A stretch of DNA of 64,000 nucleotides from Aeromicrobium sp. (GTDB taxonomy: Bacteria > Actinomycetota > Actinomycetes > Propionibacteriales > Nocardioidaceae), in assembly GCF_023146395.1 (NCBI RefSeq), contig NZ_JAGLCD010000018.1, positions 1 through 64,000 of the forward strand. Direction: 5' to 3'. Below the pieces are notes generated by a model. It was not told the DNA's origin. It ran no database searches and worked only from the letters and a program-made list of their open reading frames with translations. Positions within the stretch are counted from its first letter, which is position 1, and each line of letters starts with the position of its first letter. Below are positions 1 through 64,000 of this stretch, piece by piece. A program made the position numbers and the translations under genes.

Positions 1-20
1 TGCTCGCGAGCTCTGCGAGC

Positions 21-37
21 GGCGTATCGAGACCCGG
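21..37. repeat. Dispersed 17-mer GGCGTATCGAGACCCGG
   Basis: This 17-mer occurs again, exactly, at 15510-15526. Both copies lie in non-coding DNA beside CTCGTTCCTCG-like segments (here around 138-150 and 189-199). They look like remnants of a repetitive intergenic palindrome family. No gene is supported between 1 and 220. Confidence 0.6.
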
Positions 38-181
38 TGAGGTTGAGGGTCTGGGTCGGACCGGTCGGTGGTTGTGGGGCGTGGTCGTCTGGCCGTGGTC
101 TCGGTACGGCCCTCGTTCCCTTCGATACGTCGTGCTCGTTCCTCGCACGCCACTCAGGGCGTCGCCTCGGGCCACTCGACC

Positions 182-210
182 TGCGGGGCACTCGTTCCTC
201 GTGCCCCGCA
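182..210 (+). other. Hairpin just upstream of the response-regulator start
   Basis: Perfect 10-bp stem: TGCGGGGCAC (182-191) pairs with GTGCCCCGCA (201-210) around a 9-nt loop. It ends 10 nt before the GTG at 221. CATACT (208-213) could be a -10 box that would start transcription at or near 221. The hairpin would then lie in promoter DNA and not in the mRNA. It may also be part of the repeat family in this leader. Confidence 0.5.
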
Positions 211-220
211 TACTGGGCGG

Positions 221-895
221 GTGCGGGTACTGGTGGTCGATGACGAGGTCCAGCTCGCGGAGGGCGTGCGCCGCGGGCTCGAGGCCGAAGGCTGCGCCGT
301 GGACGTGGCGCACGACGGCGTCGACGGTCTCTGGTACGCGACCGAGCACCCGTACGACGTGATCGTGCTCGACGTCATGATGCCGGGGCACTCCGGCTGG
401 ACCGTCGTGAAGGAGCTGCGCGCGCAGGGCAACTGGACCCCGGTCCTGATGCTCACGGCCCGCGACACCGACGCCGACCAGGTCCAGGCGCTCGACGGCG
501 GTGCCGACGACTACCTCACCAAGCCGTTCTCGTTCACGGTGCTCGTGGCGCGGCTGCGCGCCCTCGCGCGGCGCGGCGCCCCCGAGCGACCCATGGTGCT
601 CGAGGTCGGTGACGTCGTGCTCGACCCGGCGGGCCGCACGATCAGCCGGGCCGGTCAGCCCGTGGCCCTGACCACGCGGGAGTTCGCGGTCGCCGAGTTC
701 CTCCTGCGCCGCGCCGGTCAGGTCGTCTCGAAGCTCGACGTGCTGGCGGGCGTCTGGGACGAGGCCTTCGACGGCGACCCCAACATCGTCGAGGTCTACG
801 TCGGGCACGTGCGCCGCAAGCTCGACCGGCCCTTCGGCCGGGCGAGCCTGCAGACCGTGCGTGGCGCGGGATACCTCTGGAACGACCAGGCCTAG
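221..895 (+). CDS. OmpR/PhoB-family response regulator
   Basis: The product is 224 aa with an N-terminal receiver domain (about 1-115) and a C-terminal winged-helix DNA-binding domain (about 128-220). The acidic pair D7/D8, phosphoacceptor D51 (VLDVMMPG), T79 and K101 (LTKPF) are all present. The GTG at 221 gives the usual VRVLVVDDE start, whereas longer readings would add an untypical N-terminus. No good Shine-Dalgarno precedes it, so the mRNA may be leaderless. The sensor kinase starts 9 nt downstream, so the two form an operon. The closely following PepSY gene, with three GCTTCAG direct repeats in its promoter, is the likeliest local target. The stimulus is unknown. Confidence 0.93.
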   Translation: MRVLVVDDEVQLAEGVRRGLEAEGCAVDVAHDGVDGLWYATEHPYDVIVLDVMMPGHSGWTVVKELRAQGNWTPVLMLTARDTDADQVQALDGGADDYLTKPFSFTVLVARLRALARRGAPERPMVLEVGDVVLDPAGRTISRAGQPVALTTREFAVAEFLLRRAGQVVSKLDVLAGVWDEAFDGDPNIVEVYVGHVRRKLDRPFGRASLQTVRGAGYLWNDQA

Positions 896-904
896 GTCGG
901 TGCG

Positions 905-2233
905 ATGACACGACGCGGCGGCACCGGCCTGCTCCGGGGTCTCTCGGTGCGGGCGCGGTCCGCGATCGCGTCGGCGCTCGCGATCGCGGTCGTGCTCGGT
1001 GTCGTGATCGTGGGCTTCTCCTGGGTGCTGCGGTGGAATGCCGACGGCCAGACCCGCGAGCTGGCCGAGACGACCGCGGAGGTCCTGGTCGACCGGGTCG
1101 CGGTCGACGGGCTCGCGGTCGTGACCGAGTACGACGGCGAGGCGCTGGTGCAGGTCGTCGACGCCGCGAACCGCATCGCGGCCGTCGGCAGTGGAGCGGC
1201 GAACCTCACGGTGCCGGCCGCCTCGGGCCCGGCCACGATCGACGGCACCCGGTACTACGTCGCCGACCAACGGGTGCCCGGCACGGAGCTGCAGGTGCGC
1301 GTGGCCCGCGCCTACGACGACGACAGCGAGGCGCGCGAGACCGCTCGCACCGTCCTGGTCGCCGTGGCACCGACGCTGCTGGTGCTGGTCGCGGTGCTGG
1401 CCTGGCTCTCGACGTCGCGCGCGCTCCGGCCGGTGGGTGACATCCGGCGCGAGGTCGAGGCGATCGGTGCGAGTGACCTGCACCGGCGCATCGAGGTCCC
1501 GCCCACGCGCGACGAGATCGCCGACCTCGCCACGACCATGAACTCCCTGCTCGACCGTCTCCAGACGGGGTCGCAGGCGCAGCGCCGCTTCGTCGCGGAC
1601 GCCTCGCACGAGCTGCGTTCGCCCCTGGCGACGCTGCGCCAGTACGCCGAGCTCGCCTCGACCCATCCCGAGGATCTGGCGCCCGGCGAGCTCGCCGAGG
1701 TCGTCGACGCCGCGAGCCTGCGGCTGCAGACCCTCGTCGACGACCTGCTGGTGCTGGCCACCGTGGCCGAGTCCGGTGACCGCCGGCGGGAGGAGATCGA
1801 CCTGGACGACCTGGTGCTCACCGAGCTCGTCGCCTTCCGGTCCGCTGGTGTCACGATCGACGCCGCCTCCGTGCGGCCGACGAAGGTCGCGGGTCAGGAG
1901 CGCCGGCTCGCGATGGTCGTGCGCAACCTCCTGGCCAATGCGATGCGCCACACGACGTCGCGGGTCCGGGTCGCGACGGGCAGCGACGACGCCGGTGCGT
2001 TCCTGGTCGTGGCCGACGACGGTCCGGGGGTGCCCGCGCCGGACCGTGAGCGGATCTTCGACCGGTTCGTGCGGCTCGACGACGGCCGCGCGCGCGACGA
2101 GGGCGGGTCTGGTCTCGGGCTCGCGATCGTCGCAGCCGTCGTGGGGGAGGGCGGCGGCACCGTCGTGGTCGACGAGGCCCCGGGCGGTGGTGCGCGGTTC
2201 ACGGTGCGCCTCCCGGCCTGGGACGAGGACTGA
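905..2233 (+). CDS. Sensor histidine kinase
   Basis: The product is 442 aa. It has a first membrane helix at about 20-43, an extracytoplasmic sensor segment of about 100 residues, a second helix at about 149-169, HAMP at about 170-225 and a HisKA domain with phospho-accepting H235 in ASHELRSP. An HATPase_c domain follows, with an N box (NLLANAMRHT, about 341-350), DDGPGVP (about 371-377) and GSGLGLAI. It is a complete class I membrane kinase that should phosphorylate D51 of the upstream regulator. The sensor region carries no motif I recognise, so the signal is unknown. Confidence 0.93.
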   Translation: MTRRGGTGLLRGLSVRARSAIASALAIAVVLGVVIVGFSWVLRWNADGQTRELAETTAEVLVDRVAVDGLAVVTEYDGEALVQVVDAANRIAAVGSGAANLTVPAASGPATIDGTRYYVADQRVPGTELQVRVARAYDDDSEARETARTVLVAVAPTLLVLVAVLAWLSTSRALRPVGDIRREVEAIGASDLHRRIEVPPTRDEIADLATTMNSLLDRLQTGSQAQRRFVADASHELRSPLATLRQYAELASTHPEDLAPGELAEVVDAASLRLQTLVDDLLVLATVAESGDRRREEIDLDDLVLTELVAFRSAGVTIDAASVRPTKVAGQERRLAMVVRNLLANAMRHTTSRVRVATGSDDAGAFLVVADDGPGVPAPDRERIFDRFVRLDDGRARDEGGSGLGLAIVAAVVGEGGGTVVVDEAPGGGARFTVRLPAWDED

Positions 2234-2326
2234 CCTCCTCCATCCCCCCCGGGGAGGCAGGGGTGCCGGGCCCTGGGCGGCGAGATCGAGCACCGTCGAG
2301 CACCGTCGAGCACGAGCCTGAAGACG

Positions 2327-2354
2327 GCTTCAGGTCGCTTCAGGCTGGCTTCAG
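2327..2354 (+). promoter_or_regulatory. Three phased GCTTCAG direct repeats
   Basis: GCTTCAG occurs at 2327-2333, 2337-2343 and 2348-2354, with 10- and 11-bp spacing, so all lie on one helix face. This is the usual layout of OmpR/PhoB-type binding sites. They end 23 nt before the PepSY gene. An inverted CCTGAAG (2317-2323) pairs with the first copy. A 10-bp repeat, GAGCACCGTC, lies just upstream (2288-2316). Confidence 0.6.
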
Positions 2355-2377
2355 CGTCCGCCGACGAGAGTGGAGTC

Positions 2378-3082
2378 ATGAGCAACGAGAACACGCCTCC
2401 CACGCCCCCCGCCGATCACGAGCCGACCGAGCAGCTGACCCCCGCGCCGGCCCCCGCTCCCGCCGCCGCCCTGGCCCCGCGCCGTCGCACGGGCCTGCTC
2501 GTGGCGGGCGTCGCCGCCGCCGTGATCCTGTCGGCCGGAGTCGGCGCGGCCTTTGCGCTGGTGGTGTCCGACAACGACGACGGTGACATCACCGGCTTCA
2601 CCACGTCGGGCCAGAACGACTCCAACGGCTCGAACGGGTTCGACGGGCCGCGCGGCGGTGGTGCGACGGCAGCCAACGACGAGACCGACCTGGACGGCAT
2701 GCTCGACGCCGCGAGCCAGGCGCTCACGGTCGCGCAGGGCGACGTCGTCAAGATCGAGGAGCGTTCGCCCGGCCTGTGGCGCGTCGACGTCCAGGGCGGC
2801 GGCCGTGAGTACGAGGTCGTCGTCGACGGGTCGGGTGCCCGCGTCACCGAGGAGGACGACGACGATGACGGCGACGACCTGCCGCTGACCGCCGACTCGG
2901 TCACGGCGCTGGTGGCGGCGGCCACGGCCAACACCGCGGGTCGGGTCGTCGAGATCGAGTCCGACGACGACCGCTACTCGGTCGAGATCCGCACCTCGTC
3001 CGGCTCGACCGTCGAGCTGGACCTGAACCAGTCGTTCCAGGTCGTCGGCACCGACCGTGACGACGACGGCGACGACGACTGA
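2378..3082 (+). CDS. Membrane-anchored PepSY-like acidic protein
   Basis: The product is 234 aa: a Pro/Ala-rich cytoplasmic N-terminus, one membrane helix at about 45-67, an acidic linker, then two PepSY-like halves (about 105-150 and 167-225) separated by a run of aspartates. The C-terminus is again Asp-rich. PepSY modules are small extracytoplasmic domains thought to bind or inhibit partners such as peptidases or sensor kinases. The position just after a two-component system, with phased direct repeats in the promoter, suggests it is induced by that system and may feed back on the sensor. A purine-rich stretch (GAGAGTGGAG) precedes the ATG. Confidence 0.75.
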   Translation: MSNENTPPTPPADHEPTEQLTPAPAPAPAAALAPRRRTGLLVAGVAAAVILSAGVGAAFALVVSDNDDGDITGFTTSGQNDSNGSNGFDGPRGGGATAANDETDLDGMLDAASQALTVAQGDVVKIEERSPGLWRVDVQGGGREYEVVVDGSGARVTEEDDDDDGDDLPLTADSVTALVAAATANTAGRVVEIESDDDRYSVEIRTSSGSTVELDLNQSFQVVGTDRDDDGDDD

Positions 3083-3103
3083 CTGGGGCGTCGCAAGTAG
3101 ACA

Positions 3104-3142
3104 CGACGAAGGGCCGCACCCACCGGGTGCGGCCCTTCGTCG
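3104..3142. terminator. Bidirectional hairpin terminator
   Basis: CGACGAAGGGCCGCACC (3104-3120) pairs perfectly with 3126-3142 around a 5-nt loop whose ends can also pair. It lies between the convergent PepSY gene (ends 3082) and LEA-like gene (ends 3166). It has no strong U tract, as is common for actinobacterial hairpins. Confidence 0.88.
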
Positions 3143-3165
3143 ATCTCAGCCATGCGGCTGACGCG

Positions 3166-3771
3166 TCACTTCGCGTCGTCGGCCGCGTCCTTCGCCTTGT
3201 CGGCGGCGTCGTTCGCGGCGCCCTTGGCGTCGTCGGCGGCGTCCTTCGCCTTGTCGGCGGCGTCGTCGGCCACCTTCTTGGCCTTGTCGGTCGCATCGTC
3301 GGCGACGCTCTTGGCCTTGTCGGCGGCCTGATTGACCACGTCGGCCGGCTTCGAGAGGTCGACACCCGAGCCCTGGGCCGGCGGCGTGTACGTCGGGCCC
3401 GAGCTCTGCGCCTTGAGCTTGGAGAACACGAAACCTCCGGCCGCGGCGATCAGACCGATCACGGCGACCTTCTTGAGCTTCGACTTCTTCTTCTTGGGCT
3501 TGGCGCCCTCGGGCAGACGGTCCGTGACGTCGTCGGGCAGACGCTCGAAGAGCGAGGCGTGCAGCTCCGGCAGGCGGGTCTTCAGCTCGTCGCGTCCTTC
3601 ACCCAGCTTGGAGACGACCTGGTCGCGGACGACCGGCGCCTTGGTGCTGACCTGGTCGACGACCTGGTCACGCAGGATCGGGGCGTTCTTGGCGACCTGT
3701 GCGCGGAGGTCGTCGTACGTGTGCTCGATGGTGTCGCGCACGGTGTGCTTCTTCTTCTTGCGCAGCGGCAT
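3166..3771 (-). CDS. LEA-like Lys/Ala/Asp-repeat membrane-anchored protein
   Basis: The product is 201 aa with a basic start (MPLRKKKK), a central basic stretch and a membrane helix at about 101-118 (VAVIGLIAAAGGFVF). The C-terminal third is an 11-residue repeat (ADKAKDAADDA-type units) predicted to form an amphipathic helix, like group-3 LEA proteins. At DNA level the repeat reads as a GCC/GTC-rich tandem array (about 3170-3330). The N-terminal half also carries short repeats (RDQVV). A structural or desiccation-related envelope role is possible but not shown. It stands alone, ending at the shared terminator. Confidence 0.7.
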   Translation of the reverse strand: MPLRKKKKHTVRDTIEHTYDDLRAQVAKNAPILRDQVVDQVSTKAPVVRDQVVSKLGEGRDELKTRLPELHASLFERLPDDVTDRLPEGAKPKKKKSKLKKVAVIGLIAAAGGFVFSKLKAQSSGPTYTPPAQGSGVDLSKPADVVNQAADKAKSVADDATDKAKKVADDAADKAKDAADDAKGAANDAADKAKDAADDAK

Positions 3772-3905
3772 GGTTCCTCCTCGTGGTCCTGCTCATGACC
3801 CTAACGGGCGGTGCGTCATTCGCACCCTGACCGACGACGGCCCCTGGCCGGCGCGACCCCCGTGGGCCGCGGCGCCGGTAGCCTCGCTGCAAGGGAGGTA
3901 CCGAG

Positions 3906-5153
3906 ATGGCGCAACGACCGCAGCACGTCGTCGTGGTCGGCGCGGGCATGGTGGGCCTGGCCACGGCCTGGTTCCTCCAGGAACGCGGGGCTCGGGTCAC
4001 GGTCGTGGACCGCACCGGGGTCATGGCGGGCTCGTCGCGCGGCAACGCCGGCTGGTTGGCGCCCGCGCTCACCCTGCCCCTGCCGGATCCGGCCATCCTG
4101 GCGACCGGCGTGCTCGCGGCGCTGAAGCCGTCCTCCCCCGTGTACCTGCCGCCGACCGCCGACCCGCGGCTGCTCGCCTGGCTCGTCGCGTTCGCGCGGC
4201 ACTGCACGCCGGCCAAGTGGCGATCGGCGATGACGGTCTTCACCGCGGCGAATCGCGAGGCCCTCGCGGCGTTCGACGCGCTCGCGGTCGAGGAGCCGAC
4301 CAAGCACGCCGACCCCTTCCTCGCCGCCTTCCGCACGGTGCAGGACCGTGAGGTGCTCGTCGAAGAGTTCGCGAACGTCGCCGCGCTGGGCGGTGCCACC
4401 GACGTCGAGCTGCTCGACGAGGCGTCCGTGCACGCTCTGGAGCCGGCCCTGGGCGAGCAGGTCTCGTGCGGCCTGCGGATCCACGGGCAGCGCTTCATCG
4501 ATCCGGGCCGGTACGTCGGCTCGCTCGCGGACGCGGTGCGAGAACGTGGCGGCGAGATCGCGCTGGCCTCGGTCGAGAAGGTCGACCGGCAGGGCGCGGG
4601 AGTCGTGGTCCGGACCTCGACCGGGACCATCGCCGCGGACGCCGTCGTGATCGCGGCCGGTGCGTGGGCGTCGCGGCTCGTGCGACCCCACGGCGTCCGG
4701 GCGTTCGTGCAGGCCGGCCGCGGCTACTCGTTCGCGGTGCGTCCGCAGAGCCAGCCGCGCGGGCCGGTGTACTTCCCGACGCAGCGGGTGGCCTGCACCC
4801 CCCTCGGCGAGTCGGGTGCGGAGGATGCGCTGCGGGTCGCCGGCATGATGGAGTTCCGTCGCCCGGACGCACCGCTCGACCCGCGCCGCATCGCGGCGAT
4901 CGTCGACGCGGTGCGGCCGATGCTGACGGGGGTCGACTGGGAGGCGCGCACCGACGAGTGGGTCGGGTCGCGACCGTGCACGGCCGACGGGCTGCCGCTC
5001 GTGGGCGCCACGCGCACGCCTGGGGTGTTCGTGGCCGGCGGTCACGGCATGTGGGGCATCGCCCTCGGCCCGCTCACGGGTCGGCTCGTGGCCGACCAGG
5101 TCATGCAGGGTCGGACTGACCCGCTGCTACGGTCGTTCGACCCGCTGCGCTGA
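3906..5153 (+). CDS. DadA-like FAD-dependent amino-acid oxidoreductase
   Basis: The product is 415 aa with an N-terminal Rossmann FAD motif VVVVGAGMVGLATAWF (about 8-23) and acidic E/D at the end of strand 2. GSSRGNAGWL follows, typical of the DadA/glycine-oxidase branch. A C-terminal segment (ADGLPLVGATRTPGVFVAGGHGMWGI) closes the FAD site. The family deaminates D-amino acids or glycine at the membrane face and passes electrons to quinone or oxygen. GGGAGG sits just upstream of the ATG. The 3' end overlaps the convergent DUF3817 gene by 53 nt. The exact substrate is not determinable. Confidence 0.87.
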   Translation: MAQRPQHVVVVGAGMVGLATAWFLQERGARVTVVDRTGVMAGSSRGNAGWLAPALTLPLPDPAILATGVLAALKPSSPVYLPPTADPRLLAWLVAFARHCTPAKWRSAMTVFTAANREALAAFDALAVEEPTKHADPFLAAFRTVQDREVLVEEFANVAALGGATDVELLDEASVHALEPALGEQVSCGLRIHGQRFIDPGRYVGSLADAVRERGGEIALASVEKVDRQGAGVVVRTSTGTIAADAVVIAAGAWASRLVRPHGVRAFVQAGRGYSFAVRPQSQPRGPVYFPTQRVACTPLGESGAEDALRVAGMMEFRRPDAPLDPRRIAAIVDAVRPMLTGVDWEARTDEWVGSRPCTADGLPLVGATRTPGVFVAGGHGMWGIALGPLTGRLVADQVMQGRTDPLLRSFDPLR

Positions 5154-5475
5154 CGCCGAGCCGTCCCTGGCGGTCGACCCGGCGCTCGAACCAGATCGTC
5201 GCGAACGGCGGCACGGCCGAGGCGAGCGCGAGCGCGAGGGTGCCCAGGCGCCAGCTGAACACGCGCCACGCCACGAGGCTCGTGAGGACGAACAGCACGA
5301 ACACGCCGCCGTGGATCGGGCCCATGATCGGCACGCCGCCCTCGGCGCCGGCGTGTGGGTCGTCGGCGACGACCCACTTGAAGAACATCGCGATCAGCAG
5401 TCCGGCCCAGCTGAGGGCCTCGGCGACGGCGACGATGCGGAAGACGGAACGCGTGGCGGACTGGAGCTGGGTCAC
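5101..5475 (-). CDS. DUF3817 family membrane protein
   Basis: The product is 124 aa with three hydrophobic helices. Its N-terminal RIVAVAEALSWAGLLIAMFFKW and central GPIHGGVFVLFVL segments are typical of the DUF3817 family. Such proteins are small integral membrane proteins of unknown function, widespread in Actinobacteria. The last 53 nt overlap the 3' end of the convergent oxidoreductase gene, so the two transcripts are antisense to each other there. The charged C-terminal tail is encoded inside that overlap. Confidence 0.8.
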   Translation of the reverse strand: MTQLQSATRSVFRIVAVAEALSWAGLLIAMFFKWVVADDPHAGAEGGVPIMGPIHGGVFVLFVLTSLVAWRVFSWRLGTLALALASAVPPFATIWFERRVDRQGRLGVSAAGRTTVAAGQSDPA

Positions 5476-5530
5476 CCCCTCACGCTACCGGCGTCACACA
5501 CGCGTAACGGGCATGGGTGAGAATGCGCCC

Positions 5531-6190
5531 ATGGCATTCCTGCTGCGGGTCGAGCTTCCCGACGTCCCGGGATCCCTGGGCGCGCTGGCCACGGCACTCG
5601 GCTCGGCCGGGGCCGACATCGAGGCGATCGAGATCGTCGAGCACCGGTCCGACGGCGTCGCGCTCGACGACGTGCTGCTCGAGCTGCCGCCCACGGTCAT
5701 GCCCGACTCGCTCGTCACGGCGTGCCACGAGCTCGAGGGCGTGCGGGTGCACTGGATCTCCCGCTACAACGCGGGGGTCAACCTGCGGATGGACCTCGAG
5801 GCCGTGGAGGAGTTCACCGAGGACCCGGCCCGCGCCATCGCGAAGCTCGTCGAGGTCGTGCCCACCACGTTCCGGGTCGACTGGGCGATCGCGATCAGGC
5901 CCGACGGCGACGGGATCGAGGTCGTCGGTGCGTCGTCGGCGGCGCCGCGGCTCGACAACGGCGACGTGCCGCAGGCGGTCGGGTGGACCGCGCTCGCCGA
6001 GTCGGCGACGCTGCCCGAGATCGAGGCCTGGGACTCGACGGTGCTCGCCGCGGCTCCCGGCCGCCCGCGCGACGGGCGTCCGGTCACGATCGTGGTCGGA
6101 CGGCACGGCGGTCCCGCGTTCCTGACCTCCGAGCTGGCCCGCCTCGGCCACATGGTCTCGCTCGCCGCCAGCGTCCAGACCCCCTCCTGA
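5531..6190 (+). CDS. ACT-domain protein
   Basis: The product is 219 aa. The N-terminus reads LRVELPDVPGSLGALATALG with later ADIEAIEIVE, a classic ACT fold for binding small ligands such as amino acids. The middle and C-terminal parts have no domain I recognise. I chose the ATG at 5531, where the ACT strand begins and GGGTGAG lies about 9 nt upstream. An in-frame ATG at 5513 would add six residues. The role is probably sensory or regulatory. It ends in a convergent gap facing the SDR gene. Confidence 0.75.
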   Translation: MAFLLRVELPDVPGSLGALATALGSAGADIEAIEIVEHRSDGVALDDVLLELPPTVMPDSLVTACHELEGVRVHWISRYNAGVNLRMDLEAVEEFTEDPARAIAKLVEVVPTTFRVDWAIAIRPDGDGIEVVGASSAAPRLDNGDVPQAVGWTALAESATLPEIEAWDSTVLAAAPGRPRDGRPVTIVVGRHGGPAFLTSELARLGHMVSLAASVQTPS

Positions 6191-6206
6191 GGTTCCGCTC
6201 GCGAGA

Positions 6207-6263
6207 GACTTTGTTGGTGGTCAGGAGCGACTTTGTTGGTGGCGACGAGCGAGTTTGTTGCGG
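6207..6263. repeat. Triplicate 22-nt tandem repeat
   Basis: GACTTTGTTGGTGG occurs at 6207-6220 and 6229-6242, and a third, variant copy (GAGTTTGTTGCGG) at 6251-6263, at an exact 22-nt period. It fills the gap between the convergent ACT and SDR genes and is less G+C-rich than its surroundings. It cannot serve as a promoter for either neighbour. Its role is unknown. Confidence 0.65.
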
Positions 6264-7151
6264 TCAGTCGGCGGGCTTGGCCTCGGTGAGCGGCACGTGA
6301 GCATGCTGGAACCGGCCGAGCGCGGCCACCTCTGACTCCAGGTCGGGCACGTGCTTTTTGGCGATGGGCAGCACGAGGCGCGCGCCGAGCGGTGAGTTGA
6401 CGAGCGCCTTGGTCCAGTTGGCCACGATGACGCCACGGGGGACGTAGACGCGGGTCTTGCGCTTGGCGAATCCGCGCATGATCCCGGCGACGCAGTCGTC
6501 GAGGTCGGTCGTGGAGTTGGCCGGGTAGGGGAGCTTCTTGCGGATCGCGCGGAAGGTCGGCAGGTCGGCCTCGGCGCCGCGCACGATGTCGGTGTCGATC
6601 CAGCCGGGGTGCACGACGCCGACCCGCACGCCCAGGTGCGCAACCTCCTGGTTGGTCACCAGCGCGAGGGACTCCGCGCCGGCCTTCGAGGCGTTGTAGG
6701 ACGCGAGGCCCGCGAGGTTGCCGAACGACGCGAGCGAGGCGACGACCAGGGCGTGCCCCTTCGTCTCGACCAGGTGCGGGATCGCGGGGTGCAGCGTGCG
6801 GTAGACGCCGGTGATGTTGATGTCGATGACCCGCTCGAAGGACGCCTCGTCGATCTGGCGCACCGTGCCGTACGACGCGATGCCGGCGTTGGCCAGCACG
6901 TGGTCGATGCGACCGAAGTGGGCGGCGGCGGCGTCGATCGCGGCGGTCATCGCGGCACCGTCGCGGGCGTCGGCCTCCCACCAGGCTGCAGCGTCGCCGA
7001 TCTCGTCGGCGACCGCGGCGAGCAGGTCCGGCTCGAGGCCGAGCAGGGCCACCGTGCCGCCCTCGGCGGCGTAGGCCCGGGCGACGCCGGCTCCGATGCC
7101 TCGTGCCGCGCCCGTGACGACCAGGACCTTGCCCGCGTAGCGATTGCTCAT
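6264..7151 (-). CDS. SDR family oxidoreductase
   Basis: The product is 295 aa, slightly long for a classical short-chain dehydrogenase. It has TGAARGIG (about 13-20) for NAD(P) binding, the structural NAG motif (LANAG) and the catalytic triad in VASLAS plus YNASK. The C-terminal region resembles mycobacterial-type SDRs acting on lipid or ketone substrates, but no substrate can be assigned. It is transcribed divergently from menB. A perfect 13-bp palindrome lies 10 nt upstream of its start. Confidence 0.88.
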   Translation of the reverse strand: MSNRYAGKVLVVTGAARGIGAGVARAYAAEGGTVALLGLEPDLLAAVADEIGDAAAWWEADARDGAAMTAAIDAAAAHFGRIDHVLANAGIASYGTVRQIDEASFERVIDINITGVYRTLHPAIPHLVETKGHALVVASLASFGNLAGLASYNASKAGAESLALVTNQEVAHLGVRVGVVHPGWIDTDIVRGAEADLPTFRAIRKKLPYPANSTTDLDDCVAGIMRGFAKRKTRVYVPRGVIVANWTKALVNSPLGARLVLPIAKKHVPDLESEVAALGRFQHAHVPLTEAKPAD

Positions 7152-7160
7152 CCCGCCAAG

Positions 7161-7199
7161 ATACCGACGGTATGTGAACGTGTCACTCCGGGTGTCACA
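7161..7199. promoter_or_regulatory. Palindromic operator region between SDR and menB
   Basis: ATACCGACGGTAT (7161-7173) is a perfect 13-bp palindrome. Next to it, TGTGA (7173-7177) and TCACA (7195-7199) form an inverted pair, and GTGTCAC is directly repeated at 7180-7186 and 7192-7198. The dense symmetry in a 95-bp divergent promoter suggests one or more repressor sites. The regulator is not in the window as far as I can tell. Confidence 0.5.
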
Positions 7200-7246
7200 T
7201 GGCGCTCGTCACGCGGGCGAGATCTGGCAAGCACTACTTTGTGGGG

Positions 7247-8191
7247 ATGAGCGCACTGCCCTTCGTCTCCGACACCTTCGACGCCGACGCCTGGGACGAG
7301 GTGCCCGGTTTCGACGACCTCGCCGACCTCACCTACCACCGGGCGAAGGCGCACGGCACGGTCCGCGTGGCCTTCGACCGCCCCGATGTGCTGAACGCCT
7401 TCCGGCCGAACACGGTCGACGAGCTGCTACGCGTGATGGAGCACGCGCGCACCTCCGCCGACGTCGGGTGCGTGCTGCTGACGGGCAACGGGCCCAGCGA
7501 GAAGAACGGCAAGCACTCCTTCTGCACGGGCGGCGACCAGCGCATCCGCGGCCGCGCGGGCTACCAGTACGAGGACGTGGCAGCCTCCAGCGGTGACACC
7601 GGTGCCGAGGAGCCGAGCCCGCTCGACAAGGCCAAGCTGGCCCGCCTGCACATCCTGGAGGTGCAGCGACTGATCCGGTTCATGCCGAAGGTCGTCATCT
7701 GCGTCGTCCCGGGCTGGGCCGCCGGCGGCGGACACAGCCTGCACGTCGTGTCCGACCTGACCCTGGCGAGCGCCGAGCAGGCCCGCTTCAAGCAGACCGA
7801 CGCCGACGTCGGCAGCTTCGACGGCGGCTTCGGCTCGGCCTACCTCGCGCGCCAGGCCGGCCAGAAGTTCGCCCGCGAGATCTTCTTCCTCGGTCAGGAG
7901 TACTCCGCGGCCGACGGGGTCGCGATGGGCGTGGTCAACCGCGCCGTGCCGCACGCCGAGCTCGAGGCCACCGCGCTGGAGTGGGGCCGGCTGATCAACG
8001 GCAAGAGCCCGACGGCGCAGCGCATGCTCAAGTACTCGTTCAACATGATCGACGACGGCCTCGTGGGCCAGCAGGTGCTGATGGGCGAGACGACGCGCCT
8101 GGCCTACATGACCGACGAGGCGCAGGAGGGACGCGACCAGTTCCTCGAGAAGCGCGACCCCGACTGGTCGCCCTTCCCCTGGTACTACTGA
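7247..8191 (+). CDS. menB: 1,4-dihydroxy-2-naphthoyl-CoA synthase
   Basis: The product is 314 aa, a crotonase-fold enzyme that cyclises o-succinylbenzoyl-CoA to dihydroxynaphthoyl-CoA in menaquinone synthesis. MenB signatures include FCTGGDQRIRGRAGYQY, the oxyanion segment VPGWAAGGGHSLHVV and TDADVGSFDGGFGSAYLARQ. The C-terminal RDPDWSPFPWYY ending is also characteristic. The ATG at 7247 gives the family's normal start, while an upstream start at 7199 would add 16 unconserved residues. No other men gene is visible here. It is divergent from the SDR across a palindrome-rich gap. Confidence 0.96.
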   Translation: MSALPFVSDTFDADAWDEVPGFDDLADLTYHRAKAHGTVRVAFDRPDVLNAFRPNTVDELLRVMEHARTSADVGCVLLTGNGPSEKNGKHSFCTGGDQRIRGRAGYQYEDVAASSGDTGAEEPSPLDKAKLARLHILEVQRLIRFMPKVVICVVPGWAAGGGHSLHVVSDLTLASAEQARFKQTDADVGSFDGGFGSAYLARQAGQKFAREIFFLGQEYSAADGVAMGVVNRAVPHAELEATALEWGRLINGKSPTAQRMLKYSFNMIDDGLVGQQVLMGETTRLAYMTDEAQEGRDQFLEKRDPDWSPFPWYY

Positions 8192-8251
8192 GTCCGCGGC
8201 AGCTCCACCGGGCACGAAGGCTGGGTACCGGGACTGCGGAAGGAGGGTGTC

Positions 8252-8839
8252 GTGACTGAGCTGGACCAGATCCGCGAGGACATCGTCTCCGACCCGAGCA
8301 ACGCCTGGGCCGCCGACGCTGGGTACGCCCCGGTGTACGTGGCCTCGCCTGAGGCCCGGTGCCTGGTCGTCGGTCAGGCACCGGGCCTCACGGCGCAGGA
8401 GAGCGGAATCGCGTGGAACGACGCCACCGGTCGACGGCTGATCGAGTGGCTCGGTGTCGACGAGACCACCTTTCGCGACCCTGCCGCGTTCGCCCTGTTG
8501 CCGATGGACTTCTACTACCCCGGCAAGGGCTCCGTGGGTGACCTCCCGCCACGCCCCGACTTCGCGCCGACGTGGCACCCACCGCTGCTGCGCCAGATGC
8601 CCCACATCCGTCTCACGCTGGTGATCGGGGACTACGCCCAGCGGTACTACCTCGGTACCGGCGGGTCCTTGACCGAGCGGGTGCGCGCGTTTCGGGACTA
8701 CCTGCCCGAACGCTTCCCGCTCGTGCACCCCTCACCGCTGAACTTCCGCTGGCAGGCCCGCAATCCGTGGTTCGTCACGGACGTCCTTCCGGAGCTGCGC
8801 GAGCGCGTCGCTGAGGCGTTGGGCGGGGACTCGCCGTAG
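8252..8839 (+). CDS. Uracil-DNA glycosylase superfamily protein
   Basis: The product is 195 aa. Motif 1 is VVGQAPGLTAQESGIAWND and the C-terminal motif is HPSPLN. Both match the family 4/5 or UDGX-like branch of the uracil-DNA glycosylase fold. Such enzymes excise uracil from DNA, and the family-typical [4Fe-4S] cysteines of families 4 and 5 are not evident here. GTG start with GGAGG upstream. Some members of this group are functionally uncharacterised, so a repair role is likely but the base specificity is not certain. Confidence 0.8.
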   Translation: MTELDQIREDIVSDPSNAWAADAGYAPVYVASPEARCLVVGQAPGLTAQESGIAWNDATGRRLIEWLGVDETTFRDPAAFALLPMDFYYPGKGSVGDLPPRPDFAPTWHPPLLRQMPHIRLTLVIGDYAQRYYLGTGGSLTERVRAFRDYLPERFPLVHPSPLNFRWQARNPWFVTDVLPELRERVAEALGGDSP

Positions 8840-8895
8840 CGCCAGGCGCGCCCGCGGCACCCGGGGAGCGACCACCTGCCGTCGAGCGGCCGGGT

Positions 8896-9321
8896 TCAGC
8901 AGACGCCGGTGAGCTGCTCCGCTGCTGCGTCGTACTCGTCGCGGGCAGCCTGGACGACCTGGTCGTCGACCGTGGTGCCGTCCGCCGCCGCCTCAGCCTG
9001 CGCGCGGAGCTCCTCGAGGGCCGAGCCGGCACGGTCGACGAGGTCGCGGGCCTCGCCGCTCAGCGTCGCCTCGCCGAGACCCAGCGCCTCCGCCGCGGCC
9101 GTCAGCTCCCGCTGGGCCGCGGCGGGATCGGCGTCGATGCGCGCCGACACGTCGTCGACGAGGGAACGCCCGGCGTCGATGGCCGGCTGCGCGATCTCGC
9201 AGCTCGCGCGGGAGCCGGCGTCCGAAGCGGTGTCGGAGATCGCGTCCTCGACCTCGGAGCACGCGCCCAGGGCGAACAGGCCGAGCAGGGGAAGCACCAG
9301 CAGCGAGAGTCGTCGGGTCAT
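8896..9321 (-). CDS. Small lipoprotein, helical
   Basis: The product is 141 aa. It starts with a basic-hydrophobic signal peptide followed by the lipobox LGAC (Cys about 20), so it should be lipidated and exported. The mature part is rich in Ala, Asp and Glu, with two further cysteines (in RASCEIA and the C-terminal GVC) that could form a disulfide. It is probably all-helical. No family is recognised. It is convergent with the glycosylase-like gene. Confidence 0.72.
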   Translation of the reverse strand: MTRRLSLLVLPLLGLFALGACSEVEDAISDTASDAGSRASCEIAQPAIDAGRSLVDDVSARIDADPAAAQRELTAAAEALGLGEATLSGEARDLVDRAGSALEELRAQAEAAADGTTVDDQVVQAARDEYDAAAEQLTGVC

Positions 9322-9434
9322 CGGTCCATCGTCTCAACCGCCGGCAAGCCCGCGCGCTCTCGCCACCGCGCCGCGCCAGCCGCTACGGTCATCCCTGACT
9401 GGACCCGGTCCGACGATCCACCAGGAGATCCCCC

Positions 9435-10322
9435 ATGAGCGAGAGCCTGCGACTGGCCAACCTCGACTACGACGTCGCCGACCACGTGGCCACGGTGCGC
9501 TTCAACCGTCCGGAGAAGCGCAACACCTTCACCAAGCCGATGGCGCTCGACATCGCGCAGGCGTTCGCCGTGGCGGATGCCGACGACGCGGTACGGGTCG
9601 TCGTGGTGACGGGCAGCGGCGGTCACTTCTGTGCGGGGGCCGACCTCGAGGCCGCCCTGTCGGGGTCTTTGGGCGCCAACGACGCCTTCGCCGAGACCGC
9701 CGGGGACATCACGGGCGTCGAGCGGGACTCCGGCGGGTTCGCTGCCCTGGCCATCGCCCAGTCGCTGAAGCCGGTCGTCGCCGCGGTCTCGGGGTCGGCC
9801 GTCGGGATCGGCGCCACCCTGACCCTCCCGATGGACGTGCGCGTCATGGGCGAGTCGGCCCGGTACGGCTTCGTCTTCAACCGTCGCGCGCTCGTGCCCG
9901 AGGCCGCGTCGACCTGGTTCCTGCCGCGCATCGTCTCGCCGGGCAAGGCGCTGGAGTGGGTCCTGACGGGTCGTCTCGTCGGCGCCGACGAGGCGCTGAC
10001 GGCCGGACTCGCCAACCACGTCGTGGCCGACGACCAGGTCGAGGCCCGGGCGTTCGAGATCGCCCGGGAGATCGCCGACCACACCTCGGCGGTCTCGGTC
10101 TCGTTGTCGCGCCAGATGCTGTGGCGCGGCCTCGAGGTCGACTCGCCGTGGCACGCCCACGCCGCCGAGTCCCGCGCCCTGGCCGAACGGTTCGCGAGCA
10201 CCGACCTGGTCGAGGGGATCGGCTCGTTCTTTGAGAAGCGCACGCCGCAGTTCCCCATGACCGTGCCCGCGCAGCTGCCCGACACGGTCGAGCGCCCCGC
10301 CCAGCGCCCCGACGGACTCTGA
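9435..10322 (+). CDS. Enoyl-CoA hydratase/isomerase family protein
   Basis: The product is 295 aa with a crotonase fold: N-terminal FNRPEKRNTFT, oxyanion loop GHFCAGADL, then SGSAVGIGATLTLPMDVRV and the ALVPEAASTWFLPR segment. The family hydrates 2-enoyl-CoA or isomerises or cleaves related thioesters. CAGGAG lies upstream of the ATG. It is monocistronic in this window, so it is probably a general beta-oxidation paralogue. Confidence 0.87.
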   Translation: MSESLRLANLDYDVADHVATVRFNRPEKRNTFTKPMALDIAQAFAVADADDAVRVVVVTGSGGHFCAGADLEAALSGSLGANDAFAETAGDITGVERDSGGFAALAIAQSLKPVVAAVSGSAVGIGATLTLPMDVRVMGESARYGFVFNRRALVPEAASTWFLPRIVSPGKALEWVLTGRLVGADEALTAGLANHVVADDQVEARAFEIAREIADHTSAVSVSLSRQMLWRGLEVDSPWHAHAAESRALAERFASTDLVEGIGSFFEKRTPQFPMTVPAQLPDTVERPAQRPDGL

Positions 10323-10486
10323 AGTCGCCCGGCACCCTGTTCAACTGCGATTCATCATGATATTAAGACTTTACGGTCATCAACCATGCGCGACAGTTCG
10401 CCTCAGAGGGGTGCGTCGGATCGGGCGAGTGTGATGCGCGTCGCACCACCGGGACGCGCGGATTACGAAAGGGTAACGTTCGCCGA

Positions 10487-12067
10487 ATGAACGACGAGAT
10501 CGACGAGCAGGCCCCGGTCGAGACCGCCGCGCCTGCCGCCGTCATCGGGATCGTCCGGGAGACCGCTCCTGGCGAGACCCGAGTGGCCGGAACTCCCGCA
10601 ACCGTGGCCCAGCTGATCAAGCTCGGCTACCGCGTGGCCGTGGAGACCGGCGCCGGCGAGAAGTCCAGCTTCACCGACGAGGCCTATGCCGAGGCCGGAG
10701 CCGAGGTCGCCGACACGGCCACCGCCTGGGGCGCCGACGTGGTGCTCAAGGTCAACGCCCCGAGCACCGGCGAGATCGCCCAGCTCAAGGACGACGCGAT
10801 CGTGGCCAGCTTCATCGCGCCCGCGCTGAACCCCGACCTGCTCGCAGCGCTCTCGCAGCGGTCGATCACCGCGCTCGCGATGGACGCCGTGCCGCGCATC
10901 TCGCGGGCCCAGTCGATGGACGTCCTGAGCTCGATGGCGAACATCGCCGGCTACCGCGCCGTGGTCGAGGCGGCGCACGAGTTCGGCCGCTTCTTCACCG
11001 GCCAGGTCACGGCCGCCGGCAAGGTCCCGCCCGCCAAGGTGCTCGTGGCCGGCGCCGGTGTGGCCGGTCTGGCCGCGATCGGTGCCGCGTCGAGCCTCGG
11101 CGCGATCGTGCGGGCCACCGACCCGCGACCGGAGGTCGCTGACCAGGTCAAGTCGATCGGTGGCGAGTACCTCAAGGTCGACGTCGAGGTCGAGGAGTCG
11201 ACCGACGGCTACGCCAAGGCCACGAGCGAGGACTACGACCGCCGCGCCGCGGAGATCTACTCCGAGCAGGCTGCCGACGTCGACATCGTCATCACGACCG
11301 CGCTCATCCCCGGCCGTGCTGCGCCCCGTCTGCTGACCGAGGCCGACATCGCCTCGATGAAGCCCGGCAGCGTCGTGGTCGACATGGCCGCGGCCCAGGG
11401 CGGCAACGTCGCCGGTTCCGTGGCGGGCGAGAAGGTCGTCACCGAGAACGGCGTGACGATCATCGGCTACACCGACCTCGCGGGTCGCCTGCCCACCCAG
11501 GCCTCGCAGCTGTACGGCACGAACCTCGTGAACCTGCTGAAGCTGCTGACCCCGGGCAAGGACGGCCAGCTCGTGCTCGACTTCGACGACGTCGTCCAGC
11601 GCGGCGTCACCGTCGTGCGCGACGGGCAGACCACCTGGCCACCGCCGGAGGTCAAGGTCTCGGCGGCCGCACCGGCCCCCGCCGCCTCGCCCGAGCCCGC
11701 CCCGGAGCCGAAGGCCAAGGCGACCCCGCTCGCCAAGGGCCTGGCGATCGCGGGCGGCATCGCCGCGCTGTTCCTCGTGAACGCGTTCGCGCCTCAGCCG
11801 CTGCCGCAGCACTTCACGGTGCTCGTGCTGTCGATCGTGATCGGCTACTACGTGATCGGCAAGGTGCACCACGCGCTGCACACACCGCTCATGAGCGTCA
11901 CCAACGCGATCAGCGGCATCATCGTCGTGGGTGCGATGGTGCAGATCACGAGCGACGACCTCGCGATCTCGCTCCTGGCGTTCGTCGCCGTCCTGATCGC
12001 GAGCATCAATGTCTTCGGCGGCTTTGCCGTCACCCGACGCATGCTCAGCATGTTCTCGAAGGGCTGA
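10487..12067 (+). CDS. pntA: Proton-translocating NAD(P) transhydrogenase, alpha subunit
   Basis: The product is 526 aa. It has an alanine-dehydrogenase-like NAD-binding domain I (about 20-390) with Rossmann motif [15 protein letters not shown] (about 187-201), a Pro/Ala/Lys linker (about 390-415), then about four membrane helices (about 418-515). This is the fused E. coli-type alpha subunit, not the split PntAA/PntAB form common in some Actinobacteria. With PntB it couples hydride transfer from NADH to NADP+ to proton re-entry, supplying NADPH. pntB begins 4 nt after its stop. An A+T-rich stretch at 10350-10380 may hold its promoter. Confidence 0.95.
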
Positions 12068-12071
12068 TCCT

Positions 12072-13460
12072 GTGAGTGTCGAATCTGCCGCGACTGCGGC
12101 CTACATCGTGGCGGCCCTGCTCTTCATCCTGAGCCTGGCCGGCCTGAGCAAGCACGAGACCGCCAAGGCGGGTGTCATCTACGGCATCTCCGGCATGACG
12201 ATCGCCCTCGTGGCGACGATCATCGCGGTCGTCGACGGGGCCGAGGCGCTCGGCGTGATCCTGCTGATCGTCGCCGTCGCCATCGGTGGCGCGATCGGCC
12301 TGTGGCGGGCCCGGATCGTCGAGATGACCGGGATGCCCGAGCTCATCGCCCTGCTGCACAGCTTCGTCGGCCTGGCCGCGGTGCTCGTGGGCTGGAACGG
12401 TTATCTCGAGCACCCCGACTTCGTCCTGCAGTCGCTGGAGGACATCCACAACGCCGAGGTCTTCATCGGCGTCTTCATCGGTGGTGTCACGTTCACCGGC
12501 TCGATCGTGGCCAACCTCAAGCTCAGCGCCAAGATCAGCTCGGCGCCGCTCGTGCTCCCGGGCAAGAACCTCATCAACCTCGGTGCGCTGGCGCTCTTCG
12601 CGATCCTCACGACCTGGTTCGTGATCTCGCCGGCGCTGTGGCTGCTGATCCTCGTCACGATCGTGGCGCTCGCCCTGGGCTGGCACCTCGTGGCCTCGAT
12701 CGGTGGCGGCGACATGCCGGTCGTGGTCTCGATGCTCAACAGCTACTCGGGCTGGGCGGCCGCTGCGGCGGGCTTCCTGCTCAACAACGACCTGCTGATC
12801 GTCACCGGCGCGCTCGTGGGCTCCTCGGGTGCCTACCTCAGCTACATCATGTGCAAGGCGATGAACCGGTCGTTCATCTCGGTCATCGCCGGCGGCTTCG
12901 GCATCGAGGCCTCGGGCGGCGACGACACCGAGTACGGCGAGCACCGCGAGATCTCCGCGCAGGAGACCGCCGAGCTGCTGACGAACGCCTCCAGCGTCAT
13001 CATCACGCCCGGCTACGGCATGGCGGTCGCGCAGGCGCAGTACCCCGTCGCCGACCTCACCAAGAAGCTGCGCGAGCGCGGCGTCGAGGTGCGCTTCGGC
13101 ATCCACCCCGTCGCGGGCCGGCTGCCGGGCCACATGAACGTGCTGCTGGCCGAGGCCAAGGTTCCCTACGACATCGTGCTCGAGATGGACGAGATCAACG
13201 ACGACTTCGCGTCGACGTCGGTCGTGCTCGTGATCGGCGCCAACGACACCGTCAACCCGGCGGCGTCGGAGGACCCGAGCAGCCCCATCGCCGGCATGCC
13301 GGTGCTGCACGTGTGGGAGTCCGAGAACGTCGTGGTGTTCAAGCGCTCGATGGCCGCGGGCTACGCCGGGGTGCAGAACCCGCTGTTCTTCCGCGACAAC
13401 ACGCAGATGCTGTTCGGTGACGCGAAGGACCGGGTCGAGGACATCATCCGCGCGCTGTGA
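12072..13460 (+). CDS. pntB: Proton-translocating NAD(P) transhydrogenase, beta subunit
   Basis: The product is 462 aa, the same length as the E. coli subunit. The first about 270 residues are multiple membrane helices forming the proton channel. The C-terminal domain III binds NADP(H), with [17 protein letters not shown] and [18 protein letters not shown] motifs plus [12 protein letters not shown]. The GTG at 12072 was chosen because it follows pntA by 4 nt and gives the normal membrane start. The 3' end overlaps the convergent exporter gene by 17 nt. Confidence 0.95.
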
Positions 13461-14898
13461 CGCGGGCGGTGCGCCACGACCACACGGCGGCGGCGAGCGC
13501 GAGGCTGAGGATCACGACCGCGAGCGCCAGTGCGGTCCGGAAGCCCGCGTCGCCGCCGTGGCTCGCCGTGACGACCTGGTAGGTGGTCATGAGCAGGGCC
13601 GCGCCGAGGGCCGACCCGATGCGTTGACCTGTCTGCAGGGCTCCGCCGGCGGCCCCGCCCATCCGCGGGGGCACCTCGGCCAGCGTCAGCGTGATGTTGG
13701 GCGACACGACCGCGCCGCCGCCGAGCCCGGCGAGCAGCAGGAACGGGGCGAAGGCCCACCACAGCGCACCGGTGGACTGGCCCGGTCCGACCAGAGCGGC
13801 GAGCGCCACGGCCGTCATCATGGTCGCGATCGCGACCACCGTGAGCGGCCGGCCGACCTGGCTCACGAAGCGGCCGGCGAGTGGTGACGAGACCGCTGAG
13901 CCGAGGGCGAACGGCGTCAGCAGCAGCCCGGCGTGCAGGGCGCTGACGTCCCTCGAGTCCTGCAGCCACACCGACGCCGTCAGGAACACGCCCGTGAACC
14001 CGGTGAAGTAGAGCGTGCCGATGAGCAGGCCGCCGCCGTACCCCGGCAGGCTCCTGAGCAGGCCGAGGTCGAGCAGCGGGGCGTGGCCGCGCCGCTGCAG
14101 CCGGTGCTCCCAGGCGCCGAAGGCCCAGGCGAACAGCGGCACGCCCACGAGCAGGACGAGCGGCAGGGTCGCGCCGGACTCGATGCTCACGAGCGGGTAC
14201 AGCAGGCACAGCACGGCCAGGCCGAGCAGGACGGCGCCGGCGATGTCGATGCGCTCGCGGTCGGGGTCGTCGACACGGCCGGGCACCAGCCGCGCGATCG
14301 CCACCATGGCCACGAGCCCGATCGGGACGTTGACGAGGAACAGCAGGCGCCAGCCGTGCTCCTCGCCGGCGAGCCCGATGATCGCCCCACCGAGCAGGGG
14401 GCCGGTCGCCGACGCGAGCGACACCGTCAGCCCGAAGTACCCGAACGCGCGCCCGCGCTCGGGCCCGGAGAACAGCTGCTGGATGAGCCCGGAGCTCTGC
14501 GGGGTCAGCAGTCCGGCCGACGCGCCCTGCAGCAACCGGGCCACGACCACGAGCTCGGCGGTCGGCGCCAGCCCGACCGCTGCGCTCGACAGGACGAAGC
14601 CGGTCAGGCCGATCAGCATGAGCCGGCGCCGGCCGTACGCGTCGCCGAGCCGTCCGCCGGCGACGAGCGTCAGGCCGAACGTGAGCGCATACCCGGAGAC
14701 GACCCACTGCACGGTGGACGCCGAGGACCCCAGGCCCTCCTGGATCGACGGGAGCGCGACGTTGACGATCGTGACGTCCAGCAGCGACATGAACCCCACG
14801 ACGAGCGTGACGGCGAGGATGCGCCACCGCCGAGGGTCCGGCTCGTCCGCGGGATCGGCTGTCTGCCGCGCCTCTGTCTCGAACGCCTCCTCGTGCAC
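13444..14898 (-). CDS. DHA2-type MFS drug/solute exporter
   Basis: The product is 484 aa with about 14 hydrophobic helices, the hallmark of the EmrB/QacA (DHA2) branch. The first helix carries [16 protein letters not shown] (motif D1) and the 2-3 loop [13 protein letters not shown] (motif A). Helix 5 shows a motif-C-like segment ([14 protein letters not shown]). Such proteins use proton motive force to export amphiphilic or cationic compounds. Here the substrate is unknown. The last 17 nt overlap the pntB 3' end. Confidence 0.9.
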
Positions 14899-14966
14899 CC
14901 GCTCAGCCTGCCCCAGGAACCCAACCCCGCAATCTCGGACCTTCCGCCAGCGTGGCGAACCGCGGC

Positions 14967-15032
14967 CCCAGATTTGCTCCCTTCCCCACCCTCTCGCCGG
15001 CGCGATTCGGTGGGCAAGGGAGCAAATCTGGG
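14967..15032. repeat. Large A/T-bearing inverted repeat
   Basis: CCCAGATTTGCTCCCTT (14967-14983) pairs perfectly with 15016-15032. Six more pairs follow inside after one mismatch (14984-14990 with 15009-15015), leaving an 18-nt loop. It lies downstream of the monooxygenase stop and upstream of the exporter start, both on the minus strand. It could be the monooxygenase terminator, but its size and the A+T block inside the stem also fit a repetitive palindromic unit. Confidence 0.75.
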
Positions 15033-15057
15033 CGGGCGGAACTGGTGAGGGTCGAGG

Positions 15058-15378
15058 TCAGTCGACCTGCATCTCGCCGAGCTCGGACCAGCCGTCGATG
15101 TCGAGCACGCCGTTGATGATCTGCGGGGTCTGCTCGAGGTGAGGCGGCAGGTCGGTCTGCGCCTGCCGGAAGTGGTCGGAGTTGACGTGCGCACCGGCAG
15201 CGTCGTCGTCGAACGCCTCGAGCAGCACGAACTCCTGCGGGTCGTCGACGCTCCGCGACCAGTCGAACCAGTGGTTGCCCGGCTCGGCCCGCGTCGCCTC
15301 CGTGAACGAGCGCGTGATCTCGGTCCAGCGGTCGGCCGACTCGGCCTTCACGCGGAACTTGGCGGTGATGACGATCAT
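15058..15378 (-). CDS. Antibiotic-biosynthesis-monooxygenase (ABM) domain protein
   Basis: The product is 106 aa, a single ABM/YgiN-like ferredoxin fold. It starts MIVITAKFRVK, has EPGNHWFDWSRSVDDPQEFVLLEAFDDDAAGAHVNSDHF in pieces typical of the family, and ends in acidic residues. These small dimeric proteins act as cofactor-free quinol or polyketide oxygenases, or have no known activity. AGGAGG precedes the ATG at 15378. It may be co-transcribed with the exporter gene if the intervening hairpin is leaky. Confidence 0.82.
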   Translation of the reverse strand: MIVITAKFRVKAESADRWTEITRSFTEATRAEPGNHWFDWSRSVDDPQEFVLLEAFDDDAAGAHVNSDHFRQAQTDLPPHLEQTPQIINGVLDIDGWSELGEMQVD

Positions 15379-15703
15379 GGGGCCTCCTGCGGGCGGTGGG
15401 AACGGGGTCGTTCCCAGACTGTCAGGGGACTGGTGGCGCGGCACCCCCGGTGGCCGAGTGGGGGAGGCCGCCGCGTCCCCGCTGGTCGAGTGCCCGCGAG
15501 GAACGAGTGGGCGTATCGAGACCCGGACGGCTGCCGGTGAGCGGTCGGACCGGCTGGGGGCGGGCGGGTGCCTTCGGGTGCGGGGGTTTCGACGGGCGGG
15601 CCGCTTCGCGGCGTATCGCTCAACCTGCCCTCGGCGCTCGCGCCCGAGAGGGCGCTCGACCTCGGGCAAACCCGTCGTCGACGTACGCGCCCCAGAGGGC
15701 CCC
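15379..15703. repeat. Gene-free stretch with repetitive palindromic remnants
   Basis: No credible coding sequence is seen in these 325 bases. The stretch contains the 17-mer shared with 21-37 (at 15510-15526), a CCCGCGAGGAACGAGTGGGC segment related to the 138-200 leader, and several short self-complementary G+C blocks (about 15590-15680). It looks like decayed copies of a dispersed palindromic repeat. The upp terminator may also lie here, but no single hairpin stands out. Confidence 0.5.
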
Positions 15704-16345
15704 TTAGTCCACGACACCGTAAAGTCGGTCGCCCGCGTCACCCAGGCCGGGGACGATGTAGCCGTTCTCGTCGAGCTTCTCGTCGACCCCCGCCACCACG
15801 AGCGTGACCGGGACGCCGATGCTCTCCAGCTCGCGCTCAATGCGGGCGATGCCCTCGGGTGCGGCCAGCAGGCAGACCGCCGTGATGTGGTCGGCCCCGC
15901 GCGCGACGAGGAAGCCGATCGCCGCGGCGAGCGAGCCGCCCGTGGCGAGCATCGGGTCGAGCACGTAGCACTGGCGACCCGACAGGTCCTCGGGCAGCCG
16001 CTCGGCGTACGTGTCGGCCTCGAGGGTCTCCTCGTTGCGGATCATGCCCAGGAAGCCGACCTCGGCGGTCGGGAGCAGCCGCTGCATGCCCTCGAGCATC
16101 CCGAGCCCGGCGCGCAGGATCGGCACGACGAGCGGTCGCGGCTCGGACAGCCGCACCCCCGTGGCGGCCGCGACAGGGGTGCGCACCTGGACGGGCTCGA
16201 CCCGGACGTCCCGCGTGGCCTCGTAGGCCAGGAGGGTCACGAGCTCCTCGGCGAGACGCCGAAAGGTCGGGGAGTCGGTGCGCTCGTCGCGCAGCACGGT
16301 GAGCTTGTGCGAGATGAGCGGATGGTCGGCGACGTGGACCTGCAT
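15704..16345 (-). CDS. upp: Uracil phosphoribosyltransferase
   Basis: The product is 213 aa, full family length. It converts uracil and PRPP to UMP in pyrimidine salvage. The N-terminus [18 protein letters not shown], the PRPP loop [16 protein letters not shown] and the uracil-binding C-terminus [15 protein letters not shown] are all canonical. It is divergent from tadA with a 62-bp gap that must hold both promoters. Confidence 0.96.
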
Positions 16346-16407
16346 GGTGCTGAGCGTAGTGCCGGGCAGCGTCGGCGCGGAGCGCCGCGGTCTGGGACGA
16401 TCGGCAC

Positions 16408-16869
16408 ATGGACACCGTCGGCAGGTGGGAGCCCGCGATGCGGCTCGCGCTCGACGAGGCGCGCGGCGCGCTCGCGACGGGCGACGTCCCGGTCGGCGCG
16501 GTGGTGCTCGACCCGAGCGGTGAGGTCATCGGCCGCGGCCGCAACACCCGCGAGCGTGACGCCGATCCGACCGGCCATGCCGAGGTCGTCGCGATCCGGG
16601 AGGCTGCCGCGGCCCGCGGCGAGTGGCGTCTGGAGGACTGCACGCTCGTCGTGACGCTCGAGCCCTGCACGATGTGTGCCGGAGCGGTGGTGGCCTCCCG
16701 GATCGGCACGCTCGTGCTGGGTGCGTGGGACGACAAGGCGGGCGCGGTCGGCTCGCTGTGGGACGTGGTGCGCGACCGGCGCCTCAACCACCGGCCGGAG
16801 GTCGTCTCGGGCGTCCTGGCCGAGGAGTCCGCAGCGCTGCTGATCGGCTTCTTCGCCCAGCACCGGTGA
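16408..16869 (+). CDS. tadA: tRNA-specific adenosine deaminase
   Basis: The product is 153 aa. It deaminates A34 to inosine in tRNA-Arg(ACG). The zinc site is H57-A58-E59 (GHAEV, E59 as the proton shuttle) with C87 and C90 (PCTMCAGA). The GDVPVGAVV and [15 protein letters not shown] segments are typical of TadA over other cytidine-deaminase-like proteins. It is divergent from upp, and the next gene starts 46 nt downstream. Confidence 0.94.
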
Positions 16870-16915
16870 CCGCTCGGCGGGGAACACCGCCGCGGCTCGA
16901 GCGGTTGACCACGGT

Positions 16916-17881
16916 GTGAGGCTCTCCCTGCTCGACCGGTCACGGACCCGTGCCGGACGGCCCGAGGCGGAGGGACTGACCAGGTCGGTCGAGCGCGCGG
17001 TGCACGCCGAGCGGCTCGGGTACGAACGGTTCTGGGTCGCCGAGCACCATGCGGTGCCCGGCATCGCGAGCGGGTCGCCTGCCGTGCTGCTGGCGGCGAT
17101 CGGTGCGACGACGTCGCGCATCCGGATCGGGTCGGGCGGGGTCATGCTGCCGAACCACCAGCCGCTCGTGGTGGCAGAGCAGTTCGCGATGCTGCAGGCG
17201 CTCAACCCGGGCCGGGTCGATCTGGGCATCGGTCGCTCGCTCGGCTTCACGGCGCCGGTGCGCGAGGCCCTGCGGCACACCGACGCCGACACCTACGCCG
17301 ACGACCTGCGCGAGCTGCTGCAGCTGCTCGCGGGCACCGCTGCCGTCACGGCCCACCCCGTGGTCGACCCGGTCGTGCCGGTCTCGCTCCTCGCGACGGG
17401 CCGCGGCACGCAGCTGGCAGCGCAGCTCGGACTCCCGGTCGTGATCGGCGGGCCCGTGCTGTGGGGAGACGAGATCGGCGGCGTGCTGGCCGACTACCGG
17501 CGACACTTCCGCCCGAGCGGCCAGGCGGACGCACCTCACGTGACGGTCTCGCTCGACGTGACGGTGGCCGACGACGACGCCGCGGCCCGCGAGCTCGCCC
17601 TGCCGGAGATCTGGGCCATGGCGCGCTCTCGTCAGACCGGAGAGTTCCCGCCGCTGGAGTCGGTCGCGGCGATCCGCGCTCAGCCCTGGAACGACCAGCT
17701 GCGGCGGCGGGTCGAGCAGGGCCTCGACCAGGCGGTGGCCGGCTCGGCCTCGACCGTCCGGGCGGCGCTCGGGGACCTCCAGGCCCGAACGGGCGCGGAC
17801 GAGCTCATGGCATCGACCTCGACCCACGACCGCGACGCGCTGCTCGAGTCCGACCGGCTGCTGCGTGACCTCGTCGCTTGA
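16916..17881 (+). CDS. LLM-class flavin-dependent oxidoreductase
   Basis: The product is 321 aa, a single luciferase-like TIM barrel. VHAERLGYERFWVAEHHAVPGIASGSPAVLLAAIGATTSRIRIGSGG (in its component motifs) matches the LLM alkanal-monooxygenase-like group, with the AEHH signature. It should use reduced FMN or F420. The GTG start follows tadA closely and may be read from the same transcript. The substrate is unknown. Confidence 0.85.
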   Translation: MRLSLLDRSRTRAGRPEAEGLTRSVERAVHAERLGYERFWVAEHHAVPGIASGSPAVLLAAIGATTSRIRIGSGGVMLPNHQPLVVAEQFAMLQALNPGRVDLGIGRSLGFTAPVREALRHTDADTYADDLRELLQLLAGTAAVTAHPVVDPVVPVSLLATGRGTQLAAQLGLPVVIGGPVLWGDEIGGVLADYRRHFRPSGQADAPHVTVSLDVTVADDDAAARELALPEIWAMARSRQTGEFPPLESVAAIRAQPWNDQLRRRVEQGLDQAVAGSASTVRAALGDLQARTGADELMASTSTHDRDALLESDRLLRDLVA

Positions 17882-17894
17882 GGCCTGCGGCAGG

Positions 17895-18347
17895 TCAGGA
17901 CGCCGCTGACGGTGAGGCGGCCGCCGGTACGCGCGTGGCGAGGTCGTAGAGCCTCGACTCGAGGGTCGTGAAGCGGCTCTCCATGGCCAGGAAACGGGTG
18001 TCGATCGACGCGAAACCGGCGCGCAGCTCGTCACGGAGGTTGACCTCGACCCGGTCGACTTTGCTGTCGAGGCCGTCGATCCGGGCGTCGAGCTTGTCGA
18101 TCCGGGCGTCGAGCTTGTCGATGCGGACCTCGATCCGGTCGATGCGGGCGTCGAGCTTGTCGATGCGGACCTCGATCCGGTCGATGCGGGCGTCGAGCTT
18201 GTCGATGCGGACCTCGATCCGGTCGATGCGCTCCCCGAGCGTCGCGAGACCGCGGGTCAGGCTGCGGCTCAGATAGGCCACGACGGCCAGGGACGTGGCG
18301 AGGAACGTCACGAGAGTGACGAGCTGCTCGGCGTCCACGGTCACCAT
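17895..18347 (-). CDS. Membrane-anchored heptad-repeat coiled-coil protein
   Basis: The product is 150 aa: an N-terminal membrane helix (about 11-28), then nine near-perfect heptads alternating RIDRIEV and RIDKLDA (about 38-100), then a degenerate coiled-coil tail. The heptads are encoded by 21-nt units that alternate as a 42-nt repeat (about 18075-18240). I chose the ATG at 18347 because GAAGGA precedes it and it places the helix first. A trimeric or higher coiled coil projecting from the membrane is expected. The function is unknown. Confidence 0.7.
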   Translation of the reverse strand: MVTVDAEQLVTLVTFLATSLAVVAYLSRSLTRGLATLGERIDRIEVRIDKLDARIDRIEVRIDKLDARIDRIEVRIDKLDARIDKLDARIDGLDSKVDRVEVNLRDELRAGFASIDTRFLAMESRFTTLESRLYDLATRVPAAASPSAAS

Positions 18348-18480
18348 TCCTTCAGTCTGCAACGGCGATTGAGCCTTGGCCAGCAGGCTACGGCGGTGCT
18401 CGGACGGGGGCCAGTGATGTCGGACGGGCCTGTGGACGGAGGCCGCTTGTGGACCGGCGCGGAATAGCCCGCTCATCCGT

Positions 18481-18503
18481 GTAGTTGAAATGTGAACTAC
18501 TAT
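18481..18503. promoter_or_regulatory. Operator-like palindrome at the luciferase-like gene promoter
   Basis: GTAGTT (18481-18486) and AACTAC (18495-18500) form a perfect inverted repeat with an 8-nt spacer. This is the size and A+T character of MarR-family sites. TACTAT (18498-18503) looks like a -10 box and overlaps the right arm. The site ends about 17 nt upstream of the ATG at 18520, so repressor binding would block transcription. Confidence 0.6.
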
Positions 18504-18519
18504 GTGAGAGGCTTCCATC

Positions 18520-19626
18520 ATGACCAGCATGCAGTTCGGCATCTTCACCGTCGGTGACGTCACGCGCGACCCCATCGCGGGCACCACGATCAGCGAGCAC
18601 CAGCGGATCAAGAACACGGTCGAGATCGCGAAGAAGGCCGAGGACATCGGCCTCGACGTCTTCGCCACGGGCGAGCACCACAACCCGCCCTTCGTGCCCT
18701 CGAGCCCGACCACGACGCTGGCCTACATCGGCGCGCAGACCGAGAAGCTCCTGCTCTCGACGTCGACGACGCTCATCACGACCAACGACCCGGTCAAGCT
18801 CGCCGAGGACTACGCGACCCTGCAGCACCTCGTCGACGGCCGCACGGACCTCATGCTCGGCCGCGGCAACACCGCGCCGGTCTACCCGTGGTTCGGCTAC
18901 GACGGCAGCAAGGCCGTCGAGCTGACGATCGAGCACTACCAGCTGCTGCGCCGCCTGTGGGACGAGGACGTCGTCTCCTGGGAGGGCAAGTTCCGCACCC
19001 CGCTGCAGAGCTTCACCGCGACCCCGCGCCCGCTCGACGGCGTCGCGCCGTTCGTGTGGCACGGCTCGATCCGCACCCCCGAGGTGGCCGAGCTGGCCGC
19101 GTACTACGGCGACGGCTACTTCGCGAACAACATCTTCTGGCCGAAGGAGCACTACATCCGGCTGATCAACTTCTACCGCCAGCGCTACGCGCACTACGGC
19201 CACGGCCAGCCGCACCAGGCGATCGTGGGTCTCGGCGGTCAGTTCTTCATGCGCAAGAACAGCCAGGACGCGGTCGACGAGTTCCGCCCGTACTTCGACA
19301 ACGCCCCGGTCTACGGCCACGGTCCGTCGCTGGAGGACTTCACGGCGCAGACGCCCCTGACGGTGGGCAGCCCGCAGCAGTTCATCGAGAAGACCCTGAC
19401 GTTCGCCGACTACTTCGGCGACTACCAGCGTCAGCTCTTCCTCGTCGACCACGCGGGCCTGCCGCAGAAGATCGTGCTCGAGCAGCTCGACCTGCTCGGC
19501 GAGGTCCTGCCGACCCTGCGCGCCGAGTTCGACGCGCGCCGCCCGGCCGACGTGCCGGACGCGCCCACCCACGCGGCCCGCGTGGCCGCGCGCGACGCGG
19601 CACTCGAGGCTCCGGTGTCGGCATGA
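18520..19626 (+). CDS. CE1758-family FMN-dependent luciferase-like monooxygenase
   Basis: The product is 368 aa. It has the luciferase-like fold with FATGEHHNPPFVPSSPTT in the EHH position and LMLGRGNTAPVYPWFGYD, both as I recall for the CE1758-type family. Members of that family are encoded next to a dedicated FMN reductase, as here, where the reductase starts 4 nt before this stop (ATGA overlap). It presumably oxygenates an unknown substrate using FMNH2 delivered by the partner. The palindrome at 18481-18500 suggests substrate- or redox-induced expression. Confidence 0.85.
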   Translation: MTSMQFGIFTVGDVTRDPIAGTTISEHQRIKNTVEIAKKAEDIGLDVFATGEHHNPPFVPSSPTTTLAYIGAQTEKLLLSTSTTLITTNDPVKLAEDYATLQHLVDGRTDLMLGRGNTAPVYPWFGYDGSKAVELTIEHYQLLRRLWDEDVVSWEGKFRTPLQSFTATPRPLDGVAPFVWHGSIRTPEVAELAAYYGDGYFANNIFWPKEHYIRLINFYRQRYAHYGHGQPHQAIVGLGGQFFMRKNSQDAVDEFRPYFDNAPVYGHGPSLEDFTAQTPLTVGSPQQFIEKTLTFADYFGDYQRQLFLVDHAGLPQKIVLEQLDLLGEVLPTLRAEFDARRPADVPDAPTHAARVAARDAALEAPVSA

Positions 19627-20228
19627 CGAGGATTGTCGTCGTCTCTGCGGGCGTCAGTGACGCCTCGAGCAGCACGCTGCTCGCCGGGCAGGTCGCCGCG
19701 GCGATCACCCGGGCCGACGCGACGATCTCGATCGAGACCGTCGAGCTGCGCCCGTTGGCGCACGACGTGATCGACGCGTCGATCACCGGCTTCGCGTCGC
19801 CGCGGCTGCAGCACGTGCACGACCTGATCTCGCAGGCCGACGGGCTCGTCGTGGTCTCGCCGGTCTACAAGGCGTCCTACACGGGCCTGTTCAAGGCCTT
19901 CTTCGACGCGATCGACCAGGACGTCCTGGTGGGCACGACCGTGCTGCTGGCGGCCACGGGCGGCACGGCGCGCCACTCGCTCGCCCTGGACTTCGCGATG
20001 CGTCCGCTGTTCGCCTACCTGCAGGCCGTCGTGGTGCCGACCGGGGTCTTCGCCTCCCCGCACGACTGGGGCAGCGAGGGCGCGGGCGCGCTCGAGTCGC
20101 GGGTCGAGCGGGCGGTGGGCGAGATGCTGTCGCTGCTCGGCGGGACCGGCTCGGGCCGGTCGGCCAGCGACGACATCGACCTGTTCAGTGAGACGATGCT
20201 GAGCATCTCCGACCCGCGTCGCGATTAG
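19623..20228 (+). CDS. CE1759-family NAD(P)H-dependent FMN reductase
   Basis: The product is 201 aa, flavodoxin-like fold. VVVSAGVSDASSSTLLAGQ forms the phosphate loop, VSPVYKASYTGLFKAFFDAI the central SPVY motif, and LLAATGGTARHSLALDFAMRPLF the flavin-side segment. It should reduce FMN with NAD(P)H and hand it to the upstream luciferase-like enzyme, with which it overlaps by 4 nt. The C-terminal about 25 residues (DIDLFSETMLSI) may be an interaction tail. No other function is suggested. Confidence 0.87.
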   Translation: MTRIVVVSAGVSDASSSTLLAGQVAAAITRADATISIETVELRPLAHDVIDASITGFASPRLQHVHDLISQADGLVVVSPVYKASYTGLFKAFFDAIDQDVLVGTTVLLAATGGTARHSLALDFAMRPLFAYLQAVVVPTGVFASPHDWGSEGAGALESRVERAVGEMLSLLGGTGSGRSASDDIDLFSETMLSISDPRRD

Positions 20229-20297
20229 TCCGCTCGGGCGGAAGCATCCTCGCCCTGGGCACGTTGACCTACGCGTACCCGAATCAGAGGAGCGAGC

Positions 20298-21158
20298 ATG
20301 AACCAGCCCACCGCGTCCGCCGCAGGCACCTTCGACCTGGGAGGCGACCTCCCGGTCAACCGCCTCGGGTACGGGGCCATGCAGATCACGGGCGAGGGCG
20401 TGTGGGGATGGCCGAAGGATCGTGACGGCGCCGTGGCCGTGCTGCGCCGGGCGGTCGAGCTCGGCGTGACGCTGATCGACACCGCCGACTCCTACGGCCC
20501 CACGGTCTCCGAGGAGCTCATCCGCGAGGCCCTGCACCCGTACGCCGACGACGTCGTGATCGCGACGAAGGCGGGTCTGACCCGCACGGGCCCCGGTGAG
20601 TGGATCCCGGTCGGGCGCCCGGCCTACCTGAAGCAGCAGGTCGAGCTGAGCCTGCGCCGCCTGGGCCTGGAGCGGATCGACCTGATCCAGCTGCACCGCA
20701 TCGATCCCGAGGTGCCCGTGGCCGACCAGGTCGGCGCGTTCAAGGAGCTGCAGGACGAGGGCAAGGTGCGCCACATCGGCCTGAGCGAGGTCGACGTAGC
20801 CCAGCTCACGGAGGCTCAGAAGACGGCCGAGATCGTCTCGGTGCAGAACCTCTACAACCTCGCGCATCGCGACTCCCAGGAGCTGCTGGACCACTGCACG
20901 GCCGAGAACATCGCCTTCATCCCGTGGTTCCCGCTCGCGACGGGTCAGCTCGCCGCGTCCGACGGACCGCTCACCGAGCTCGCGAGGGAGCACGGCACCA
21001 GCCCGTCGCAGCTCGCCCTGGCCTGGCTGCTGCACCGCTCCCCCGTCGTGCTGCCGATCCCGGGCACGAAGAGCGTCGAGCACCTGGAGGACAACGTGGC
21101 CGCCGCGGCGCTCGAGCTGAGCCAGGACGAGGTCGACGCGCTGACCGCTGCGGTCTGA
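20298..21158 (+). CDS. Aldo/keto reductase
   Basis: The product is 286 aa. The AKR (alpha/beta)8 fold is shown by [21 protein letters not shown] (catalytic D and Y), ATKAGL with the catalytic Lys and LIQLHRID with the His. The C-terminal [17 protein letters not shown] binds the NADPH phosphate. It resembles the YdbC/pyridoxal-reductase-like group that reduces small aldehydes. It ends before a strong terminator. Confidence 0.9.
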
Positions 21159-21184
21159 GCGCTGGCGCCAGCCACCACCCGCAC

Positions 21185-21224
21185 CGAAGCCGGGTCGCGA
21201 CCGTGGGGTCGCGACCCGGCTTCG
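21185..21224. terminator. Bidirectional hairpin terminator
   Basis: CGAAGCCGGGTCGCGACC (21185-21202) pairs perfectly, 18 bp, with 21207-21224 around a GTGG loop. It separates the convergent aldo/keto reductase and HtrA-like protease genes. Confidence 0.9.
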
Positions 21225-21234
21225 CTCGTCCGGC

Positions 21235-22443
21235 TCAGCCGACGGGGCCGGTGCCGAGCGTGACCGTGGCGGACTGCGCGGCGCCGCCCGCGTCGGTCCA
21301 CGCCACGGTGACCTGGTCGCCCGGGGCGTGCTGGGCGATCAGGTCTGACAGCTCGGCGGTCGTGGCCACGGGGGTCCCGTCGAGCGCCGTGATGGTGCTG
21401 CCGGCCGCGATCTGCGCCTTCGCCGCGGCGGTGTCCTGGACCGCTCCGGTCACGAGGGGCACCTCGGACTGCGGGTCGAGCTGCACGCCGAGGAAGGCGC
21501 TGTCGCCGAGGTGGATCGTGTCGGACGCGTCGCCCTTGACGATCTGGCGGACGATCGTGACGGCGTCGTCGATCGGCACGGCGTAGCCGACGATGTCGGC
21601 CTGGCCCTGCGAAGCGGCGGTCGTCATGCCGATGACCTTGCCGTGGGAGTCGAGCAGCGCGCCCCCGGAGTCACCGGCCACGACGTCGGCGTCGATCTCG
21701 ATGAGTCCCGTGAGGTCCTCGGCGCCGGAGGCGGACCGGGCGGTGATCTGCTGGTCGAGATCGGTCACGGTGCCGGCCGCGGCGCTCGCCGCGCCGCCGT
21801 CGCCGTTCGCGTTGCCGACCGCCACGATCTTGTCGCCGACCGTGACCTTGGCCTTGCGGTCGAGGTCGACCGGGGTCAGGCCGGAGGCGTCCTTCAGCTG
21901 CAGCACCGCGACGTCGGCGGTGTCGTCGTAGCCGACGACGTCGGCGGCATAGGTCTTGCCGGTGCTGACGACCTCGACCTGGATGCTCGTGGCGCCCTCG
22001 ATCACGTGGTGGTTGGTGAGGATCGTGCCGTTCGAGGTCAGGATCATGCCGGTGCCCGCACCGCCACCGTCGCCGTAGTCGACGACGGTGTTGATGTAGA
22101 CCAGGCCCTTCTCCTGCTCTTTCGTCGCATCCGTGGCGGGGGAGCTGGCGTTGTGGGTCTGGCCCTGGTTGCTCGGCTGCAGCTCGATCATGCCGGGCAC
22201 GGCGGCCGTGGTGTCGGGGCGCGCCTCGGTGATCGCGAACGCGACGCCGGCGGCGCTCAGGACCACCGCGGCCGCGAGACCGGCGATCGCGGCGATCAGG
22301 CCGCGGTTGGGCGTCGTGGTCGCCGGAGGCCGATCGAACGGCGGGGGCGGCGGCGCGGCAACGGCCTGCGCCGGGGGCGGGGAGATGGGGGCGGCATGCT
22401 GCTCGCCATGGGGCTCGGGGCGGGGTGTCGTCTCGTCGCTCAC
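21235..22443 (-). CDS. HtrA/DegP-like membrane-anchored serine protease
   Basis: The product is 402 aa. A cytoplasmic Pro-rich N-terminus (about 1-47) precedes one membrane helix (about 48-71), then an extracytoplasmic trypsin-like domain with H146 (TNHHVIEG), D177 (TADVAVLQL) and S259 (VVAGDSGGALL). A single C-terminal PDZ domain (about 300-400) follows. It should degrade or regulate misfolded envelope proteins. The domain order and length match actinobacterial HtrA/PepD-type proteases. It is divergent from the symporter gene. Confidence 0.93.
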   Translation of the reverse strand: MSDETTPRPEPHGEQHAAPISPPPAQAVAAPPPPPFDRPPATTTPNRGLIAAIAGLAAAVVLSAAGVAFAITEARPDTTAAVPGMIELQPSNQGQTHNASSPATDATKEQEKGLVYINTVVDYGDGGGAGTGMILTSNGTILTNHHVIEGATSIQVEVVSTGKTYAADVVGYDDTADVAVLQLKDASGLTPVDLDRKAKVTVGDKIVAVGNANGDGGAASAAAGTVTDLDQQITARSASGAEDLTGLIEIDADVVAGDSGGALLDSHGKVIGMTTAASQGQADIVGYAVPIDDAVTIVRQIVKGDASDTIHLGDSAFLGVQLDPQSEVPLVTGAVQDTAAAKAQIAAGSTITALDGTPVATTAELSDLIAQHAPGDQVTVAWTDAGGAAQSATVTLGTGPVG

Positions 22444-22578
22444 GTCGGGGCTCCTTCTGGTCCGTAGCTCCAGAGAAGCTCGGGGCTCTGTGGTCAGCCT
22501 GTGACGATCCGCAAGATTCGCCGAGGATTGCAGAGCGCTCGGGTTGCCGGGTCTCCGGCCCTGGGGTGGAGTGTGCAG

Positions 22579-24078
22579 ATGAACGTCTCCGACATCGAGT
22601 CAGGCATCGACCGCGTCTTCGCCCCGGTCTCCGACGCGGTGTCGTCGGTCGTCTTCGCCGAGGTCAGCATCGGAGGCACGAGCTTTCCCCTCATCGTGGG
22701 GTGGCTCGTGCTCGGTGCGCTGATCTTCACGATCACCTTCAAGGTCGTGCAGGGCTGGGGCGTGGGCCACGCCATCGCCCTGGTGCGCGGCAAGTACGGG
22801 AGCAAGGACGACCCGGGCGAGGTGTCGCACTTCCAGGCCCTCACCTCGGCGGTGTCGGGCACCGTCGGACTGGGCAACATCGCCGGTGTCGCGGTGGCGG
22901 TGTCGCTCGGTGGACCCGGTGCGACGTTCTGGATGATCCTGGCCGGCCTGCTCGGCATGTGCACCAAGTTCGTCGAGTGCACGCTCGGGGTGAAGTACCG
23001 GGTCGAGCACGAGGACGGCACGGTCAGCGGCGGCCCGTTCCGGTACCTGCCGATCGCGTTCAAGCGCTTCGGCGCCGCGCCGGCCGCGATCCTCACGGGC
23101 GTGTTCGCGGTGTCGATCTTCTTCTTCGGTGCCGTCGGCGGCAACATGTTCCAGGCCAACCAGACCTTCGCGCAGGCCCGCAACGTGACCGGCGGCGACG
23201 ACGGCATCCTCGGCAGCGACCGGGCGGCGCTGATCTTCGGCATCGTCCTGGCCGTGCTCGTGGGCCTGGTGATCATCGGCGGCATGAAGTCGATCGGCGC
23301 CACGACCGCGCGCCTGGTGCCGACCATGGCTGCCGTCTACGTCATCGCCTGCGTCACCGTGATCGTGGTCAACGTGACCGAGGTGCCCGCGGCGTTCGGC
23401 GAGATCATCACCGGGGCGTTCAACCCCGAGGGAGTCGCCGGCGGTGTGCTGGGCGTGCTCGTGATCGGCTTCCAGCGCGCGGCGTTCTCCAACGAGGCGG
23501 GCGTCGGATCGGCCGCGATCGCGCACTCGGCGGCCAAGACCCGCCGCCCGGTCACCGAGGGCCTGGTGGCGATGCTCGAGCCGTTCATCGACACCGTGAT
23601 CATCTGCACGATGACCGCCCTGACGATCGTGATCGCCCATCCGCAGTCATTCCTCGACGCGCGTGAGGCCGCGGCCTCGGGCCAGCCCGCCAACCCCGAC
23701 GGCGTCGTGCTGACCTCCGACGCGTTCGCCACGGTCGTGCCGTGGTTCCCCGAGGTCCTGGCCGTCGCGGTGGCGCTCTTCGCGTTCTCGACCCTCATCA
23801 CGTGGGCGTACTACACGCAGAAGGCCTGGACCTACCTGTTCGGCCGGTCGGTGGCCAAGGAGCGCACCTTCCAGGTCGTGTTCCTGCTCTTCACGGTCGC
23901 CGGCAGCGTCGTGACGCTGACCGACGTCATCAACCTTGCCGACTCGATGCTGTTCATCTGCGCCCTGGTCAACATCCTCGGCCTCTACCTGCTGCTCCCG
24001 GTCGTGCGCCGCGAGCTCAAGGAGTACTGGGCCGACCGCGCCGAAGGCCGCCTGGTCCGCGCCGACGCGGGCGACTGA
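22579..24078 (+). CDS. Alanine/glycine:cation symporter (AGCS family)
   Basis: The product is 499 aa with about ten to eleven helices. SAVSGTVGLGNIAGVAVAVSLGGPGATFWM, GGPFRYLP and FQRAAFSNEAGVGSAAIAHSAAKT (in pieces) are AGCS hallmarks. It imports alanine or glycine with Na+ or H+. I chose the ATG at 22579 (GGTGGAG upstream) over an in-frame GTG at 22501 that would add 26 basic residues unlike the family. It is followed by tRNA-Ser after 43 nt. Confidence 0.9.
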   Translation: MNVSDIESGIDRVFAPVSDAVSSVVFAEVSIGGTSFPLIVGWLVLGALIFTITFKVVQGWGVGHAIALVRGKYGSKDDPGEVSHFQALTSAVSGTVGLGNIAGVAVAVSLGGPGATFWMILAGLLGMCTKFVECTLGVKYRVEHEDGTVSGGPFRYLPIAFKRFGAAPAAILTGVFAVSIFFFGAVGGNMFQANQTFAQARNVTGGDDGILGSDRAALIFGIVLAVLVGLVIIGGMKSIGATTARLVPTMAAVYVIACVTVIVVNVTEVPAAFGEIITGAFNPEGVAGGVLGVLVIGFQRAAFSNEAGVGSAAIAHSAAKTRRPVTEGLVAMLEPFIDTVIICTMTALTIVIAHPQSFLDAREAAASGQPANPDGVVLTSDAFATVVPWFPEVLAVAVALFAFSTLITWAYYTQKAWTYLFGRSVAKERTFQVVFLLFTVAGSVVTLTDVINLADSMLFICALVNILGLYLLLPVVRRELKEYWADRAEGRLVRADAGD

Positions 24079-24121
24079 CCCCGTTCGCGCCCGGCAGGGC
24101 CGCTGACGTAAGATCCTCGGC

Positions 24122-24208
24122 GGTGGCGTGTCCGAGCGGCCGAAGGTGCATCACTCGAAATGATGTGTGGGGTCAAACCCACCGTGGGTTCAAATCCCAC
24201 CGCCACCG
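24122..24208 (+). tRNA. tRNA-Ser (anticodon CGA)
   Basis: The 87-nt gene forms a full cloverleaf. Acceptor GGTGGCG (24122-24128) pairs with CGCCACC (24201-24207), with discriminator G at 24208. The anticodon loop CTCGAAA has anticodon CGA, reading UCG. A long variable arm typical of class II tRNAs is present. The T arm is GTGGG-TTCAAAT-CCCAC (24184-24200). CCA is not encoded. TAAGAT (24109-24114) is a plausible -10 box. Confidence 0.95.
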
Positions 24209-24211
24209 CGT
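24197..24211. repeat. Left 15-bp target-site duplication
   Basis: CCACCGCCACCGCGT overlaps the last 12 nt of tRNA-Ser and three following bases. It is repeated exactly at 25532-25546, so the two copies bracket the complete IS element. A 15-bp duplication is within the range I recall for IS481-family insertions. Confidence 0.85.
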
Positions 24212-24268
24212 TGTGATCTCTCAAGAGATCGGAGACACCCGGACCTGCATTGGCAGGTTCGGGTGTTG

Positions 24269-25458
24269 TCATTTCTGGGGTTGGTAGTCCTGTTCTGGGT
24301 TGATTTCCAGTTCGCGGAGGAGTTCGCCGGTGGCGTCGTTGACGACGCGGACGTGGAGGTCGTGGACGAGCAGGATGACGTGGGTTCGGGCGTGGGTTCG
24401 GCCGATGCCGATGTGGTGGAGTCGGCCGGCGATGCGCAGGGTGACGACGCCGCTGGTGTCGATGCGGTCGTGTCGGATGCGGGCGTGGGTCTCGGCGTCG
24501 CGGCTGCTCGATGGCAGTGCTTTCGGGAGCGCGTCATAGCGGGCTGCGGGGGTGGTTCGGTGTGGGAGTGAGCGGTGCGGCCGGCGGTGGTTGTAGTAGT
24601 CGACGAACTCATCGAGCAGCGCCTGTAGTTCGGCGATCGTGGCTGGCTGCGGTTGGGCGCGGAGCCATTTCTTCATGGTCTGCTGGAAGCGTTCGACTTT
24701 GCCTTGGGTGGTGGGGTGGTTGGCTCGGCCGTTCTTCTGGATGACGTGGAGGCGGCGGAGCTCGTTCTCGAGCGCGTTGCGGCCAGGACGGCTGGCGAAG
24801 CGGGTGGTGGGGGCACCTCCCTGCACGAAGTGCTTGGGGGAAAGACCATGCCGTTGTCGGTCAGAGTGGAGGCTGGAATCCCAGCGGTTCTGACCGCCTG
24901 GCGGAACGTGTCTCGAACGATGATCGCGGTCACGGCTCGGTGGGCGGTGACGTTGATGGCGAAGCGGGTGCAGTCGTCGAGCCAGGTCAGGACCTCGACG
25001 TCGACGCCCGTCGTGAGGCGGTAGTGGGTGAAGTCGGACTGCCAGGTCTCGTTCGGCAGGGAGGCTTCGAAGCGGATGTAGGAGGACTTGGGTCGCTTCC
25101 TCGGTTCGGGTTCGACCAGGCCGGCGCGGGTCAGGGTCCGGCTGATCGTCGCCGGCGAAACGACCGCGCCGTGGTGCTGGGCCAGGTGCCAGGCGATGGT
25201 GTCGGGGCCGGCGTCCAGACCCTTGCCGGTCAGCCTCGTGCGCAGGCCGATGATCAGCTCGACGACAGCAGGATCTATGGCGGTCGGTGAGGTCTTCGGT
25301 CGCCTCGACCGTGGTTCGAACGCGGCGTCGCCCTCGGCCTCGTAGCGGGCCTTGAGCTTGTAGACCCAGGAGCGGTGGACGTCGTAGCGGGCAGCGACCT
25401 CCGCGGGGCTCTGGTGCTCGACGAACAGGGCGGTGATGACCAGGCGCGCCTTCGACAT
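24269..25458 (-). pseudogene. IS481-family transposase, frame broken by a 32-nt insert
   Basis: The N-terminal part starts MSKARLVITALF at 25458 and carries a helix-turn-helix, then the first catalytic Asp in ETWQSDFTHY and the second in TDNGMVF. Immediately after TDNGMVF a 32-nt block (24809-24840) shifts the frame by -1. The remainder, TTRFASRPGRNALENEL through GKVERFQQTMKKWL (catalytic Glu) to DLHVRVVNDATGELLRELE, is intact in the new frame. All domains are present, so only the insert prevents a normal product, unless ribosomes shift frame. Confidence 0.85.
24809..24840. repeat. 32-nt palindromic insert in the transposase gene (copy 1)
   Basis: The block starts GGGGGCACCTCCC, has a GCACGAAGTGC core palindrome and ends CTTGGGGG. 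It interrupts the codons after TDNGMVF, and removing it restores the family sequence VF-TTRF. It closely resembles the small palindromic repeats that are abundant in Streptomyces genomes (CCCCCAAGC...GGGAGGTGCCCCC on the other strand). An identical copy is at 26147-26178. Confidence 0.8.
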
Positions 25459-25531
25459 CCCCGAGCATCAACCCAGCCTGGCTGTCTCCGATGTCTTGAG
25501 AGATGTGTCGCCGATGTCCTGAACCAGCACA

Positions 25532-25546
25532 CCACCGCCACCGCGT
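25532..25546. repeat. Right 15-bp target-site duplication
   Basis: CCACCGCCACCGCGT is identical to 24197-24211. It is followed directly by the left end (TGTGATGTC) of the second IS copy. The second element therefore sat at exactly this position when the first one inserted, or the reverse. Confidence 0.83.
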
Positions 25547-25555
25547 TGTGATGTC

Positions 25556-26413
25556 TCAGGACATCGGCAAGGCGTGAACCCACGGATGTGGGTTCACGCC
25601 TTGTTGTTTCTGGGGTTGGTAGTCCTGTTCTGGGTCGATTTCTAGCTCTCGGAGGAGTTCGCCGGTGGCGGCTGCGACGACGCGGACGTGGAGGTCGTGG
25701 ACGAGCAGGATGACGTGGGTTCGGGCGTGGGTCCGGCCGATGCCGATGTGGTGCAGGCGGCCGGCGATGCGCAGGGTGACGACGCCGCTGGTGTCGATGC
25801 GGTCATGCCGGATTCGGGCGTGGGTCTCGGCGTCGCGACTGTTGGCCGGTAGCGCTTTGGGCATGGTCTCGAAGAGCGTCGCTGGTGGCGCCCGGTGTGG
25901 GAGTGAGCGGTGCGGTCGGCGGTTGTTGTATTCGTCGACGAACTCATCGAGCAGGGTCTGGAGCTCGGCTGTCGTGGTCGGCTGCTGCGGTTGAGCGCGG
26001 AGCCATTTCTTCATGGTCTGCTGGAAGCGTTCGACTTTGCCCTGGGTCGTGGGGTGGTTCGCGCGGCCGTTCTTCTGGATGACGTGGAGGCGGCGGAGCT
26101 CGTTCTCGAGGGCGTTCCTGCCTGGTCTGGACGCGAACCGGGTGGTGGGGGCACCTCCCTGCACGAAGTGCTTGGGGGAAAGACCATGCCGTTGTCGGTC
26201 AATGTTGATGCCGGGATTCCAGCTGTTTTGACGGCTTGTCGGAACGTGTCTCGGACGATGATGGCGGTCACGGCGTGGTGGGCGGTGACGTGGATGGCGT
26301 AGCGGGTGCAGTCGTCGAGCCAGGTCAGGATCTCGACCGCGGTGCCGTCGGTGAGGCGGTAGTGGGTGAAATCTGACTGCCAGCATTCGTTCGGCATGGA
26401 GGCTTCGAAACGG
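25556..26413 (-). pseudogene. IS481-family transposase, 5'-truncated and frame-broken
   Basis: The N-terminal about 140 residues (helix-turn-helix region) are missing. Coding starts near PNECWQSDFTHY and reaches TDNGMVF, where the same 32-nt insert (26147-26178) shifts the frame exactly as in the upstream copy. The rest continues to the family C-terminus, extended to HPWVHALPMS by a lost stop codon. It is doubly inactivated. Confidence 0.85.
26147..26178. repeat. 32-nt palindromic insert in the transposase gene (copy 2)
   Basis: Identical to 24809-24840, at the identical codon. About 60 nt around it are identical between the two elements, although the flanking transposase DNA is only about 85% identical. 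The insert is therefore older than the divergence of the copies, or was spread by gene conversion. Confidence 0.8.
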
Positions 26414-27307
26414 TGCGTGCTCCTGGCCTACGCGGTCTGGATGCCCCTGCACTTCATCGGCGTCGCGTCGATCGGTCACGTGGCCATCTGGGGCGCGGCC
26501 GCGTACGTCGCGATCCTCGGGACCCGTGAGTGGGAGATCGGCCTGCTCGCACGGTTCGCCGTCGCGATGGTCGTGGGCGTCGTCCTGGCGGCGGTGGTCG
26601 CGAGCGTGACGATGCGGGTCCGCGGCCTGGTGTCGGCAGCGGCCGTCACCCTCGGACTGGCTGGCCTGATCGTCAACGTCCTCGGCAACCTCGAGGTCAC
26701 CGGCGGCACGACGGGCCTGACCTTCGTGACGCCGCTGGAGCTGTTCGGCGTGGAGTACACGCCCCAGGACACCGACATCATGGTCTACTCGATCGGCTCG
26801 GTGCTGATCGGCGTGGTGGTCGCGGCCCTCTGGTTCCTGCAGCGCAGCCGTGTGGGCCGCCGGATGATCGCGGTGAGGGACGCCGAGACCCTGGCCACGA
26901 GCCTCGGCGTCGGGACCCATCTCGTCAAGGTGGTGGGCTTCGCGGTCTCCGGCGTCGTGGTCGGCGCTTCAGCGGTGCTCTACGTCCACTACAACCGCTA
27001 CGTCGACCCCAGCCTCTTCCACGACACGGTGGCGATCAACGTCCTCCTCGCGGTCATCGTGGGCGGGTCCACGTACCTCCTCGGGCCCCTGGTCGGTGCG
27101 GTGCTCCTGGCGTTCCTCCCGGAGCTGCTCCCGTTCGACGGCGTCATGAACCGGGCCGTCTACGGGATGATCGTGGTGCTCATCGCCACCTACGCCAACG
27201 ACGGCCTGACCGGCTGGGTCCGGCAGGCCGCCCGCCGGGTGCGGCGACGTCGTCCCCCGCGAGCTCGGCCCCCCGTCGACCGTGCCGACGAAGGAGTGCC
27301 CGCATGA
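26396..27307 (+). pseudogene. 5'-truncated LIV-type ABC permease (LivM-like) fused to IS DNA
   Basis: The livM-derived sequence begins at about 26414 and lacks roughly 40 N-terminal residues, including the first membrane helix. The remainder is well preserved: SIGHVAIWGAAAYVAIL, about seven helices and a C-terminal GSTYLLGPLVGAVLLAFLPELL. The frame is open back into the IS, so ATG codons at 26396 or 26366 could give a chimeric protein with 6-16 residues from antisense transposase DNA. It overlaps the downstream ATPase gene (ATGA). It is probably non-functional but could still be translated. Confidence 0.75.
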
Positions 27308-28032
27308 GCCAGGTCCTGCTGGAGGCGACCGACGTCGCCAAGCACTTCGGAGCGGTCCACGCGGTCGACTCGGTCTCGTGGAGCCTGTCGGCGAACGAGA
27401 TCTGCGGCGTCACCGGGCCGAACGGGTCCGGCAAGACGAGTCTGTTCAACTGTCTCTCGGGCTTCTACCCGATCACGAGCGGCTCGATCCGGTGGCACGG
27501 CGAGGACATCTCCCGGACGTCGATGCGCCAGCGGTCGCGTCGGGGGCTGGTCCGCACGTTCCAGGACGCCGAGGTCTTCGGCAGCCTGTCGGTGCGCGAC
27601 AACGTCGAGGTCGCCCGTGAGCAGGCCCGTCGGGGCGCTCGGGCGTCGGAGCTGCGCAGCGCCGACGACCTGCTGGACGTCGTGGGACTTGCCGGGCAGG
27701 GTCACCGCACGGCCGGGGCGCTGTCCTACGGCAACCGCCGGCTGCTCGGGGTGGCGATGGCGCTGGCCACGGCACCTCAGGCCGTCCTCCTCGACGAGCC
27801 GACCAGCGGGCTGAACGAGATGGAGTCGGCCGAGGTGCAGCGGCGGCTCCGGGTCCTCCCCGAGGTGGGCATCGCGGTCGGGATCATCGACCACCACATG
27901 GACTTCCTCCTCCCGCTGTGCGATCGCGTGATCGTGCTGCAGTCCGGAAGCCTGCTGTGGGAGAGACCTCCGGAGGCGTTCGAGTCGTCCGAGGTCGTCA
28001 TGGACGCCTACCTGGGTCGCGCAGCGCGGTGA
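27304..28032 (+). CDS. LIV-type ABC transporter ATP-binding protein (LivG-like)
   Basis: The product is 242 aa. Walker A is GPNGSGKTS, the Q loop lies in RTFQDAEVF, the signature is the atypical LSYGNRRLLGVA and Walker B is AVLLDEPTSGL followed by IIDHHMDF. The RTFQ and HHMDFL features place it in the LivG branch of branched-chain amino acid or aromatic acid uptake systems. It follows the truncated permease with a 4-nt overlap, so it is a remnant of an operon whose 5' part was deleted. Confidence 0.87.
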   Translation: MSQVLLEATDVAKHFGAVHAVDSVSWSLSANEICGVTGPNGSGKTSLFNCLSGFYPITSGSIRWHGEDISRTSMRQRSRRGLVRTFQDAEVFGSLSVRDNVEVAREQARRGARASELRSADDLLDVVGLAGQGHRTAGALSYGNRRLLGVAMALATAPQAVLLDEPTSGLNEMESAEVQRRLRVLPEVGIAVGIIDHHMDFLLPLCDRVIVLQSGSLLWERPPEAFESSEVVMDAYLGRAAR

Positions 28033-29126
28033 GCCCACCCGGGGGGCCGACCACCGCACTCGTGATCGGCGGCACCGGGCCGACGGGCCCCCACGTCGTC
28101 GACGGACTGCTGGCGCGGGGCATGGACGTCACGGTCCTGAACCGAGGTGGTCGGCCGGTCCGGTTCGCCGGTGCCGTCGAGCAGGTCGTGGCCGATCCGC
28201 ACGTCGCCGAGAGCCTGGCGTCCGCGCTGCGCCACCGGAGCTTCGACGTCGTGGTGGCGACCTACGGCAGGCTCCGACTGATGCCGCCGATCCTGCGGGA
28301 GTGCACCGATCGTCTCGTGACGGTCGGGGGGACCGCCTATGCCGAGCTGCCCGCCGGGGCCGCGGTCGAGGACTCCCCGCGCGACCTCGTGCACACGATC
28401 GTGCGGCGCATGGTCGAGACCGAGCAGACACTGTCGGAGGCGCACGCGGCCGGGGACTTCGTGCACACGCACCTGCGGTTCCCCCTCCTGTGGGGCCCGG
28501 GTCAGATCGCCCCGAAGGAGTGGAGCATCGTGCGGAGGGTCCTCGACGGACGTGCGTTCATCCCCGTCGTCGACGGCGGACGCACCCTGGAGTCCAAGTG
28601 CTTCGTGACGACGGCGGCTGCTGCTGTCCTGCTCGCCGTCGACCGACCCGGGGCCTCGGCTGGGCGGACGTACAACGTGGCCGACGCCGAGACGCCCGAC
28701 GACGCGACGCGTGTGCGGGACCTGTGTGCGGCGCTCGGGCGACCCGAGGTGCGACTCGTCAACCTGCCCCAGACCGTTCACGGTCCCGGAGGGTTCTGGG
28801 GCGTGGGTCGGGACCTCGACGCCGCAGTCGAGGGGCGGCCGGCCTCCACGCGTCATCGCCTGATCTCGTCAGACCGTATTCGTGACGAGCTCGGCCTGCG
28901 TGACGTCGTCCCCTACGCCATGGCCGTCGACGCCGTCGCGCGCCACTGCACCTCCTGGCCGCTCGAGCGTGGCGGCGAGGCCGAGTCGACGCTTGCCGAC
29001 GCCTTCGACTACGCGGCGGAGGACCGGTTCGCGGAGGAGCTCGAACGGTTCCACGCGCGGGCGGCCGCGATCGGCTTCACGCCGCGTGGTTTCCGCCACC
29101 AGTACGACCACCCGCCGACCCCCTGA
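28029..29126 (+). CDS. NAD-dependent epimerase/dehydratase-like protein
   Basis: The product is 365 aa. The N-terminal nucleotide motif is VIGGTGPTGPHVV (extended-SDR GxxGxxG). VTVLNRGGRPVRF follows strand 2, and VTVGGTAYAELP and the LRFPLLWGPGQI segment are like those of extended SDRs. The usual YxxxK is not obvious, so it may be an atypical or non-catalytic member. The GTG start overlaps the ATPase stop (GTGA), making it the last gene of the truncated operon. The substrate is unknown. Confidence 0.72.
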   Translation: MSPPGGPTTALVIGGTGPTGPHVVDGLLARGMDVTVLNRGGRPVRFAGAVEQVVADPHVAESLASALRHRSFDVVVATYGRLRLMPPILRECTDRLVTVGGTAYAELPAGAAVEDSPRDLVHTIVRRMVETEQTLSEAHAAGDFVHTHLRFPLLWGPGQIAPKEWSIVRRVLDGRAFIPVVDGGRTLESKCFVTTAAAAVLLAVDRPGASAGRTYNVADAETPDDATRVRDLCAALGRPEVRLVNLPQTVHGPGGFWGVGRDLDAAVEGRPASTRHRLISSDRIRDELGLRDVVPYAMAVDAVARHCTSWPLERGGEAESTLADAFDYAAEDRFAEELERFHARAAAIGFTPRGFRHQYDHPPTP

Positions 29127-29156
29127 CCGGGGTCCGGCCGTCGGACTTCGAGTCGC

Positions 29157-30410
29157 TCAGGACTGCCGTGCGGCGGCGTCCCGACGCCCCGTGGTGACCA
29201 GGACGACTGCCGCCGCTGCGGCGAGCAGGATGACGAGCCCGGCGTACCAGGGCATCATCGCCGCGAAGCCGTGACGCTCGATCAGCAGGCCGCCGCCGAA
29301 GGCCGGGATCGACGCGAACGTGTAGCTCACGAGGTAGATCGCGGCGAGGGTGCCGGCGACGCTCTCGCCGCCGAGCCGTGCCACGAGGGCGCGCATCGAG
29401 CCGCTCGTGGAGGCGCCGAACCCGATGCCGGCCACGACGCTGGCCGCCAGGAACGCCGCGCCGGACCGCCACTCGAGGGCGAGCAGGACCCCCACGACCC
29501 CGGTCACGAACGTGGCGAGCCCGCACAGGCCCGCCGCCCGGGGAGCGAGTCGTGACGTGAGTGGTCCACCGAGGACCGTGCTCCCGAGCATCGAGGCGAC
29601 GACGAGCCCCCAGAACACGGGTCCGGCCGAGGGGAAGGTCGACTGCGCCAGCGACGGCCCGAGCGACTGGTAGAACCCGCCGAGGGTCCAGGCCGCGAGG
29701 TACGCGGCCGCCGCGCCGGCGAAGAGCGGACGCACCGAGCTCGGGACCGTGATCGTGGGGCGCAGGTTCCTCGCCAGCTCACGGGCGCGATGGGTGGGCG
29801 CGGCGGGTGGGCGGACCGTCTCGGGAGCGAGGAGGATGCCGACGGCGGCGATGGCCGTCAGCACGATCGCCGCGGTGTAGAGCGTGCGGTCGGGGACGTC
29901 GATCCGGGAGATCGCGACGCCCGAGGCCACCGCCCCCAGCGCCACCGCCCCGGTCGGTGTCGCGCTCGTCACGAGCGAGGCGAGCTGGTGGCGGCCAGGG
30001 GCGCGCAGGTCGACGACCATCGCCCCGATGCTGGTCATCGCCATGCCGGTGGCGACGCCCTGGACGAGTCGGCCCATGACGAGTGCTTGTGTCGACTGGA
30101 CGTCGAGCATCACGAGGCACGCGGCCGCGCCTCCGGCGAGGCTCGCGAGGGCCGCCGGACGACGGCCGACGACGTCGGACACGCGACCCAGCACCAGGAC
30201 GGCGAACGTCACCGCCAGCAGGTAGGCCCCGTAGGACGCCGTGACGCCTGCGGTGCCGACTCGGCCTGCCTCGATGTAGACCGGATGGAGGGGTCCGGGG
30301 GCCCCGGCGGCCAGCATGACGGCGGCCATCGCGGCCCCCGCACCGGCGAACCCGAGTCGGCGCCGGGCGGCGCCGAGCTCGAGGTCGCGCGGTGCGTCGA
30401 CGTGGCTCAC
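29157..30410 (-). CDS. MFS transporter
   Basis: The product is 417 aa with 12 hydrophobic helices. LGRVSDVVGRRPAALASL is motif A in the 2-3 loop. It resembles 12-helix DHA1-type exporters or sugar/organic-acid permeases. The GTG start lies 20 nt after the SnoaL-like gene stop, making it the last gene of a five-gene minus-strand operon from 33609. It could export a pathway by-product or import its substrate. Confidence 0.82.
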   Translation of the reverse strand: MSHVDAPRDLELGAARRRLGFAGAGAAMAAVMLAAGAPGPLHPVYIEAGRVGTAGVTASYGAYLLAVTFAVLVLGRVSDVVGRRPAALASLAGGAAACLVMLDVQSTQALVMGRLVQGVATGMAMTSIGAMVVDLRAPGRHQLASLVTSATPTGAVALGAVASGVAISRIDVPDRTLYTAAIVLTAIAAVGILLAPETVRPPAAPTHRARELARNLRPTITVPSSVRPLFAGAAAAYLAAWTLGGFYQSLGPSLAQSTFPSAGPVFWGLVVASMLGSTVLGGPLTSRLAPRAAGLCGLATFVTGVVGVLLALEWRSGAAFLAASVVAGIGFGASTSGSMRALVARLGGESVAGTLAAIYLVSYTFASIPAFGGGLLIERHGFAAMMPWYAGLVILLAAAAAVVLVTTGRRDAAARQS

Positions 30411-30430
30411 GTCGTCGCTGCGGCCGGTCG

Positions 30431-30820
30431 CTACAGCTGCTCCGGCCCGAGCGGCGTGACGGTCCGGGTCGCGAACCGCCAGCCGTCGGGGGTGCGCACG
30501 AGCGTGTCCCGGTACACGCCGGCGACGAGCAGCTCGACGGCGTCGCCGGCCACGGCCACCGCGATCGCGTGGGCCGTCCCCGTCGCGGTCTCCCCGGACA
30601 CCTCCACCTGCAGGTTGCGCACGAAGTGGTGCGAGCGGGCCGAGCTGCTCGCGGCCCGGCTGGCGAGTCGGTGGAGGCCGTCCCGTCCCTCGACCACGTT
30701 CCCGTCGGGGAGGGTGAACCGGCCGTCCGGCGTGAACGTCTCGACGTAGTCGTCGGGGCGGCCCTCGTCGAAGGCCCGTCCGTACGCGTCGTAGAGCGCG
30801 GCGATCTCGGGGTGCGTCAT
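30431..30820 (-). CDS. SnoaL-like (NTF2-fold) protein
   Basis: The product is 129 aa, a cone-shaped NTF2-like fold. IAALYDAYGRAFDEGRPDDYVETFTPDGRF (in pieces), HHFVRNLQVEV and a C-terminal DGWRFATRTV match SnoaL-like small enzymes of aromatic or steroid pathways (cyclases, isomerases, small-subunit dioxygenase folds). The ATG at 30820 has AGGAG upstream, placed within the 3' end of the binding-protein gene. Its job in this operon is not clear. Confidence 0.8.
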   Translation of the reverse strand: MTHPEIAALYDAYGRAFDEGRPDDYVETFTPDGRFTLPDGNVVEGRDGLHRLASRAASSSARSHHFVRNLQVEVSGETATGTAHAIAVAVAGDAVELLVAGVYRDTLVRTPDGWRFATRTVTPLGPEQL

Positions 30821-30825
30821 GAAGC

Positions 30826-31869
30826 TCACTCCTGGTAGTCGCCGGAGCCGGACCACATGAACGACTCGCAGTCCTGGGTCTGGTCCTCGGTCAGCAGGCC
30901 GGCGTTGACGAGGAACGTCGAGATCGAGTCGAAGCCGCCGCAGTCCACGACCGAGGAGATGCTGTGGTGGTTGGCGTCGTAGATCGCGGCGCGCACGGCC
31001 TCGTCCATGTCCAGACTCTGGCCGTAGGCCGCGACCGTGCCGTCCTTGTCCTCCTGCATGAAGTCGTTGGCCGCAGCGATCGCCGCCGCGAACTTCTCGA
31101 ACTTCTCGGGGTTCTCCTCGGCGTTCTTCCGGTCGGCCTGGTAGACGATGCTGGTCCAGCCGCCGAGGATGCCGGGCACCTCGTCCGGGTTGCGCAGGTC
31201 GAGCATGGCCTTGGCGTCGTGCGTGCCGTCCAGGAGCGTCGTCGGTCCGGGCTCGGTCGCGACGTAGATGTCGACCTGGCCGGCCTCGAACGCGCCGATC
31301 GCCTGGGCGCCGGTGCCGATCGCGACGTACTGGAGGTCCTGGTCCGGGTCCAGGCCAGCCTCAGCGGCGAACGCGCGGGTCATGTTCTCGATCTCCGAGG
31401 CCAGCACCGGCACACCGACGACGGCACCCTTGAAGTCCTTGGCGACGGCGGGGAAGCCCTTGCCCTCGTTCGGGGTGTCCCAGTCCTCCTGGGCGATCCA
31501 CGTGTAGGCCGGCGCCTGGAAGCCCGCGACGATCCCGACCAGGTGCTGCCCGGCGGCGTTCGCCAGCATGCCGTTGCCGGGGGAGTTGAGCATGACGTCG
31601 ATGCTTCCCGACGCGATCGCGCTGACCATCTGCGGACCACCGGCCAGGTCGACGATCTCGACCTCGAGCCCCTGGTCCTCGAAGAAGCCCTGCTCGAGGG
31701 CGACGAGCGGGGCGAGGCTGTTGAAGTTGCCGCCCGGGACCATGCCGAGGCGGATCGTGTCGACCCCGCCGGCGTCCGAGCCGGAGTCGTCCGATCCGCC
31801 GCAGGCGGCCAGGACGGCGACGAGCGACGTGGCGAGGGCCCACGCGGCGAGGCGTCGATGGAGCTTCAT
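30826..31869 (-). CDS. NitT/TauT-type ABC transporter substrate-binding lipoprotein
   Basis: The product is 347 aa. The signal peptide ends in lipobox LAAC (AVLAACGGS), so it is tethered outside the membrane. IRLGMVPGGNFNSLAPLVALEQGFFEDQGLEVEIVDLAGG (in pieces) is the start of an NMT1/SsuA-like periplasmic-binding fold. Such systems import sulfonates, nitrate, thiamine precursors or aromatic acids. It belongs with the permease and ATPase upstream. Confidence 0.88.
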   Translation of the reverse strand: MKLHRRLAAWALATSLVAVLAACGGSDDSGSDAGGVDTIRLGMVPGGNFNSLAPLVALEQGFFEDQGLEVEIVDLAGGPQMVSAIASGSIDVMLNSPGNGMLANAAGQHLVGIVAGFQAPAYTWIAQEDWDTPNEGKGFPAVAKDFKGAVVGVPVLASEIENMTRAFAAEAGLDPDQDLQYVAIGTGAQAIGAFEAGQVDIYVATEPGPTTLLDGTHDAKAMLDLRNPDEVPGILGGWTSIVYQADRKNAEENPEKFEKFAAAIAAANDFMQEDKDGTVAAYGQSLDMDEAVRAAIYDANHHSISSVVDCGGFDSISTFLVNAGLLTEDQTQDCESFMWSGSGDYQE

Positions 31870-31888
31870 GTGGTGTTCCTTTCGGAGC

Positions 31889-31913
31889 CCTCGCCCGCGG
31901 GGGTGGGGCGAGG
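31889..31913 (-). other. Intercistronic stem-loop before the binding-protein gene
   Basis: CCTCGCCC (31889-31896) pairs with GGGCGAGG (31906-31913) around a 9-nt loop, 20 nt upstream of the binding-protein start. Such hairpins often stabilise or modulate the mRNA for abundant binding proteins. This role is an inference. Confidence 0.4.
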
Positions 31914-31954
31914 TGACGGGGTGGGCGTGGTGGACAGGTGGTGTGGGCGAGTGG

Positions 31955-32788
31955 CTACTGCCAGCGCAGGAGCCGTCGCTCGACGAGCGCGAGGAAGGCG
32001 TTGAGGAGCAGCGAGATCGCGGCCAGGATCACGAGGGTCGCGAGGACGCCGGACATCTGGAACCGGCCCGCATAGGACGTGATCTGCTGGCCGAGGCCGG
32101 CCGAGGCGGCGAGCATCTCGCCGAACACGACGCCGAGCAGCGAGTACACGAGCCCCAGGCGCAGTCCGGCGAAGATCGTCGGCACCGAGCCGGGCAGCAC
32201 GATCTTGGTGAAGACCTGCTGGCTCGTGGCGCCCATCGACCGGGCGGTCGTCGTGAGCTCGCGGTCGACGCTCTTGATCCCCGCCTCGGTGTTGATCAGG
32301 ACGATGAAGAAGACCAGGCTCACCGCGAACCACACCTTCGACGCCGAGCCGATCCCGAACCAGAGGATGAACAGCGGCGCGAGCGCGACGCGGGGCATCG
32401 CGTTGAACGCGCGCAGGTAGGGCGAGAACACCTGGTCGAGCAGCGGCACCCGCGCGAACACCATGCCGACCAGGACGCCGAGCGCCGATCCGATCGCGAA
32501 GCCCAGGAGCGTCGAGCGCAGCGTGACCCAGCCGTGGGTCCAGACGTCCCCGCTGCGGAAGTACTCCACGAGCGCGTCCCAGACGAGGCCGGGCGAGCTG
32601 ACGTAGAACTCGTCGAGCCACTCGCGCGAGACGGCGAGGGACCAGCCGCCCACCGCCACCACGAACACCAGCAGCTGCAGCCCGAGGACCAGGGCCCAGC
32701 GTCCGCGCCCGCGGACGGGAGCGGGGCGGGCCTCGTCGTTCGCGGTCGGCTGGCTCGCCCGGAGCTCGACCGTCGACTCCGCCGTCAC
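31955..32788 (-). CDS. NitT/TauT-type ABC transporter permease
   Basis: The product is 277 aa with about six helices. The EAA-like loop is KSVDRELTTTARSMGATSQQVFTKIVLPGSVPTIFAGLRLGL in pieces. The helix content matches SsuC/TauC. The GTG at 32788 overlaps the ATPase stop (GTGA), which fixes the start. It forms the membrane channel of the importer whose binding protein is the next gene. Confidence 0.9.
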   Translation of the reverse strand: MTAESTVELRASQPTANDEARPAPVRGRGRWALVLGLQLLVFVVAVGGWSLAVSREWLDEFYVSSPGLVWDALVEYFRSGDVWTHGWVTLRSTLLGFAIGSALGVLVGMVFARVPLLDQVFSPYLRAFNAMPRVALAPLFILWFGIGSASKVWFAVSLVFFIVLINTEAGIKSVDRELTTTARSMGATSQQVFTKIVLPGSVPTIFAGLRLGLVYSLLGVVFGEMLAASAGLGQQITSYAGRFQMSGVLATLVILAAISLLLNAFLALVERRLLRWQ

Positions 32789-33609
32789 GACGCGACCTCG
32801 TCGGTCGACTCGTCGATGCCGGTGTCGTGCTCCATCGCGTCCCAGACGAGCTCGGACAGCCGCCGGAACTCCGGGTCGAAGCGGATCGTGGCGACGTCGC
32901 GAGGACGGGGGAGGTCGATCGGGATGTCGAGCTTGACGCGACCGGGCCGTCCGCTGAACACGATCACGCGGTCGGCCAGCGCGATGGCCTCGTCCAGGTC
33001 GTGGGTCACGAACATGACGGTGTTGCCGAGGCCCTCCCAGATCGAGAGGAACTCGTTCTGCAGCGTCACGCGGGTCTGGGCGTCCAGCGCCGCGAACGGC
33101 TCGTCGAGCAGGAACAGGTCGGGGTCGAGGGCGAGCGTGCGCGCGACGGCGACCCGCTGGCGCATGCCCTGGGACAGCTGCTTGGGGTAGTAGTCGGCGA
33201 ACGAGCTCAGGCCGACCTTGGCCAGCAGGCGGCTCGAGGCCAGGTGCCGCTCCTCGGCGCGCACCTTGCGGAGCTCGAGCCCGAGCTCGACGTTCTGCCG
33301 GGCCGTCCGCCACGGCAGCAGGCCGTCCCGGGCGAACATGTAGCCGACGTCACGGCCGACCTGGGAGCGCGGTCGTCCGCCGACGGTCACGGTGCCGGAG
33401 GACGGTGTCACGAGCCCGGCGACCATGTTCATGACCGTGGTCTTGCCGCAGCCGCTGGGCCCGACGACCGACACGAACTGGCCCTGCGGGATCGAGATCG
33501 AGACGTCGTCCAGGGTCTGCACGGATCGACCGCCCGACGTGAAGTGATGGGTCACGCCTCGGATCTCGATCGAGGTCTCGCGGGGCTCGGAGGCCGCGTC
33601 GGATGTCAT
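32785..33609 (-). CDS. NitT/TauT-type ABC transporter ATP-binding protein
   Basis: The product is 274 aa. Walker A is GPSGCGKTT, the Q loop is near YMFARDGLLPW, the signature is LSQGMRQRVAVART, Walker B is LFLLDEPFAALD and the H loop is FVTHDLDEA. The LSQGM and GLLPW segments match SsuB/TauB-type ATPases. It is first in a five-gene minus-strand operon whose promoter, shared with the divergent hydratase, carries two TCAAC-N6-GTTGA-type operators. Confidence 0.92.
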   Translation of the reverse strand: MTSDAASEPRETSIEIRGVTHHFTSGGRSVQTLDDVSISIPQGQFVSVVGPSGCGKTTVMNMVAGLVTPSSGTVTVGGRPRSQVGRDVGYMFARDGLLPWRTARQNVELGLELRKVRAEERHLASSRLLAKVGLSSFADYYPKQLSQGMRQRVAVARTLALDPDLFLLDEPFAALDAQTRVTLQNEFLSIWEGLGNTVMFVTHDLDEAIALADRVIVFSGRPGRVKLDIPIDLPRPRDVATIRFDPEFRRLSELVWDAMEHDTGIDESTDEVAS

Positions 33610-33666
33610 CGGGGTCCCTTCCTGGAGTGCGTTGGGGCCTCAGCGTGGCACGGGTCACACTGGCCG

Positions 33667-33703
33667 TCAACACATGAGTTGAAGAAAGCAACGTTGCTGT
33701 TGA
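33667..33703. promoter_or_regulatory. Two class A operators (TCAAC-N6-GTTGA) between ABC and hydratase genes
   Basis: TCAACacatgaGTTGA (33667-33682) is a perfect inverted repeat. GCAACgttgctGTTGA (33688-33703) matches at nine of ten arm positions. The centres are 21 bp apart, two helical turns, so two dimers could sit on one face. They lie in the 167-bp divergent promoter between the NitT/TauT-type operon and the 2-keto-4-pentenoate hydratase gene. Confidence 0.75.
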
Positions 33704-33776
33704 CGAACGTCGAGCGGGTTCGTACGGTGACCTCGCCGCCCCCGCCGGGAGCGGACCGTCGCCCGAGGAGGCGCCC

Positions 33777-34556
33777 ATGTCGCAGCACGCCCGCATCGAA
33801 CGAGAAGCCCAGCGCCTGCTCGGTGTGCACGCCGGCGGGGCGCCCGTCCCGGCGCTCCACGAGGAGGGTGAGCTCGAGCTCGCCGACGCCTACGCGGTCC
33901 AGCGCCGCGTGTTCGGAGAGCTGCACGGATCGTCGCCCGCGGGCTACAAGGTCAGCCTGGTCGCGCCGGAGCACCGTGCCGCGTTCGGGGCCAGCGAGCC
34001 GACGTGCGGTCGCCTCGGGGAGTCGCAGCTGGTCCCCTCGGGGCGGACGATCGCGATGTCGTCGCTGTTCCACCCGCTGGTCGAGCCCGAGCTCGTGTTC
34101 CGCGTCCGGCGCGACCTCTCGCCGAACGCGTCCGCCGACGAGGTCCGGGAGTCGTGCGACGTCATGGCCGGCATGGAGATCCCCGACTCCCGCTGGCGAG
34201 GGTGGTCGCCGGTGCCCGGCCAGACCGTCGGCGACCTCGTCGCTGACGCGTCGTTCGCCGGGCGCGTCGTGCACGCCGAGGTCGGTGTGCCGGCGGCCTC
34301 GCTCGACCTGTCCGCCGTCGTCGGCGAGCTGCGCCACGACGGCGTCGTGATCGGCACGGGCCGCGGCGACGCGGTCATGGGCGATCCTGTGCTCGCCGTG
34401 GCGTGGCTCTCGGGGATGGTGGCCCGCGGTGGCGAGATCCTGCGGGCCGGGGTGCTCGTCGCCTCGGGCACGTTCTTCTACCCGCCGTCGGCCGAGCCGG
34501 GCACCTACACCGCGTCGTACACCGGGATCGGTCACGCGAGCGTGACGTTCGCCTGA
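33777..34556 (+). CDS. 2-keto-4-pentenoate hydratase-like (MhpD/HpcG family)
   Basis: The product is 259 aa, fumarylacetoacetase-like fold. LADAYAVQRRVFGEL, AGYKVSLVAPEHRAAFGASEPTCGRL in pieces, VEPELVFRV (metal-binding Glu) and the C-terminal GDPVLAVAWLSGMVARGGEILRAG segment match MhpD-type hydratases. These enzymes act in meta-cleavage or oxalocrotonate pathways. It is alone on its transcript, under the shared operators at 33667-33703. Confidence 0.85.
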   Translation: MSQHARIEREAQRLLGVHAGGAPVPALHEEGELELADAYAVQRRVFGELHGSSPAGYKVSLVAPEHRAAFGASEPTCGRLGESQLVPSGRTIAMSSLFHPLVEPELVFRVRRDLSPNASADEVRESCDVMAGMEIPDSRWRGWSPVPGQTVGDLVADASFAGRVVHAEVGVPAASLDLSAVVGELRHDGVVIGTGRGDAVMGDPVLAVAWLSGMVARGGEILRAGVLVASGTFFYPPSAEPGTYTASYTGIGHASVTFA

Positions 34557-34585
34557 GGGCGTCGACCCCTGTCCGAATCAATAAA

Positions 34586-34597
34586 ACAAACGCTTGC
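34586..34597. promoter_or_regulatory. Class B near-palindrome ACAAACGCTTGC
   Basis: ACAAACGCTTGC in an A+T-rich segment resembles the sites at 61766-61777 (ACAAACGCTTGT) and 61857-61868 (ACAAACGATCGT). TTGACA (34598-34603) directly follows and could be a -35 box, although no good -10 is seen 17 nt further. It lies in the 243-bp gap before the LIV operon, upstream of that operon's class A operators. Confidence 0.5.
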
Positions 34598-34706
34598 TTG
34601 ACAGGGCAGATTCGCAGTGATTGGCTCGGGGACCTGGACGTGCGGTGCGTCACATTGGTGCGTGATGCAACTGCAATGCCAGTGATTTCTCGTCGGGTGA
34701 CCGAGA

Positions 34707-34756
34707 TCAACACAACAGTTGATTTTCGGCTGCAGCCTGGTCTACAGTGCTGTTGA
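34707..34756. promoter_or_regulatory. Two class A operators at the LIV operon promoter
   Basis: TCAACacaacaGTTGA (34707-34722) is perfect and TCTACagtgctGTTGA (34741-34756) matches at nine of ten arm positions. TTGATT (34719-34724) and TACAGT (34743-34748) have promoter-like spacing and overlap the two sites, so binding would occlude RNA polymerase. The first gene begins at 34800. Confidence 0.75.
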
Positions 34757-34799
34757 CAGATGTGACCCAGAGCACGTTGTGCAGAAGGAGTTGGTGACG

Positions 34800-35894
34800 G
34801 TGGCTCAGCAGGAAGCCGTGGAGGTCGACGACGCTCGACCGCTCGCCACGGCCCGCCGCGGGGGCTCGGAGGTGCCGCCACGCAGCCCCGTCGCGCGCCT
34901 TGCCGGGGCCGTCTCGCACGTCGGTGTCCCGATGCTCGTGATGCTCGTCGTGCTGGTCGCCATCGGCATCGGCGGCTCGCAGGTCTGGATCGACATCGCG
35001 AACCTCGCGATCATCGCGGCCCTCGGGGCGATCGGTCTCGACCTCCTGCTCGGCCACACCGGGCTCATCTCCGTGGGCAACGCGGCGCTCCTGGCCATCG
35101 GAGCCTTCGTCGTCGCGGTGCTCAACCGGGAGATGGAGGTGCCCTTCGTCCTCGGGGTCGCGCTCTCGGCGCTCGTGTGCGGCATCGTCGGCATGATCGT
35201 CGCGCTGCCGGCGCTCCGGATCTCGGGCCTGTACCTGGCCATCGCCACGATGGGCTTCCACTTCGTCGCGATCTGGGCACTGCGCGAGTGGCAGACCGGT
35301 CAGGTCGGTGACAGCGGGTTCACGGTGCCCATCGCGAACGTGTTCGGTCTCGAGCTGCTGGACCTGCGGGTCTGGTTCGTGTTCCTGGCCGTCGTGCTGG
35401 TCGTCGTGCTGCTGGGATACCGCGCGCTGGTCGAGAGCCGTCCGGGGCGGGCGCTGCACGCGATCCGCGAGCGCCCGGCCCTGGCCCAGATGAGCGGGAT
35501 CTCCGTGACGCGGCACAAGGTCACGGCCTTCGTCGTCAGCTCGATGCTGATCGGCGTCGCGGGTGCCTTCACGGCCTACTACATCGGGCACGTCAGCTAC
35601 GCGAACTTCCAGAACTTCCACATCGCGATCGAGTACCTCGCGATGGTCATCCTGGGTGGGCTCGGCACGGTCTACGGCCCGGTCATCGGCGCCGCGGTCA
35701 TCGTGAGCCTGCCGCACCTGGTCCGCGAGCTGCGGGTCGGACTCGGCCTGGAGGACGCGATCAGCAACACCCAGATCTACCTGGTCCAGGGCGCCGTGGT
35801 CGGCCTGGCGGTCTCGGCGATGGTCATCTTCCAGCCCCGCGGGCTCGTGGGTCTCGGCGAGAGTCTCGGTCGACTGGTCAGGAGGAAGCGATGA
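34800..35894 (+). CDS. livM: LIV-type ABC transporter permease (LivM-like)
   Basis: The product is 364 aa. A cytoplasmic N-terminus of about 40 residues precedes about nine helices. LLLGHTGLISVGNAALLAIGAF and the MAIS-like loop are the LivM hallmarks, as is GGLGTVYGPVIGAAVIV near the C-terminus. The GTG at 34800 was chosen because AAGGAG lies 9 nt upstream. A GTG at 34794 is too close to it. It starts a five-gene operon (permease, two ATPases, permease, binding protein). Confidence 0.88.
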   Translation: MAQQEAVEVDDARPLATARRGGSEVPPRSPVARLAGAVSHVGVPMLVMLVVLVAIGIGGSQVWIDIANLAIIAALGAIGLDLLLGHTGLISVGNAALLAIGAFVVAVLNREMEVPFVLGVALSALVCGIVGMIVALPALRISGLYLAIATMGFHFVAIWALREWQTGQVGDSGFTVPIANVFGLELLDLRVWFVFLAVVLVVVLLGYRALVESRPGRALHAIRERPALAQMSGISVTRHKVTAFVVSSMLIGVAGAFTAYYIGHVSYANFQNFHIAIEYLAMVILGGLGTVYGPVIGAAVIVSLPHLVRELRVGLGLEDAISNTQIYLVQGAVVGLAVSAMVIFQPRGLVGLGESLGRLVRRKR

Positions 35895-36625
35895 GCCACG
35901 TCGAGGTCACGGACGTCAGCGTCCGCTACAGCCGCGGAGCAGCGGCGGTCCACGGTGCCAGCCTGTCGGTCGCGCGCGGTGAGTGCGTCGTCGTGCTGGG
36001 TGCCAACGGCGCCGGCAAGACGAGCCTGGTGCGCTCGATCTGCGGATTCCTGCCGCACGAGAACGTGCAGGTGTCGGGGCAGGTGTCGGTCGGCGGCACG
36101 TCGATCGGGCGGCTCGACCCGGCGCGCCGGGCGCGCCGCGGCATCGCCTACATCCCCGAGCGCGACAAGATCTTCCGTGAGCTCAACGTCTCGGAGAACC
36201 TCGAGATCTTCGCCCAGCGTCGCCGGTCGAAGGCTGGACTCGCCGATGACCGGGAGCTCGCGTTCGACGTCTTCCCGGCGCTGACCAAGCTCCCCGCCGG
36301 CCGGCCGGCCGGGTTCCTGAGCGGCGGCGAGCAGCAGATGCTCGCGATCTCGGGAGCGATCATCAGCTCGCCCGACGTCCTGCTGGTCGACGAGCCGTCG
36401 CTCGGACTCGCGCCGATCATCGTGCTCGAGATGATGAGTGCCCTCGGGCGCATCATGGCCGAGCGTGAGCTGGCGCTGCTCCTGGTCGACCAGAACGTGC
36501 GGTCGACGCAGCACCTCGCGCACCACGTCTACACGATGGACTCCGGGGTCCTGCGCCTCGAGACCGGCCCGAACGTGCACGAACGCCTCATCCGTGAGGG
36601 CTACTCCAAGGCGGTCGCCTCGTGA
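35891..36625 (+). CDS. livF: LIV-type ABC transporter ATP-binding protein (LivF-like)
   Basis: The product is 244 aa. Walker A is GANGAGKTSL, the Q loop is in GIAYIPERDKIF, the signature is LSGGEQQMLA, Walker B is VLLVDEPSLGLAP and the H-loop equivalent is LLLVDQNVRS. The IPE and LGLAP features identify the LivF branch. It overlaps the permease stop and the LivG start by 4 nt each. Confidence 0.92.
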   Translation: MSHVEVTDVSVRYSRGAAAVHGASLSVARGECVVVLGANGAGKTSLVRSICGFLPHENVQVSGQVSVGGTSIGRLDPARRARRGIAYIPERDKIFRELNVSENLEIFAQRRRSKAGLADDRELAFDVFPALTKLPAGRPAGFLSGGEQQMLAISGAIISSPDVLLVDEPSLGLAPIIVLEMMSALGRIMAERELALLLVDQNVRSTQHLAHHVYTMDSGVLRLETGPNVHERLIREGYSKAVAS

Positions 36626-37428
36626 ACGCCCCCGTGCTGACCTGCGACGCGGTCTCGCTGCACTTCGGCGGGGTCTCGGCCCTGCGCGACGTCTCGTTCG
36701 CCCTCGCCCCGGGCGAGATCGTCGGCCTGATCGGACCGAACGGTGCCGGCAAGTCGAGCCTGATCAACTGCCTGACCGGGTTCTACGTGCCCCAGGAGGG
36801 CGTCGTCACGGTCGCGGACCGGGACATCAGCGGACTCGATCCCCGCCAGGTGGCGCTGCTGGGCGTCTCCCGGACCTTCCAGCAGGCCGAGAGCCTGTCC
36901 GGGATGGGCGCGGCCGACGTCATGATGCTGGGGCGCGACCGGTTCCTGCCGTCGGGCTTCGCGGCCTACGCGTTCGGCTGGCCGCCTGCGCGGAAGGCCG
37001 AGCGCGCGGCGCGCCAGGTCGTCGAGGGGCTGGCCGCCGACCTCGGCATCGCCGAGGTCGTGCGCCGCAACACCGCCTACGAGAACCTGCCGTACGGCGT
37101 GCGCAAGCTCGTCGACCTGGGTCGTGCCCTGGCCTGCGAGCCGGAGATCCTCCTGATGGACGAGCCGGCCGCGGGCCTGACGTCGGACGAGAAGGCCGTG
37201 ATGTCAGACGTCATCGCGCGCATCCGCGACACGATGGGCATCGCCCAGCTGCTCGTCGACCACGACCTCGCGTTCGTGTCGGCCCTGGCTCAGCGCCTCG
37301 TCGTGCTCGACGCCGGTGCCGTCATCGCGACCGGGCCCAACGACGTCGTGCTCGCCGACCCGCGTGTCATCGACTCCTACATCGGCCGACCCGACACCGA
37401 CACCACGCCGCTCGAGGAGCACGCATGA
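36622..37428 (+). CDS. livG: LIV-type ABC transporter ATP-binding protein (LivG-like)
   Basis: The product is 268 aa. Walker A is GPNGAGKSSL, the Q loop is SRTFQQAESL, the signature degenerates to LPYGVRKLVDLGRAL, Walker B is ILLMDEPAAGL and LLVDHDLAFV follows. The RTFQ, LPYG and DHD motifs are LivG-type. It works as a heterodimer with the LivF protein encoded upstream. Overlaps of 4 nt on both sides imply translational coupling. Confidence 0.92.
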   Translation: MNAPVLTCDAVSLHFGGVSALRDVSFALAPGEIVGLIGPNGAGKSSLINCLTGFYVPQEGVVTVADRDISGLDPRQVALLGVSRTFQQAESLSGMGAADVMMLGRDRFLPSGFAAYAFGWPPARKAERAARQVVEGLAADLGIAEVVRRNTAYENLPYGVRKLVDLGRALACEPEILLMDEPAAGLTSDEKAVMSDVIARIRDTMGIAQLLVDHDLAFVSALAQRLVVLDAGAVIATGPNDVVLADPRVIDSYIGRPDTDTTPLEEHA

Positions 37429-38309
37429 GCATCGACATGGCCTACCAGACGGTCGTGAGCGCCGCGGTCGTCGGCGTGATCTACAGCCTCATCGCCCTGG
37501 GGTACGTGGTCGTGTACCGCGCCAGCCGGGTGTTCAACTTCCTCCAGGCGCAGTTCCTGTACTTCGGTGCGCTGCTGTTCATCACGCTGTGGGGCGGCGA
37601 CAGTCTCGCGACCTTCGCGCTGGCCCTCGTGGCCACGACGATCGTCGTGGGCATCGGCGGCGCCGCCCTGTACGCGCTCGTGATACACCGCACCGCCGGT
37701 CAGCCGCACTGGATCCAGATGCTGCTCACGATGTTCCTCGGGATCGCGGGCCTCAACATCGCCCAGCTCGTCTGGGGCTCGGACCCGCGCTTCCTCAGCG
37801 CGCCGGGGGAGCGGGTCAACTGGACCTTGCCCGGCGGCGCCGTGATCAGCCGTGTCGACGTCGTGATCCTGGTGGGCGGCGTCCTGCTGTGGCTCGCCCT
37901 GTACTGGCTCCTGACGGTCTCGCCGATGGGCGTCCGGCTGCGGGCCACGGCCGAGAACTCCACACTCTCGGCGTACAGCGGCATGCCGCTGACGCGGTGG
38001 TTCGGGGTGGCCTGGGCTATCGCGGCGGCCGTCGGCGTGCTCGCGGGCGTCAGCTTCGCGATGCGCGTGCCGGTCGACCCGACCATCACCGAGATCGGAC
38101 TGATGGCCTTCCCGGCCGCGATGATCGGCGGGATGGACAGTGTCAAGGGCTGTCTCGTCGGCGCGATGATCCTGGCGCTGGTCCAACAGTTCGCCGCCGT
38201 GCTCTGGGACGTCCAGACGAGCATCGCCGCCGGCTTCGCCGTCGTGCTGCTCGTGCTGATGATCCGTCCGCGAGGCCTGTACGGCTCCCCCATCGTGGAC
38301 CGCGTCTAG
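37425..38309 (+). CDS. livH: LIV-type ABC transporter permease (LivH-like)
   Basis: The product is 294 aa with about eight helices. GVIYSLIALGYVVVYRASRVFNFLQ is the N-terminal LivH hallmark, and FPAAMIGGMDSVKGCLVGAMIL closes the channel loop. The MVYRAS/FNF segment is family-typical. It pairs with the LivM-like protein at 34800. A 63-nt gap separates it from the binding-protein gene. Confidence 0.9.
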   Translation: MSIDMAYQTVVSAAVVGVIYSLIALGYVVVYRASRVFNFLQAQFLYFGALLFITLWGGDSLATFALALVATTIVVGIGGAALYALVIHRTAGQPHWIQMLLTMFLGIAGLNIAQLVWGSDPRFLSAPGERVNWTLPGGAVISRVDVVILVGGVLLWLALYWLLTVSPMGVRLRATAENSTLSAYSGMPLTRWFGVAWAIAAAVGVLAGVSFAMRVPVDPTITEIGLMAFPAAMIGGMDSVKGCLVGAMILALVQQFAAVLWDVQTSIAAGFAVVLLVLMIRPRGLYGSPIVDRV

Positions 38310-38372
38310 CGCACGGTCCCGGGTCCGCGTGTCGGCACGGCCGGCCGCCCCATCGAGAAGAAGAGGCAACAC

Positions 38373-39620
38373 ATGAGGACGAACAACCTGTCCGGCCGTC
38401 GTGCTGGTCGGATCGTACGAGCGTCGGGGGCGGCCGCTCTGGTCGTGACGATGCTGGCCGCGTGCGGCGGGGGGAGCGACTCCGGGACGGAGGACGGCCC
38501 CTACAAGATCGGCTTCGTCGGCAGCCTGTCCGGAGCCGTGGCCCCGGTGGGCACGGCCCTCCTGGCCGGGTTCAACCTCGCGATCGACGACGTGAACGCG
38601 AACGGCGGCGTCAACGGTCGGGAGATCGAGGTCGTGACCGAGGACGACGAGGCCGACGCCTCGGCCGGCATCACGGCGGTCCGTGCGCTGGCGGCCGAGG
38701 ACGTCCTGATGGTCGCGGGCGCGAACATCAGCACCGTGGCCGAGGGCATCCTCCCGACCCTCGAGCGCGAGGAGATCGTCCTGCTCGCCCAGGGTGCGCC
38801 TCCGTCGATCCTGGACCCCGTGCGTCGCACGATGTTCCAGATCGACCAGACGTCGTCCTCGAACGCCCAGCCCATGACGGAGTTCGCGGCCGAGCTGCTC
38901 GGCAAGGAGAAGTTCTCCGCCGGCATCGGTCCGGTCGACACCCCGGCCGGCGTGGCCTGGGGCGACAACGTCGAGACCCTCGCGTCGGACAAGGGCTTCA
39001 CGATCACGAGTCGCGTCTCGGTCCCCGTGACCCCCGGCGACGTGACGGCCCAGGCCCAGCGCCTGGTCGAGGGCTCGCCCGACATCCTGCTGCTGGAGGC
39101 TCCGGACGGACCCCTCGTCGCCCTCGTGGAGAAGATCCGCGACCTCGGCTACACCAAGCCGATCGTGAACTTCTCCTTCGGCTCGGCGTCCAAGACGCTC
39201 GAGACGATCGCCGACCCGGGTCTGTACGTGTTCCGCACGGCGGCGCAGTACGACCCGCTGAGCGAGGACGAGGGCACGAAGAAGTTCGTCGAGCTCGTCG
39301 ATGCCGCCGGCCAGGCCGACCAGGCGCGGTCCGCGACGCAGTACACGCAGGGCTACCTGATGGGCCTCACGGTCGTGAAGGCGCTCGAGGAGTGCGGTGA
39401 GGACTGCGACCGGGCCAAGCTCGCCGACGTGTTCAACGACCTCGAGGTCGAGACCGGTGGCTTCACGCCCAGCCCGTTGACGTTCACCGAGGACGACCAC
39501 CTCGCGACCAACAGCGGCTCCTTCTACTCGTGGGACGGCTCGGCCATCGTCGTGGCGCTCGACGGCCAGCAGTTCGCCGGATCCGTCTACACGCTCGAGG
39601 CGGAGGTCCCCTCCTCCTGA
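38373..39620 (+). CDS. livK: LIV-type ABC transporter substrate-binding lipoprotein
   Basis: The product is 415 aa. The signal peptide carries lipobox LAAC (MLAACGGG, Cys about 30). YKIGFVGSLSGAVAPVGTALLAGFNLAIDDVNANGGVNGREIEVV (in pieces) begins a Leu/Ile/Val-binding fold. Members of this group bind branched amino acids, amides or aromatic acids. The catabolic setting favours a carboxylic acid. It closes the LIV operon and is followed by a perfect terminator. Confidence 0.9.
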   Translation: MRTNNLSGRRAGRIVRASGAAALVVTMLAACGGGSDSGTEDGPYKIGFVGSLSGAVAPVGTALLAGFNLAIDDVNANGGVNGREIEVVTEDDEADASAGITAVRALAAEDVLMVAGANISTVAEGILPTLEREEIVLLAQGAPPSILDPVRRTMFQIDQTSSSNAQPMTEFAAELLGKEKFSAGIGPVDTPAGVAWGDNVETLASDKGFTITSRVSVPVTPGDVTAQAQRLVEGSPDILLLEAPDGPLVALVEKIRDLGYTKPIVNFSFGSASKTLETIADPGLYVFRTAAQYDPLSEDEGTKKFVELVDAAGQADQARSATQYTQGYLMGLTVVKALEECGEDCDRAKLADVFNDLEVETGGFTPSPLTFTEDDHLATNSGSFYSWDGSAIVVALDGQQFAGSVYTLEAEVPSS

Positions 39621-39627
39621 GCACGGA

Positions 39628-39664
39628 CTCGGCGGGACCCGCTCGACGAGCGGGTCCCGCCGAG
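39628..39664. terminator. Perfect 18-bp hairpin terminator
   Basis: CTCGGCGGGACCCGCTCG (39628-39645) pairs fully with 39647-39664, leaving an apical loop of a few bases. It starts 8 nt after the binding-protein stop and so ends the LIV operon. Confidence 0.88.
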
Positions 39665-39719
39665 GTGCCCCCCACCTGCAGCACCGACGCTGACCACCAC
39701 CTCGACCGGACGGACGACC

Positions 39720-41378
39720 ATGAAGGTCTACGAAGCGATGGCCCAGGCCTTCCGCGATGAAGGCACCACGACCCTGTTCTCCCTCATGGGGGACGCCAAC
39801 ATGTACTGGATGGCGACCCTGGTCGCGGACGGACAGGTCACCAACGTCCACGCGCGCCACGAGAACGCCGCGATGGCGATGGCCGACGGCTACGCCCGGA
39901 GCACGGGCTCGGTCGGCGTCGCGACGGTCACGAGCGGTCCGGGCCTCGCCCAGGCGATGACGGCCCTCGTCGGTGCCGCGCGCTACCAGTCGCCCGTCGT
40001 GCTGTTCGCGGGCGACACCCAGCGCGGCGACACGGCCGCGCTCCAGTACATCGACCACGAGGCGTTCGGGCGTCTGTGCGGCGTGCACGTCGAGACCGTG
40101 CGGTCCGCGAACCAGGCCCTCGACGCGGTGCAGCGGGCGTTCCTGCGCGCGCGCACGCTGCGCCAGACCGTCATGCTGAGCGTCCCCATGGACGTGCAGG
40201 AGCAGCTGCTCGACGAGTACCGCTACACCCCCTCGCACGAGCTCGGCGAGGCCTCGGGCGTCCTGGTGCCCGACCAGGACACGCTCGATCAGGCGCTCGG
40301 CCTGATCGCGTCCTCACGGCGCCCCGTCCTGATCGTCGGCACCGGCGCGGTCCAGGGCGACGCCCTCGGGCCCGTCGCCGCACTGGGCGACCGCATCGGT
40401 GCCCTGTACGCCACGACCCTGCTGGCCAAGGGCACGTTCGACGACTCCCCGTGGGGTCTCGGCGTCGCCGGGACGTTCTCGCGGCCGCAGGCCGAGAAGG
40501 TGCTCGGCGAGGCCGACCTGGTGATCGGGGTCGGCGCGAGCCTCAACCGGTTCACGCGCCAGGAGGGCCACCTGTTCGCCCAGGCGCGCACGATCCAGAT
40601 CTCGCACCAGGCCGCCGCCGAGATGGTGCAAAAGCAGCCCACGACCCTCTACCTGCGGGGCGACGCCGCGGCAACGGTCCAGCTCCTCGAGGAGTCCCTG
40701 GCCGAGGCCGAGCACACCGCGGTGGGTTGGCGCGAGCGCTTCGAGCGCGAGGCGTGGGACCCGCACGACGCCGCGGAGGCCGGCCGGGTCGAGCCCGGCG
40801 AGGAGGCCATGGACCCGCGCGACGTCGTGGCCGCGCTGGAGCGGACGATCCCCGACGACGCGATCGTGGTCTCGGGCGCGGGGCACTTCTGGTCGTTCGT
40901 CAACAAGGGCCTCACGGGCCGCGGCGGGCGACGCTTCCTGTACTGCCTCGGGTTCGGCTCGATCGGTCAGGCGCTGCCGGTCGCGGTCGGCGTCGCGGTC
41001 GGTCACCCGGGTCGCCCGGTCGTCGTGATCGACGGGGACTCCAGCATCCTCATGCACGTCGCGGAGCTCGACACGGCGGTCCGCGCCGGCGTCGACCTCA
41101 CCGCGGTGGTGCTCGACGACGACGCGATGGGGGCCGAGCTCCACAAGCTCCGGCTGAAGCAGGTCCCCGACGCGGCGGCGCTCGTGCCGACGCCGCGCCT
41201 CGACCTCGTGGCTCAGGGCCTCGGTGCCGAGGGGTCGATCGTGCGCGACCAGGCGGTCCTGGACGAGCTCCTCGACGGGCACGCCTGGACGGGCGTGACC
41301 CTCGTGGACGCCAAGGTCTCGACGTCGGTCGTCGACGTGTCGGCCGTGATGGGCAACGAGGTCAGCGTCACGGCCTGA
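39720..41378 (+). CDS. Thiamine-diphosphate-dependent enzyme (decarboxylase/carboligase-like)
   Basis: The product is 552 aa in the usual PYR, middle and PP domain order. E48 in HARHENAAMAMADGYAR is the cofactor-activating glutamate. The PP site reads GDSS (about 439-442) and LDDDAMG (about 465-471), where the family normally has GDG(S) and NN. The neighbouring C-terminal AELHKLRLKQVPDAA is also unusual. Benzoylformate-decarboxylase-like or carboligase activity is possible. It lies 55 nt after a strong terminator, so it needs its own promoter, which I do not see clearly. The 3' end overlaps the convergent hydratase by 11 nt. Confidence 0.83.
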   Translation: MKVYEAMAQAFRDEGTTTLFSLMGDANMYWMATLVADGQVTNVHARHENAAMAMADGYARSTGSVGVATVTSGPGLAQAMTALVGAARYQSPVVLFAGDTQRGDTAALQYIDHEAFGRLCGVHVETVRSANQALDAVQRAFLRARTLRQTVMLSVPMDVQEQLLDEYRYTPSHELGEASGVLVPDQDTLDQALGLIASSRRPVLIVGTGAVQGDALGPVAALGDRIGALYATTLLAKGTFDDSPWGLGVAGTFSRPQAEKVLGEADLVIGVGASLNRFTRQEGHLFAQARTIQISHQAAAEMVQKQPTTLYLRGDAAATVQLLEESLAEAEHTAVGWRERFEREAWDPHDAAEAGRVEPGEEAMDPRDVVAALERTIPDDAIVVSGAGHFWSFVNKGLTGRGGRRFLYCLGFGSIGQALPVAVGVAVGHPGRPVVVIDGDSSILMHVAELDTAVRAGVDLTAVVLDDDAMGAELHKLRLKQVPDAAALVPTPRLDLVAQGLGAEGSIVRDQAVLDELLDGHAWTGVTLVDAKVSTSVVDVSAVMGNEVSVTA

Positions 41379-42189
41379 GGTCGGGGCCGGGCGACGCGGT
41401 CGGCCGCTCGCGCGCGGCGAACGCCGCGAGCCCGGCGACGGCGTCGCCACGGCCGACGAAGTACTCCTGGCTGAGCAGCCGCTCGTGCTCGAGCGCGTCG
41501 CGCTGGCGCAGCTCGCTGCCCTCGGTGACCATCGCCTTCATCGTCACGAGGGCGGCGCGGCTCGTCGCGCGAAGACGATCGGTGATCTCGGACAGTGCAC
41601 GGCCGAGTGCCTCGGCCGGCACGGACCGCACGACGAGCCCGATCCGTTCGGCCTCGGGGCCGTCGAGGTGGCGCCCGGTGAGGAGGAGCTCGAGCGCGCG
41701 CTGCGTCCCGATGCGACGCGGCAGGCGCTGGCTCCCGCCGGCACCGGGCACGAGGTCGTACGCCGCGTGCTGGTCGCCGAGGCGACTGCGGTCGGTGCAC
41801 ACCGCGAGGTCGCAGGCGAGCGCGAGCTCGAGCCCGCCGGCGAGCGCGAACCCGTCGATCGCGGCGACGGTCGGGACCGGCAGGGTCTCGATCGCGAGGA
41901 GCGTGTCCCGGATCGTCGCCGTGAACCGGAGGGCTGCGGCGCCGTCCTCCAGGATCCGCTCGGACCGGGCGACGTCGAGGTCGACGCCGGTCGAGAACGC
42001 ACGACCGCCGACGCCGCGGAGCACCACGACGTGGACGGTCTCGTCGTCGCGCACCGCGTCGGCGGCCCGGCGCAGGCCGTGGATCGCCGCGAGGTCGAGC
42101 GCGTTGTGGCGGTCGGGGCGGTCGATCGTGATGGTGGCGACGCCGTCGTCGACGGCGAGGGAGACGGTCTCGCGTCCCGGGTCACCCAT
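41368..42189 (-). CDS. Enoyl-CoA hydratase/isomerase family protein
   Basis: The product is 273 aa, crotonase fold: IDRPDRHNALD, GRAFSTGVDLDV, oxyanion loop IDGFALAGGLELALACDLAV and the GAGGSQRLPRRIG segment, where a catalytic Glu is often found two to four residues before GG but is replaced here. So hydratase activity is not assured. The ATG at 42189 overlaps the dehydrogenase 3' end by 8 nt. It is the last gene of the FMO operon (46312 to 41368). Confidence 0.85.
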   Translation of the reverse strand: MGDPGRETVSLAVDDGVATITIDRPDRHNALDLAAIHGLRRAADAVRDDETVHVVVLRGVGGRAFSTGVDLDVARSERILEDGAAALRFTATIRDTLLAIETLPVPTVAAIDGFALAGGLELALACDLAVCTDRSRLGDQHAAYDLVPGAGGSQRLPRRIGTQRALELLLTGRHLDGPEAERIGLVVRSVPAEALGRALSEITDRLRATSRAALVTMKAMVTEGSELRQRDALEHERLLSQEYFVGRGDAVAGLAAFAARERPTASPGPDLRP

Positions 42190-43201
42190 CGGCGCCACCG
42201 GCGTGCAGGGCGTCCTCGGCGAGGAGGCGGACCTTGACCTGGCCCGGTCGTGACCGGCTCGCACGCTCGAACGCCTCCGTCGCCTCGGCGAAGCCGAACG
42301 TGTGGGTGAAGTAGCCCGCCGCGAGGTCGGGATGCCGGCGGAGGTGCTCGACGGCCTGTTCCAGCGCGGGGCGTCGCTCCGTCACGATGCCCGTCCGCAG
42401 GGTCAGGCCCTTGCGGAACGCGAGCTGCAGCGGGACGGGGTACACGGGCTCGTCGGGCACGCCGAAGAGGAAGATCGTCGCCCCGGGGGCGGCCGCCTCG
42501 ATCGCGTGCGCCACGGTGTGCGTCTGGTGTCCGACGGCCTCGATCACGACGTCAGGTCGGTCGACGTCCGCGATCCGGGCCGCCCAGCGGCCGCTGTGCG
42601 CGTGGACCGCCTCGTCCATCCCGTAGCGGGCCGCGACGTCCGACCGGTCGATCGGGTCGACACCCGTGACCCGGCCGGCGCCCAGCACCCGGGCAGCGTG
42701 CGTGAACAGCAGCCCGAAGGGTCCGAGCCCCACGACGGCGACGTGCCGCCCGGCGAGGTCGCCGAGGCGGGCCATCGTGTCGAGCACGCACGCCAGCGGC
42801 TGCAGCACCACGGCGTCGTGGGGGTCGAGGTCGGCAGGCACGCGCAGCAGGCTCGCGGCGTGGGTGAGGGTCAGCTCGGCCAGGGCGTCCGAGCCGGTCG
42901 CCCAGCCCACCGCGTGGGCGCCGACCGGGAGGTCGGGGTCGTCGCTCTCGAGGACCTCGCCGACGACCTCGTGCAGCGGGTAGCCAGGGACCTCCGCCGC
43001 CCGCGCGCCTCGGTCGTCGAAGAGCGTCGACACCGCACCGTCGAACCACGGGAGGTCGCTGCCGCACACGGCACCCACGACCGTGTGGAGCAGCACCTGG
43101 TCGGTGGTCGTCCGGCGAGGTGCCGGAACGTCGTGGGGCTCCAGCCGACGGGGCCCGGCGAGCTGCCAGGCCCGCATCATCGAGGGGGTCGCGGAGGTCA
43201 C
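42182..43201 (-). CDS. Zinc-type medium-chain alcohol dehydrogenase-like protein
   Basis: The product is 339 aa. The catalytic zinc Cys is in VCGSDLPWF, followed by GYPLHEVVGEV (His-Glu, one residue changed from GHE). The Rossmann motif is VAVVGLGPFGLL. The structural-zinc tetracysteine lobe is absent, as in sorbitol-dehydrogenase-like minimal members. The GTG at 43201 overlaps the FMN dehydrogenase stop (GTGA). An internal ATG pair (about 43178) is an alternative start. It is probably part of the oxidation sequence with the monooxygenase. Confidence 0.82.
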   Translation of the reverse strand: MTSATPSMMRAWQLAGPRRLEPHDVPAPRRTTTDQVLLHTVVGAVCGSDLPWFDGAVSTLFDDRGARAAEVPGYPLHEVVGEVLESDDPDLPVGAHAVGWATGSDALAELTLTHAASLLRVPADLDPHDAVVLQPLACVLDTMARLGDLAGRHVAVVGLGPFGLLFTHAARVLGAGRVTGVDPIDRSDVAARYGMDEAVHAHSGRWAARIADVDRPDVVIEAVGHQTHTVAHAIEAAAPGATIFLFGVPDEPVYPVPLQLAFRKGLTLRTGIVTERRPALEQAVEHLRRHPDLAAGYFTHTFGFAEATEAFERASRSRPGQVKVRLLAEDALHAGGADG

Positions 43202-44349
43202 GGCGTCGGGGGCGGGCGCCACACGAGGTCGGCGCCGACGTCGGCGATCGTCGGGCGGCCGGACAGGGCCATCGCCGAGTCGAGCTCGGAGCGGAGGATC
43301 TCGAGCACCTGCGTCACCCCGGCCTCCCCGCGGCACGTGAGGCCCCACCAGTACGGGCGGCCGACGAAGACCGCGCGAGCGCCGAGCGCGAGGGCCTTGA
43401 GCACGTCGGTGCCGCGGCGCACGCCTCCGTCGAGCATCACGACCGCTCGGTCGCCGATCGCGGTAACCACCTCCGGCAGCACGTCGATCGTGGCGGGGAC
43501 GCCGTCGAGCTGGCGGCCGCCGTGGTTCGACACGATGACCCCGTCGGCGCCCGCGGCGACCGCGAGCTCCGCGTCGTGGGCCGACATGACGCCCTTGACG
43601 ACGAGCGGCCCGGGCCAGAGCTCGCGCAGCCAACGCAGGTCGTCCCAGCCCGAGGCCGGGTTGGTCAGCTCCTCGTTGGCGTACTTCATGAGCGCCATGC
43701 CCCGTGACTGCGGGGCGAACTCGGCGAAGTTCTTGAACGTGATCGGAGGGCCGCTCACCAGGTCGAGGGCCCACCTCGGGTGCCGCGCGCCCTCGAAGAC
43801 GTTGCGGGCCGTGATCCGCGGCGGCAGGCTCATGCCGTTGCGGAGGTCACGGTCGCGGGTCCCGACGATCGGGACGTCGACCGTCACGACCAGCGTCGAG
43901 TACCCGGCGTCCCGGGCCCGGCGGACGACGTGCTCGACGGCCCGGCGGTCGCGCCAGAGGTAGAGCTGGAACCAGAGCGGGCGGTCGCTCACCGCGGCGA
44001 GCTCCTCGACCGAGAACGCGGAGGCCGAGCTCACGACGTAGGTCGTGCCGAAGCGGCTCGCGGCACGAGCTGCCTCGAGGTCGGCATGACGGTGCACGAG
44101 ACGCTGCAGACCGGTCGGCGCCAGCATGACGGGGCTCGTGAGCTCCTCGCCGAGCACCGTGGTCCGGGTGGACCTCGCGCTGACGTCGACCTGCTGCCGT
44201 GGCTGGATCCGCAGGCGGCGGAAGGCCTCCTGGTTGTCGACCATCGAGACCTCGTCGCCGGCCGCACCGTCGACGAAGTCGAACACGAAGCGCGGGAGCC
44301 GTCGGCGGGAGCGTCGGCGCAGGTCCTCCAGGGTCACCGGGGGCGTCAT
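43198..44349 (-). CDS. FMN-dependent alpha-hydroxy-acid dehydrogenase/oxidase
   Basis: The product is 383 aa of the lactate/mandelate/glycolate oxidase family, TIM barrel with FMN. FDFVDGAAGDE lies near the N-terminus, APTGLQRLVH lines the flavin site, and SNHGGRQLD carries the catalytic His. GGVRRGTDVLKALALGARAVFVGRPYWWGL binds the phosphate. It oxidises 2-hydroxy acids to 2-oxo acids. It starts 10 nt after the monooxygenase stop, so it shares that operon. Confidence 0.9.
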   Translation of the reverse strand: MTPPVTLEDLRRRSRRRLPRFVFDFVDGAAGDEVSMVDNQEAFRRLRIQPRQQVDVSARSTRTTVLGEELTSPVMLAPTGLQRLVHRHADLEAARAASRFGTTYVVSSASAFSVEELAAVSDRPLWFQLYLWRDRRAVEHVVRRARDAGYSTLVVTVDVPIVGTRDRDLRNGMSLPPRITARNVFEGARHPRWALDLVSGPPITFKNFAEFAPQSRGMALMKYANEELTNPASGWDDLRWLRELWPGPLVVKGVMSAHDAELAVAAGADGVIVSNHGGRQLDGVPATIDVLPEVVTAIGDRAVVMLDGGVRRGTDVLKALALGARAVFVGRPYWWGLTCRGEAGVTQVLEILRSELDSAMALSGRPTIADVGADLVWRPPPTP

Positions 44350-44359
44350 GACGGCCGGA

Positions 44360-46312
44360 TCACGATCGGGAGGCCTCGCGGCGTCGACCGACGAAGTCGC
44401 CGAGGTCGGACGTCCGGGTCATCTGCCAGAACTCGACGTTGAGGAACGGGTTCAGGTACACGACCCGGCCCTCGGCGTTGCGCCAGTTCGACGACGTCCC
44501 CGGGTGGGTCCAGACCATGGCCGCGTGCGTGCGGTCGACGGCGTCGTTGTACTCCTCGAACGTGGTCTCGTCGACCTCGATCTCGTGCAGCCCGTCGTCG
44601 ACCATCTGGGTCACGAGCCTGCGGATGTACTGCATCTGGATCTCGTTGAAGTAGGTGAAGCTGCCGCTGCCGGGGAACGTGTTGGGTCCGCCGAGCATGA
44701 AGAGGTTCGGGAACCCCGGGACCGCCACCCCGAGGTAGGCCCTCGGGTTGTCATCGTCCCACGCCTCGCGGATCGTCTGCCCGCCTCGCCCGACGACCTC
44801 GAACGAGGCCAGGAAGCGCGCGACGTCGAAGCCCGTGGCCCAGACGAGGACGTCGATGTCCTCGTGCGTCGTGCCCGACTCGGTCGTGACGCCGGCCTCG
44901 GTCACCGCGGTGACGCCCTCCGGTACGAGCGTGACGTTGTCGCGCTTCAGCGCGTCGTACCACCCGTTGTCCAGCAGGATCCGCTTGCCGTAGGGCGGGT
45001 AGGTGGGCACGACCTTCTCCATCAGGTCGGGACGGTCGGCCAGGAACGTCTCGATGTAGCGCGTGAAGTAGGCCCGGTGGGCGTCGTTGCGTGCGTTGAC
45101 GGAGCGCTCGGGGTGCTCCCACTCCGGGTCGACCCGCAGGGCCTCGATGACCTTGTCGCCGAACTGCCAGAACAGGCGGGCCCAGTACCAGGCGAAGTAG
45201 ATCGGGCACGACTCCAGGAGCTGGCGCAGCTCAGGCCCGATCGGGGTCATGAACTTCTCGAACGGCGCGACCCACTGCGTCGAGCGCTGGAACACCGTCA
45301 GGTGCCCGACGCGGCCCGCGATGGCCGGCACGATCTGCATCGCGCTGGCGCCGTTGCCGACGACGGCCACGCGCTTGCCGTCGAGGTCGAGCCCGGGAGG
45401 CCACTCGGCCGAGTGGAACTCGGGTCCGGCGAACGTGCCGACGCCGGGGACGGCGGGCAGCTTGGGACGGTTCAGGACGCCGACCGCGCTGATGAGGATC
45501 GTCGACTCCAGGACCTCCTCGGCCCCCGAGCTGGTGCGGATCGTGGTGCGCCACACCATCGCGTCCTCGTCGTAGACGGCACGCAGGACCTCGGTGTCGT
45601 AGCGCACCCGGTCGGTGGCGCCGAGGCGGTCGACGACCTCGGCGAAGTACTCCTGGATGCGGTCGCGCAGCTCGAAGTGCTGGCCCCAGTCATTGCGGGC
45701 GAAGGAGTAGGAGTAGAGGTGGCTCGGCGTGTCGACGCCGGCACCGGGGTACACCGTCTGCCACCAGTTGCCGCCGGCCTCAGGCTGCTTCTCGATGACG
45801 ACGTAGTCGGCCCCCATGGCCTCCAGCTGGTGGGTCGCGGCGATCCCGGCCAGTCCGGCGCCGATCACGACGACCGACAGGCCATGCGTCTGCGGTGAGG
45901 TCGGCATGGCCTGCTCGGCGACGTGGGGGTCGATGCGCGTCGCGATGCCCTCGCTCAGCATGCCGCCGTACTCGGCGCCGACCGGCTCGCCCATGCAGAT
46001 CGACATCATCTCGATCGTGAGCTCCGGCGAGGGGAACTCGATCGCCGGCGGCTTGCCCTCCTGCAGGTCGACGATCGCGGCGACCGCGGCCTCCCGGATC
46101 TCGGCCTGGACGTCCTCGGGCAGCCCGCCGGAGTCGTGGTCGCCGAGGCCCTTGCCGCGCGTCGGCCGGTACGGGTCGCGCAGCCAGCGCTCGTCGCCGG
46201 TCGCCTGGAACACCAGCATGAGGAGCGCCGGGACGTTCGCGCTCGCCGCGGCCGTCCGGATCTGCGCCTCGGTGAGGCGCGGTGCGGGGGCGAGGTCGAT
46301 CGGCGGTGTCAT
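44360..46312 (-). CDS. HAPMO-type Baeyer-Villiger monooxygenase
   Basis: The product is 650 aa, far longer than the 500-550 aa of ordinary members. An N-terminal extension (about 1-143) precedes the FAD motif GAGLAGIAATHQ (about 151). The BVMO fingerprint FAGPEFHSAEWP (about 294-305) is intact, followed by the NADPH motif GNGASA (about 319-324). Extension and total length match 4-hydroxyacetophenone monooxygenase. It would insert oxygen beside a ketone to give an ester or lactone. The start at 46312 was chosen over one at 46369, which would run into the operator region. It is first in a four-gene operon. Confidence 0.9.
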   Translation of the reverse strand: MTPPIDLAPAPRLTEAQIRTAAASANVPALLMLVFQATGDERWLRDPYRPTRGKGLGDHDSGGLPEDVQAEIREAAVAAIVDLQEGKPPAIEFPSPELTIEMMSICMGEPVGAEYGGMLSEGIATRIDPHVAEQAMPTSPQTHGLSVVVIGAGLAGIAATHQLEAMGADYVVIEKQPEAGGNWWQTVYPGAGVDTPSHLYSYSFARNDWGQHFELRDRIQEYFAEVVDRLGATDRVRYDTEVLRAVYDEDAMVWRTTIRTSSGAEEVLESTILISAVGVLNRPKLPAVPGVGTFAGPEFHSAEWPPGLDLDGKRVAVVGNGASAMQIVPAIAGRVGHLTVFQRSTQWVAPFEKFMTPIGPELRQLLESCPIYFAWYWARLFWQFGDKVIEALRVDPEWEHPERSVNARNDAHRAYFTRYIETFLADRPDLMEKVVPTYPPYGKRILLDNGWYDALKRDNVTLVPEGVTAVTEAGVTTESGTTHEDIDVLVWATGFDVARFLASFEVVGRGGQTIREAWDDDNPRAYLGVAVPGFPNLFMLGGPNTFPGSGSFTYFNEIQMQYIRRLVTQMVDDGLHEIEVDETTFEEYNDAVDRTHAAMVWTHPGTSSNWRNAEGRVVYLNPFLNVEFWQMTRTSDLGDFVGRRREASRS

Positions 46313-46362
46313 GGCGGCTCCAACATCACGAGAACACGGGTGTAGCGGGACGAGAACAGGTA

Positions 46363-46426
46363 TCAACATTCACGTTGACAGCACGATCGTGACAGACGGT
46401 CGGACACGTGTCAACACTCGTGTTGC
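46363..46426. promoter_or_regulatory. Two class A operators at the BVMO operon promoter
   Basis: TCAACattcacGTTGA (46363-46378) is perfect and TCAACactcgtGTTGC (46411-46426) matches at nine of ten arm positions. They lie 51-114 nt upstream of the monooxygenase start (minus strand) and 34 nt beyond the ligase stop. The arm spacing is the same N6 as in the other promoters. Confidence 0.75.
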
Positions 46427-46459
46427 CGACACGACCGGTCGGATGATCGGCGGGATCGA

Positions 46460-48010
46460 TCAGGACAGGGGGATCTCCCGGACGGCGCGCAGGTTGACCT
46501 TGCCCGTCGGGGTCATGGGCAGCTCGTCGACGAACGTCACGATGCGCGGTCGGCGGTAGTTGCCCAGCTCGCGCTCGACGGTCGTGACCACGAGGTCGGT
46601 CGTCACGGCGGGGGAGCGGGTCACGACGACGGCGCGGACGATCTCGCCCCACTCCTCGTGCGGCGCGCCGACGACGGACACCTCCGCGACGCCGGGGATG
46701 TTCGCGATGACGCGTTCGATCTCGGCCGGGAAGATGTTCTCGCCGCCGGAGATGATCATGTTCTTGATCCGGTCGGCGATGTAGACGTAGCCCTGCGCGT
46801 CCCAGGTCGCGCCGTCGCCGCTGTGGACCCAGCCGTCGTGGACCAGTGCGGCGGTCTCCTCGGGCTTGTTGAAGTAGTGGAGCATGTTGTTCGGACCCCG
46901 GTGGCAGAGCTCACCGACCGTGCGGCCGTCCTGGGGCACCGGGTGTCCGTCGGGGTCGATGACCTTGACGTCGGTGATCAGTCCGGCTCGCCCGCAGGAG
47001 CGCAGCAGGCCGGGCTCGTCGCCGGCGAGCGCCCGCCGGTGCGCCTCCGGCCCCAGGATCGTCCCCGTGCCGAACTCCGACATGCCCCAGATCTGCACGA
47101 GGTCCGCCCCGAAGTAGGCCCCGGCGGCCCGGATGACCTCCTCGCCCATCCGGGCGCCGCCGTAGCCCACGAGGCGGACCGACGGGGTCTCGATGCTGCT
47201 GGCCCGCAGGACCTCGACCATGCGCGGCAGCATCGTCGCGATGCAGAAGAACGTCGTGACGCCGTGGTCGTTGATGACCCGGACCGTCTCCTCGGCCTCG
47301 AAGTTCGTGATGACGACGGGGCGCCCCATCGCCAGGTGCGCGAACGGCATGTACCCGGTCACGTGGAAGAACTGGCCCAGCATCATGAACACGTCGGACT
47401 CGTCGATGCGCTGCGCCGCGAGGTAGTTCACCAGGTTGCCCGCGTAGGTGTACTGCGAGTGCACCGCGGCCTTCGGGATCCCGGTCGTGCCGCCGGTCGA
47501 CACGGCCAGGTAGGGCTCGTGGATCAGCGACGTCGGGTCCGGGAGCTCGGGCAGGGAGCCCCGGTCGGCGGCCGCCTCGGCGATGAGCTGCTCGTAGGGC
47601 GAGTCGTTCCCCGGGCTCCACATGACCCACTGCGCACCTGGCGCATGGGGTCGCAGCTCGTCGACCTCGTCGCTGAACTCTTCGTCGTAGAACACGACCC
47701 GGGGCTGGCAGTCCTCGAGCGCGGCCTGGTTCAGGGCCGACGACTGGCGCCAGTTGAGCGGGAAGAGCACCGTGCCCGACCAGGCGCAGGCGATGTACAG
47801 CTCGACGAACTCCAGGGAGTTCCGCCCGAAGGCGACGACCCGTTCCCCGAGGCCTGCCTCGAGTCGTCCGGTCATCGCCCCGGCGAGCAGCAGGGTGCGG
47901 TCCTCGAGCTCGGCGAACGTGCGGGTGATCTTCAGGTGAGGCTCGATCAGGGCGACGCCGTGGGGGTCGGCGTGGGCGGCCTTGGTGGTCCATTGCGCGA
48001 GGTTCAGCAC
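46460..48010 (-). CDS. Acyl-CoA synthetase (AMP-forming)
   Basis: The product is 516 aa of the ANL superfamily. The P-loop is STGGTTGIPKAAV, YGGARMGEEV and the WGMSEFGTGTI (A5 motif) form the acyl-adenylate site, and the C-terminal PMTPTGKVNLRAVRE carries the catalytic Lys. It should activate a carboxylic acid to its CoA thioester. The GTG at 48010 follows GAAGGAG closely, which decides the start. It is divergent from the SDR gene, sharing a class A operator. Confidence 0.9.
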   Translation of the reverse strand: MLNLAQWTTKAAHADPHGVALIEPHLKITRTFAELEDRTLLLAGAMTGRLEAGLGERVVAFGRNSLEFVELYIACAWSGTVLFPLNWRQSSALNQAALEDCQPRVVFYDEEFSDEVDELRPHAPGAQWVMWSPGNDSPYEQLIAEAAADRGSLPELPDPTSLIHEPYLAVSTGGTTGIPKAAVHSQYTYAGNLVNYLAAQRIDESDVFMMLGQFFHVTGYMPFAHLAMGRPVVITNFEAEETVRVINDHGVTTFFCIATMLPRMVEVLRASSIETPSVRLVGYGGARMGEEVIRAAGAYFGADLVQIWGMSEFGTGTILGPEAHRRALAGDEPGLLRSCGRAGLITDVKVIDPDGHPVPQDGRTVGELCHRGPNNMLHYFNKPEETAALVHDGWVHSGDGATWDAQGYVYIADRIKNMIISGGENIFPAEIERVIANIPGVAEVSVVGAPHEEWGEIVRAVVVTRSPAVTTDLVVTTVERELGNYRRPRIVTFVDELPMTPTGKVNLRAVREIPLS

Positions 48011-48103
48011 GAGGTCTCCTTCGGGATGGCGCGTGGTCGCGGCGGCGTCTCGTGACGTCGAGCCAGCGGCGTGCGGACATCGTGACACCGGTCACAAGCC
48101 GAG

Positions 48104-48119
48104 TCAACTTCTGTGTTGA
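48104..48119. promoter_or_regulatory. Class A operator between acyl-CoA ligase and SDR-TetR genes
   Basis: TCAACttctgtGTTGA is a perfect inverted repeat centred in the 164-bp divergent promoter. It sits 56 nt upstream of the SDR ATG (and so of the downstream TetR gene) and 94 nt from the ligase start. It would allow the TetR protein to regulate its own operon. Confidence 0.75.
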
Positions 48120-48174
48120 TTTTGCTCCGGGGACCTGCGAGCATCCTCGGCACCATCGACACGAAGGAGCCGAG

Positions 48175-48969
48175 ATGTCCCACGTCCTCGTCACAGGAGC
48201 CGCCTCCGGGATGGGCGCGGCGACCGCTCGCCTGCTCGCCGCGGGCGGCCATCGGGTCGTCGGGATCGACGTCGACGCCGACGGACTCGGGCGCCTTGCG
48301 GCCGACGGCTCGCTCGTCGAGGCGCTCGTGGTCGACCTCGCCGACCCGGCCGCGATCACGGCCGCGGTCGGTGGTCGTGAGGTCGATGCGCTCGTCAACG
48401 TCGCGGGCCTCGGGCCCGATGCCCAGAACGCCCGGTTGATCTGGTCGGTCAACCTGCTGGCGCCGCTGCGGGTCGCCGCGGCGGTCTCGGTGCGCGCGGG
48501 CGGATCGATCGTCAACGTCGCGTCGATCACCGGCGAGCTCGCGGTGGCCCGGCACGCCGACCTGCTCGAGGACCCGCTGCGCGAGGGGTTCCTCGACGAG
48601 GTCGTGGCGGTGGCGGGCGAGCCCGCCGAGGCGTACACGCACAGCAAGTGGGGCCTCCTGTGCGAGACCGAGCGGATGGCGGTGCGCCTGGCTCCGCAGG
48701 TGCGCGTCAACGCCGTCTCGCCGGGCGTCGTCGAGACGCCGATGGGCGAGCGCAGCATGCAGTTCGACTGGACCCGCAAGGCCGCCGACCGCATCCCGGC
48801 AGGCCGGCTCGGGCGGGCCGACGAGGTCGCCCGTGCGGTCCGGTTCCTGATCTCTCCCGACGCCAGCTACGTCGTCGGGTCGCGGCTCGTGGTCGACGGC
48901 GGCTACGTGGCGCGGCAGCGCACGCGCACGCCGAGCGCGCCGATCTCCGGTGCCGTGGAGGTAGGTTGA
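48175..48969 (+). CDS. SDR family oxidoreductase
   Basis: The product is 264 aa. TGAASGMGAATARLL (about 7-21) binds NAD(H), followed by acidic D at the strand-2 end (GIDVD). VNVASITGE has the catalytic Ser and YTHSKWG the Tyr/Lys pair. The C-terminal RFLISPDASYVVGSRLVVDGGY is typical. It probably oxidises a hydroxyacyl-CoA or alcohol intermediate. It lies 37 nt upstream of the TetR gene, and the two are probably co-transcribed. Confidence 0.88.
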   Translation: MSHVLVTGAASGMGAATARLLAAGGHRVVGIDVDADGLGRLAADGSLVEALVVDLADPAAITAAVGGREVDALVNVAGLGPDAQNARLIWSVNLLAPLRVAAAVSVRAGGSIVNVASITGELAVARHADLLEDPLREGFLDEVVAVAGEPAEAYTHSKWGLLCETERMAVRLAPQVRVNAVSPGVVETPMGERSMQFDWTRKAADRIPAGRLGRADEVARAVRFLISPDASYVVGSRLVVDGGYVARQRTRTPSAPISGAVEVG

Positions 48970-49006
48970 CCCGTGGAGCTCGAGAGTCGGACGGAAGGGG
49001 TGGGTA

Positions 49007-49666
49007 ATGACGACCAGCGGGATCGGTCGCCGGCGGGCGCAGGCGCGTCGGGAGGGCAACCCCACGTATCTCGAGAAGCGGCGCCAGATGGTGCAGGCCG
49101 CGGCCGTGCTCTTCAAGGAGAAGGGGTTCGAGGCCACGACCCTCGCCGACATCGGCGAGGCGGTCGGGGTCGACCGTGCCTCGATCTACTACTACGTCGA
49201 GAGCAAGAAGGAGCTCTTGCTCGAGGCCGTCACGGGCGTCAGCAGCCTCAACCTCGACCTGGCGAAGTCGCTCGCCGGTCAGCAGCACCTCGCGACGGCC
49301 GAGCGCATCAGGATGTTCATCCTCAGCACGTTGCGGACGTACGACGAGAACTACCCCCAGGTGTACGTGTACATCCAGGAGAACATGGCCAAGGTGGCCC
49401 CGGACGACGAGCCGTGGGCCAAGGAGATGGCGCGCCAGGTCGTCGAGTTCGAGAGCCTGATCGACGAGCTCATCCGCGAGGCGATCGAGGACGGCACGTT
49501 CCGGCCTGGTCTCGACCCACGGCTCACGGCCAAGGCCCTGTGGGGCATGTTGAACTGGACGCACCGCTGGCACCGCCCCGACGGCTCGACCACGGTCGAG
49601 CAGATCGCCGAGAACTTCTCCGAGATCTTCCTCGCCGGCGTCCTCGCGGAGCCGCAGGAGTCCTGA
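49007..49666 (+). CDS. TetR/AcrR-family transcriptional regulator
   Basis: The product is 219 aa. An N-terminal helix-turn-helix (about 25-70: MVQAAAVLFKEKGFEATTLADIGEAVGVDRASIYYYV in pieces) is followed by an all-helical ligand domain with ELIREAIEDGTFRPGLDPRL. It has the length and layout of acyl-CoA-responsive TetR repressors. The basic N-terminal tail (GRRRAQARRE) may contact DNA. It is the only regulator between 26.4 and 64 kb and lies in the middle of the class A operator set, including one upstream of its own operon. I infer that it binds TCAAC-N6-GTTGA and is released by a pathway thioester. Confidence 0.85.
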   Translation: MTTSGIGRRRAQARREGNPTYLEKRRQMVQAAAVLFKEKGFEATTLADIGEAVGVDRASIYYYVESKKELLLEAVTGVSSLNLDLAKSLAGQQHLATAERIRMFILSTLRTYDENYPQVYVYIQENMAKVAPDDEPWAKEMARQVVEFESLIDELIREAIEDGTFRPGLDPRLTAKALWGMLNWTHRWHRPDGSTTVEQIAENFSEIFLAGVLAEPQES

Positions 49667-49693
49667 CCGGCCTCGCTCGCGCGGGGGTGCGAC

Positions 49694-50623
49694 GTGGCGA
49701 CGACTGAGGCGCCCCGGTGGGACCGCTGGTCGGCGTCGCAGGACGGCGTGGGCGAGAACCCCGTCTGGGACGCCGCGGCCGAGCGCCTCTGGTGGTCCGA
49801 CGTCGTCGGACCGTCGGTGCGGTGGTCGGCCGAGGCCGGCGCCGTGCCGACGTCGGTCGCGATGCCGAGCGACGTCGCGACCTTCGCCCTGGCCGACGGG
49901 GGAGCCGCGGTCGTCGTGCTGGTCGACGGGATCCATGAGCTGCGTGCCGACGGGACCCTGCGACGCCTGCTCGACGCTCCGTACGACCGCGCGCAGCACC
50001 GCTTCAACGACGGGCGCTGCGACACGCGGGGCCGGCTCTGGATCGGGTCGAACCGGATCCCGGGTTCGGGTGCGCCCCGCGGGTCGGCCCGGTTCTGGCG
50101 CCTTGACGCCGCCGGCCTGACCCCGCACATGGACGGGTTCTCGGTGTCGAACGGCACGGCCTTCAGCCCCGAGGGCGACGTCATGTACGCCGCGGACTCG
50201 ATGTCGCGGAGCATCGTCGCGTTCGACTACGACCTCGACACCGGCACGCCCAGCAACCGCCGTGTCTTCGCCACCGTGGAGGGATCCGAGGGTGGCACGG
50301 CCCTGCCGGACGGTGCCGCGGTCGACGCCCGCGGTGGTTACTGGATCGCGGTCTACGGTGCCGGGCTCGTCCTGAGGTTCGCGCCGGACGGGCGCCTCGA
50401 CCGTGTGCTCCGGGCGCCCGTCACCCACCCGACCATGGTGGCGTTCGGTGGGGCGTCGGGTGACCGGATGTTCCTGACCTCGGGACGCGCGTTCGCCTCG
50501 CCAGAGGTCCTGGCCGCCGAGCCGGGGGCGGGGGACGTCTACGTCGCGGACGTGGGTGAGCGGGGTGTGCCCGAGCACCGGTTCGGGTTCCTCGACGCCC
50601 TGCGCCGTGCGTCAACACTGTAG
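49694..50623 (+). CDS. SMP-30/gluconolactonase-family hydrolase
   Basis: The product is 309 aa, six-bladed beta-propeller. GENPVWDAAAERLWWSDVVG holds the first metal ligand Glu, HRFNDGRCDTRGRLWIGS the Asn/Asp site and DGFSVSNGTAFSPEGDVMYAADS (in pieces) the remaining Ca/Zn ligands. Such enzymes open lactones. This would complement the BVMO, which makes lactones or esters. The GTG start is 28 nt after the TetR stop. The class A operator at 50612-50627 overlaps its 3' end. Confidence 0.87.
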   Translation: MATTEAPRWDRWSASQDGVGENPVWDAAAERLWWSDVVGPSVRWSAEAGAVPTSVAMPSDVATFALADGGAAVVVLVDGIHELRADGTLRRLLDAPYDRAQHRFNDGRCDTRGRLWIGSNRIPGSGAPRGSARFWRLDAAGLTPHMDGFSVSNGTAFSPEGDVMYAADSMSRSIVAFDYDLDTGTPSNRRVFATVEGSEGGTALPDGAAVDARGGYWIAVYGAGLVLRFAPDGRLDRVLRAPVTHPTMVAFGGASGDRMFLTSGRAFASPEVLAAEPGAGDVYVADVGERGVPEHRFGFLDALRRASTL

Positions 50624-50627
50624 TTGA
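50612..50627. promoter_or_regulatory. Class A operator before the acyl-CoA dehydrogenase gene
   Basis: TCAACactgtaGTTGA is a perfect inverted repeat that overlaps the last codons of the lactonase gene. It lies 75 nt upstream of the acyl-CoA dehydrogenase start (50702). It is one of the few within coding sequence. Confidence 0.72.
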
Positions 50628-50701
50628 CTCGCGTCCCGACCGCCCTTAGCGTGAGGGGCGATCCGCAGTGGGCGGGTTCCGGTGGCCGGGAGGTTCCAGA
50701 G

Positions 50702-51802
50702 GTGGACGACGTGAGGGACGAGCTGCGCGAGACGACGCGGCAGCTGTTCGCGAAGGAGCTGCCGCTGGAGTCGGCGGTCGAGAGGTCGGGCCTCGACACG
50801 GGGCCCGCTGCCGACTGGGGGCCGCTCTGGCGGCGCGTCACGACCGACCTCGGGGTCACGGCCGTGGCCGTCGACGAGGCGCACGGCGGCCTGGGTCTCG
50901 GCCTGGCCGAGATGGCGGTCGTCCTCGAGGAGGCGGGTCGAGCGTTGTCGCCGCTCCCGCTCGTCGACGCGGCCGTTGCGGCCGTCGTCCTGCGCGACGT
51001 CGCGCCTGATCTCCTGCCGGCCGTCGCCGCGGGCTCCGCGATCGTCGCCGTCGACCTCGGCGTGCGTGACGTGGGTGATGTCGGCCCGACGACCGCGGTC
51101 TCGTTCTTGACGGAGGCCGTCGTCGCCGGTGCCGGCGCGACGCACCTCCTGACATGGCCCTCGCCTCGGCAGGCGGTGGTCGTCGCGGTGGACGCGCCCG
51201 GTGTCACGCGACGGAGCACGACTTCGATCGACCCGACGCGCGACACCGTGCGTCTGGAGCTCGACCGGGTGCTTCCTGACGTGGTCGTGCCCGACCCGGT
51301 CGGCCTGCTGCGCCGGACGGCTCTCGCGGTCCGGCGTCTCGGATCGGCCCTGGACTCGGTCGGTGCGGCGCGGGTCTGTCTCGACGTCGCGGTCGAGCAC
51401 GCCGGCTCCCGCGAGCAGTTCGGGAAGCCGATCGGCTCGTTCCAGGCGGTCAAGCACGCGTGCGCCGAGATGCTCCTCGCGCTCGAGACTGCGGTGTCGA
51501 CGGCCGACGCCGCGGCGCGGACCGCGGTCGACCCGGCCGCTCCCGACTTCGCGGTCGCGGCGGCCCTCGCGCACGACTACTGCTCGCGGTCCTTCGAGCT
51601 CGTGGCGGCCCAGACGATCCAGGTGCTGGGGGGCATCGGGTTCACGTGGGAGCACCCCGCGCACCTGTTCCTGAAGCGCGCCCGGGTCAACGGGCTGCTC
51701 GGCGGGGCGGGCGTCGACGTGCGGCGCGAGCTGGCCGCACACCTCGGGCTGGGGCCGGTCGACACCGGGTCCTCGGCCGCCTTTCCGGCGCTGTCAACGT
51801 AA
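50702..51802 (+). CDS. Acyl-CoA dehydrogenase, short FadE28-like type
   Basis: The product is 366 aa. The N-terminal helices are divergent, and the C-terminal half has GSREQFGKPIGSFQAVKHACAEM and QTIQVLGGIGFTWEHPAHLFLKRA, typical of short FadE28-like subunits. In cholesterol side-chain degradation such subunits pair with a FadE29-like partner in an alpha2-beta2 enzyme. The candidate partner here is the protein at 55544. The GTG at 50702 has GGGAGG 8 nt upstream. The 3' end overlaps the next operator. Confidence 0.82.
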   Translation: MDDVRDELRETTRQLFAKELPLESAVERSGLDTGPAADWGPLWRRVTTDLGVTAVAVDEAHGGLGLGLAEMAVVLEEAGRALSPLPLVDAAVAAVVLRDVAPDLLPAVAAGSAIVAVDLGVRDVGDVGPTTAVSFLTEAVVAGAGATHLLTWPSPRQAVVVAVDAPGVTRRSTTSIDPTRDTVRLELDRVLPDVVVPDPVGLLRRTALAVRRLGSALDSVGAARVCLDVAVEHAGSREQFGKPIGSFQAVKHACAEMLLALETAVSTADAAARTAVDPAAPDFAVAAALAHDYCSRSFELVAAQTIQVLGGIGFTWEHPAHLFLKRARVNGLLGGAGVDVRRELAAHLGLGPVDTGSSAAFPALST

Positions 51803-51864
51803 CAGTTGACAGCCTTCGGTCGGGCGTGCGACGCTGCCGAGGTAGGAATCAACGTCAGTGTTGG
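51794..51864. promoter_or_regulatory. Two class A operators at the mutase operon promoter
   Basis: TCAACgtaacaGTTGA (51794-51809) is perfect. TCAACgtcagtGTTGG (51849-51864) matches at nine of ten arm positions. The mutase start is at 51890, so the second site is only 25 nt upstream of the gene and would block initiation or early elongation. The 5' site overlaps the previous gene's stop. Confidence 0.75.
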
Positions 51865-51889
51865 CAGTCGGACGGAACGAGGGCGATCG

Positions 51890-53500
51890 ATGGCAGTGTG
51901 GACATCCCGGGGTGACATCGACACGTTCGGCGTCACGCACACCGAGAGCGGCATCGCGGTCGAACCGCTCTACACGGCGTCCGACGCTCCCGCCCCGGTC
52001 CCCGGTCCGGCTGCCTTCCCGTTCACCCGTGGATTCCGCGAGGACGGCTACCGCACGCGTCCGTGGACGTTCCGCCAGTACGCGGGTCACGGCGGCGGCA
52101 GCGACACCAACGGACTGCTCAAGTACATGGTCGAGAACGGGCAGTCGGGCCTGAGCATCGCCCTCGACCTGCCGACCCAGATGGGGCTCGACTCCGACGA
52201 CCCGCGGGCCAACTACGAGGTCGGTCGACTCGGCGTCGCGATCGACCGCCTGGCCGACATGGAGGCCGTCTACGACGGGATCCCGATCGAGCGCATCTCG
52301 TCGTCCTTCACGATCAACGGCACCGCGCCCGTCATCCTGGCGTACTACGTCGCGATGGCCGACCGCCGCGGCATCCCCCGCGACCAGCTGGCCGGGACCG
52401 TGCAGAACGACCTCCTGAAGGAGTTCGTCGCCCGCGGCGCCTACCTGTACCCACCGGCCGCCAGCGTGCGTCTCGCGACCGACGTCATCGAGTTCTGCAT
52501 GCGCAGCGTGCCTAAGTGGAACGCCATCAGCATCTCCGCGGCCCACATGCGATCGGCCGGCGCGACGCCGGTCATGTCGGACGGCTTCATGCTCTCGAAC
52601 GCGATCGCCTACTGCGAGTCCGTCATCGCGCGCGGCATCGACATCGACGACTTCGCGCCGAACCTGTCGTTCCTGACCTCCTCCTACAAGGACGTCTTCG
52701 AGACCGTCGCCCGGTTCCGGGCGTGCCGCACGGTGTGGGCCGAGATCGCCCGCGACCGGTTCGGCGCCCAGAAGGAGCGCTCCATGATGTTCCGCGTCCA
52801 CAGCGGCGGGGACATCGACGCGATGACGTCGGAGGAGCCGATCAACAACGTGGCGCGCATGGCGCTGAACGCCTTCGCGGGTGCCTGCGGCGGCGTGCAG
52901 TCGATGCAGGTCCCGTGCTACGACGAGGCCTACGAGATCCCGACCGAGGCCGCGATCCTCAACGCGCTGCGTGTGCAGCACATCGTCGCCTACGAGTCGG
53001 GCGTGCGCTACACGGCCGATCCGTTCGCAGGGTCGTACTTCGTGGAGGACCTCACCGAGAAGATCGCTGCCCAGCTGCGCGCGATCATCGAGGAGGTCAC
53101 CTCGACGGGCGGGTCGATCGAGTGGATCTCCGACGGTCGCATGCAGGCCGCGATCAGCCAGGAGGCGCGGGTCTGGGAGGAACGCGTCGCCGACGGCAGC
53201 GAGATCCGGGTCGGCCTGGGCAGCGGCCAGCGCGGCATGGGGGGTGACGGCGAGATCACGGTCCACGAGTTCGACCCCGGCGCGGTCGACCTGCAGATCA
53301 AGCGGCTCCAGGAGCACCGCGCGACCCGCGACTCCCAGGCGGTCACGGCGGCGCTCGCGGCGCTGACGACCGCGGCCGAGGGCGACACCAACGTCATGGA
53401 GCTCCTCGTGGAGGCGGCGAAGGCCGGCGCCACGACGGGCGAGATGTGTGGCGCGCTCGGCGACGTCTTCGGCGACTTCGACGCACCGGTGGGGATCTGA
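51890..53500 (+). CDS. B12-dependent acyl-CoA mutase, large subunit
   Basis: The product is 536 aa, containing only the TIM-barrel substrate domain. The B12-binding domain is the next gene. FPFTRGF...[15 protein letters not shown] and [21 protein letters not shown] identify the methylmalonyl-CoA mutase superfamily. Against MCM, Y54 matches Tyr89, R182 ([15 protein letters not shown]) matches the carboxylate-binding Arg207, and H219 (ISISAAHM) matches His244. A218 replaces Tyr243, and QVP replaces HTN after GGVQSM. Retained Tyr and Arg argue for a dicarboxyl acyl-CoA, while the Tyr-to-Ala change should enlarge the pocket. The substrate may differ from methylmalonyl-CoA. Confidence 0.9.
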
Positions 53501-53501
53501 C

Positions 53502-53894
53502 ATGACACGTGTGCTGCTGGCCAAGCCGGGTCTCGACGGCCACGACAAGGGCATCAAGGTCCTGGCGACGATCCTGCGCGACGCCGGGTGCGAGGTCATC
53601 TACACCGGCCTGCACCAGACCCCGCAGAAGATCGCGCTGGCGGCGGTGCAGGAGGACGTCGACGTGATCGGGCTCAGCATGCTCTCGGGCGCCCACGTCG
53701 ACCTCTCGCGCGACGTCATCGAGCAGCTCCGCGAGGCCGGCCTCGGGGAGCGCCCGGTCATCGTGGGCGGCAACATCCCGCTGCGCGACGTCGCGTTGCT
53801 CACGGGCCTCGGCGCTGCGGCGGTCTTCCCGACCGGGACCTCCTACGAGGAGATCATCGGCTGGTTCGCCGCCCTGCCGACCGCGACGTCGTGA
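53502..53894 (+). CDS. B12-dependent acyl-CoA mutase, small (cobalamin-binding) subunit
   Basis: The product is 130 aa, a Rossmann-like B12 domain. [13 protein letters not shown] holds the DxHxxG lower-ligand motif (H14). [14 protein letters not shown] and the glycine-rich [11 protein letters not shown] complete the corrin site. It starts 2 nt after the large subunit stop. Separate small subunits occur in archaeal MCM, isobutyryl-CoA and 2-hydroxyisobutyryl-CoA mutases. Confidence 0.93.
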
Positions 53895-54781
53895 CGCCCG
53901 TGCCTGTCGAGGACGCCGCCGTGGCCGAGGGCCTGGTCCGCATGCGCGAGCTCGCCGGAGCACTGAGCGACGTTGAGCGTGGCGGAGCCGGTCTGCGAGC
54001 CGCCCCGCGCCCGAGCGACGCGATCCTGGGCCTCGTGGGCCCGCCCGGGGTCGGCAAGAGCTCGCTCATCTCGGCGCTCGTCCGACGGGCTCGGGACCGC
54101 GGGGAGCGGGTCGTGGTCCTGGCGGTCGACCCGTCGAGTCCCATGACCGGTGGCGCCCTGCTCGGCGACCGGATCAGGCTGGCGGAGCACGCGACGGACC
54201 CGGGTGTCTTCGTCCGCAGCTTCGCGAGCCGGGGGCACCCGGGCGGTCTGTCCGCCGCGATCCCGGCGGCGGTCGAGACGGCCCTGGCCCTCGGCTGGGA
54301 CCGCGTCTTCATCGAGCCCGTCGGCGGCGGCCAGAACGACGTCGACGTCGTCGCGTGCGCGGACCACGTCGTCCTCGTCGTCAGCCCGGAGTCCGGGGAC
54401 GACATCCAGGCCCTCAAGGCCGGCATCCTCGAGATGGTCGACGTCATCGCGATCAACAAGGCCGATCGTCCCGGCGCCTCGACGCTGCGCACGATGCTGC
54501 GCTCGCAGTGGCGGGGTCGGGGTCAGGGCTCGATCGTCCTGGTCTCGGCGGCGGACGGCACGGGACTCGAGGACCTGGACGACCGGACCCGTGAGGTGGG
54601 CGACGGCGATGCCAGCCGTCGGGACGCCGCCCTGGTGTCGGCGGTGCTGAACGACGCCTCCGTCGCGCTCCGGGCGTCGCTCGCCGACGCCACGCTGCGG
54701 TCGGCCGTGATCGACCTCGCCCGCGCGGGTGACCGGTCCGCGGCGATCCGCCACCTGCTGGAGGGGGCTCGCCATGCCTGA
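53891..54781 (+). CDS. meaB: MeaB-like GTPase chaperone for the mutase
   Basis: The product is 296 aa, G3E-type GTPase. P-loop [10 protein letters not shown] (about 50-59), [21 protein letters not shown] (switch-like), NKAD specificity motif. The usual ETVGVGQSE is here EPVGGGQND, and the family C-terminal dimerisation arm is short. Members gate B12 loading and protect the mutase. The GTG overlaps the small-subunit stop (GTGA). It is the third gene of the nine-gene operon. Confidence 0.88.
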
Positions 54782-55547
54782 GCACTCGTCCCCCGACGTC
54801 GTCACCGAGGCCGTGGGCCGGCACGTGGCCCGCATCGTGTTCGACCGGCGTGCTGCGGCGAACGCCCTGCTCCCGGAGACCGCGGTCGCGATCGAGCAGG
54901 CCCTGCGCGCGCTGCAGGCCGATCCCGACGTGCGGGTCGTCCAGCTGCGCGGTGCGGGCGGACGGGTGTTCTGCGGCGGCTTCGACCTCAGCGGCGTCAC
55001 GACGGGGGTGCGGGACGTCGAGCTGCAGAGCCTCCTGACGGCGTTGCGGACCTCGCCGGTCCCGACCGTCGCGGTGCTCGACGGGCACGCCGTGGGTGCC
55101 GGGCTCGACCTGGCAGCGTCGTGCGACCTGCGGATCGCGCGGACCGGCAGCCGCATCGGGCTCCCGGCCACCCGGATCGGCGTGGCGTACCACCCGGTCG
55201 GCCTGCGCCGCATGGTGCAGATGGTTCCGGCGCTGCGTCGCGTCCTGCTGACGGGTGAGGTCGTCCCGATCGAGTCGGTCGCCGGCTTCGCGGACGGCAT
55301 CGCGACCCCGGAGGAGCTCGACGCCCTGGTCGACGAGACGTGTCGCGCGATCGTGGCCGGCGCCCCGACCAGCGTGACCTACATGGCCGCGATGATCCGG
55401 CCCACCGACGTCCTGGACGTCGACACTGCGATCGCCTGGCGCGACCACATCCTCGACGGACCCGATCCGGCCGAGTCCGCGGCGGCGCGCGCCGCCGGTC
55501 GTGACCCGCAGTACGCCGCCCGCCGACCCTGGAAGGCCCCCGCATGA
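54774..55547 (+). CDS. Enoyl-CoA hydratase/isomerase family protein
   Basis: The product is 257 aa, crotonase fold. FDRRAAANALLPE at the N-terminus, GRVFCGGFDLSG, DGHAVGAGLDLAASCDLRIA oxyanion segment and GLPATRIGVAYHPVGLRRMVQ in pieces. The catalytic Glu positions are not both evident, so it could hydrate, isomerise or act on an unusual thioester. The ATG overlaps the GTPase 3' end by 8 nt. Confidence 0.85.
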   Translation: MPEHSSPDVVTEAVGRHVARIVFDRRAAANALLPETAVAIEQALRALQADPDVRVVQLRGAGGRVFCGGFDLSGVTTGVRDVELQSLLTALRTSPVPTVAVLDGHAVGAGLDLAASCDLRIARTGSRIGLPATRIGVAYHPVGLRRMVQMVPALRRVLLTGEVVPIESVAGFADGIATPEELDALVDETCRAIVAGAPTSVTYMAAMIRPTDVLDVDTAIAWRDHILDGPDPAESAAARAAGRDPQYAARRPWKAPA

Positions 55548-56722
55548 GCAGCAGCGTGATCGACGAGCAGGCGGTCGACGCCCTGTTCCTGGAAGAGCTG
55601 CGCGACTGGCTCTCCGACCACCTGGTGGGAGAGTTCGCCGCGGCCCGCGGTGTCGGCGGCATCGCCGACGACAGCCGGTGGGAGCTCCGGCTGGAGTGGG
55701 AACGCCTCCTGGCCCGGGACCGGTGGCTCAACATCTCCTGGCCGCAGGAGTACGGGGGGCGGGGCGGGTCGATCCGGCACGAGCTCCTGTTCCACATCGA
55801 GCACGCGCGGGCCGGCGCGCCGTACTGGGTCGGCTCCCAGGGGCGCGACCTGTTCGGACCGACGCTCATGGCGTTCGGCACGCAGGCCCAGAAGGATCGG
55901 TTCATCCCCCCGATCGTCGCCGCGGAGGAGTTCTGGGGCCAGGGCTTCAGCGAGCCCGGTGCGGGGTCGGACCTCGCGAGCCTGCGGACCTCCGCGCGTC
56001 TCGAGGGCGATCGGTGGATCATCGACGGCCAGAAGATCTGGATGACGTTCGGCGACCACGCCGACTGGTTGTACGTCCTGTGCCGCACGTCCAAGGAGGG
56101 GCCGCAGCACCGGGGGATCTCGATGCTGCTCGTCCCGCGCCACCAGCCGGGCGTCGAGGTGCGCACGATTCGCAACATCGCCGGCGGGGCGGAGTTCTGC
56201 GAGGTGTTCTTCACCGGTGCGGAGACCGCCGCGGACCTGGTCGTGGGCGAGGTCAACCAGGGCTGGAAGATCGTCATGGCCACTCTCGGCAACGAGCGCG
56301 GGGGCACCACGGTGCTGCCGTTCCTGGCCTCGTTCGAGCGCCAGATGGACGACCTGCTGGAGCACCTGCGGTCGCGCCGGGGCGACGTCGATCCCGTGAC
56401 GCTCGACCGGGTCGTCCGGTCGTGGCAGGAGTACCGGGTACTGCGCCAGCACACCGACCGCGTGCTCGGAGCCGTCCTCGAAGGCCGTCATCCGGGCCCG
56501 GAGTCGTCGCTCGTCAAGCTCTTCTGGGGCACGTGGCACCGGGACTTCGGCGAGCTCCTGATGGAGGTGCTCGGTCAGCGTGCGCTGGACGAGCCGGACG
56601 ACCCGCTCGTGGCCGAGCACCGACGGGTCTGGCTCAACAGCCGGGCCGAGACGATCTACGGCGGAACCGTCGAGATCCAGAAGAACATCATCGGGGAACG
56701 GGTCCTCGGGCTCCCCCGGTAG
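55544..56722 (+). CDS. Acyl-CoA dehydrogenase, FadE29-like type
   Basis: The product is 392 aa. NISWPQEYGGRGGS, GQGFSEPGAGSDLASLRT (FAD/substrate loop), GQKIWMTFGDHADW, RGISMLLVPRHQPGV and C-terminal NSRAETIYGGTVEIQKNIIGERVLGLP are full acyl-CoA dehydrogenase motifs. It belongs to the large FadE29-like group. A heteromeric complex with the 50702 product is suggested by resemblance to the ChsE pairs, though the genes are 3.7 kb apart. ATGA overlap with the hydratase. Confidence 0.9.
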   Translation: MSSSVIDEQAVDALFLEELRDWLSDHLVGEFAAARGVGGIADDSRWELRLEWERLLARDRWLNISWPQEYGGRGGSIRHELLFHIEHARAGAPYWVGSQGRDLFGPTLMAFGTQAQKDRFIPPIVAAEEFWGQGFSEPGAGSDLASLRTSARLEGDRWIIDGQKIWMTFGDHADWLYVLCRTSKEGPQHRGISMLLVPRHQPGVEVRTIRNIAGGAEFCEVFFTGAETAADLVVGEVNQGWKIVMATLGNERGGTTVLPFLASFERQMDDLLEHLRSRRGDVDPVTLDRVVRSWQEYRVLRQHTDRVLGAVLEGRHPGPESSLVKLFWGTWHRDFGELLMEVLGQRALDEPDDPLVAEHRRVWLNSRAETIYGGTVEIQKNIIGERVLGLPR

Positions 56723-56745
56723 ACCATGACGACAGGACGTGGAAC

Positions 56746-57885
56746 ATGGACGACGTAGTCATCGCCGGTGTCGGCATCCATCCCTTCGGGCGCTTCGACA
56801 CCGGGTATCGCGAGATCGGGGCGGTCGCGGCACGCGGCGCCCTGGCCGACGCCGGGATCTGCCTCGGTGACCTCGACATGGTGCTGGTCGCCAACGTCGG
56901 GGCCGAGATGGCCAAGGGACAGAACGTGCTCGAGCTGGTCGGTCGCCCCGGCGTCCCGGTCTTCAACGTCGAGGCCGCGTGCGCCTCGAGCGCCGGCACG
57001 CTGACGATGGCGGCCGAGCTCATCGAGGCGGGCGTCCACGACGCGATCCTCTGCCTCGGTGTCGAGAAGGCGCCCAAGGGCTTCATCGCCGGTGCGGGGT
57101 TCGAGGGGTGGCAGATCGAGAGCGGTCTGGGCATCACGCCGCTGTACTTCGCGCTCGCCGCCCAGGAGCTCATCGAGACGACGGACGCGACGATCGAGGA
57201 CCTGGCCGACGTCAGCGTCAAGAACCACCGACACGCCGTCGACAACCCCGACGCGATGTTCCGCAGCGAGGTCACGCGCGAGCAGGTGCTCGAGAGCCGT
57301 GCGGTCTGTCCGCCGCTCAACCTGTTGATGCTGTGTGCGCCGAACGAGGGCGCAGCCGCTGCGGTCCTCGTGAGCCGGAAGTTCGCGCGCGAGCGCGGCC
57401 TGGACGCGACCGTGCGGCTCCGTTCGGTCGCGACGGTCTCGCGGTCGGCCGACGACTGGTTCGTGCCGGCGGTGTCCCGTCAGAGCGCGCGGATGACGAG
57501 CCTCACGGCGCGTGCCGCAACCCTGGCCTACGAGCGCGCCGGCATCGGCCCGGACGAGCTCGACCTGGTCGAGTGCCAGGACACCGACGCGGGCTCGGAG
57601 CTCTGGGCCTACCGCGACCTCGGCCTGTGCAAGCCGGGCGAGGAGGCGGCCCTCCTGCGCTCGGGGGCCACGACGATCGGCGGCCGCATCCCGGTCAACC
57701 CGTCCGGTGGTCTGCTGTCCAAGGGTGAGCCGCTCGGCGCCTCGGGTCTGGGCCAGGTGCACGAGATCGTGCAGCAGCTGCGCGGACGGTGCGGGTCGCG
57801 CCAGGTCGAGGGCGCCCGCGTCGGAGCCGGACACGTCCTGGGTGCCGGACACAACGCCAGTGTCGTGGTGATGAGCCGTGACTGA
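56746..57885 (+). CDS. Ltp2-like thiolase-fold protein
   Basis: The product is 379 aa with the nucleophile region NVEAACASSAGT (C79), as in thiolases. The later NPSGGLLSKGEPLGASG shows Glu where thiolases have the catalytic His of GHP. Loss of that His and the adjacent DUF35 gene match the Ltp2/ChsH2-DUF35 aldolase arrangement, which removes a side chain by retro-aldol cleavage of a hydroxyacyl-CoA. I therefore favour C-C lyase over thiolase activity. The gap to the previous gene is 23 nt. Confidence 0.82.
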   Translation: MDDVVIAGVGIHPFGRFDTGYREIGAVAARGALADAGICLGDLDMVLVANVGAEMAKGQNVLELVGRPGVPVFNVEAACASSAGTLTMAAELIEAGVHDAILCLGVEKAPKGFIAGAGFEGWQIESGLGITPLYFALAAQELIETTDATIEDLADVSVKNHRHAVDNPDAMFRSEVTREQVLESRAVCPPLNLLMLCAPNEGAAAAVLVSRKFARERGLDATVRLRSVATVSRSADDWFVPAVSRQSARMTSLTARAATLAYERAGIGPDELDLVECQDTDAGSELWAYRDLGLCKPGEEAALLRSGATTIGGRIPVNPSGGLLSKGEPLGASGLGQVHEIVQQLRGRCGSRQVEGARVGAGHVLGAGHNASVVVMSRD

Positions 57886-57898
57886 CGAGGGAGCGACG

Positions 57899-58291
57899 AT
57901 GAACCGATCCGGGACGATCCACGCCGGGGGCGACCTGCTCTCGCCGGGCAGCGCCGTGCGGCTGAACGCCTCGTTCTGTCGCGACTGCGACAGGTGGGAG
58001 TTCCCGGCCCGGACCTACTGTCCGACGTGCGACCAGGAGCCCACCACCGGGCCGTTGTCCCCGACGGCCGAGGTCATCGGGCACTCCGCCGTGCTCCACC
58101 AGCCGCCTGGCTCGTTGATCGATGCGCCCTACCCGGTGGCGCTCGCGTCGTTCCCCGAAGGGGTCGCCGTGCTGGGGGTGGTCGAGGACGCCGAGGTCGG
58201 TGAGGTCGCGATCGGCGACCAGGTCGAGACCGTCGCCCGTCTGGTCGGCGACTCGATCGAGTACGCGTTCCGGTCCCGGCGATCCTCGTGA
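57899..58291 (+). CDS. DUF35 / OB-fold zinc-ribbon acyl-CoA-associated protein
   Basis: The product is 130 aa. A rubredoxin-like zinc ribbon (C27-x2-C30, C41-x2-C44 in CRDCDRWEF and YCPTC) precedes an OB fold. DUF35 proteins pair with thiolase-fold enzymes and hold the CoA moiety. The neighbouring gene provides the partner. I chose the ATG at 57899, with GAGGGAG upstream, over a GTG at 57878 that would overlap the Ltp2-like gene. Confidence 0.88.
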   Translation: MNRSGTIHAGGDLLSPGSAVRLNASFCRDCDRWEFPARTYCPTCDQEPTTGPLSPTAEVIGHSAVLHQPPGSLIDAPYPVALASFPEGVAVLGVVEDAEVGEVAIGDQVETVARLVGDSIEYAFRSRRSS

Positions 58292-59385
58292 CGGCCCGGC
58301 CCGGGAGCCGGGCCGAGCCCGTGCGACTCGGGATCGTCGGACTGGGTGCGACCTCGGGGTGGGCGGCCCGCTCGCACGTCCCGGCGACGCGCCTCGTGCC
58401 GCAGGTCCGGGTCGTGGCCTGCGCGAGCTCCTCGCCCGCCTCGGCCCAGGCGGCCGCGCAGGCGCACGGGATCGGGCGGTGGCACCCGGACGCCCGCTCG
58501 TTGGTGCACGACCCCGACGTGGAGGTCGTGGTCGTGTCGGTCAAGGTCCCGGAGCACCGTGACCTCGTCCTCAGGGCGATCGAGGCCGGCAAGCACGTGT
58601 ACTGCGAGTGGCCGCTGGCACGCGACGCCGAGGAGGCGCAGGAGCTGCTGACGGCCGCGCGGACCGCGCAGGTGCAGACGTTCGTCGGGCTCCAGTCGCG
58701 CTGGGCGCCCGGGGTCGCGGAGGCGCGGCGGCTCGTCGCCGCAGGCGCCCTCGGCCGTGTGCTCGACGTCCAGGTCACGGGGCACGGCCTGGTCGGCTCA
58801 CCGACCCAGGACGACCGGGGTGCCTACCAGCTCGACCCTGCGAACGGCGCGCACCTGGGCACCATCGCCCTGGCGCACGTGGTCGACGCGCTCGACGAGG
58901 TCGTCGGCCCGTGGACCGTCGCGAGCGGGGTGCGGAGCACGCAGCACCCGGACGTGCAGCTGCGCCAGTCCGGTGGGCACGTCGGCTCGACGAGCCCCGA
59001 CCACCTGGCCGTCACCGGCCTCGCCGGCACCGCGGTGGTGTCGGTGCACCTGCGTCCCGGGGTCCCGTCCGACGGGCTGCCGGGCCTTCGCTGGGAGGTC
59101 CGAGGGTCCGCCGGAAGCCTGACGATCGTGGGTGACCTGGCCCTCCCGGAGATGACGCGGACGAGCCTCGAGCTCCGCACGGGTGGGTCGACCGAGACCC
59201 GCTCGTGGGGCGACCTCGTCGCGGGTGCACCCGGTGACGACCCGGTCGTGGTGCCGCTCGTGGCGGCGTGGACCGAGGTCGCTGCGGCGGTCCGATCCGG
59301 CGGCACGGCGGTGCCGGGGTTCGACCGGGCGGTCGCACTGCACGAGCGTTTCGCCGCGATCCGGTGGGCCGACACCGGTGCCTGA
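58288..59385 (+). CDS. Gfo/Idh/MocA-family oxidoreductase
   Basis: The product is 365 aa. The Rossmann motif GIVGLGATSGWAARSHV (about 16-32) is unusually Ser/Ala-rich, and HVYCEWPLARDAEEAQEL replaces the usual EKP with EWP, losing the catalytic Lys position of the classical motif. GAHLGTIALAHVVDALDEV is the typical central helix. It is presumably an NAD(P) enzyme acting on a hydroxy or keto intermediate, with an altered active site. GTG start overlaps the DUF35 stop. Confidence 0.82.
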   Translation: MTARPGSRAEPVRLGIVGLGATSGWAARSHVPATRLVPQVRVVACASSSPASAQAAAQAHGIGRWHPDARSLVHDPDVEVVVVSVKVPEHRDLVLRAIEAGKHVYCEWPLARDAEEAQELLTAARTAQVQTFVGLQSRWAPGVAEARRLVAAGALGRVLDVQVTGHGLVGSPTQDDRGAYQLDPANGAHLGTIALAHVVDALDEVVGPWTVASGVRSTQHPDVQLRQSGGHVGSTSPDHLAVTGLAGTAVVSVHLRPGVPSDGLPGLRWEVRGSAGSLTIVGDLALPEMTRTSLELRTGGSTETRSWGDLVAGAPGDDPVVVPLVAAWTEVAAAVRSGGTAVPGFDRAVALHERFAAIRWADTGA

Positions 59386-60202
59386 CCCCGCCGCGCTGAG
59401 CCGCGTGGCCCGGCTCCAGGCGATCAGTCCCGAGCGCCATCGGGAGTCCGAGCCACTCTTCGACGACGGGCTCCCGCGTCACTACGGCGGCCGCTCGCTC
59501 GCGCAGGCGGTCCGGGCGGCGGGGCTGACGGTCGACGAGGCGATGGTCGTCCACTCGGTCCACGCCTCCTTCCTCGCGGGGGGCGAGGTGGGCGTCCCCG
59601 TGGAGCTGGCGGTCGCGTCCCTGCGCGACGGCCGGTCGTTCGCGACGCGAGGTGTCGACTCCTGGCAGGGCGCGAGTCGGGTCCTGCAGGCGATGGTCTC
59701 GTTCCATCGGCCCGAACGAGGCGACGAGTGGGACCCGCACCCGGACCGACCGCTCCCGCCCCTTCCGGCCGGGCGGGCGAGCGGCGTCGTCTCGCCCCTG
59801 GCCGGGTTCGAGATCCGGGCCGAGCACGGCGTCTCGGAGCGAGGCTGGCCGCGCCACCCGTACTGGTTCCGGACCGTCGACCGGGTCGACGACGATCCCC
59901 GCGTCCACGAGTGCCTGCTCGCCTACGTCTCCGACGCCGGGCTCGTGTGGGCCTCACGACGTCTCGGCACGGCCGGCCTGGTCGACCGGCAGCTCGCGAG
60001 CCTCGACCACGCGATGTGGTTCCACCGTCGCCCGCGGGTCGACGAGTGGATGGTGTGCGAGGCCGAGCCCGTGGTCAACACCGGCGCACGGGGGCTGACC
60101 TCGGCGCGCATCCGGGACGCCGACGGGCGGCTCGTGGCCTCGGTCATGCAGGAGACGCTGTTCCGTCCGGGCCCTGGAGGTCCGCGCGTAGCTGGCGCTT
60201 GA
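59378..60202 (+). CDS. Acyl-CoA thioesterase II-like (TesB family)
   Basis: The product is 274 aa, double hotdog fold. HYGGRSLAQAVRAAGLTV, FLAGGEVGVPVELAV and a C-terminal SLDHAMWFHRRPRVDEWMV with NTGARGLTSARIRDADGRLVASVMQE match TesB, with D and Q/T active-site positions. It would hydrolyse acyl-CoA to free CoA, for example to release a blocked product. It closes the mutase operon, overlapping the previous gene by 8 nt and the convergent ligase gene by 59 nt. Confidence 0.86.
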   Translation: MPDPAALSRVARLQAISPERHRESEPLFDDGLPRHYGGRSLAQAVRAAGLTVDEAMVVHSVHASFLAGGEVGVPVELAVASLRDGRSFATRGVDSWQGASRVLQAMVSFHRPERGDEWDPHPDRPLPPLPAGRASGVVSPLAGFEIRAEHGVSERGWPRHPYWFRTVDRVDDDPRVHECLLAYVSDAGLVWASRRLGTAGLVDRQLASLDHAMWFHRRPRVDEWMVCEAEPVVNTGARGLTSARIRDADGRLVASVMQETLFRPGPGGPRVAGA

Positions 60203-61709
60203 GGACCTTGCCGTAGGCGTTCCTCGGCAGTGCGTCGACCCACACGACCCGCTTCGGCGCCTTGTAGCCCGCGAGCCGTGCCCGGCAGAACGCCAGCACC
60301 TCGTCCTCGTCGGCCCGGGCCCCGTCGGCCAGGACCACGACGGCCGTGACCTCCTCGCCCCAGACCCGGTGGGGGAGCCCGACGACCGCGGCCTGACCGA
60401 CGCCGGGTGCGTCGACCAGGACCTCCTCCACCTCGCGTGCGTACACGTTCGAGCCGCCGGTCACGATCATGTCCTTGACGCGGTCGACGAGGTACAGGTG
60501 GCCGGCCTCGTCGACCCGGCCCATGTCGCCGGTGTGCAGCCAGCCCTGGTCCAGGGTCGAGGCGGTGGCCTCGGGGCGGTTCCAGTACCCGAGCATGACC
60601 TGAGGTGCCCGGCCCCAGACCTCCCCGACCTCGCCGGTCGGGACGTCGGCGCCGTGGTCGTCGACGACGCGGATCTCGCGTCCTGGGATGAGCCGCCCGG
60701 CCGACCGGGCCAGCGTCGGGTCGTCCAGCTCCGCGGCCCGTCGGTGCTCCGCGGACCCCAGCGAGGTCAAGAACATGGGGGCCTCCATCTGGGCGAACGA
60801 CTGCACGAGACGGGCGTCGAACCGGCGCGTCGCCTCGAGGAACGTCGGCGCGTCGATCGGCGACCCGGCGTAGTACAGCCAGCGGAAGTCCGGGTGCGGG
60901 CTCCAGTCGTCCGGCAGCACGTCGAGGAGCATGCGGATCATCGAGGGCACGAGGAACAGGCCGTGGGCCTCTCCGCGGCGCAGCAGCTCGGCGGTCTGAG
61001 CGGCGTCGTACCCCCGGACCAGCAGGTTCACCCCGCCGCTGCGGACGGTCGGCAGGAACAGGAAGCCCGCGCCGTGCGTGAGCGGGGCGGGGTGCATCAC
61101 CGCGACGCCGTCCGGGAAGCCGAGGAGGTCGCTCGCGGTGTCGCTGACGCTGCTCCAGGCGCCGTGGCTCAGCATCACGGCCTTCGGGGCACCCGTCGTG
61201 CCGCTCGTGTACATCAGGCTGCAGACGTCCGCGGCGTCCGCGTGGTGCGGCGTGAGGTCCGACGCGCGTGAGACGTCCTCGAGGCTGGGCACGCCGTCCG
61301 TCCGCCCCGTCACGTCGACGAGGCGCGGCAGGTCTATCGTCGTCCGCGCCCGGAGGTCGGCCAGGAACGACGTCTCGGTGACGAGCAGCGTGGCTCCGGA
61401 GTCGGTGAGCATGTGGTCGAAGTCGGCCACCGTGAGGCGGGTGTTCAGGGGCACCACGACGGCTCCCGCGGCGAGCGCACCGACGAACGCGACGACGTAC
61501 TCGCACGAGTTGTGCAGCAGCAGCGCGACCCGGTCGCCGGGCCGGACGCCGTCCTCGGCGAGCCCGGCCGCGAAGGCACCGGCGGCGTCGCGCAGCGCGG
61601 TGTAGGTCAGGTCGCGTCCCGCCGAGAGGTCGCGCAGGGCCACGCGGTCGGGCGTGCGCGCCGCGGCGTCCCAGACGGCCCCGGCGATGTTGGCGTTGGT
61701 CCTGGTCAT
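60144..61709 (-). CDS. Acyl-CoA synthetase (AMP-forming)
   Basis: The product is 521 aa. MYTSGTTGAPKAVMLSH is the P-loop, YYAGSPIDAPTF and SFAQMEAPMFLTSLG lie in the acyl pocket, GWLHTGDMG is the A7-type motif and RNAYGKVLKRQLR the C-terminal Lys. A second activator in the island, distinct from the one at 46460. The ATG at 61709 has AGGGGAC upstream. It is divergent from an acyl-CoA dehydrogenase across the class B sites. Confidence 0.9.
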   Translation of the reverse strand: MTRTNANIAGAVWDAAARTPDRVALRDLSAGRDLTYTALRDAAGAFAAGLAEDGVRPGDRVALLLHNSCEYVVAFVGALAAGAVVVPLNTRLTVADFDHMLTDSGATLLVTETSFLADLRARTTIDLPRLVDVTGRTDGVPSLEDVSRASDLTPHHADAADVCSLMYTSGTTGAPKAVMLSHGAWSSVSDTASDLLGFPDGVAVMHPAPLTHGAGFLFLPTVRSGGVNLLVRGYDAAQTAELLRRGEAHGLFLVPSMIRMLLDVLPDDWSPHPDFRWLYYAGSPIDAPTFLEATRRFDARLVQSFAQMEAPMFLTSLGSAEHRRAAELDDPTLARSAGRLIPGREIRVVDDHGADVPTGEVGEVWGRAPQVMLGYWNRPEATASTLDQGWLHTGDMGRVDEAGHLYLVDRVKDMIVTGGSNVYAREVEEVLVDAPGVGQAAVVGLPHRVWGEEVTAVVVLADGARADEDEVLAFCRARLAGYKAPKRVVWVDALPRNAYGKVLKRQLRADLQGPDGTASPA

Positions 61710-61765
61710 CCATGTCCCCTTCGGGTCCGATCGGCAGCGTGCTGCCCGTGATGCTGCCACGACAA

Positions 61766-61868
61766 ACAAACGCTTGTCTATTGTGAGGCGCGCTCCCGCG
61801 TCGGGCTGCCGACCTGGGGTCTGGCCAGGAGCCGATGTTCACACTATAGTGCGGAAACAAACGATCGT
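61766..61868. promoter_or_regulatory. Two class B near-palindromes and a palindrome at the divergent promoter
   Basis: ACAAACGCTTGT (61766-61777) and ACAAACGATCGT (61857-61868) are close copies of the motif at 34586-34597. CACTATAGTG (61842-61851) is a perfect palindrome and contains TATAGT, a plausible -10 box for the plus-strand acyl-CoA dehydrogenase at 61889. The two class B sites flank a gap of 79 nt and face the two divergent genes. Confidence 0.6.
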
Positions 61869-61888
61869 TAGTAGAGGATGTGGGCCGG

Positions 61889-63025
61889 ATGGACTTTCGT
61901 CACACCTACGAGCAGCAGGCGTGGAAGGACACCCTGCACTCCTTCATGGAGAAGGAGGTCGGTCGCGAGTACACCCGCGAGCACGACGAGAGCCGCGAGT
62001 TCCCGGACGAGGCGTACCAGAAGATCGCCGACCAGGGCTGGCTCGGACTCCTCGTCCCCGAGGAGCTGGGCGGTCTGGCCGCCGACCCCGTGTACTACGC
62101 GATCTTCTGCGAGGCGATGGCCAAGTACAGCCTCGACACGGCTGCGTGCGTCATGACGTCGATGTTCACCGCGACCAACATCGTGCGCCACGGCACCCAG
62201 GCGCAGAAGGACGAGCACCTGCCGGCGTACCTGGCCGGCCAGCGCAAGTTCAGCGTGTCGATCAGCGAGCCGGAGGCCGGGTCGGACGCCGCAGCGGTCA
62301 AGACCAAGGCCGTGCTCGACGGTGACGAGTGGGTCCTGAACGGCAACAAGATCTGGTGCTCGGGCGCCCACCTGCCGGGCGCCGTGATCACGGTCCTCGC
62401 CCGCACGAGCGAGGACCGGCACCGCGGGATGAGCCTGATCCTGGTGCCCAACGACACCCCGGGCCTCGACATCCGGAAGATGCCGACCATCGTGCGGCGC
62501 AGTCTCGGGACGACCGAGTACTTCCTGACCGACGTCCGGGTTCCTCGCGACAACATCCTGGGCGAGCCCGGCCAGGGCTGGGAGTTCATCAACGGGCACC
62601 TCGAGTACGAGCGTCTCGGCCTGGCCGCCTCCTACGTCGGCAACGCGCGGACCGCGCTCGACGACACGATCGCCTACACCAAGCAGCGCACCCAGTTCGG
62701 CCGGTCGTTGTCGTCGTTCCAGGTGCTCAAGCACCGGATGGCCGAGAACGAGACCGAGCTGCAGGCCGCCCGCCTCCTGGTGTTCCAGGCGGCCACCAAG
62801 ATGGCGCGCGGCGAGCGGGCCGTCCAGGAGGTCTCGATGGCGAAGGTCTTCGCCGCCGACGTCGCCTACAAGATCGCCTTCAACGGGATGCAGGCCCTGG
62901 GTGGCTACTCGCAGCTCCCCGAGTACGACATGGAGCGGTACTTCCGCGAGGCCAAGCACGGCATGGTCGGCGGCGGCGCCAACGAGATCCAGCGCACGAT
63001 CATCGCCCGGGAGATGGGCCTGTGA
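61889..63025 (+). CDS. Acyl-CoA dehydrogenase
   Basis: The product is 378 aa, all acyl-CoA dehydrogenase motifs complete: VPEELGGLAADPVYYAIFCEAMAKY in pieces, SISEPEAGSDAAAVKTKA, NGNKIWCSGA, and C-terminal MQALGGYSQLPEYDMERYFREAKHGMVGGGANEIQRTII in pieces, with the catalytic Glu of the Y/E motif. An ATG at 61889 gives MDFRHTYEQQ. An upstream GTG at 61880 would add three residues. It is first in a new plus-strand operon with a MaoC gene and a thiolase-like gene. Confidence 0.92.
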   Translation: MDFRHTYEQQAWKDTLHSFMEKEVGREYTREHDESREFPDEAYQKIADQGWLGLLVPEELGGLAADPVYYAIFCEAMAKYSLDTAACVMTSMFTATNIVRHGTQAQKDEHLPAYLAGQRKFSVSISEPEAGSDAAAVKTKAVLDGDEWVLNGNKIWCSGAHLPGAVITVLARTSEDRHRGMSLILVPNDTPGLDIRKMPTIVRRSLGTTEYFLTDVRVPRDNILGEPGQGWEFINGHLEYERLGLAASYVGNARTALDDTIAYTKQRTQFGRSLSSFQVLKHRMAENETELQAARLLVFQAATKMARGERAVQEVSMAKVFAADVAYKIAFNGMQALGGYSQLPEYDMERYFREAKHGMVGGGANEIQRTIIAREMGL

Positions 63026-63504
63026 CCTGGCAGGAGACGGTCGGCGACCGCGCCTTCGAGGACTTCGCGCCGGGGGAGACGATCGAGACCGCCGGCCGCA
63101 CGGTCGAGCTCTCCGACATCCTGCAGTTCGCGGGGCTGACGGGCGACAGCTACCCGCTGCACGTCAACGAGGAGTACGCGCGGTCCACGCCCTTCGGCGG
63201 CCGCATCGCGCACGGCCCGCTGACCTTCTCCTTCGCCGTCGGCCAGGTCGCCCTGTCGGGCTGGTACGGCAACGCGATCCTCGCGCTCCTGGAGTGCCAG
63301 TCGATGCGGGCGACGGCGCCGGTCCGGCCGGGCGACACGATCCGCGTGCGCGCGACGGTCGCCGAGCTCGCCGAGGCCAAGAGCCCCAAGAACGGAACCC
63401 TGCACGTCGACTACGTCGTGCTCAACCAGCGGGACGAGACGGTCATGACCTTCCACTGGATCATGCTCGCTCGCCGCCGATCCCCTCTGGAGGACCAGTC
63501 ATGA
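63022..63504 (+). CDS. MaoC-like (R)-specific enoyl-CoA hydratase
   Basis: The product is 160 aa, single hotdog domain. FAGLTGDSYPLHVNEEYARSTPFGGRIAHGPL holds the catalytic D and H dyad (D-x4-H) of MaoC hydratases. It would add water to a 2-enoyl-CoA from the dehydrogenase encoded just upstream. GTG start in a GTGA overlap, and its stop overlaps the next ATG (ATGA). Confidence 0.9.
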   Translation: MTWQETVGDRAFEDFAPGETIETAGRTVELSDILQFAGLTGDSYPLHVNEEYARSTPFGGRIAHGPLTFSFAVGQVALSGWYGNAILALLECQSMRATAPVRPGDTIRVRATVAELAEAKSPKNGTLHVDYVVLNQRDETVMTFHWIMLARRRSPLEDQS

Positions 63505-64000
63505 CCGCCACCCTCGAGCACGCGCTCCCCTTCCCCGAGGCCGGCTCGGCCGCGGACGCGGCCTTCATCGGCATCGGGGAGCTCCCGTCGGGGCGCTTCG
63601 CCGACCGCACCTTCATGGGTGCGCTCGTCGAGGTCTCCGCACGCGCCATCATCGACGCCGGGCTCCGCCCCCGTGACATCGACACGATCCTGCTGATCCC
63701 GTGCCTGCACGGCGGCCGCGACCAGGCCGACCTGATCTTCTCGCGCCTCGTCGAGGAGCTCGGGCTCAACGGCCGGGCCAAGAGCAGCATGATGATCCAC
63801 TCCGGCGGGTCCACGAGCGACAGCGCGACCCGGGTCGCGGCCGGTCTCATCGCGTCGGGCCAGGCCCACAACGTGCTGATCGCCCAGGCGGACCGCTGGG
63901 GCTCGGCGCCGGTCACCGACATGGTCGACATGCTCAGTGGCTTCGGCATCCCGCGCGAGTGGGAGGTCCCGGCCGGTGTCACCTTCAACGCGGTCGGTGG
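63501..64000 (+). CDS. Thiolase-fold protein, partial
   Basis: Runs off the window after 166 codons. The N-terminus AAFIGIGELPSGRFADRTFMGALVEVSARAIIDAGLRP (in pieces) is SCP2-thiolase/lipid-transfer-like. Where thiolases carry CASG, this reads HSGGSTSDSA, so the nucleophilic Cys appears to be absent. It may be a non-catalytic or differently catalytic member that pairs with the MaoC and dehydrogenase genes. The C-terminal half is outside the window. Confidence 0.75.
   Translation, partial: MTATLEHALPFPEAGSAADAAFIGIGELPSGRFADRTFMGALVEVSARAIIDAGLRPRDIDTILLIPCLHGGRDQADLIFSRLVEELGLNGRAKSSMMIHSGGSTSDSATRVAAGLIASGQAHNVLIAQADRWGSAPVTDMVDMLSGFGIPREWEVPAGVTFNAVG

Follow-up and report, generated by a model that had tools for sequence, protein, structure and literature searches.

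KstR2 is the repressor of the steroid/HIP regulon in actinobacteria, and the accessible part of its description gives the operator as AnCAAGnnCTTGnT (PMC3068626). EdcR, the estrogen repressor of Caenibius, is a TetR from a sphingomonad, where it controls a catabolic cluster, with the operator TnnCnnTACnAnTnGTAnnGnnA and the domain TetR_C_11 according to the available text (PMC8700777). The nearest operator that we found in print, TCAACA-n2-TGTTGA, belongs to SACE_5754 of Saccharopolyspora erythraea, whose targets in the available excerpt are a pyruvate-water dikinase, a glycosyltransferase and a monooxygenase (PMC6346578).

Here, we analyzed a stretch of 64,000 nucleotides (the window) from Aeromicrobium sp. 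(GCF_023146395.1, NZ_JAGLCD010000018.1, positions 1-64,000, forward strand), part of a metagenome-assembled genome of 2.82 Mb that is 83% complete. It carries ten copies of the palindrome TCAAC-N6-GTTGA and a TetR-family gene at position 49007. KstR2 and the estrogen repressor were ruled out as identities because both have other operators in the accessible accounts: that of KstR2 has a different half-site around an N2 centre, and EdcR combines its own operator with TetR_C_11, whereas the 49007 protein has TetR_C_24. Identity between KstR2 and the 49007 protein is also low. The SACE_5754 operator has the same TCAAC/GTTGA arms, but the footprinted sites A and C, as given in the available excerpt, have four bases between the arms instead of six; the comparison covered the operator. 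PfmR, AibR, FadR and BkaR, TetRs of fatty- and keto-acid metabolism that were compared by protein only, are 17-29% identical to the 49007 protein. SRTF1, a possible match, is described as binding a 22-bp palindrome and PMC4482099 as reporting 11 motifs in the parts available; no operator was found in the accessible text on KstR3, and no N6 motif of the TCAAC/GTTGA kind in the accessible parts of PMC7593942, PMC10304680 and PMC7413915. We found no description of a TCAAC-N6-GTTGA operator in the open-access text covered by a search that plain-letter spellings would escape.

Palindromes and genes of the island

A first-pass annotation of the window had placed ten sites, six exact and four with one arm mismatch, and a pattern search recovered every coordinate and the same split (Table 1). 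Distances from the sites to the start codons, as read from the sequence, are about 26-114 bp. Those at 34707 and 46363 overlap mechanically called ORF starts; because starts with ribosome-binding sites, read by eye, lie further inside these genes (about 34794/34800 and 46312), both sites are probably upstream of their genes and not inside them.

Table 1. Putative operators and genes of the island, in window coordinates
Feature	Position	Strand	Remarks
NMT1/THI5-like substrate-binding protein	30826..31869	-	domain match
ABC permease (BPD_transp_1)	31955..32788	-	domain match
ABC ATPase, NMT1-type system	32785..33609	-	domain match
Putative operator, exact	33667..33682	.	separates divergently oriented ABC (NMT1-type) and hydratase genes
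Putative operator, one mismatch (GCAAC arm)	33688..33703	.	partner of 33667 site, 21 bp gap
2-oxopent-4-enoate hydratase-like	33777..34556	+	no Pfam match; NCBIfam below cut-off, best E 5.8e-27
Putative operator, exact	34707..34722	.	upstream of Liv-type ABC operon
Putative operator, one mismatch (TCTAC arm)	34741..34756	.	partner of 34707 site, 34 bp gap
Liv-type permease	34800..35894	+	match on longer ORF; start read from sequence
Two Liv-type ATPases	35891..37428 (35891-36625, 36622-37428)	+	domain match
Second Liv-type permease	37425..38309	+	
Liv-type substrate-binding protein (Peripla_BP_6)	38373..39620	+	domain match
Thiamine diphosphate enzyme, acetolactate-synthase-like	39720..41378	+	no PDB match at E 1e-40
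Enoyl-CoA hydratase/isomerase	41368..42264	-	domain match
Zinc-type dehydrogenase	42182..43201	-	start chosen by analyst
FMN-dependent 2-hydroxyacid dehydrogenase	43198..44349	-	domain match
Baeyer-Villiger-type flavin monooxygenase (BVMO)	44360..46312	-	match on longer ORF; start read from sequence
Putative operator, exact	46363..46378	.	precedes BVMO on minus strand (likely start 46312)
Putative operator, one mismatch (GTTGC arm)	46411..46426	.	partner of 46363 site, 48 bp gap
Acyl-CoA ligase (AMP-binding)	46460..48010	-	match on longer ORF; start read from sequence
Putative operator, exact	48104..48119	.	separates ligase (likely start 48010) from divergent SDR-TetR-SGL operon (likely start 48175)
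Short-chain dehydrogenase (SDR)	48175..48969	+	gene 1 of TetR operon; match on longer ORF; start read from sequence
TetR-family regulator	49007..49666	+	proposed repressor of all ten sites; Pfam TetR_N and TetR_C_24
SMP-30/gluconolactonase-like (SGL) lactonase	49694..50623	+	gene 3 of TetR operon; domain match
Putative operator, exact	50612..50627	.	precedes acyl-CoA dehydrogenase (likely start 50702); overlaps stop codon of SGL
Acyl-CoA dehydrogenase, IpdE2-like below cut-off	50702..51802	+	match on longer ORF
Putative operator, exact	51794..51809	.	upstream of mutase operon (likely start 51890)
Putative operator, one mismatch (GTTGG arm)	51849..51864	.	partner of 51794 site, 55 bp gap
B12-dependent acyl-CoA mutase, large subunit	51890..53500	+	domain and PDB match
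B12-binding small subunit	53448..53894	+	start uncertain
MeaB-like GTPase	53588..54781	+	start uncertain
Enoyl-CoA hydratase and second acyl-CoA dehydrogenase	54729..56722	+	domain match

We also compared the island with the actinobacterial 2-hydroxyisobutyrate pathway, as presented in the accessible part of PMC7176365. This reading was dropped because of two enzymes, the first being the thiamine diphosphate enzyme at 39720, which scored 160 bits against a cut-off of 600 for the actinobacterial 2-hydroxyacyl-CoA lyase NF058623 (NCBIfam). In 2-hydroxyisobutyryl-CoA mutase, the WTxRQx motif has Ile where methylmalonyl-CoA mutase has Tyr. The mutase large subunit of the window, with 4r3u as its best PDB match, keeps the methylmalonyl-type Tyr (RQY, versus RQI in 4r3u).

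Specificity of the motif and its occurrence beside homologous TetRs

Short GC-poor palindromes may cluster in promoters and resemble one another, and the TCAAC/GTTGA halves are AT-richer than the window (71% GC). The exact string also arises by chance in many genomes of the class, being present at least once in 325 of 394, and some copy-rich genomes have no close TetR homolog (for example G264, G320, G327, G047 and G263, with 15, 16, 17, 12 and 13 copies; a control pattern occurred 2-5 times in them). With exact copies so widespread in the class, the motif taken by itself does not prove a 49007-type regulator. Against an origin by chance or composition, however, the window contains 12 matches with at most one mismatch, compared with 0.52 expected from shuffles (largest shuffle 3; 12 or more in 0 of 100), and across gaps from -20 to 40 the arms occur six times at N6 and 0-1 times at every other gap. 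Finding the motif just as dense in other parts of the genome had been named as grounds for refuting the regulon, but all six exact copies in the assembled genome fall within 33667-51809, in a count to which, at 83% completeness, a sixth of the genome is invisible. Twelve same-genus genomes without the TetR held 14 exact copies altogether, 0-3 each. Control palindromes, including one in which the same arms are reversed, were not enriched in 39 homologous loci, where only N6 was. On the shuffles, the other spacings, the control palindromes and the same-genus genomes, we rejected chance and composition, whose probability we regard as negligible.

These 39 loci were chosen solely for a relative of the 49007 TetR (29-48% identity) and come mostly from alphaproteobacteria, with others from beta- and gammaproteobacteria and Actinomycetota. 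They contain 120 copies of TCAAC-N6-GTTGA, against only 0-2 at any other spacing between 0 and 14; the SACE_5754-type 4-bp centre accounts for a single case. At least one copy is present in 36 loci, the exceptions being L033, L069 and L070; L033 and L069 keep the recognition helix despite the absent sites. Gene bodies were delimited by a simple composition-based ORF caller, with 90 bases trimmed from the starts, and nearly all copies (112 of 120) fall outside them. The commonest gap between paired sites outside the window is 34 bp (9 of 39 pairs). A TetR homolog is also found on four plasmid records, of which two were examined.

The palindrome upstream of the 49007 TetR's own operon is likewise kept beside its homologs, and in other actinobacteria these sites are followed by homologs of the SDR, ligase, BVMO and mutase. 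Because the same motif adjoins relatives of this TetR in very different bacteria, it very probably represents the binding sites of the 49007 repressor. The earlier proposal of one regulon under this protein thus gains support, at the level of sequence comparison, from loci that were selected by homolog and share both the palindrome and its spacing.

The candidate regulator and its probable mode of action

The 49007 protein has the TetR_N DNA-binding domain and the all-helical C-terminal domain of the TetR/AcrR family, with the recognition helix DRASIYYY and the C-terminal sequence MLNWTHRW. The helix is conserved as [DE]RA[STN]xYYY in the alignment of homologs, in a count that left out seven of 56 rows read on the wrong strand (L017, L018, L020, L026, L027, L028 and L030) and at no point included the partial matches L068 and L071; L049, with one stop written as X in the alignment, was dropped from further use. 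Two alignments of 30 and 28 sequences (A1 and A2) were chosen for spread, and only A2 entered structure prediction. The predicted fold is nearest to KstR2 and PfmR, and the same list gives DarR (c-di-AMP) a score of 18.9. The effector of KstR2 is a CoA thioester; an acyl-CoA ligand does not follow from a shared predicted fold. Among the NCBIfam TetR equivalogs (FadR, AcuR, SACE_7040, BetI and others), 14 families matched, none above its cut-off (best 53.3 bits versus 250).

The sites might instead belong to another regulator, with 49007 a mere neighbour, and the contig does hold two more TetR genes (66000-66614 and 68542-69138), each no further than 20 kb from the closest exact site. Their products, however, are only 25-28% identical to the 49007 protein and have different recognition helices, ILPGSLYAH and ILAGSLYAH. 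Among nine genomes that encode a close homolog, 12 of the 17 close homologs (our own included) have an exact site no more than 5 kb away and five have none, and the count for the distant TetRs is 0 of 41. At 20 kb, three of the 41 have one, two of these on the window's own contig. The 17 and 41 are all matches in these nine genomes, those of 11 other genomes falling outside the classification; in eight of the nine, sites were located by a slightly stricter pattern (48 places, against 62 for the plain exact pattern). Given also the presence of the motif in loci picked by 49007 homologs alone, we judge ownership by the other contig TetRs, or by any other regulator, very unlikely on identity, helix and distance counts. 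That the sites follow close homologs and not distant TetRs, with the helix kept, favors 49007 as the regulator, as first suggested.

A different question is whether this TetR activates, or does both depending on the promoter. Single and paired sites with gaps of 21, 34, 48 and 55 bp would allow promoter-specific effects; the distances of about 26-114 bp from start codons fit repression, though activation may fit them too. AibR and FadR, by comparison, are repressors. KstR2, the nearest structural relative, is also described as one in the accessible part of PMC3068626. We consider activation, alone or combined with repression, unlikely on this evidence.

It is highly probable that the ten palindromes are operators through which the 49007 TetR represses the island until a pathway intermediate, most likely an acyl-CoA, binds. 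The best reading of the locus is an autoregulated TetR repressor, probably released by acyl-CoA, that controls a horizontally acquired catabolic island. A TetR dimer would bind G/A-TCAAC-N6-GTTGA-C/T ahead of every transcription unit in the island, its own SDR-TetR-SGL operon among them, and repress the transport and catabolism genes. The substrate may pass through ketone, lactone and acyl-CoA steps (SDR, BVMO, SGL lactonase, ligase, acyl-CoA dehydrogenases and mutase), and an intermediate, most likely the acyl-CoA made by the regulated ligase, would end repression by binding the C-terminal domain.

Wider distribution and extent of the probable regulon

The mechanism class, a TetR repressor, is ordinary. 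What the analysis offers is a path from one palindrome in one metagenome-assembled genome to a regulon that can be tested and for which a candidate regulator is named. The operator looks alike in sphingomonads, pseudomonads and actinobacteria, and this likeness gives a means of detecting and classifying catabolic islands that are still uncharacterised and of choosing candidate inducers; it may perhaps also serve as the basis for a biosensor part with an operator working across phyla. We lean slightly toward the view that an undescribed TetR subfamily ([DE]RA[STN]xYYY, MLNWTHRW) has kept the operator (G/A)TCAAC-N6-GTTGA(C/T) across Actinomycetota and alpha-, beta- and gammaproteobacteria, even as the enzymes in its regulons were exchanged, as a portable module travelling with CoA-dependent catabolic islands. 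If so, such islands could be found by operator clusters adjoining this TetR.

Near-matches were scored on contig C10 with a matrix trained on exact foreign sites, which was used for near-matches only because the top rank of the six exact window sites largely follows from their exact arms. The first-pass annotation had reported no motif in 1-26413, which does not strictly hold: one-mismatch matches occur at 18473 (1.8 bits) and, inside a trypsin/PDZ gene, at 22079 (14.3 bits, versus 16.1 for the weakest of the ten sites). Beyond the window, the matrix pointed to TCAAC-N6-GTAGA and TCTAC-N6-GTTGA sites between divergent genes at contig 77194-77274, to which, as a seventh promoter, the regulon probably extends.

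Palindromic sites in the window and in its own genome

A search for the putative operator TCAAC-N6-GTTGA with at most one mismatch returned 12 matches in the window, against 0.52 expected from 100 shuffles (maximum 3). The ten sites that the first-pass annotation had assigned to six promoter regions and to one regulon of a catabolic island were all recovered, six of them exact (both arms perfect) and four with one arm mismatch. When the two arms were searched at gaps from -20 to 40 in the window, the N6 spacing occurred six times and six other gaps once each. The organism's own genome (2,820,054 bases in 21 contigs, 83% complete) likewise contains six exact copies, every one within window positions 33667-51809; an equal motif density elsewhere in the genome, the outcome that the annotation had named as refuting its claim, was not observed. 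Twelve genomes of the same genus held 14 exact copies in sum (0 to 3 per genome), and no homolog of the TetR-family protein was found in these 12 at E 1e-30.

Paired sites in the window are separated by 21, 34, 48 and 55 bases. The distance from site to start codon is roughly 26 to 114 bases, with starts judged by eye from the sequence; the mechanical ORF starts at 34719 and 46369 run across sites, and better starts exist internally.

Genes preceded or separated by the putative sites (marked as adjoining) and other features of contig NZ_JAGLCD010000018.1 (full-length contig coordinates; operons assigned from gene direction and spacing; BVMO, Baeyer-Villiger-type flavin monooxygenase; SDR, short-chain dehydrogenase; SGL, SMP-30/gluconolactonase-like lactonase; L079 and L080, stretches of this contig)
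Feature	Position	Remark
tRNA-Ser(CGA)	24122-24209	
Transposase genes	24673-26920	
Liv-type permease and ABC ATPase domains	26366-28032	adjoin the transposase genes; perhaps remnants of an incomplete third transporter
NMT1-type ABC transporter (ATPase, permease, binding protein) and 2-oxopent-4-enoate hydratase-like gene		adjoin sites
Complete Liv-type ABC transporter (two permeases, two ATPases, binding protein), then thiamine diphosphate enzyme		adjoin sites
BVMO, FMN-dependent hydroxyacid dehydrogenase, zinc-type dehydrogenase and enoyl-CoA hydratase		adjoin sites
Acyl-CoA ligase		adjoins site
SDR-TetR-SGL operon	49007-49666 (+) (TetR)	adjoins site
Acyl-CoA dehydrogenase		adjoins site
B12-dependent mutase operon with MeaB	51890-53500 (mutase large subunit)	adjoins sites
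Further TetR	66000-66614	
Further TetR	68542-69138	
Second flavin monooxygenase	72235-73968	weak site (TCGAC arm) immediately upstream
Three one-mismatch sites	77194-77274 (L079:13194-13274)	GTAGA or TCTAC arms; two overlap
SIR2-like and STAND NTPase domains	90941-93361 (L080:10941-13361)	near contig end
Partial copy of tRNA end	95084	near contig end; 3 mismatches in 22

Association of the palindrome with TetR homologs

A collection scan with the TetR alone as query yielded 39 loci of at most 20.7 kb each (694,873 bases), mostly from alphaproteobacteria but also from gamma- and betaproteobacteria, several Actinomycetota, a Labilithrix bin and a Brevibacillus, with TetR identities of 29-48%. 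These loci contain 120 exact sites, which do not amount to 120 independent events because many loci come from related sphingomonads; the same arms at other spacings from 0 to 14 occurred 0-2 times each, and four control arm pairs gave 0-3 copies at any spacing. Of the 120, 112 fall outside ORF bodies; these make up 79% of positions. At least one exact site was present in 36 of the 39 loci, and none was found in L033 (an 8-kb contig), L069 and L070. The extended consensus is (G/A)TCAAC(A/G/T)(C/T)NN(G/A)(T/C/A)GTTGA(C/T), C being nearly absent directly after TCAAC (2%, both strands pooled). Outside the window the commonest pair gap is 34 (9 of 39 pairs); since all nine come from sphingomonad loci and possibly from one shared ancestral promoter, this gap may not be functional.

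Of the 49 sequences that were read correctly, the window's among them, 48 have a recognition helix of [DE]RA, then S/T/N, a variable position and YYY; the exception is the distant Brevibacillus protein of L070. Residues 180-188 (GMLNWTHRW) were invariant in an alignment of 28 sequences but only in part in a set of 30 with more actinobacteria. The two further TetRs on the contig have the helices ILPGSLYAH and ILAGSLYAH.

For nine genomes with a close homolog, the TetRs listed comprise 17 close ones (100 bits or more, counting the window's own) and 41 distant ones (76.1 bits or less). Of the 17 close TetRs 12 had an exact site within 5 kb, of the 41 distant ones 0 (Fisher p 7e-9); at 20 kb the numbers were 13 and 3, respectively. 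Of the 54 sites listed, 44 were no more than 25 kb away from a close homolog. The five close homologs lacking an exact site inside 5 kb belong to G192, G300 (two), G012 and G127. In the class the exact string itself is not rare, with at least one copy in 325 of 394 genomes, and many copies occur without a close homolog in, for example, G264 (15), G320 (16), G327 (17), G047 (12) and G263 (13), where the control pattern numbers 2-5; such high counts may reflect base composition or the action of another factor. Among genomes with places listed, G010, G034, G158 and G207 also carry pairs of a TCAACC-N4-GGTTGA palindrome 41-46 bases apart, perhaps operators of another regulator.

Proposed regulon content and mechanism, and related operators

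L034 (Actinomycetota MAG palsa_506) encodes the TetR (46%), ligase (63%), SDR (52%), acyl-CoA dehydrogenase (36%), MeaB (52%), enoyl-CoA hydratase (53%) and the one close mutase ortholog among the loci (73%). Its cluster also contains three exact sites (4735, 9780, 12368) and one site with a single mismatch (7155). In L052 (Qaidamihabitans), two exact sites precede the BVMO (59%) and one-mismatch sites precede the SDR and the TetR. Sites also lie before catabolic or transport genes in L044 (Comamonadaceae), L067 (Actinomadura), L073 (Sphingobium plasmid pSH1), L072 (a Rhodococcus plasmid) and class genomes G011, G012 and G300, the targets together comprising ligase, BVMO, luciferase-type monooxygenase, thiolase, acyl-CoA dehydrogenase, TonB-receptor and Liv-type transporter. 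The theme common to these regulons is CoA-dependent catabolism.

We rate the system as a putative TetR repressor regulon, of a familiar mechanism class but with an unusually well conserved operator. The TetR dimer would probably sit on the palindromes, one or a pair, ahead of each unit, blocking transcription, and would probably be released by a pathway intermediate. In a plausible but unproven pathway, the SDR would convert an alcohol to a ketone and the BVMO the ketone to an ester or lactone; the SGL would open the lactone, the ligase would carry out CoA activation, and dehydrogenation, hydration and a B12 mutase step would follow. For the large subunit of the mutase the nearest PDB entry is 2-hydroxyisobutyryl-CoA mutase, but it has the RQY motif of methylmalonyl-CoA mutase; it belongs to a rare clade, the organism's own genome alone matching at E 1e-165 among 394 class genomes.

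The nearest operator found in print, in an excerpt of PMC6346578, is that of SACE_5754 (TCAACA-n2-TGTTGA), whose centre has 4 bases whereas that of the window operator has 6. As described in excerpts of PMC3068626 and PMC8700777, the operators of KstR2 and EdcR also differ from it. The N6 operator, tried in several spellings, was not found in the open-access papers that were searched.

Extent and origin of the island

With a matrix built from foreign exact sites only and applied to the full contig, the six exact window sites scored 26.1-31.2 bits, values that are largely built in. The next ranks were 77253 and 77194 (21.4 bits each), followed by 51849, 46411, 77259, 92508 (intragenic), 33688 and 34741 (16.1). 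The sites near 77.2 kb separate a divergent SDR gene from the genes of a Peripla_BP_4-type ABC transporter, after which comes an enoyl-CoA hydratase gene; the sites therefore represent a probable seventh regulated promoter, and the regulon probably extends to at least 77 kb.

The symporter gene preceding the tRNA-Ser(CGA) was present in one of 15 other same-genus genomes searched (G255), with identities of about 82% (symporter) and about 88% (tRNA). Similarity to the window ends exactly at the tRNA end, where the catabolic region starts, and in the next 15 kb of G255 only two short stretches (85 and 107 bases) match the contig. This break and the partial tRNA end near the contig end are what an integrated island would show. 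Together with the transposase and integrase genes after the tRNA, they make the catabolic island look horizontally acquired, with a length of about 70 kb or more. The SIR2-like/STAND NTPase protein looks like anti-phage defence.
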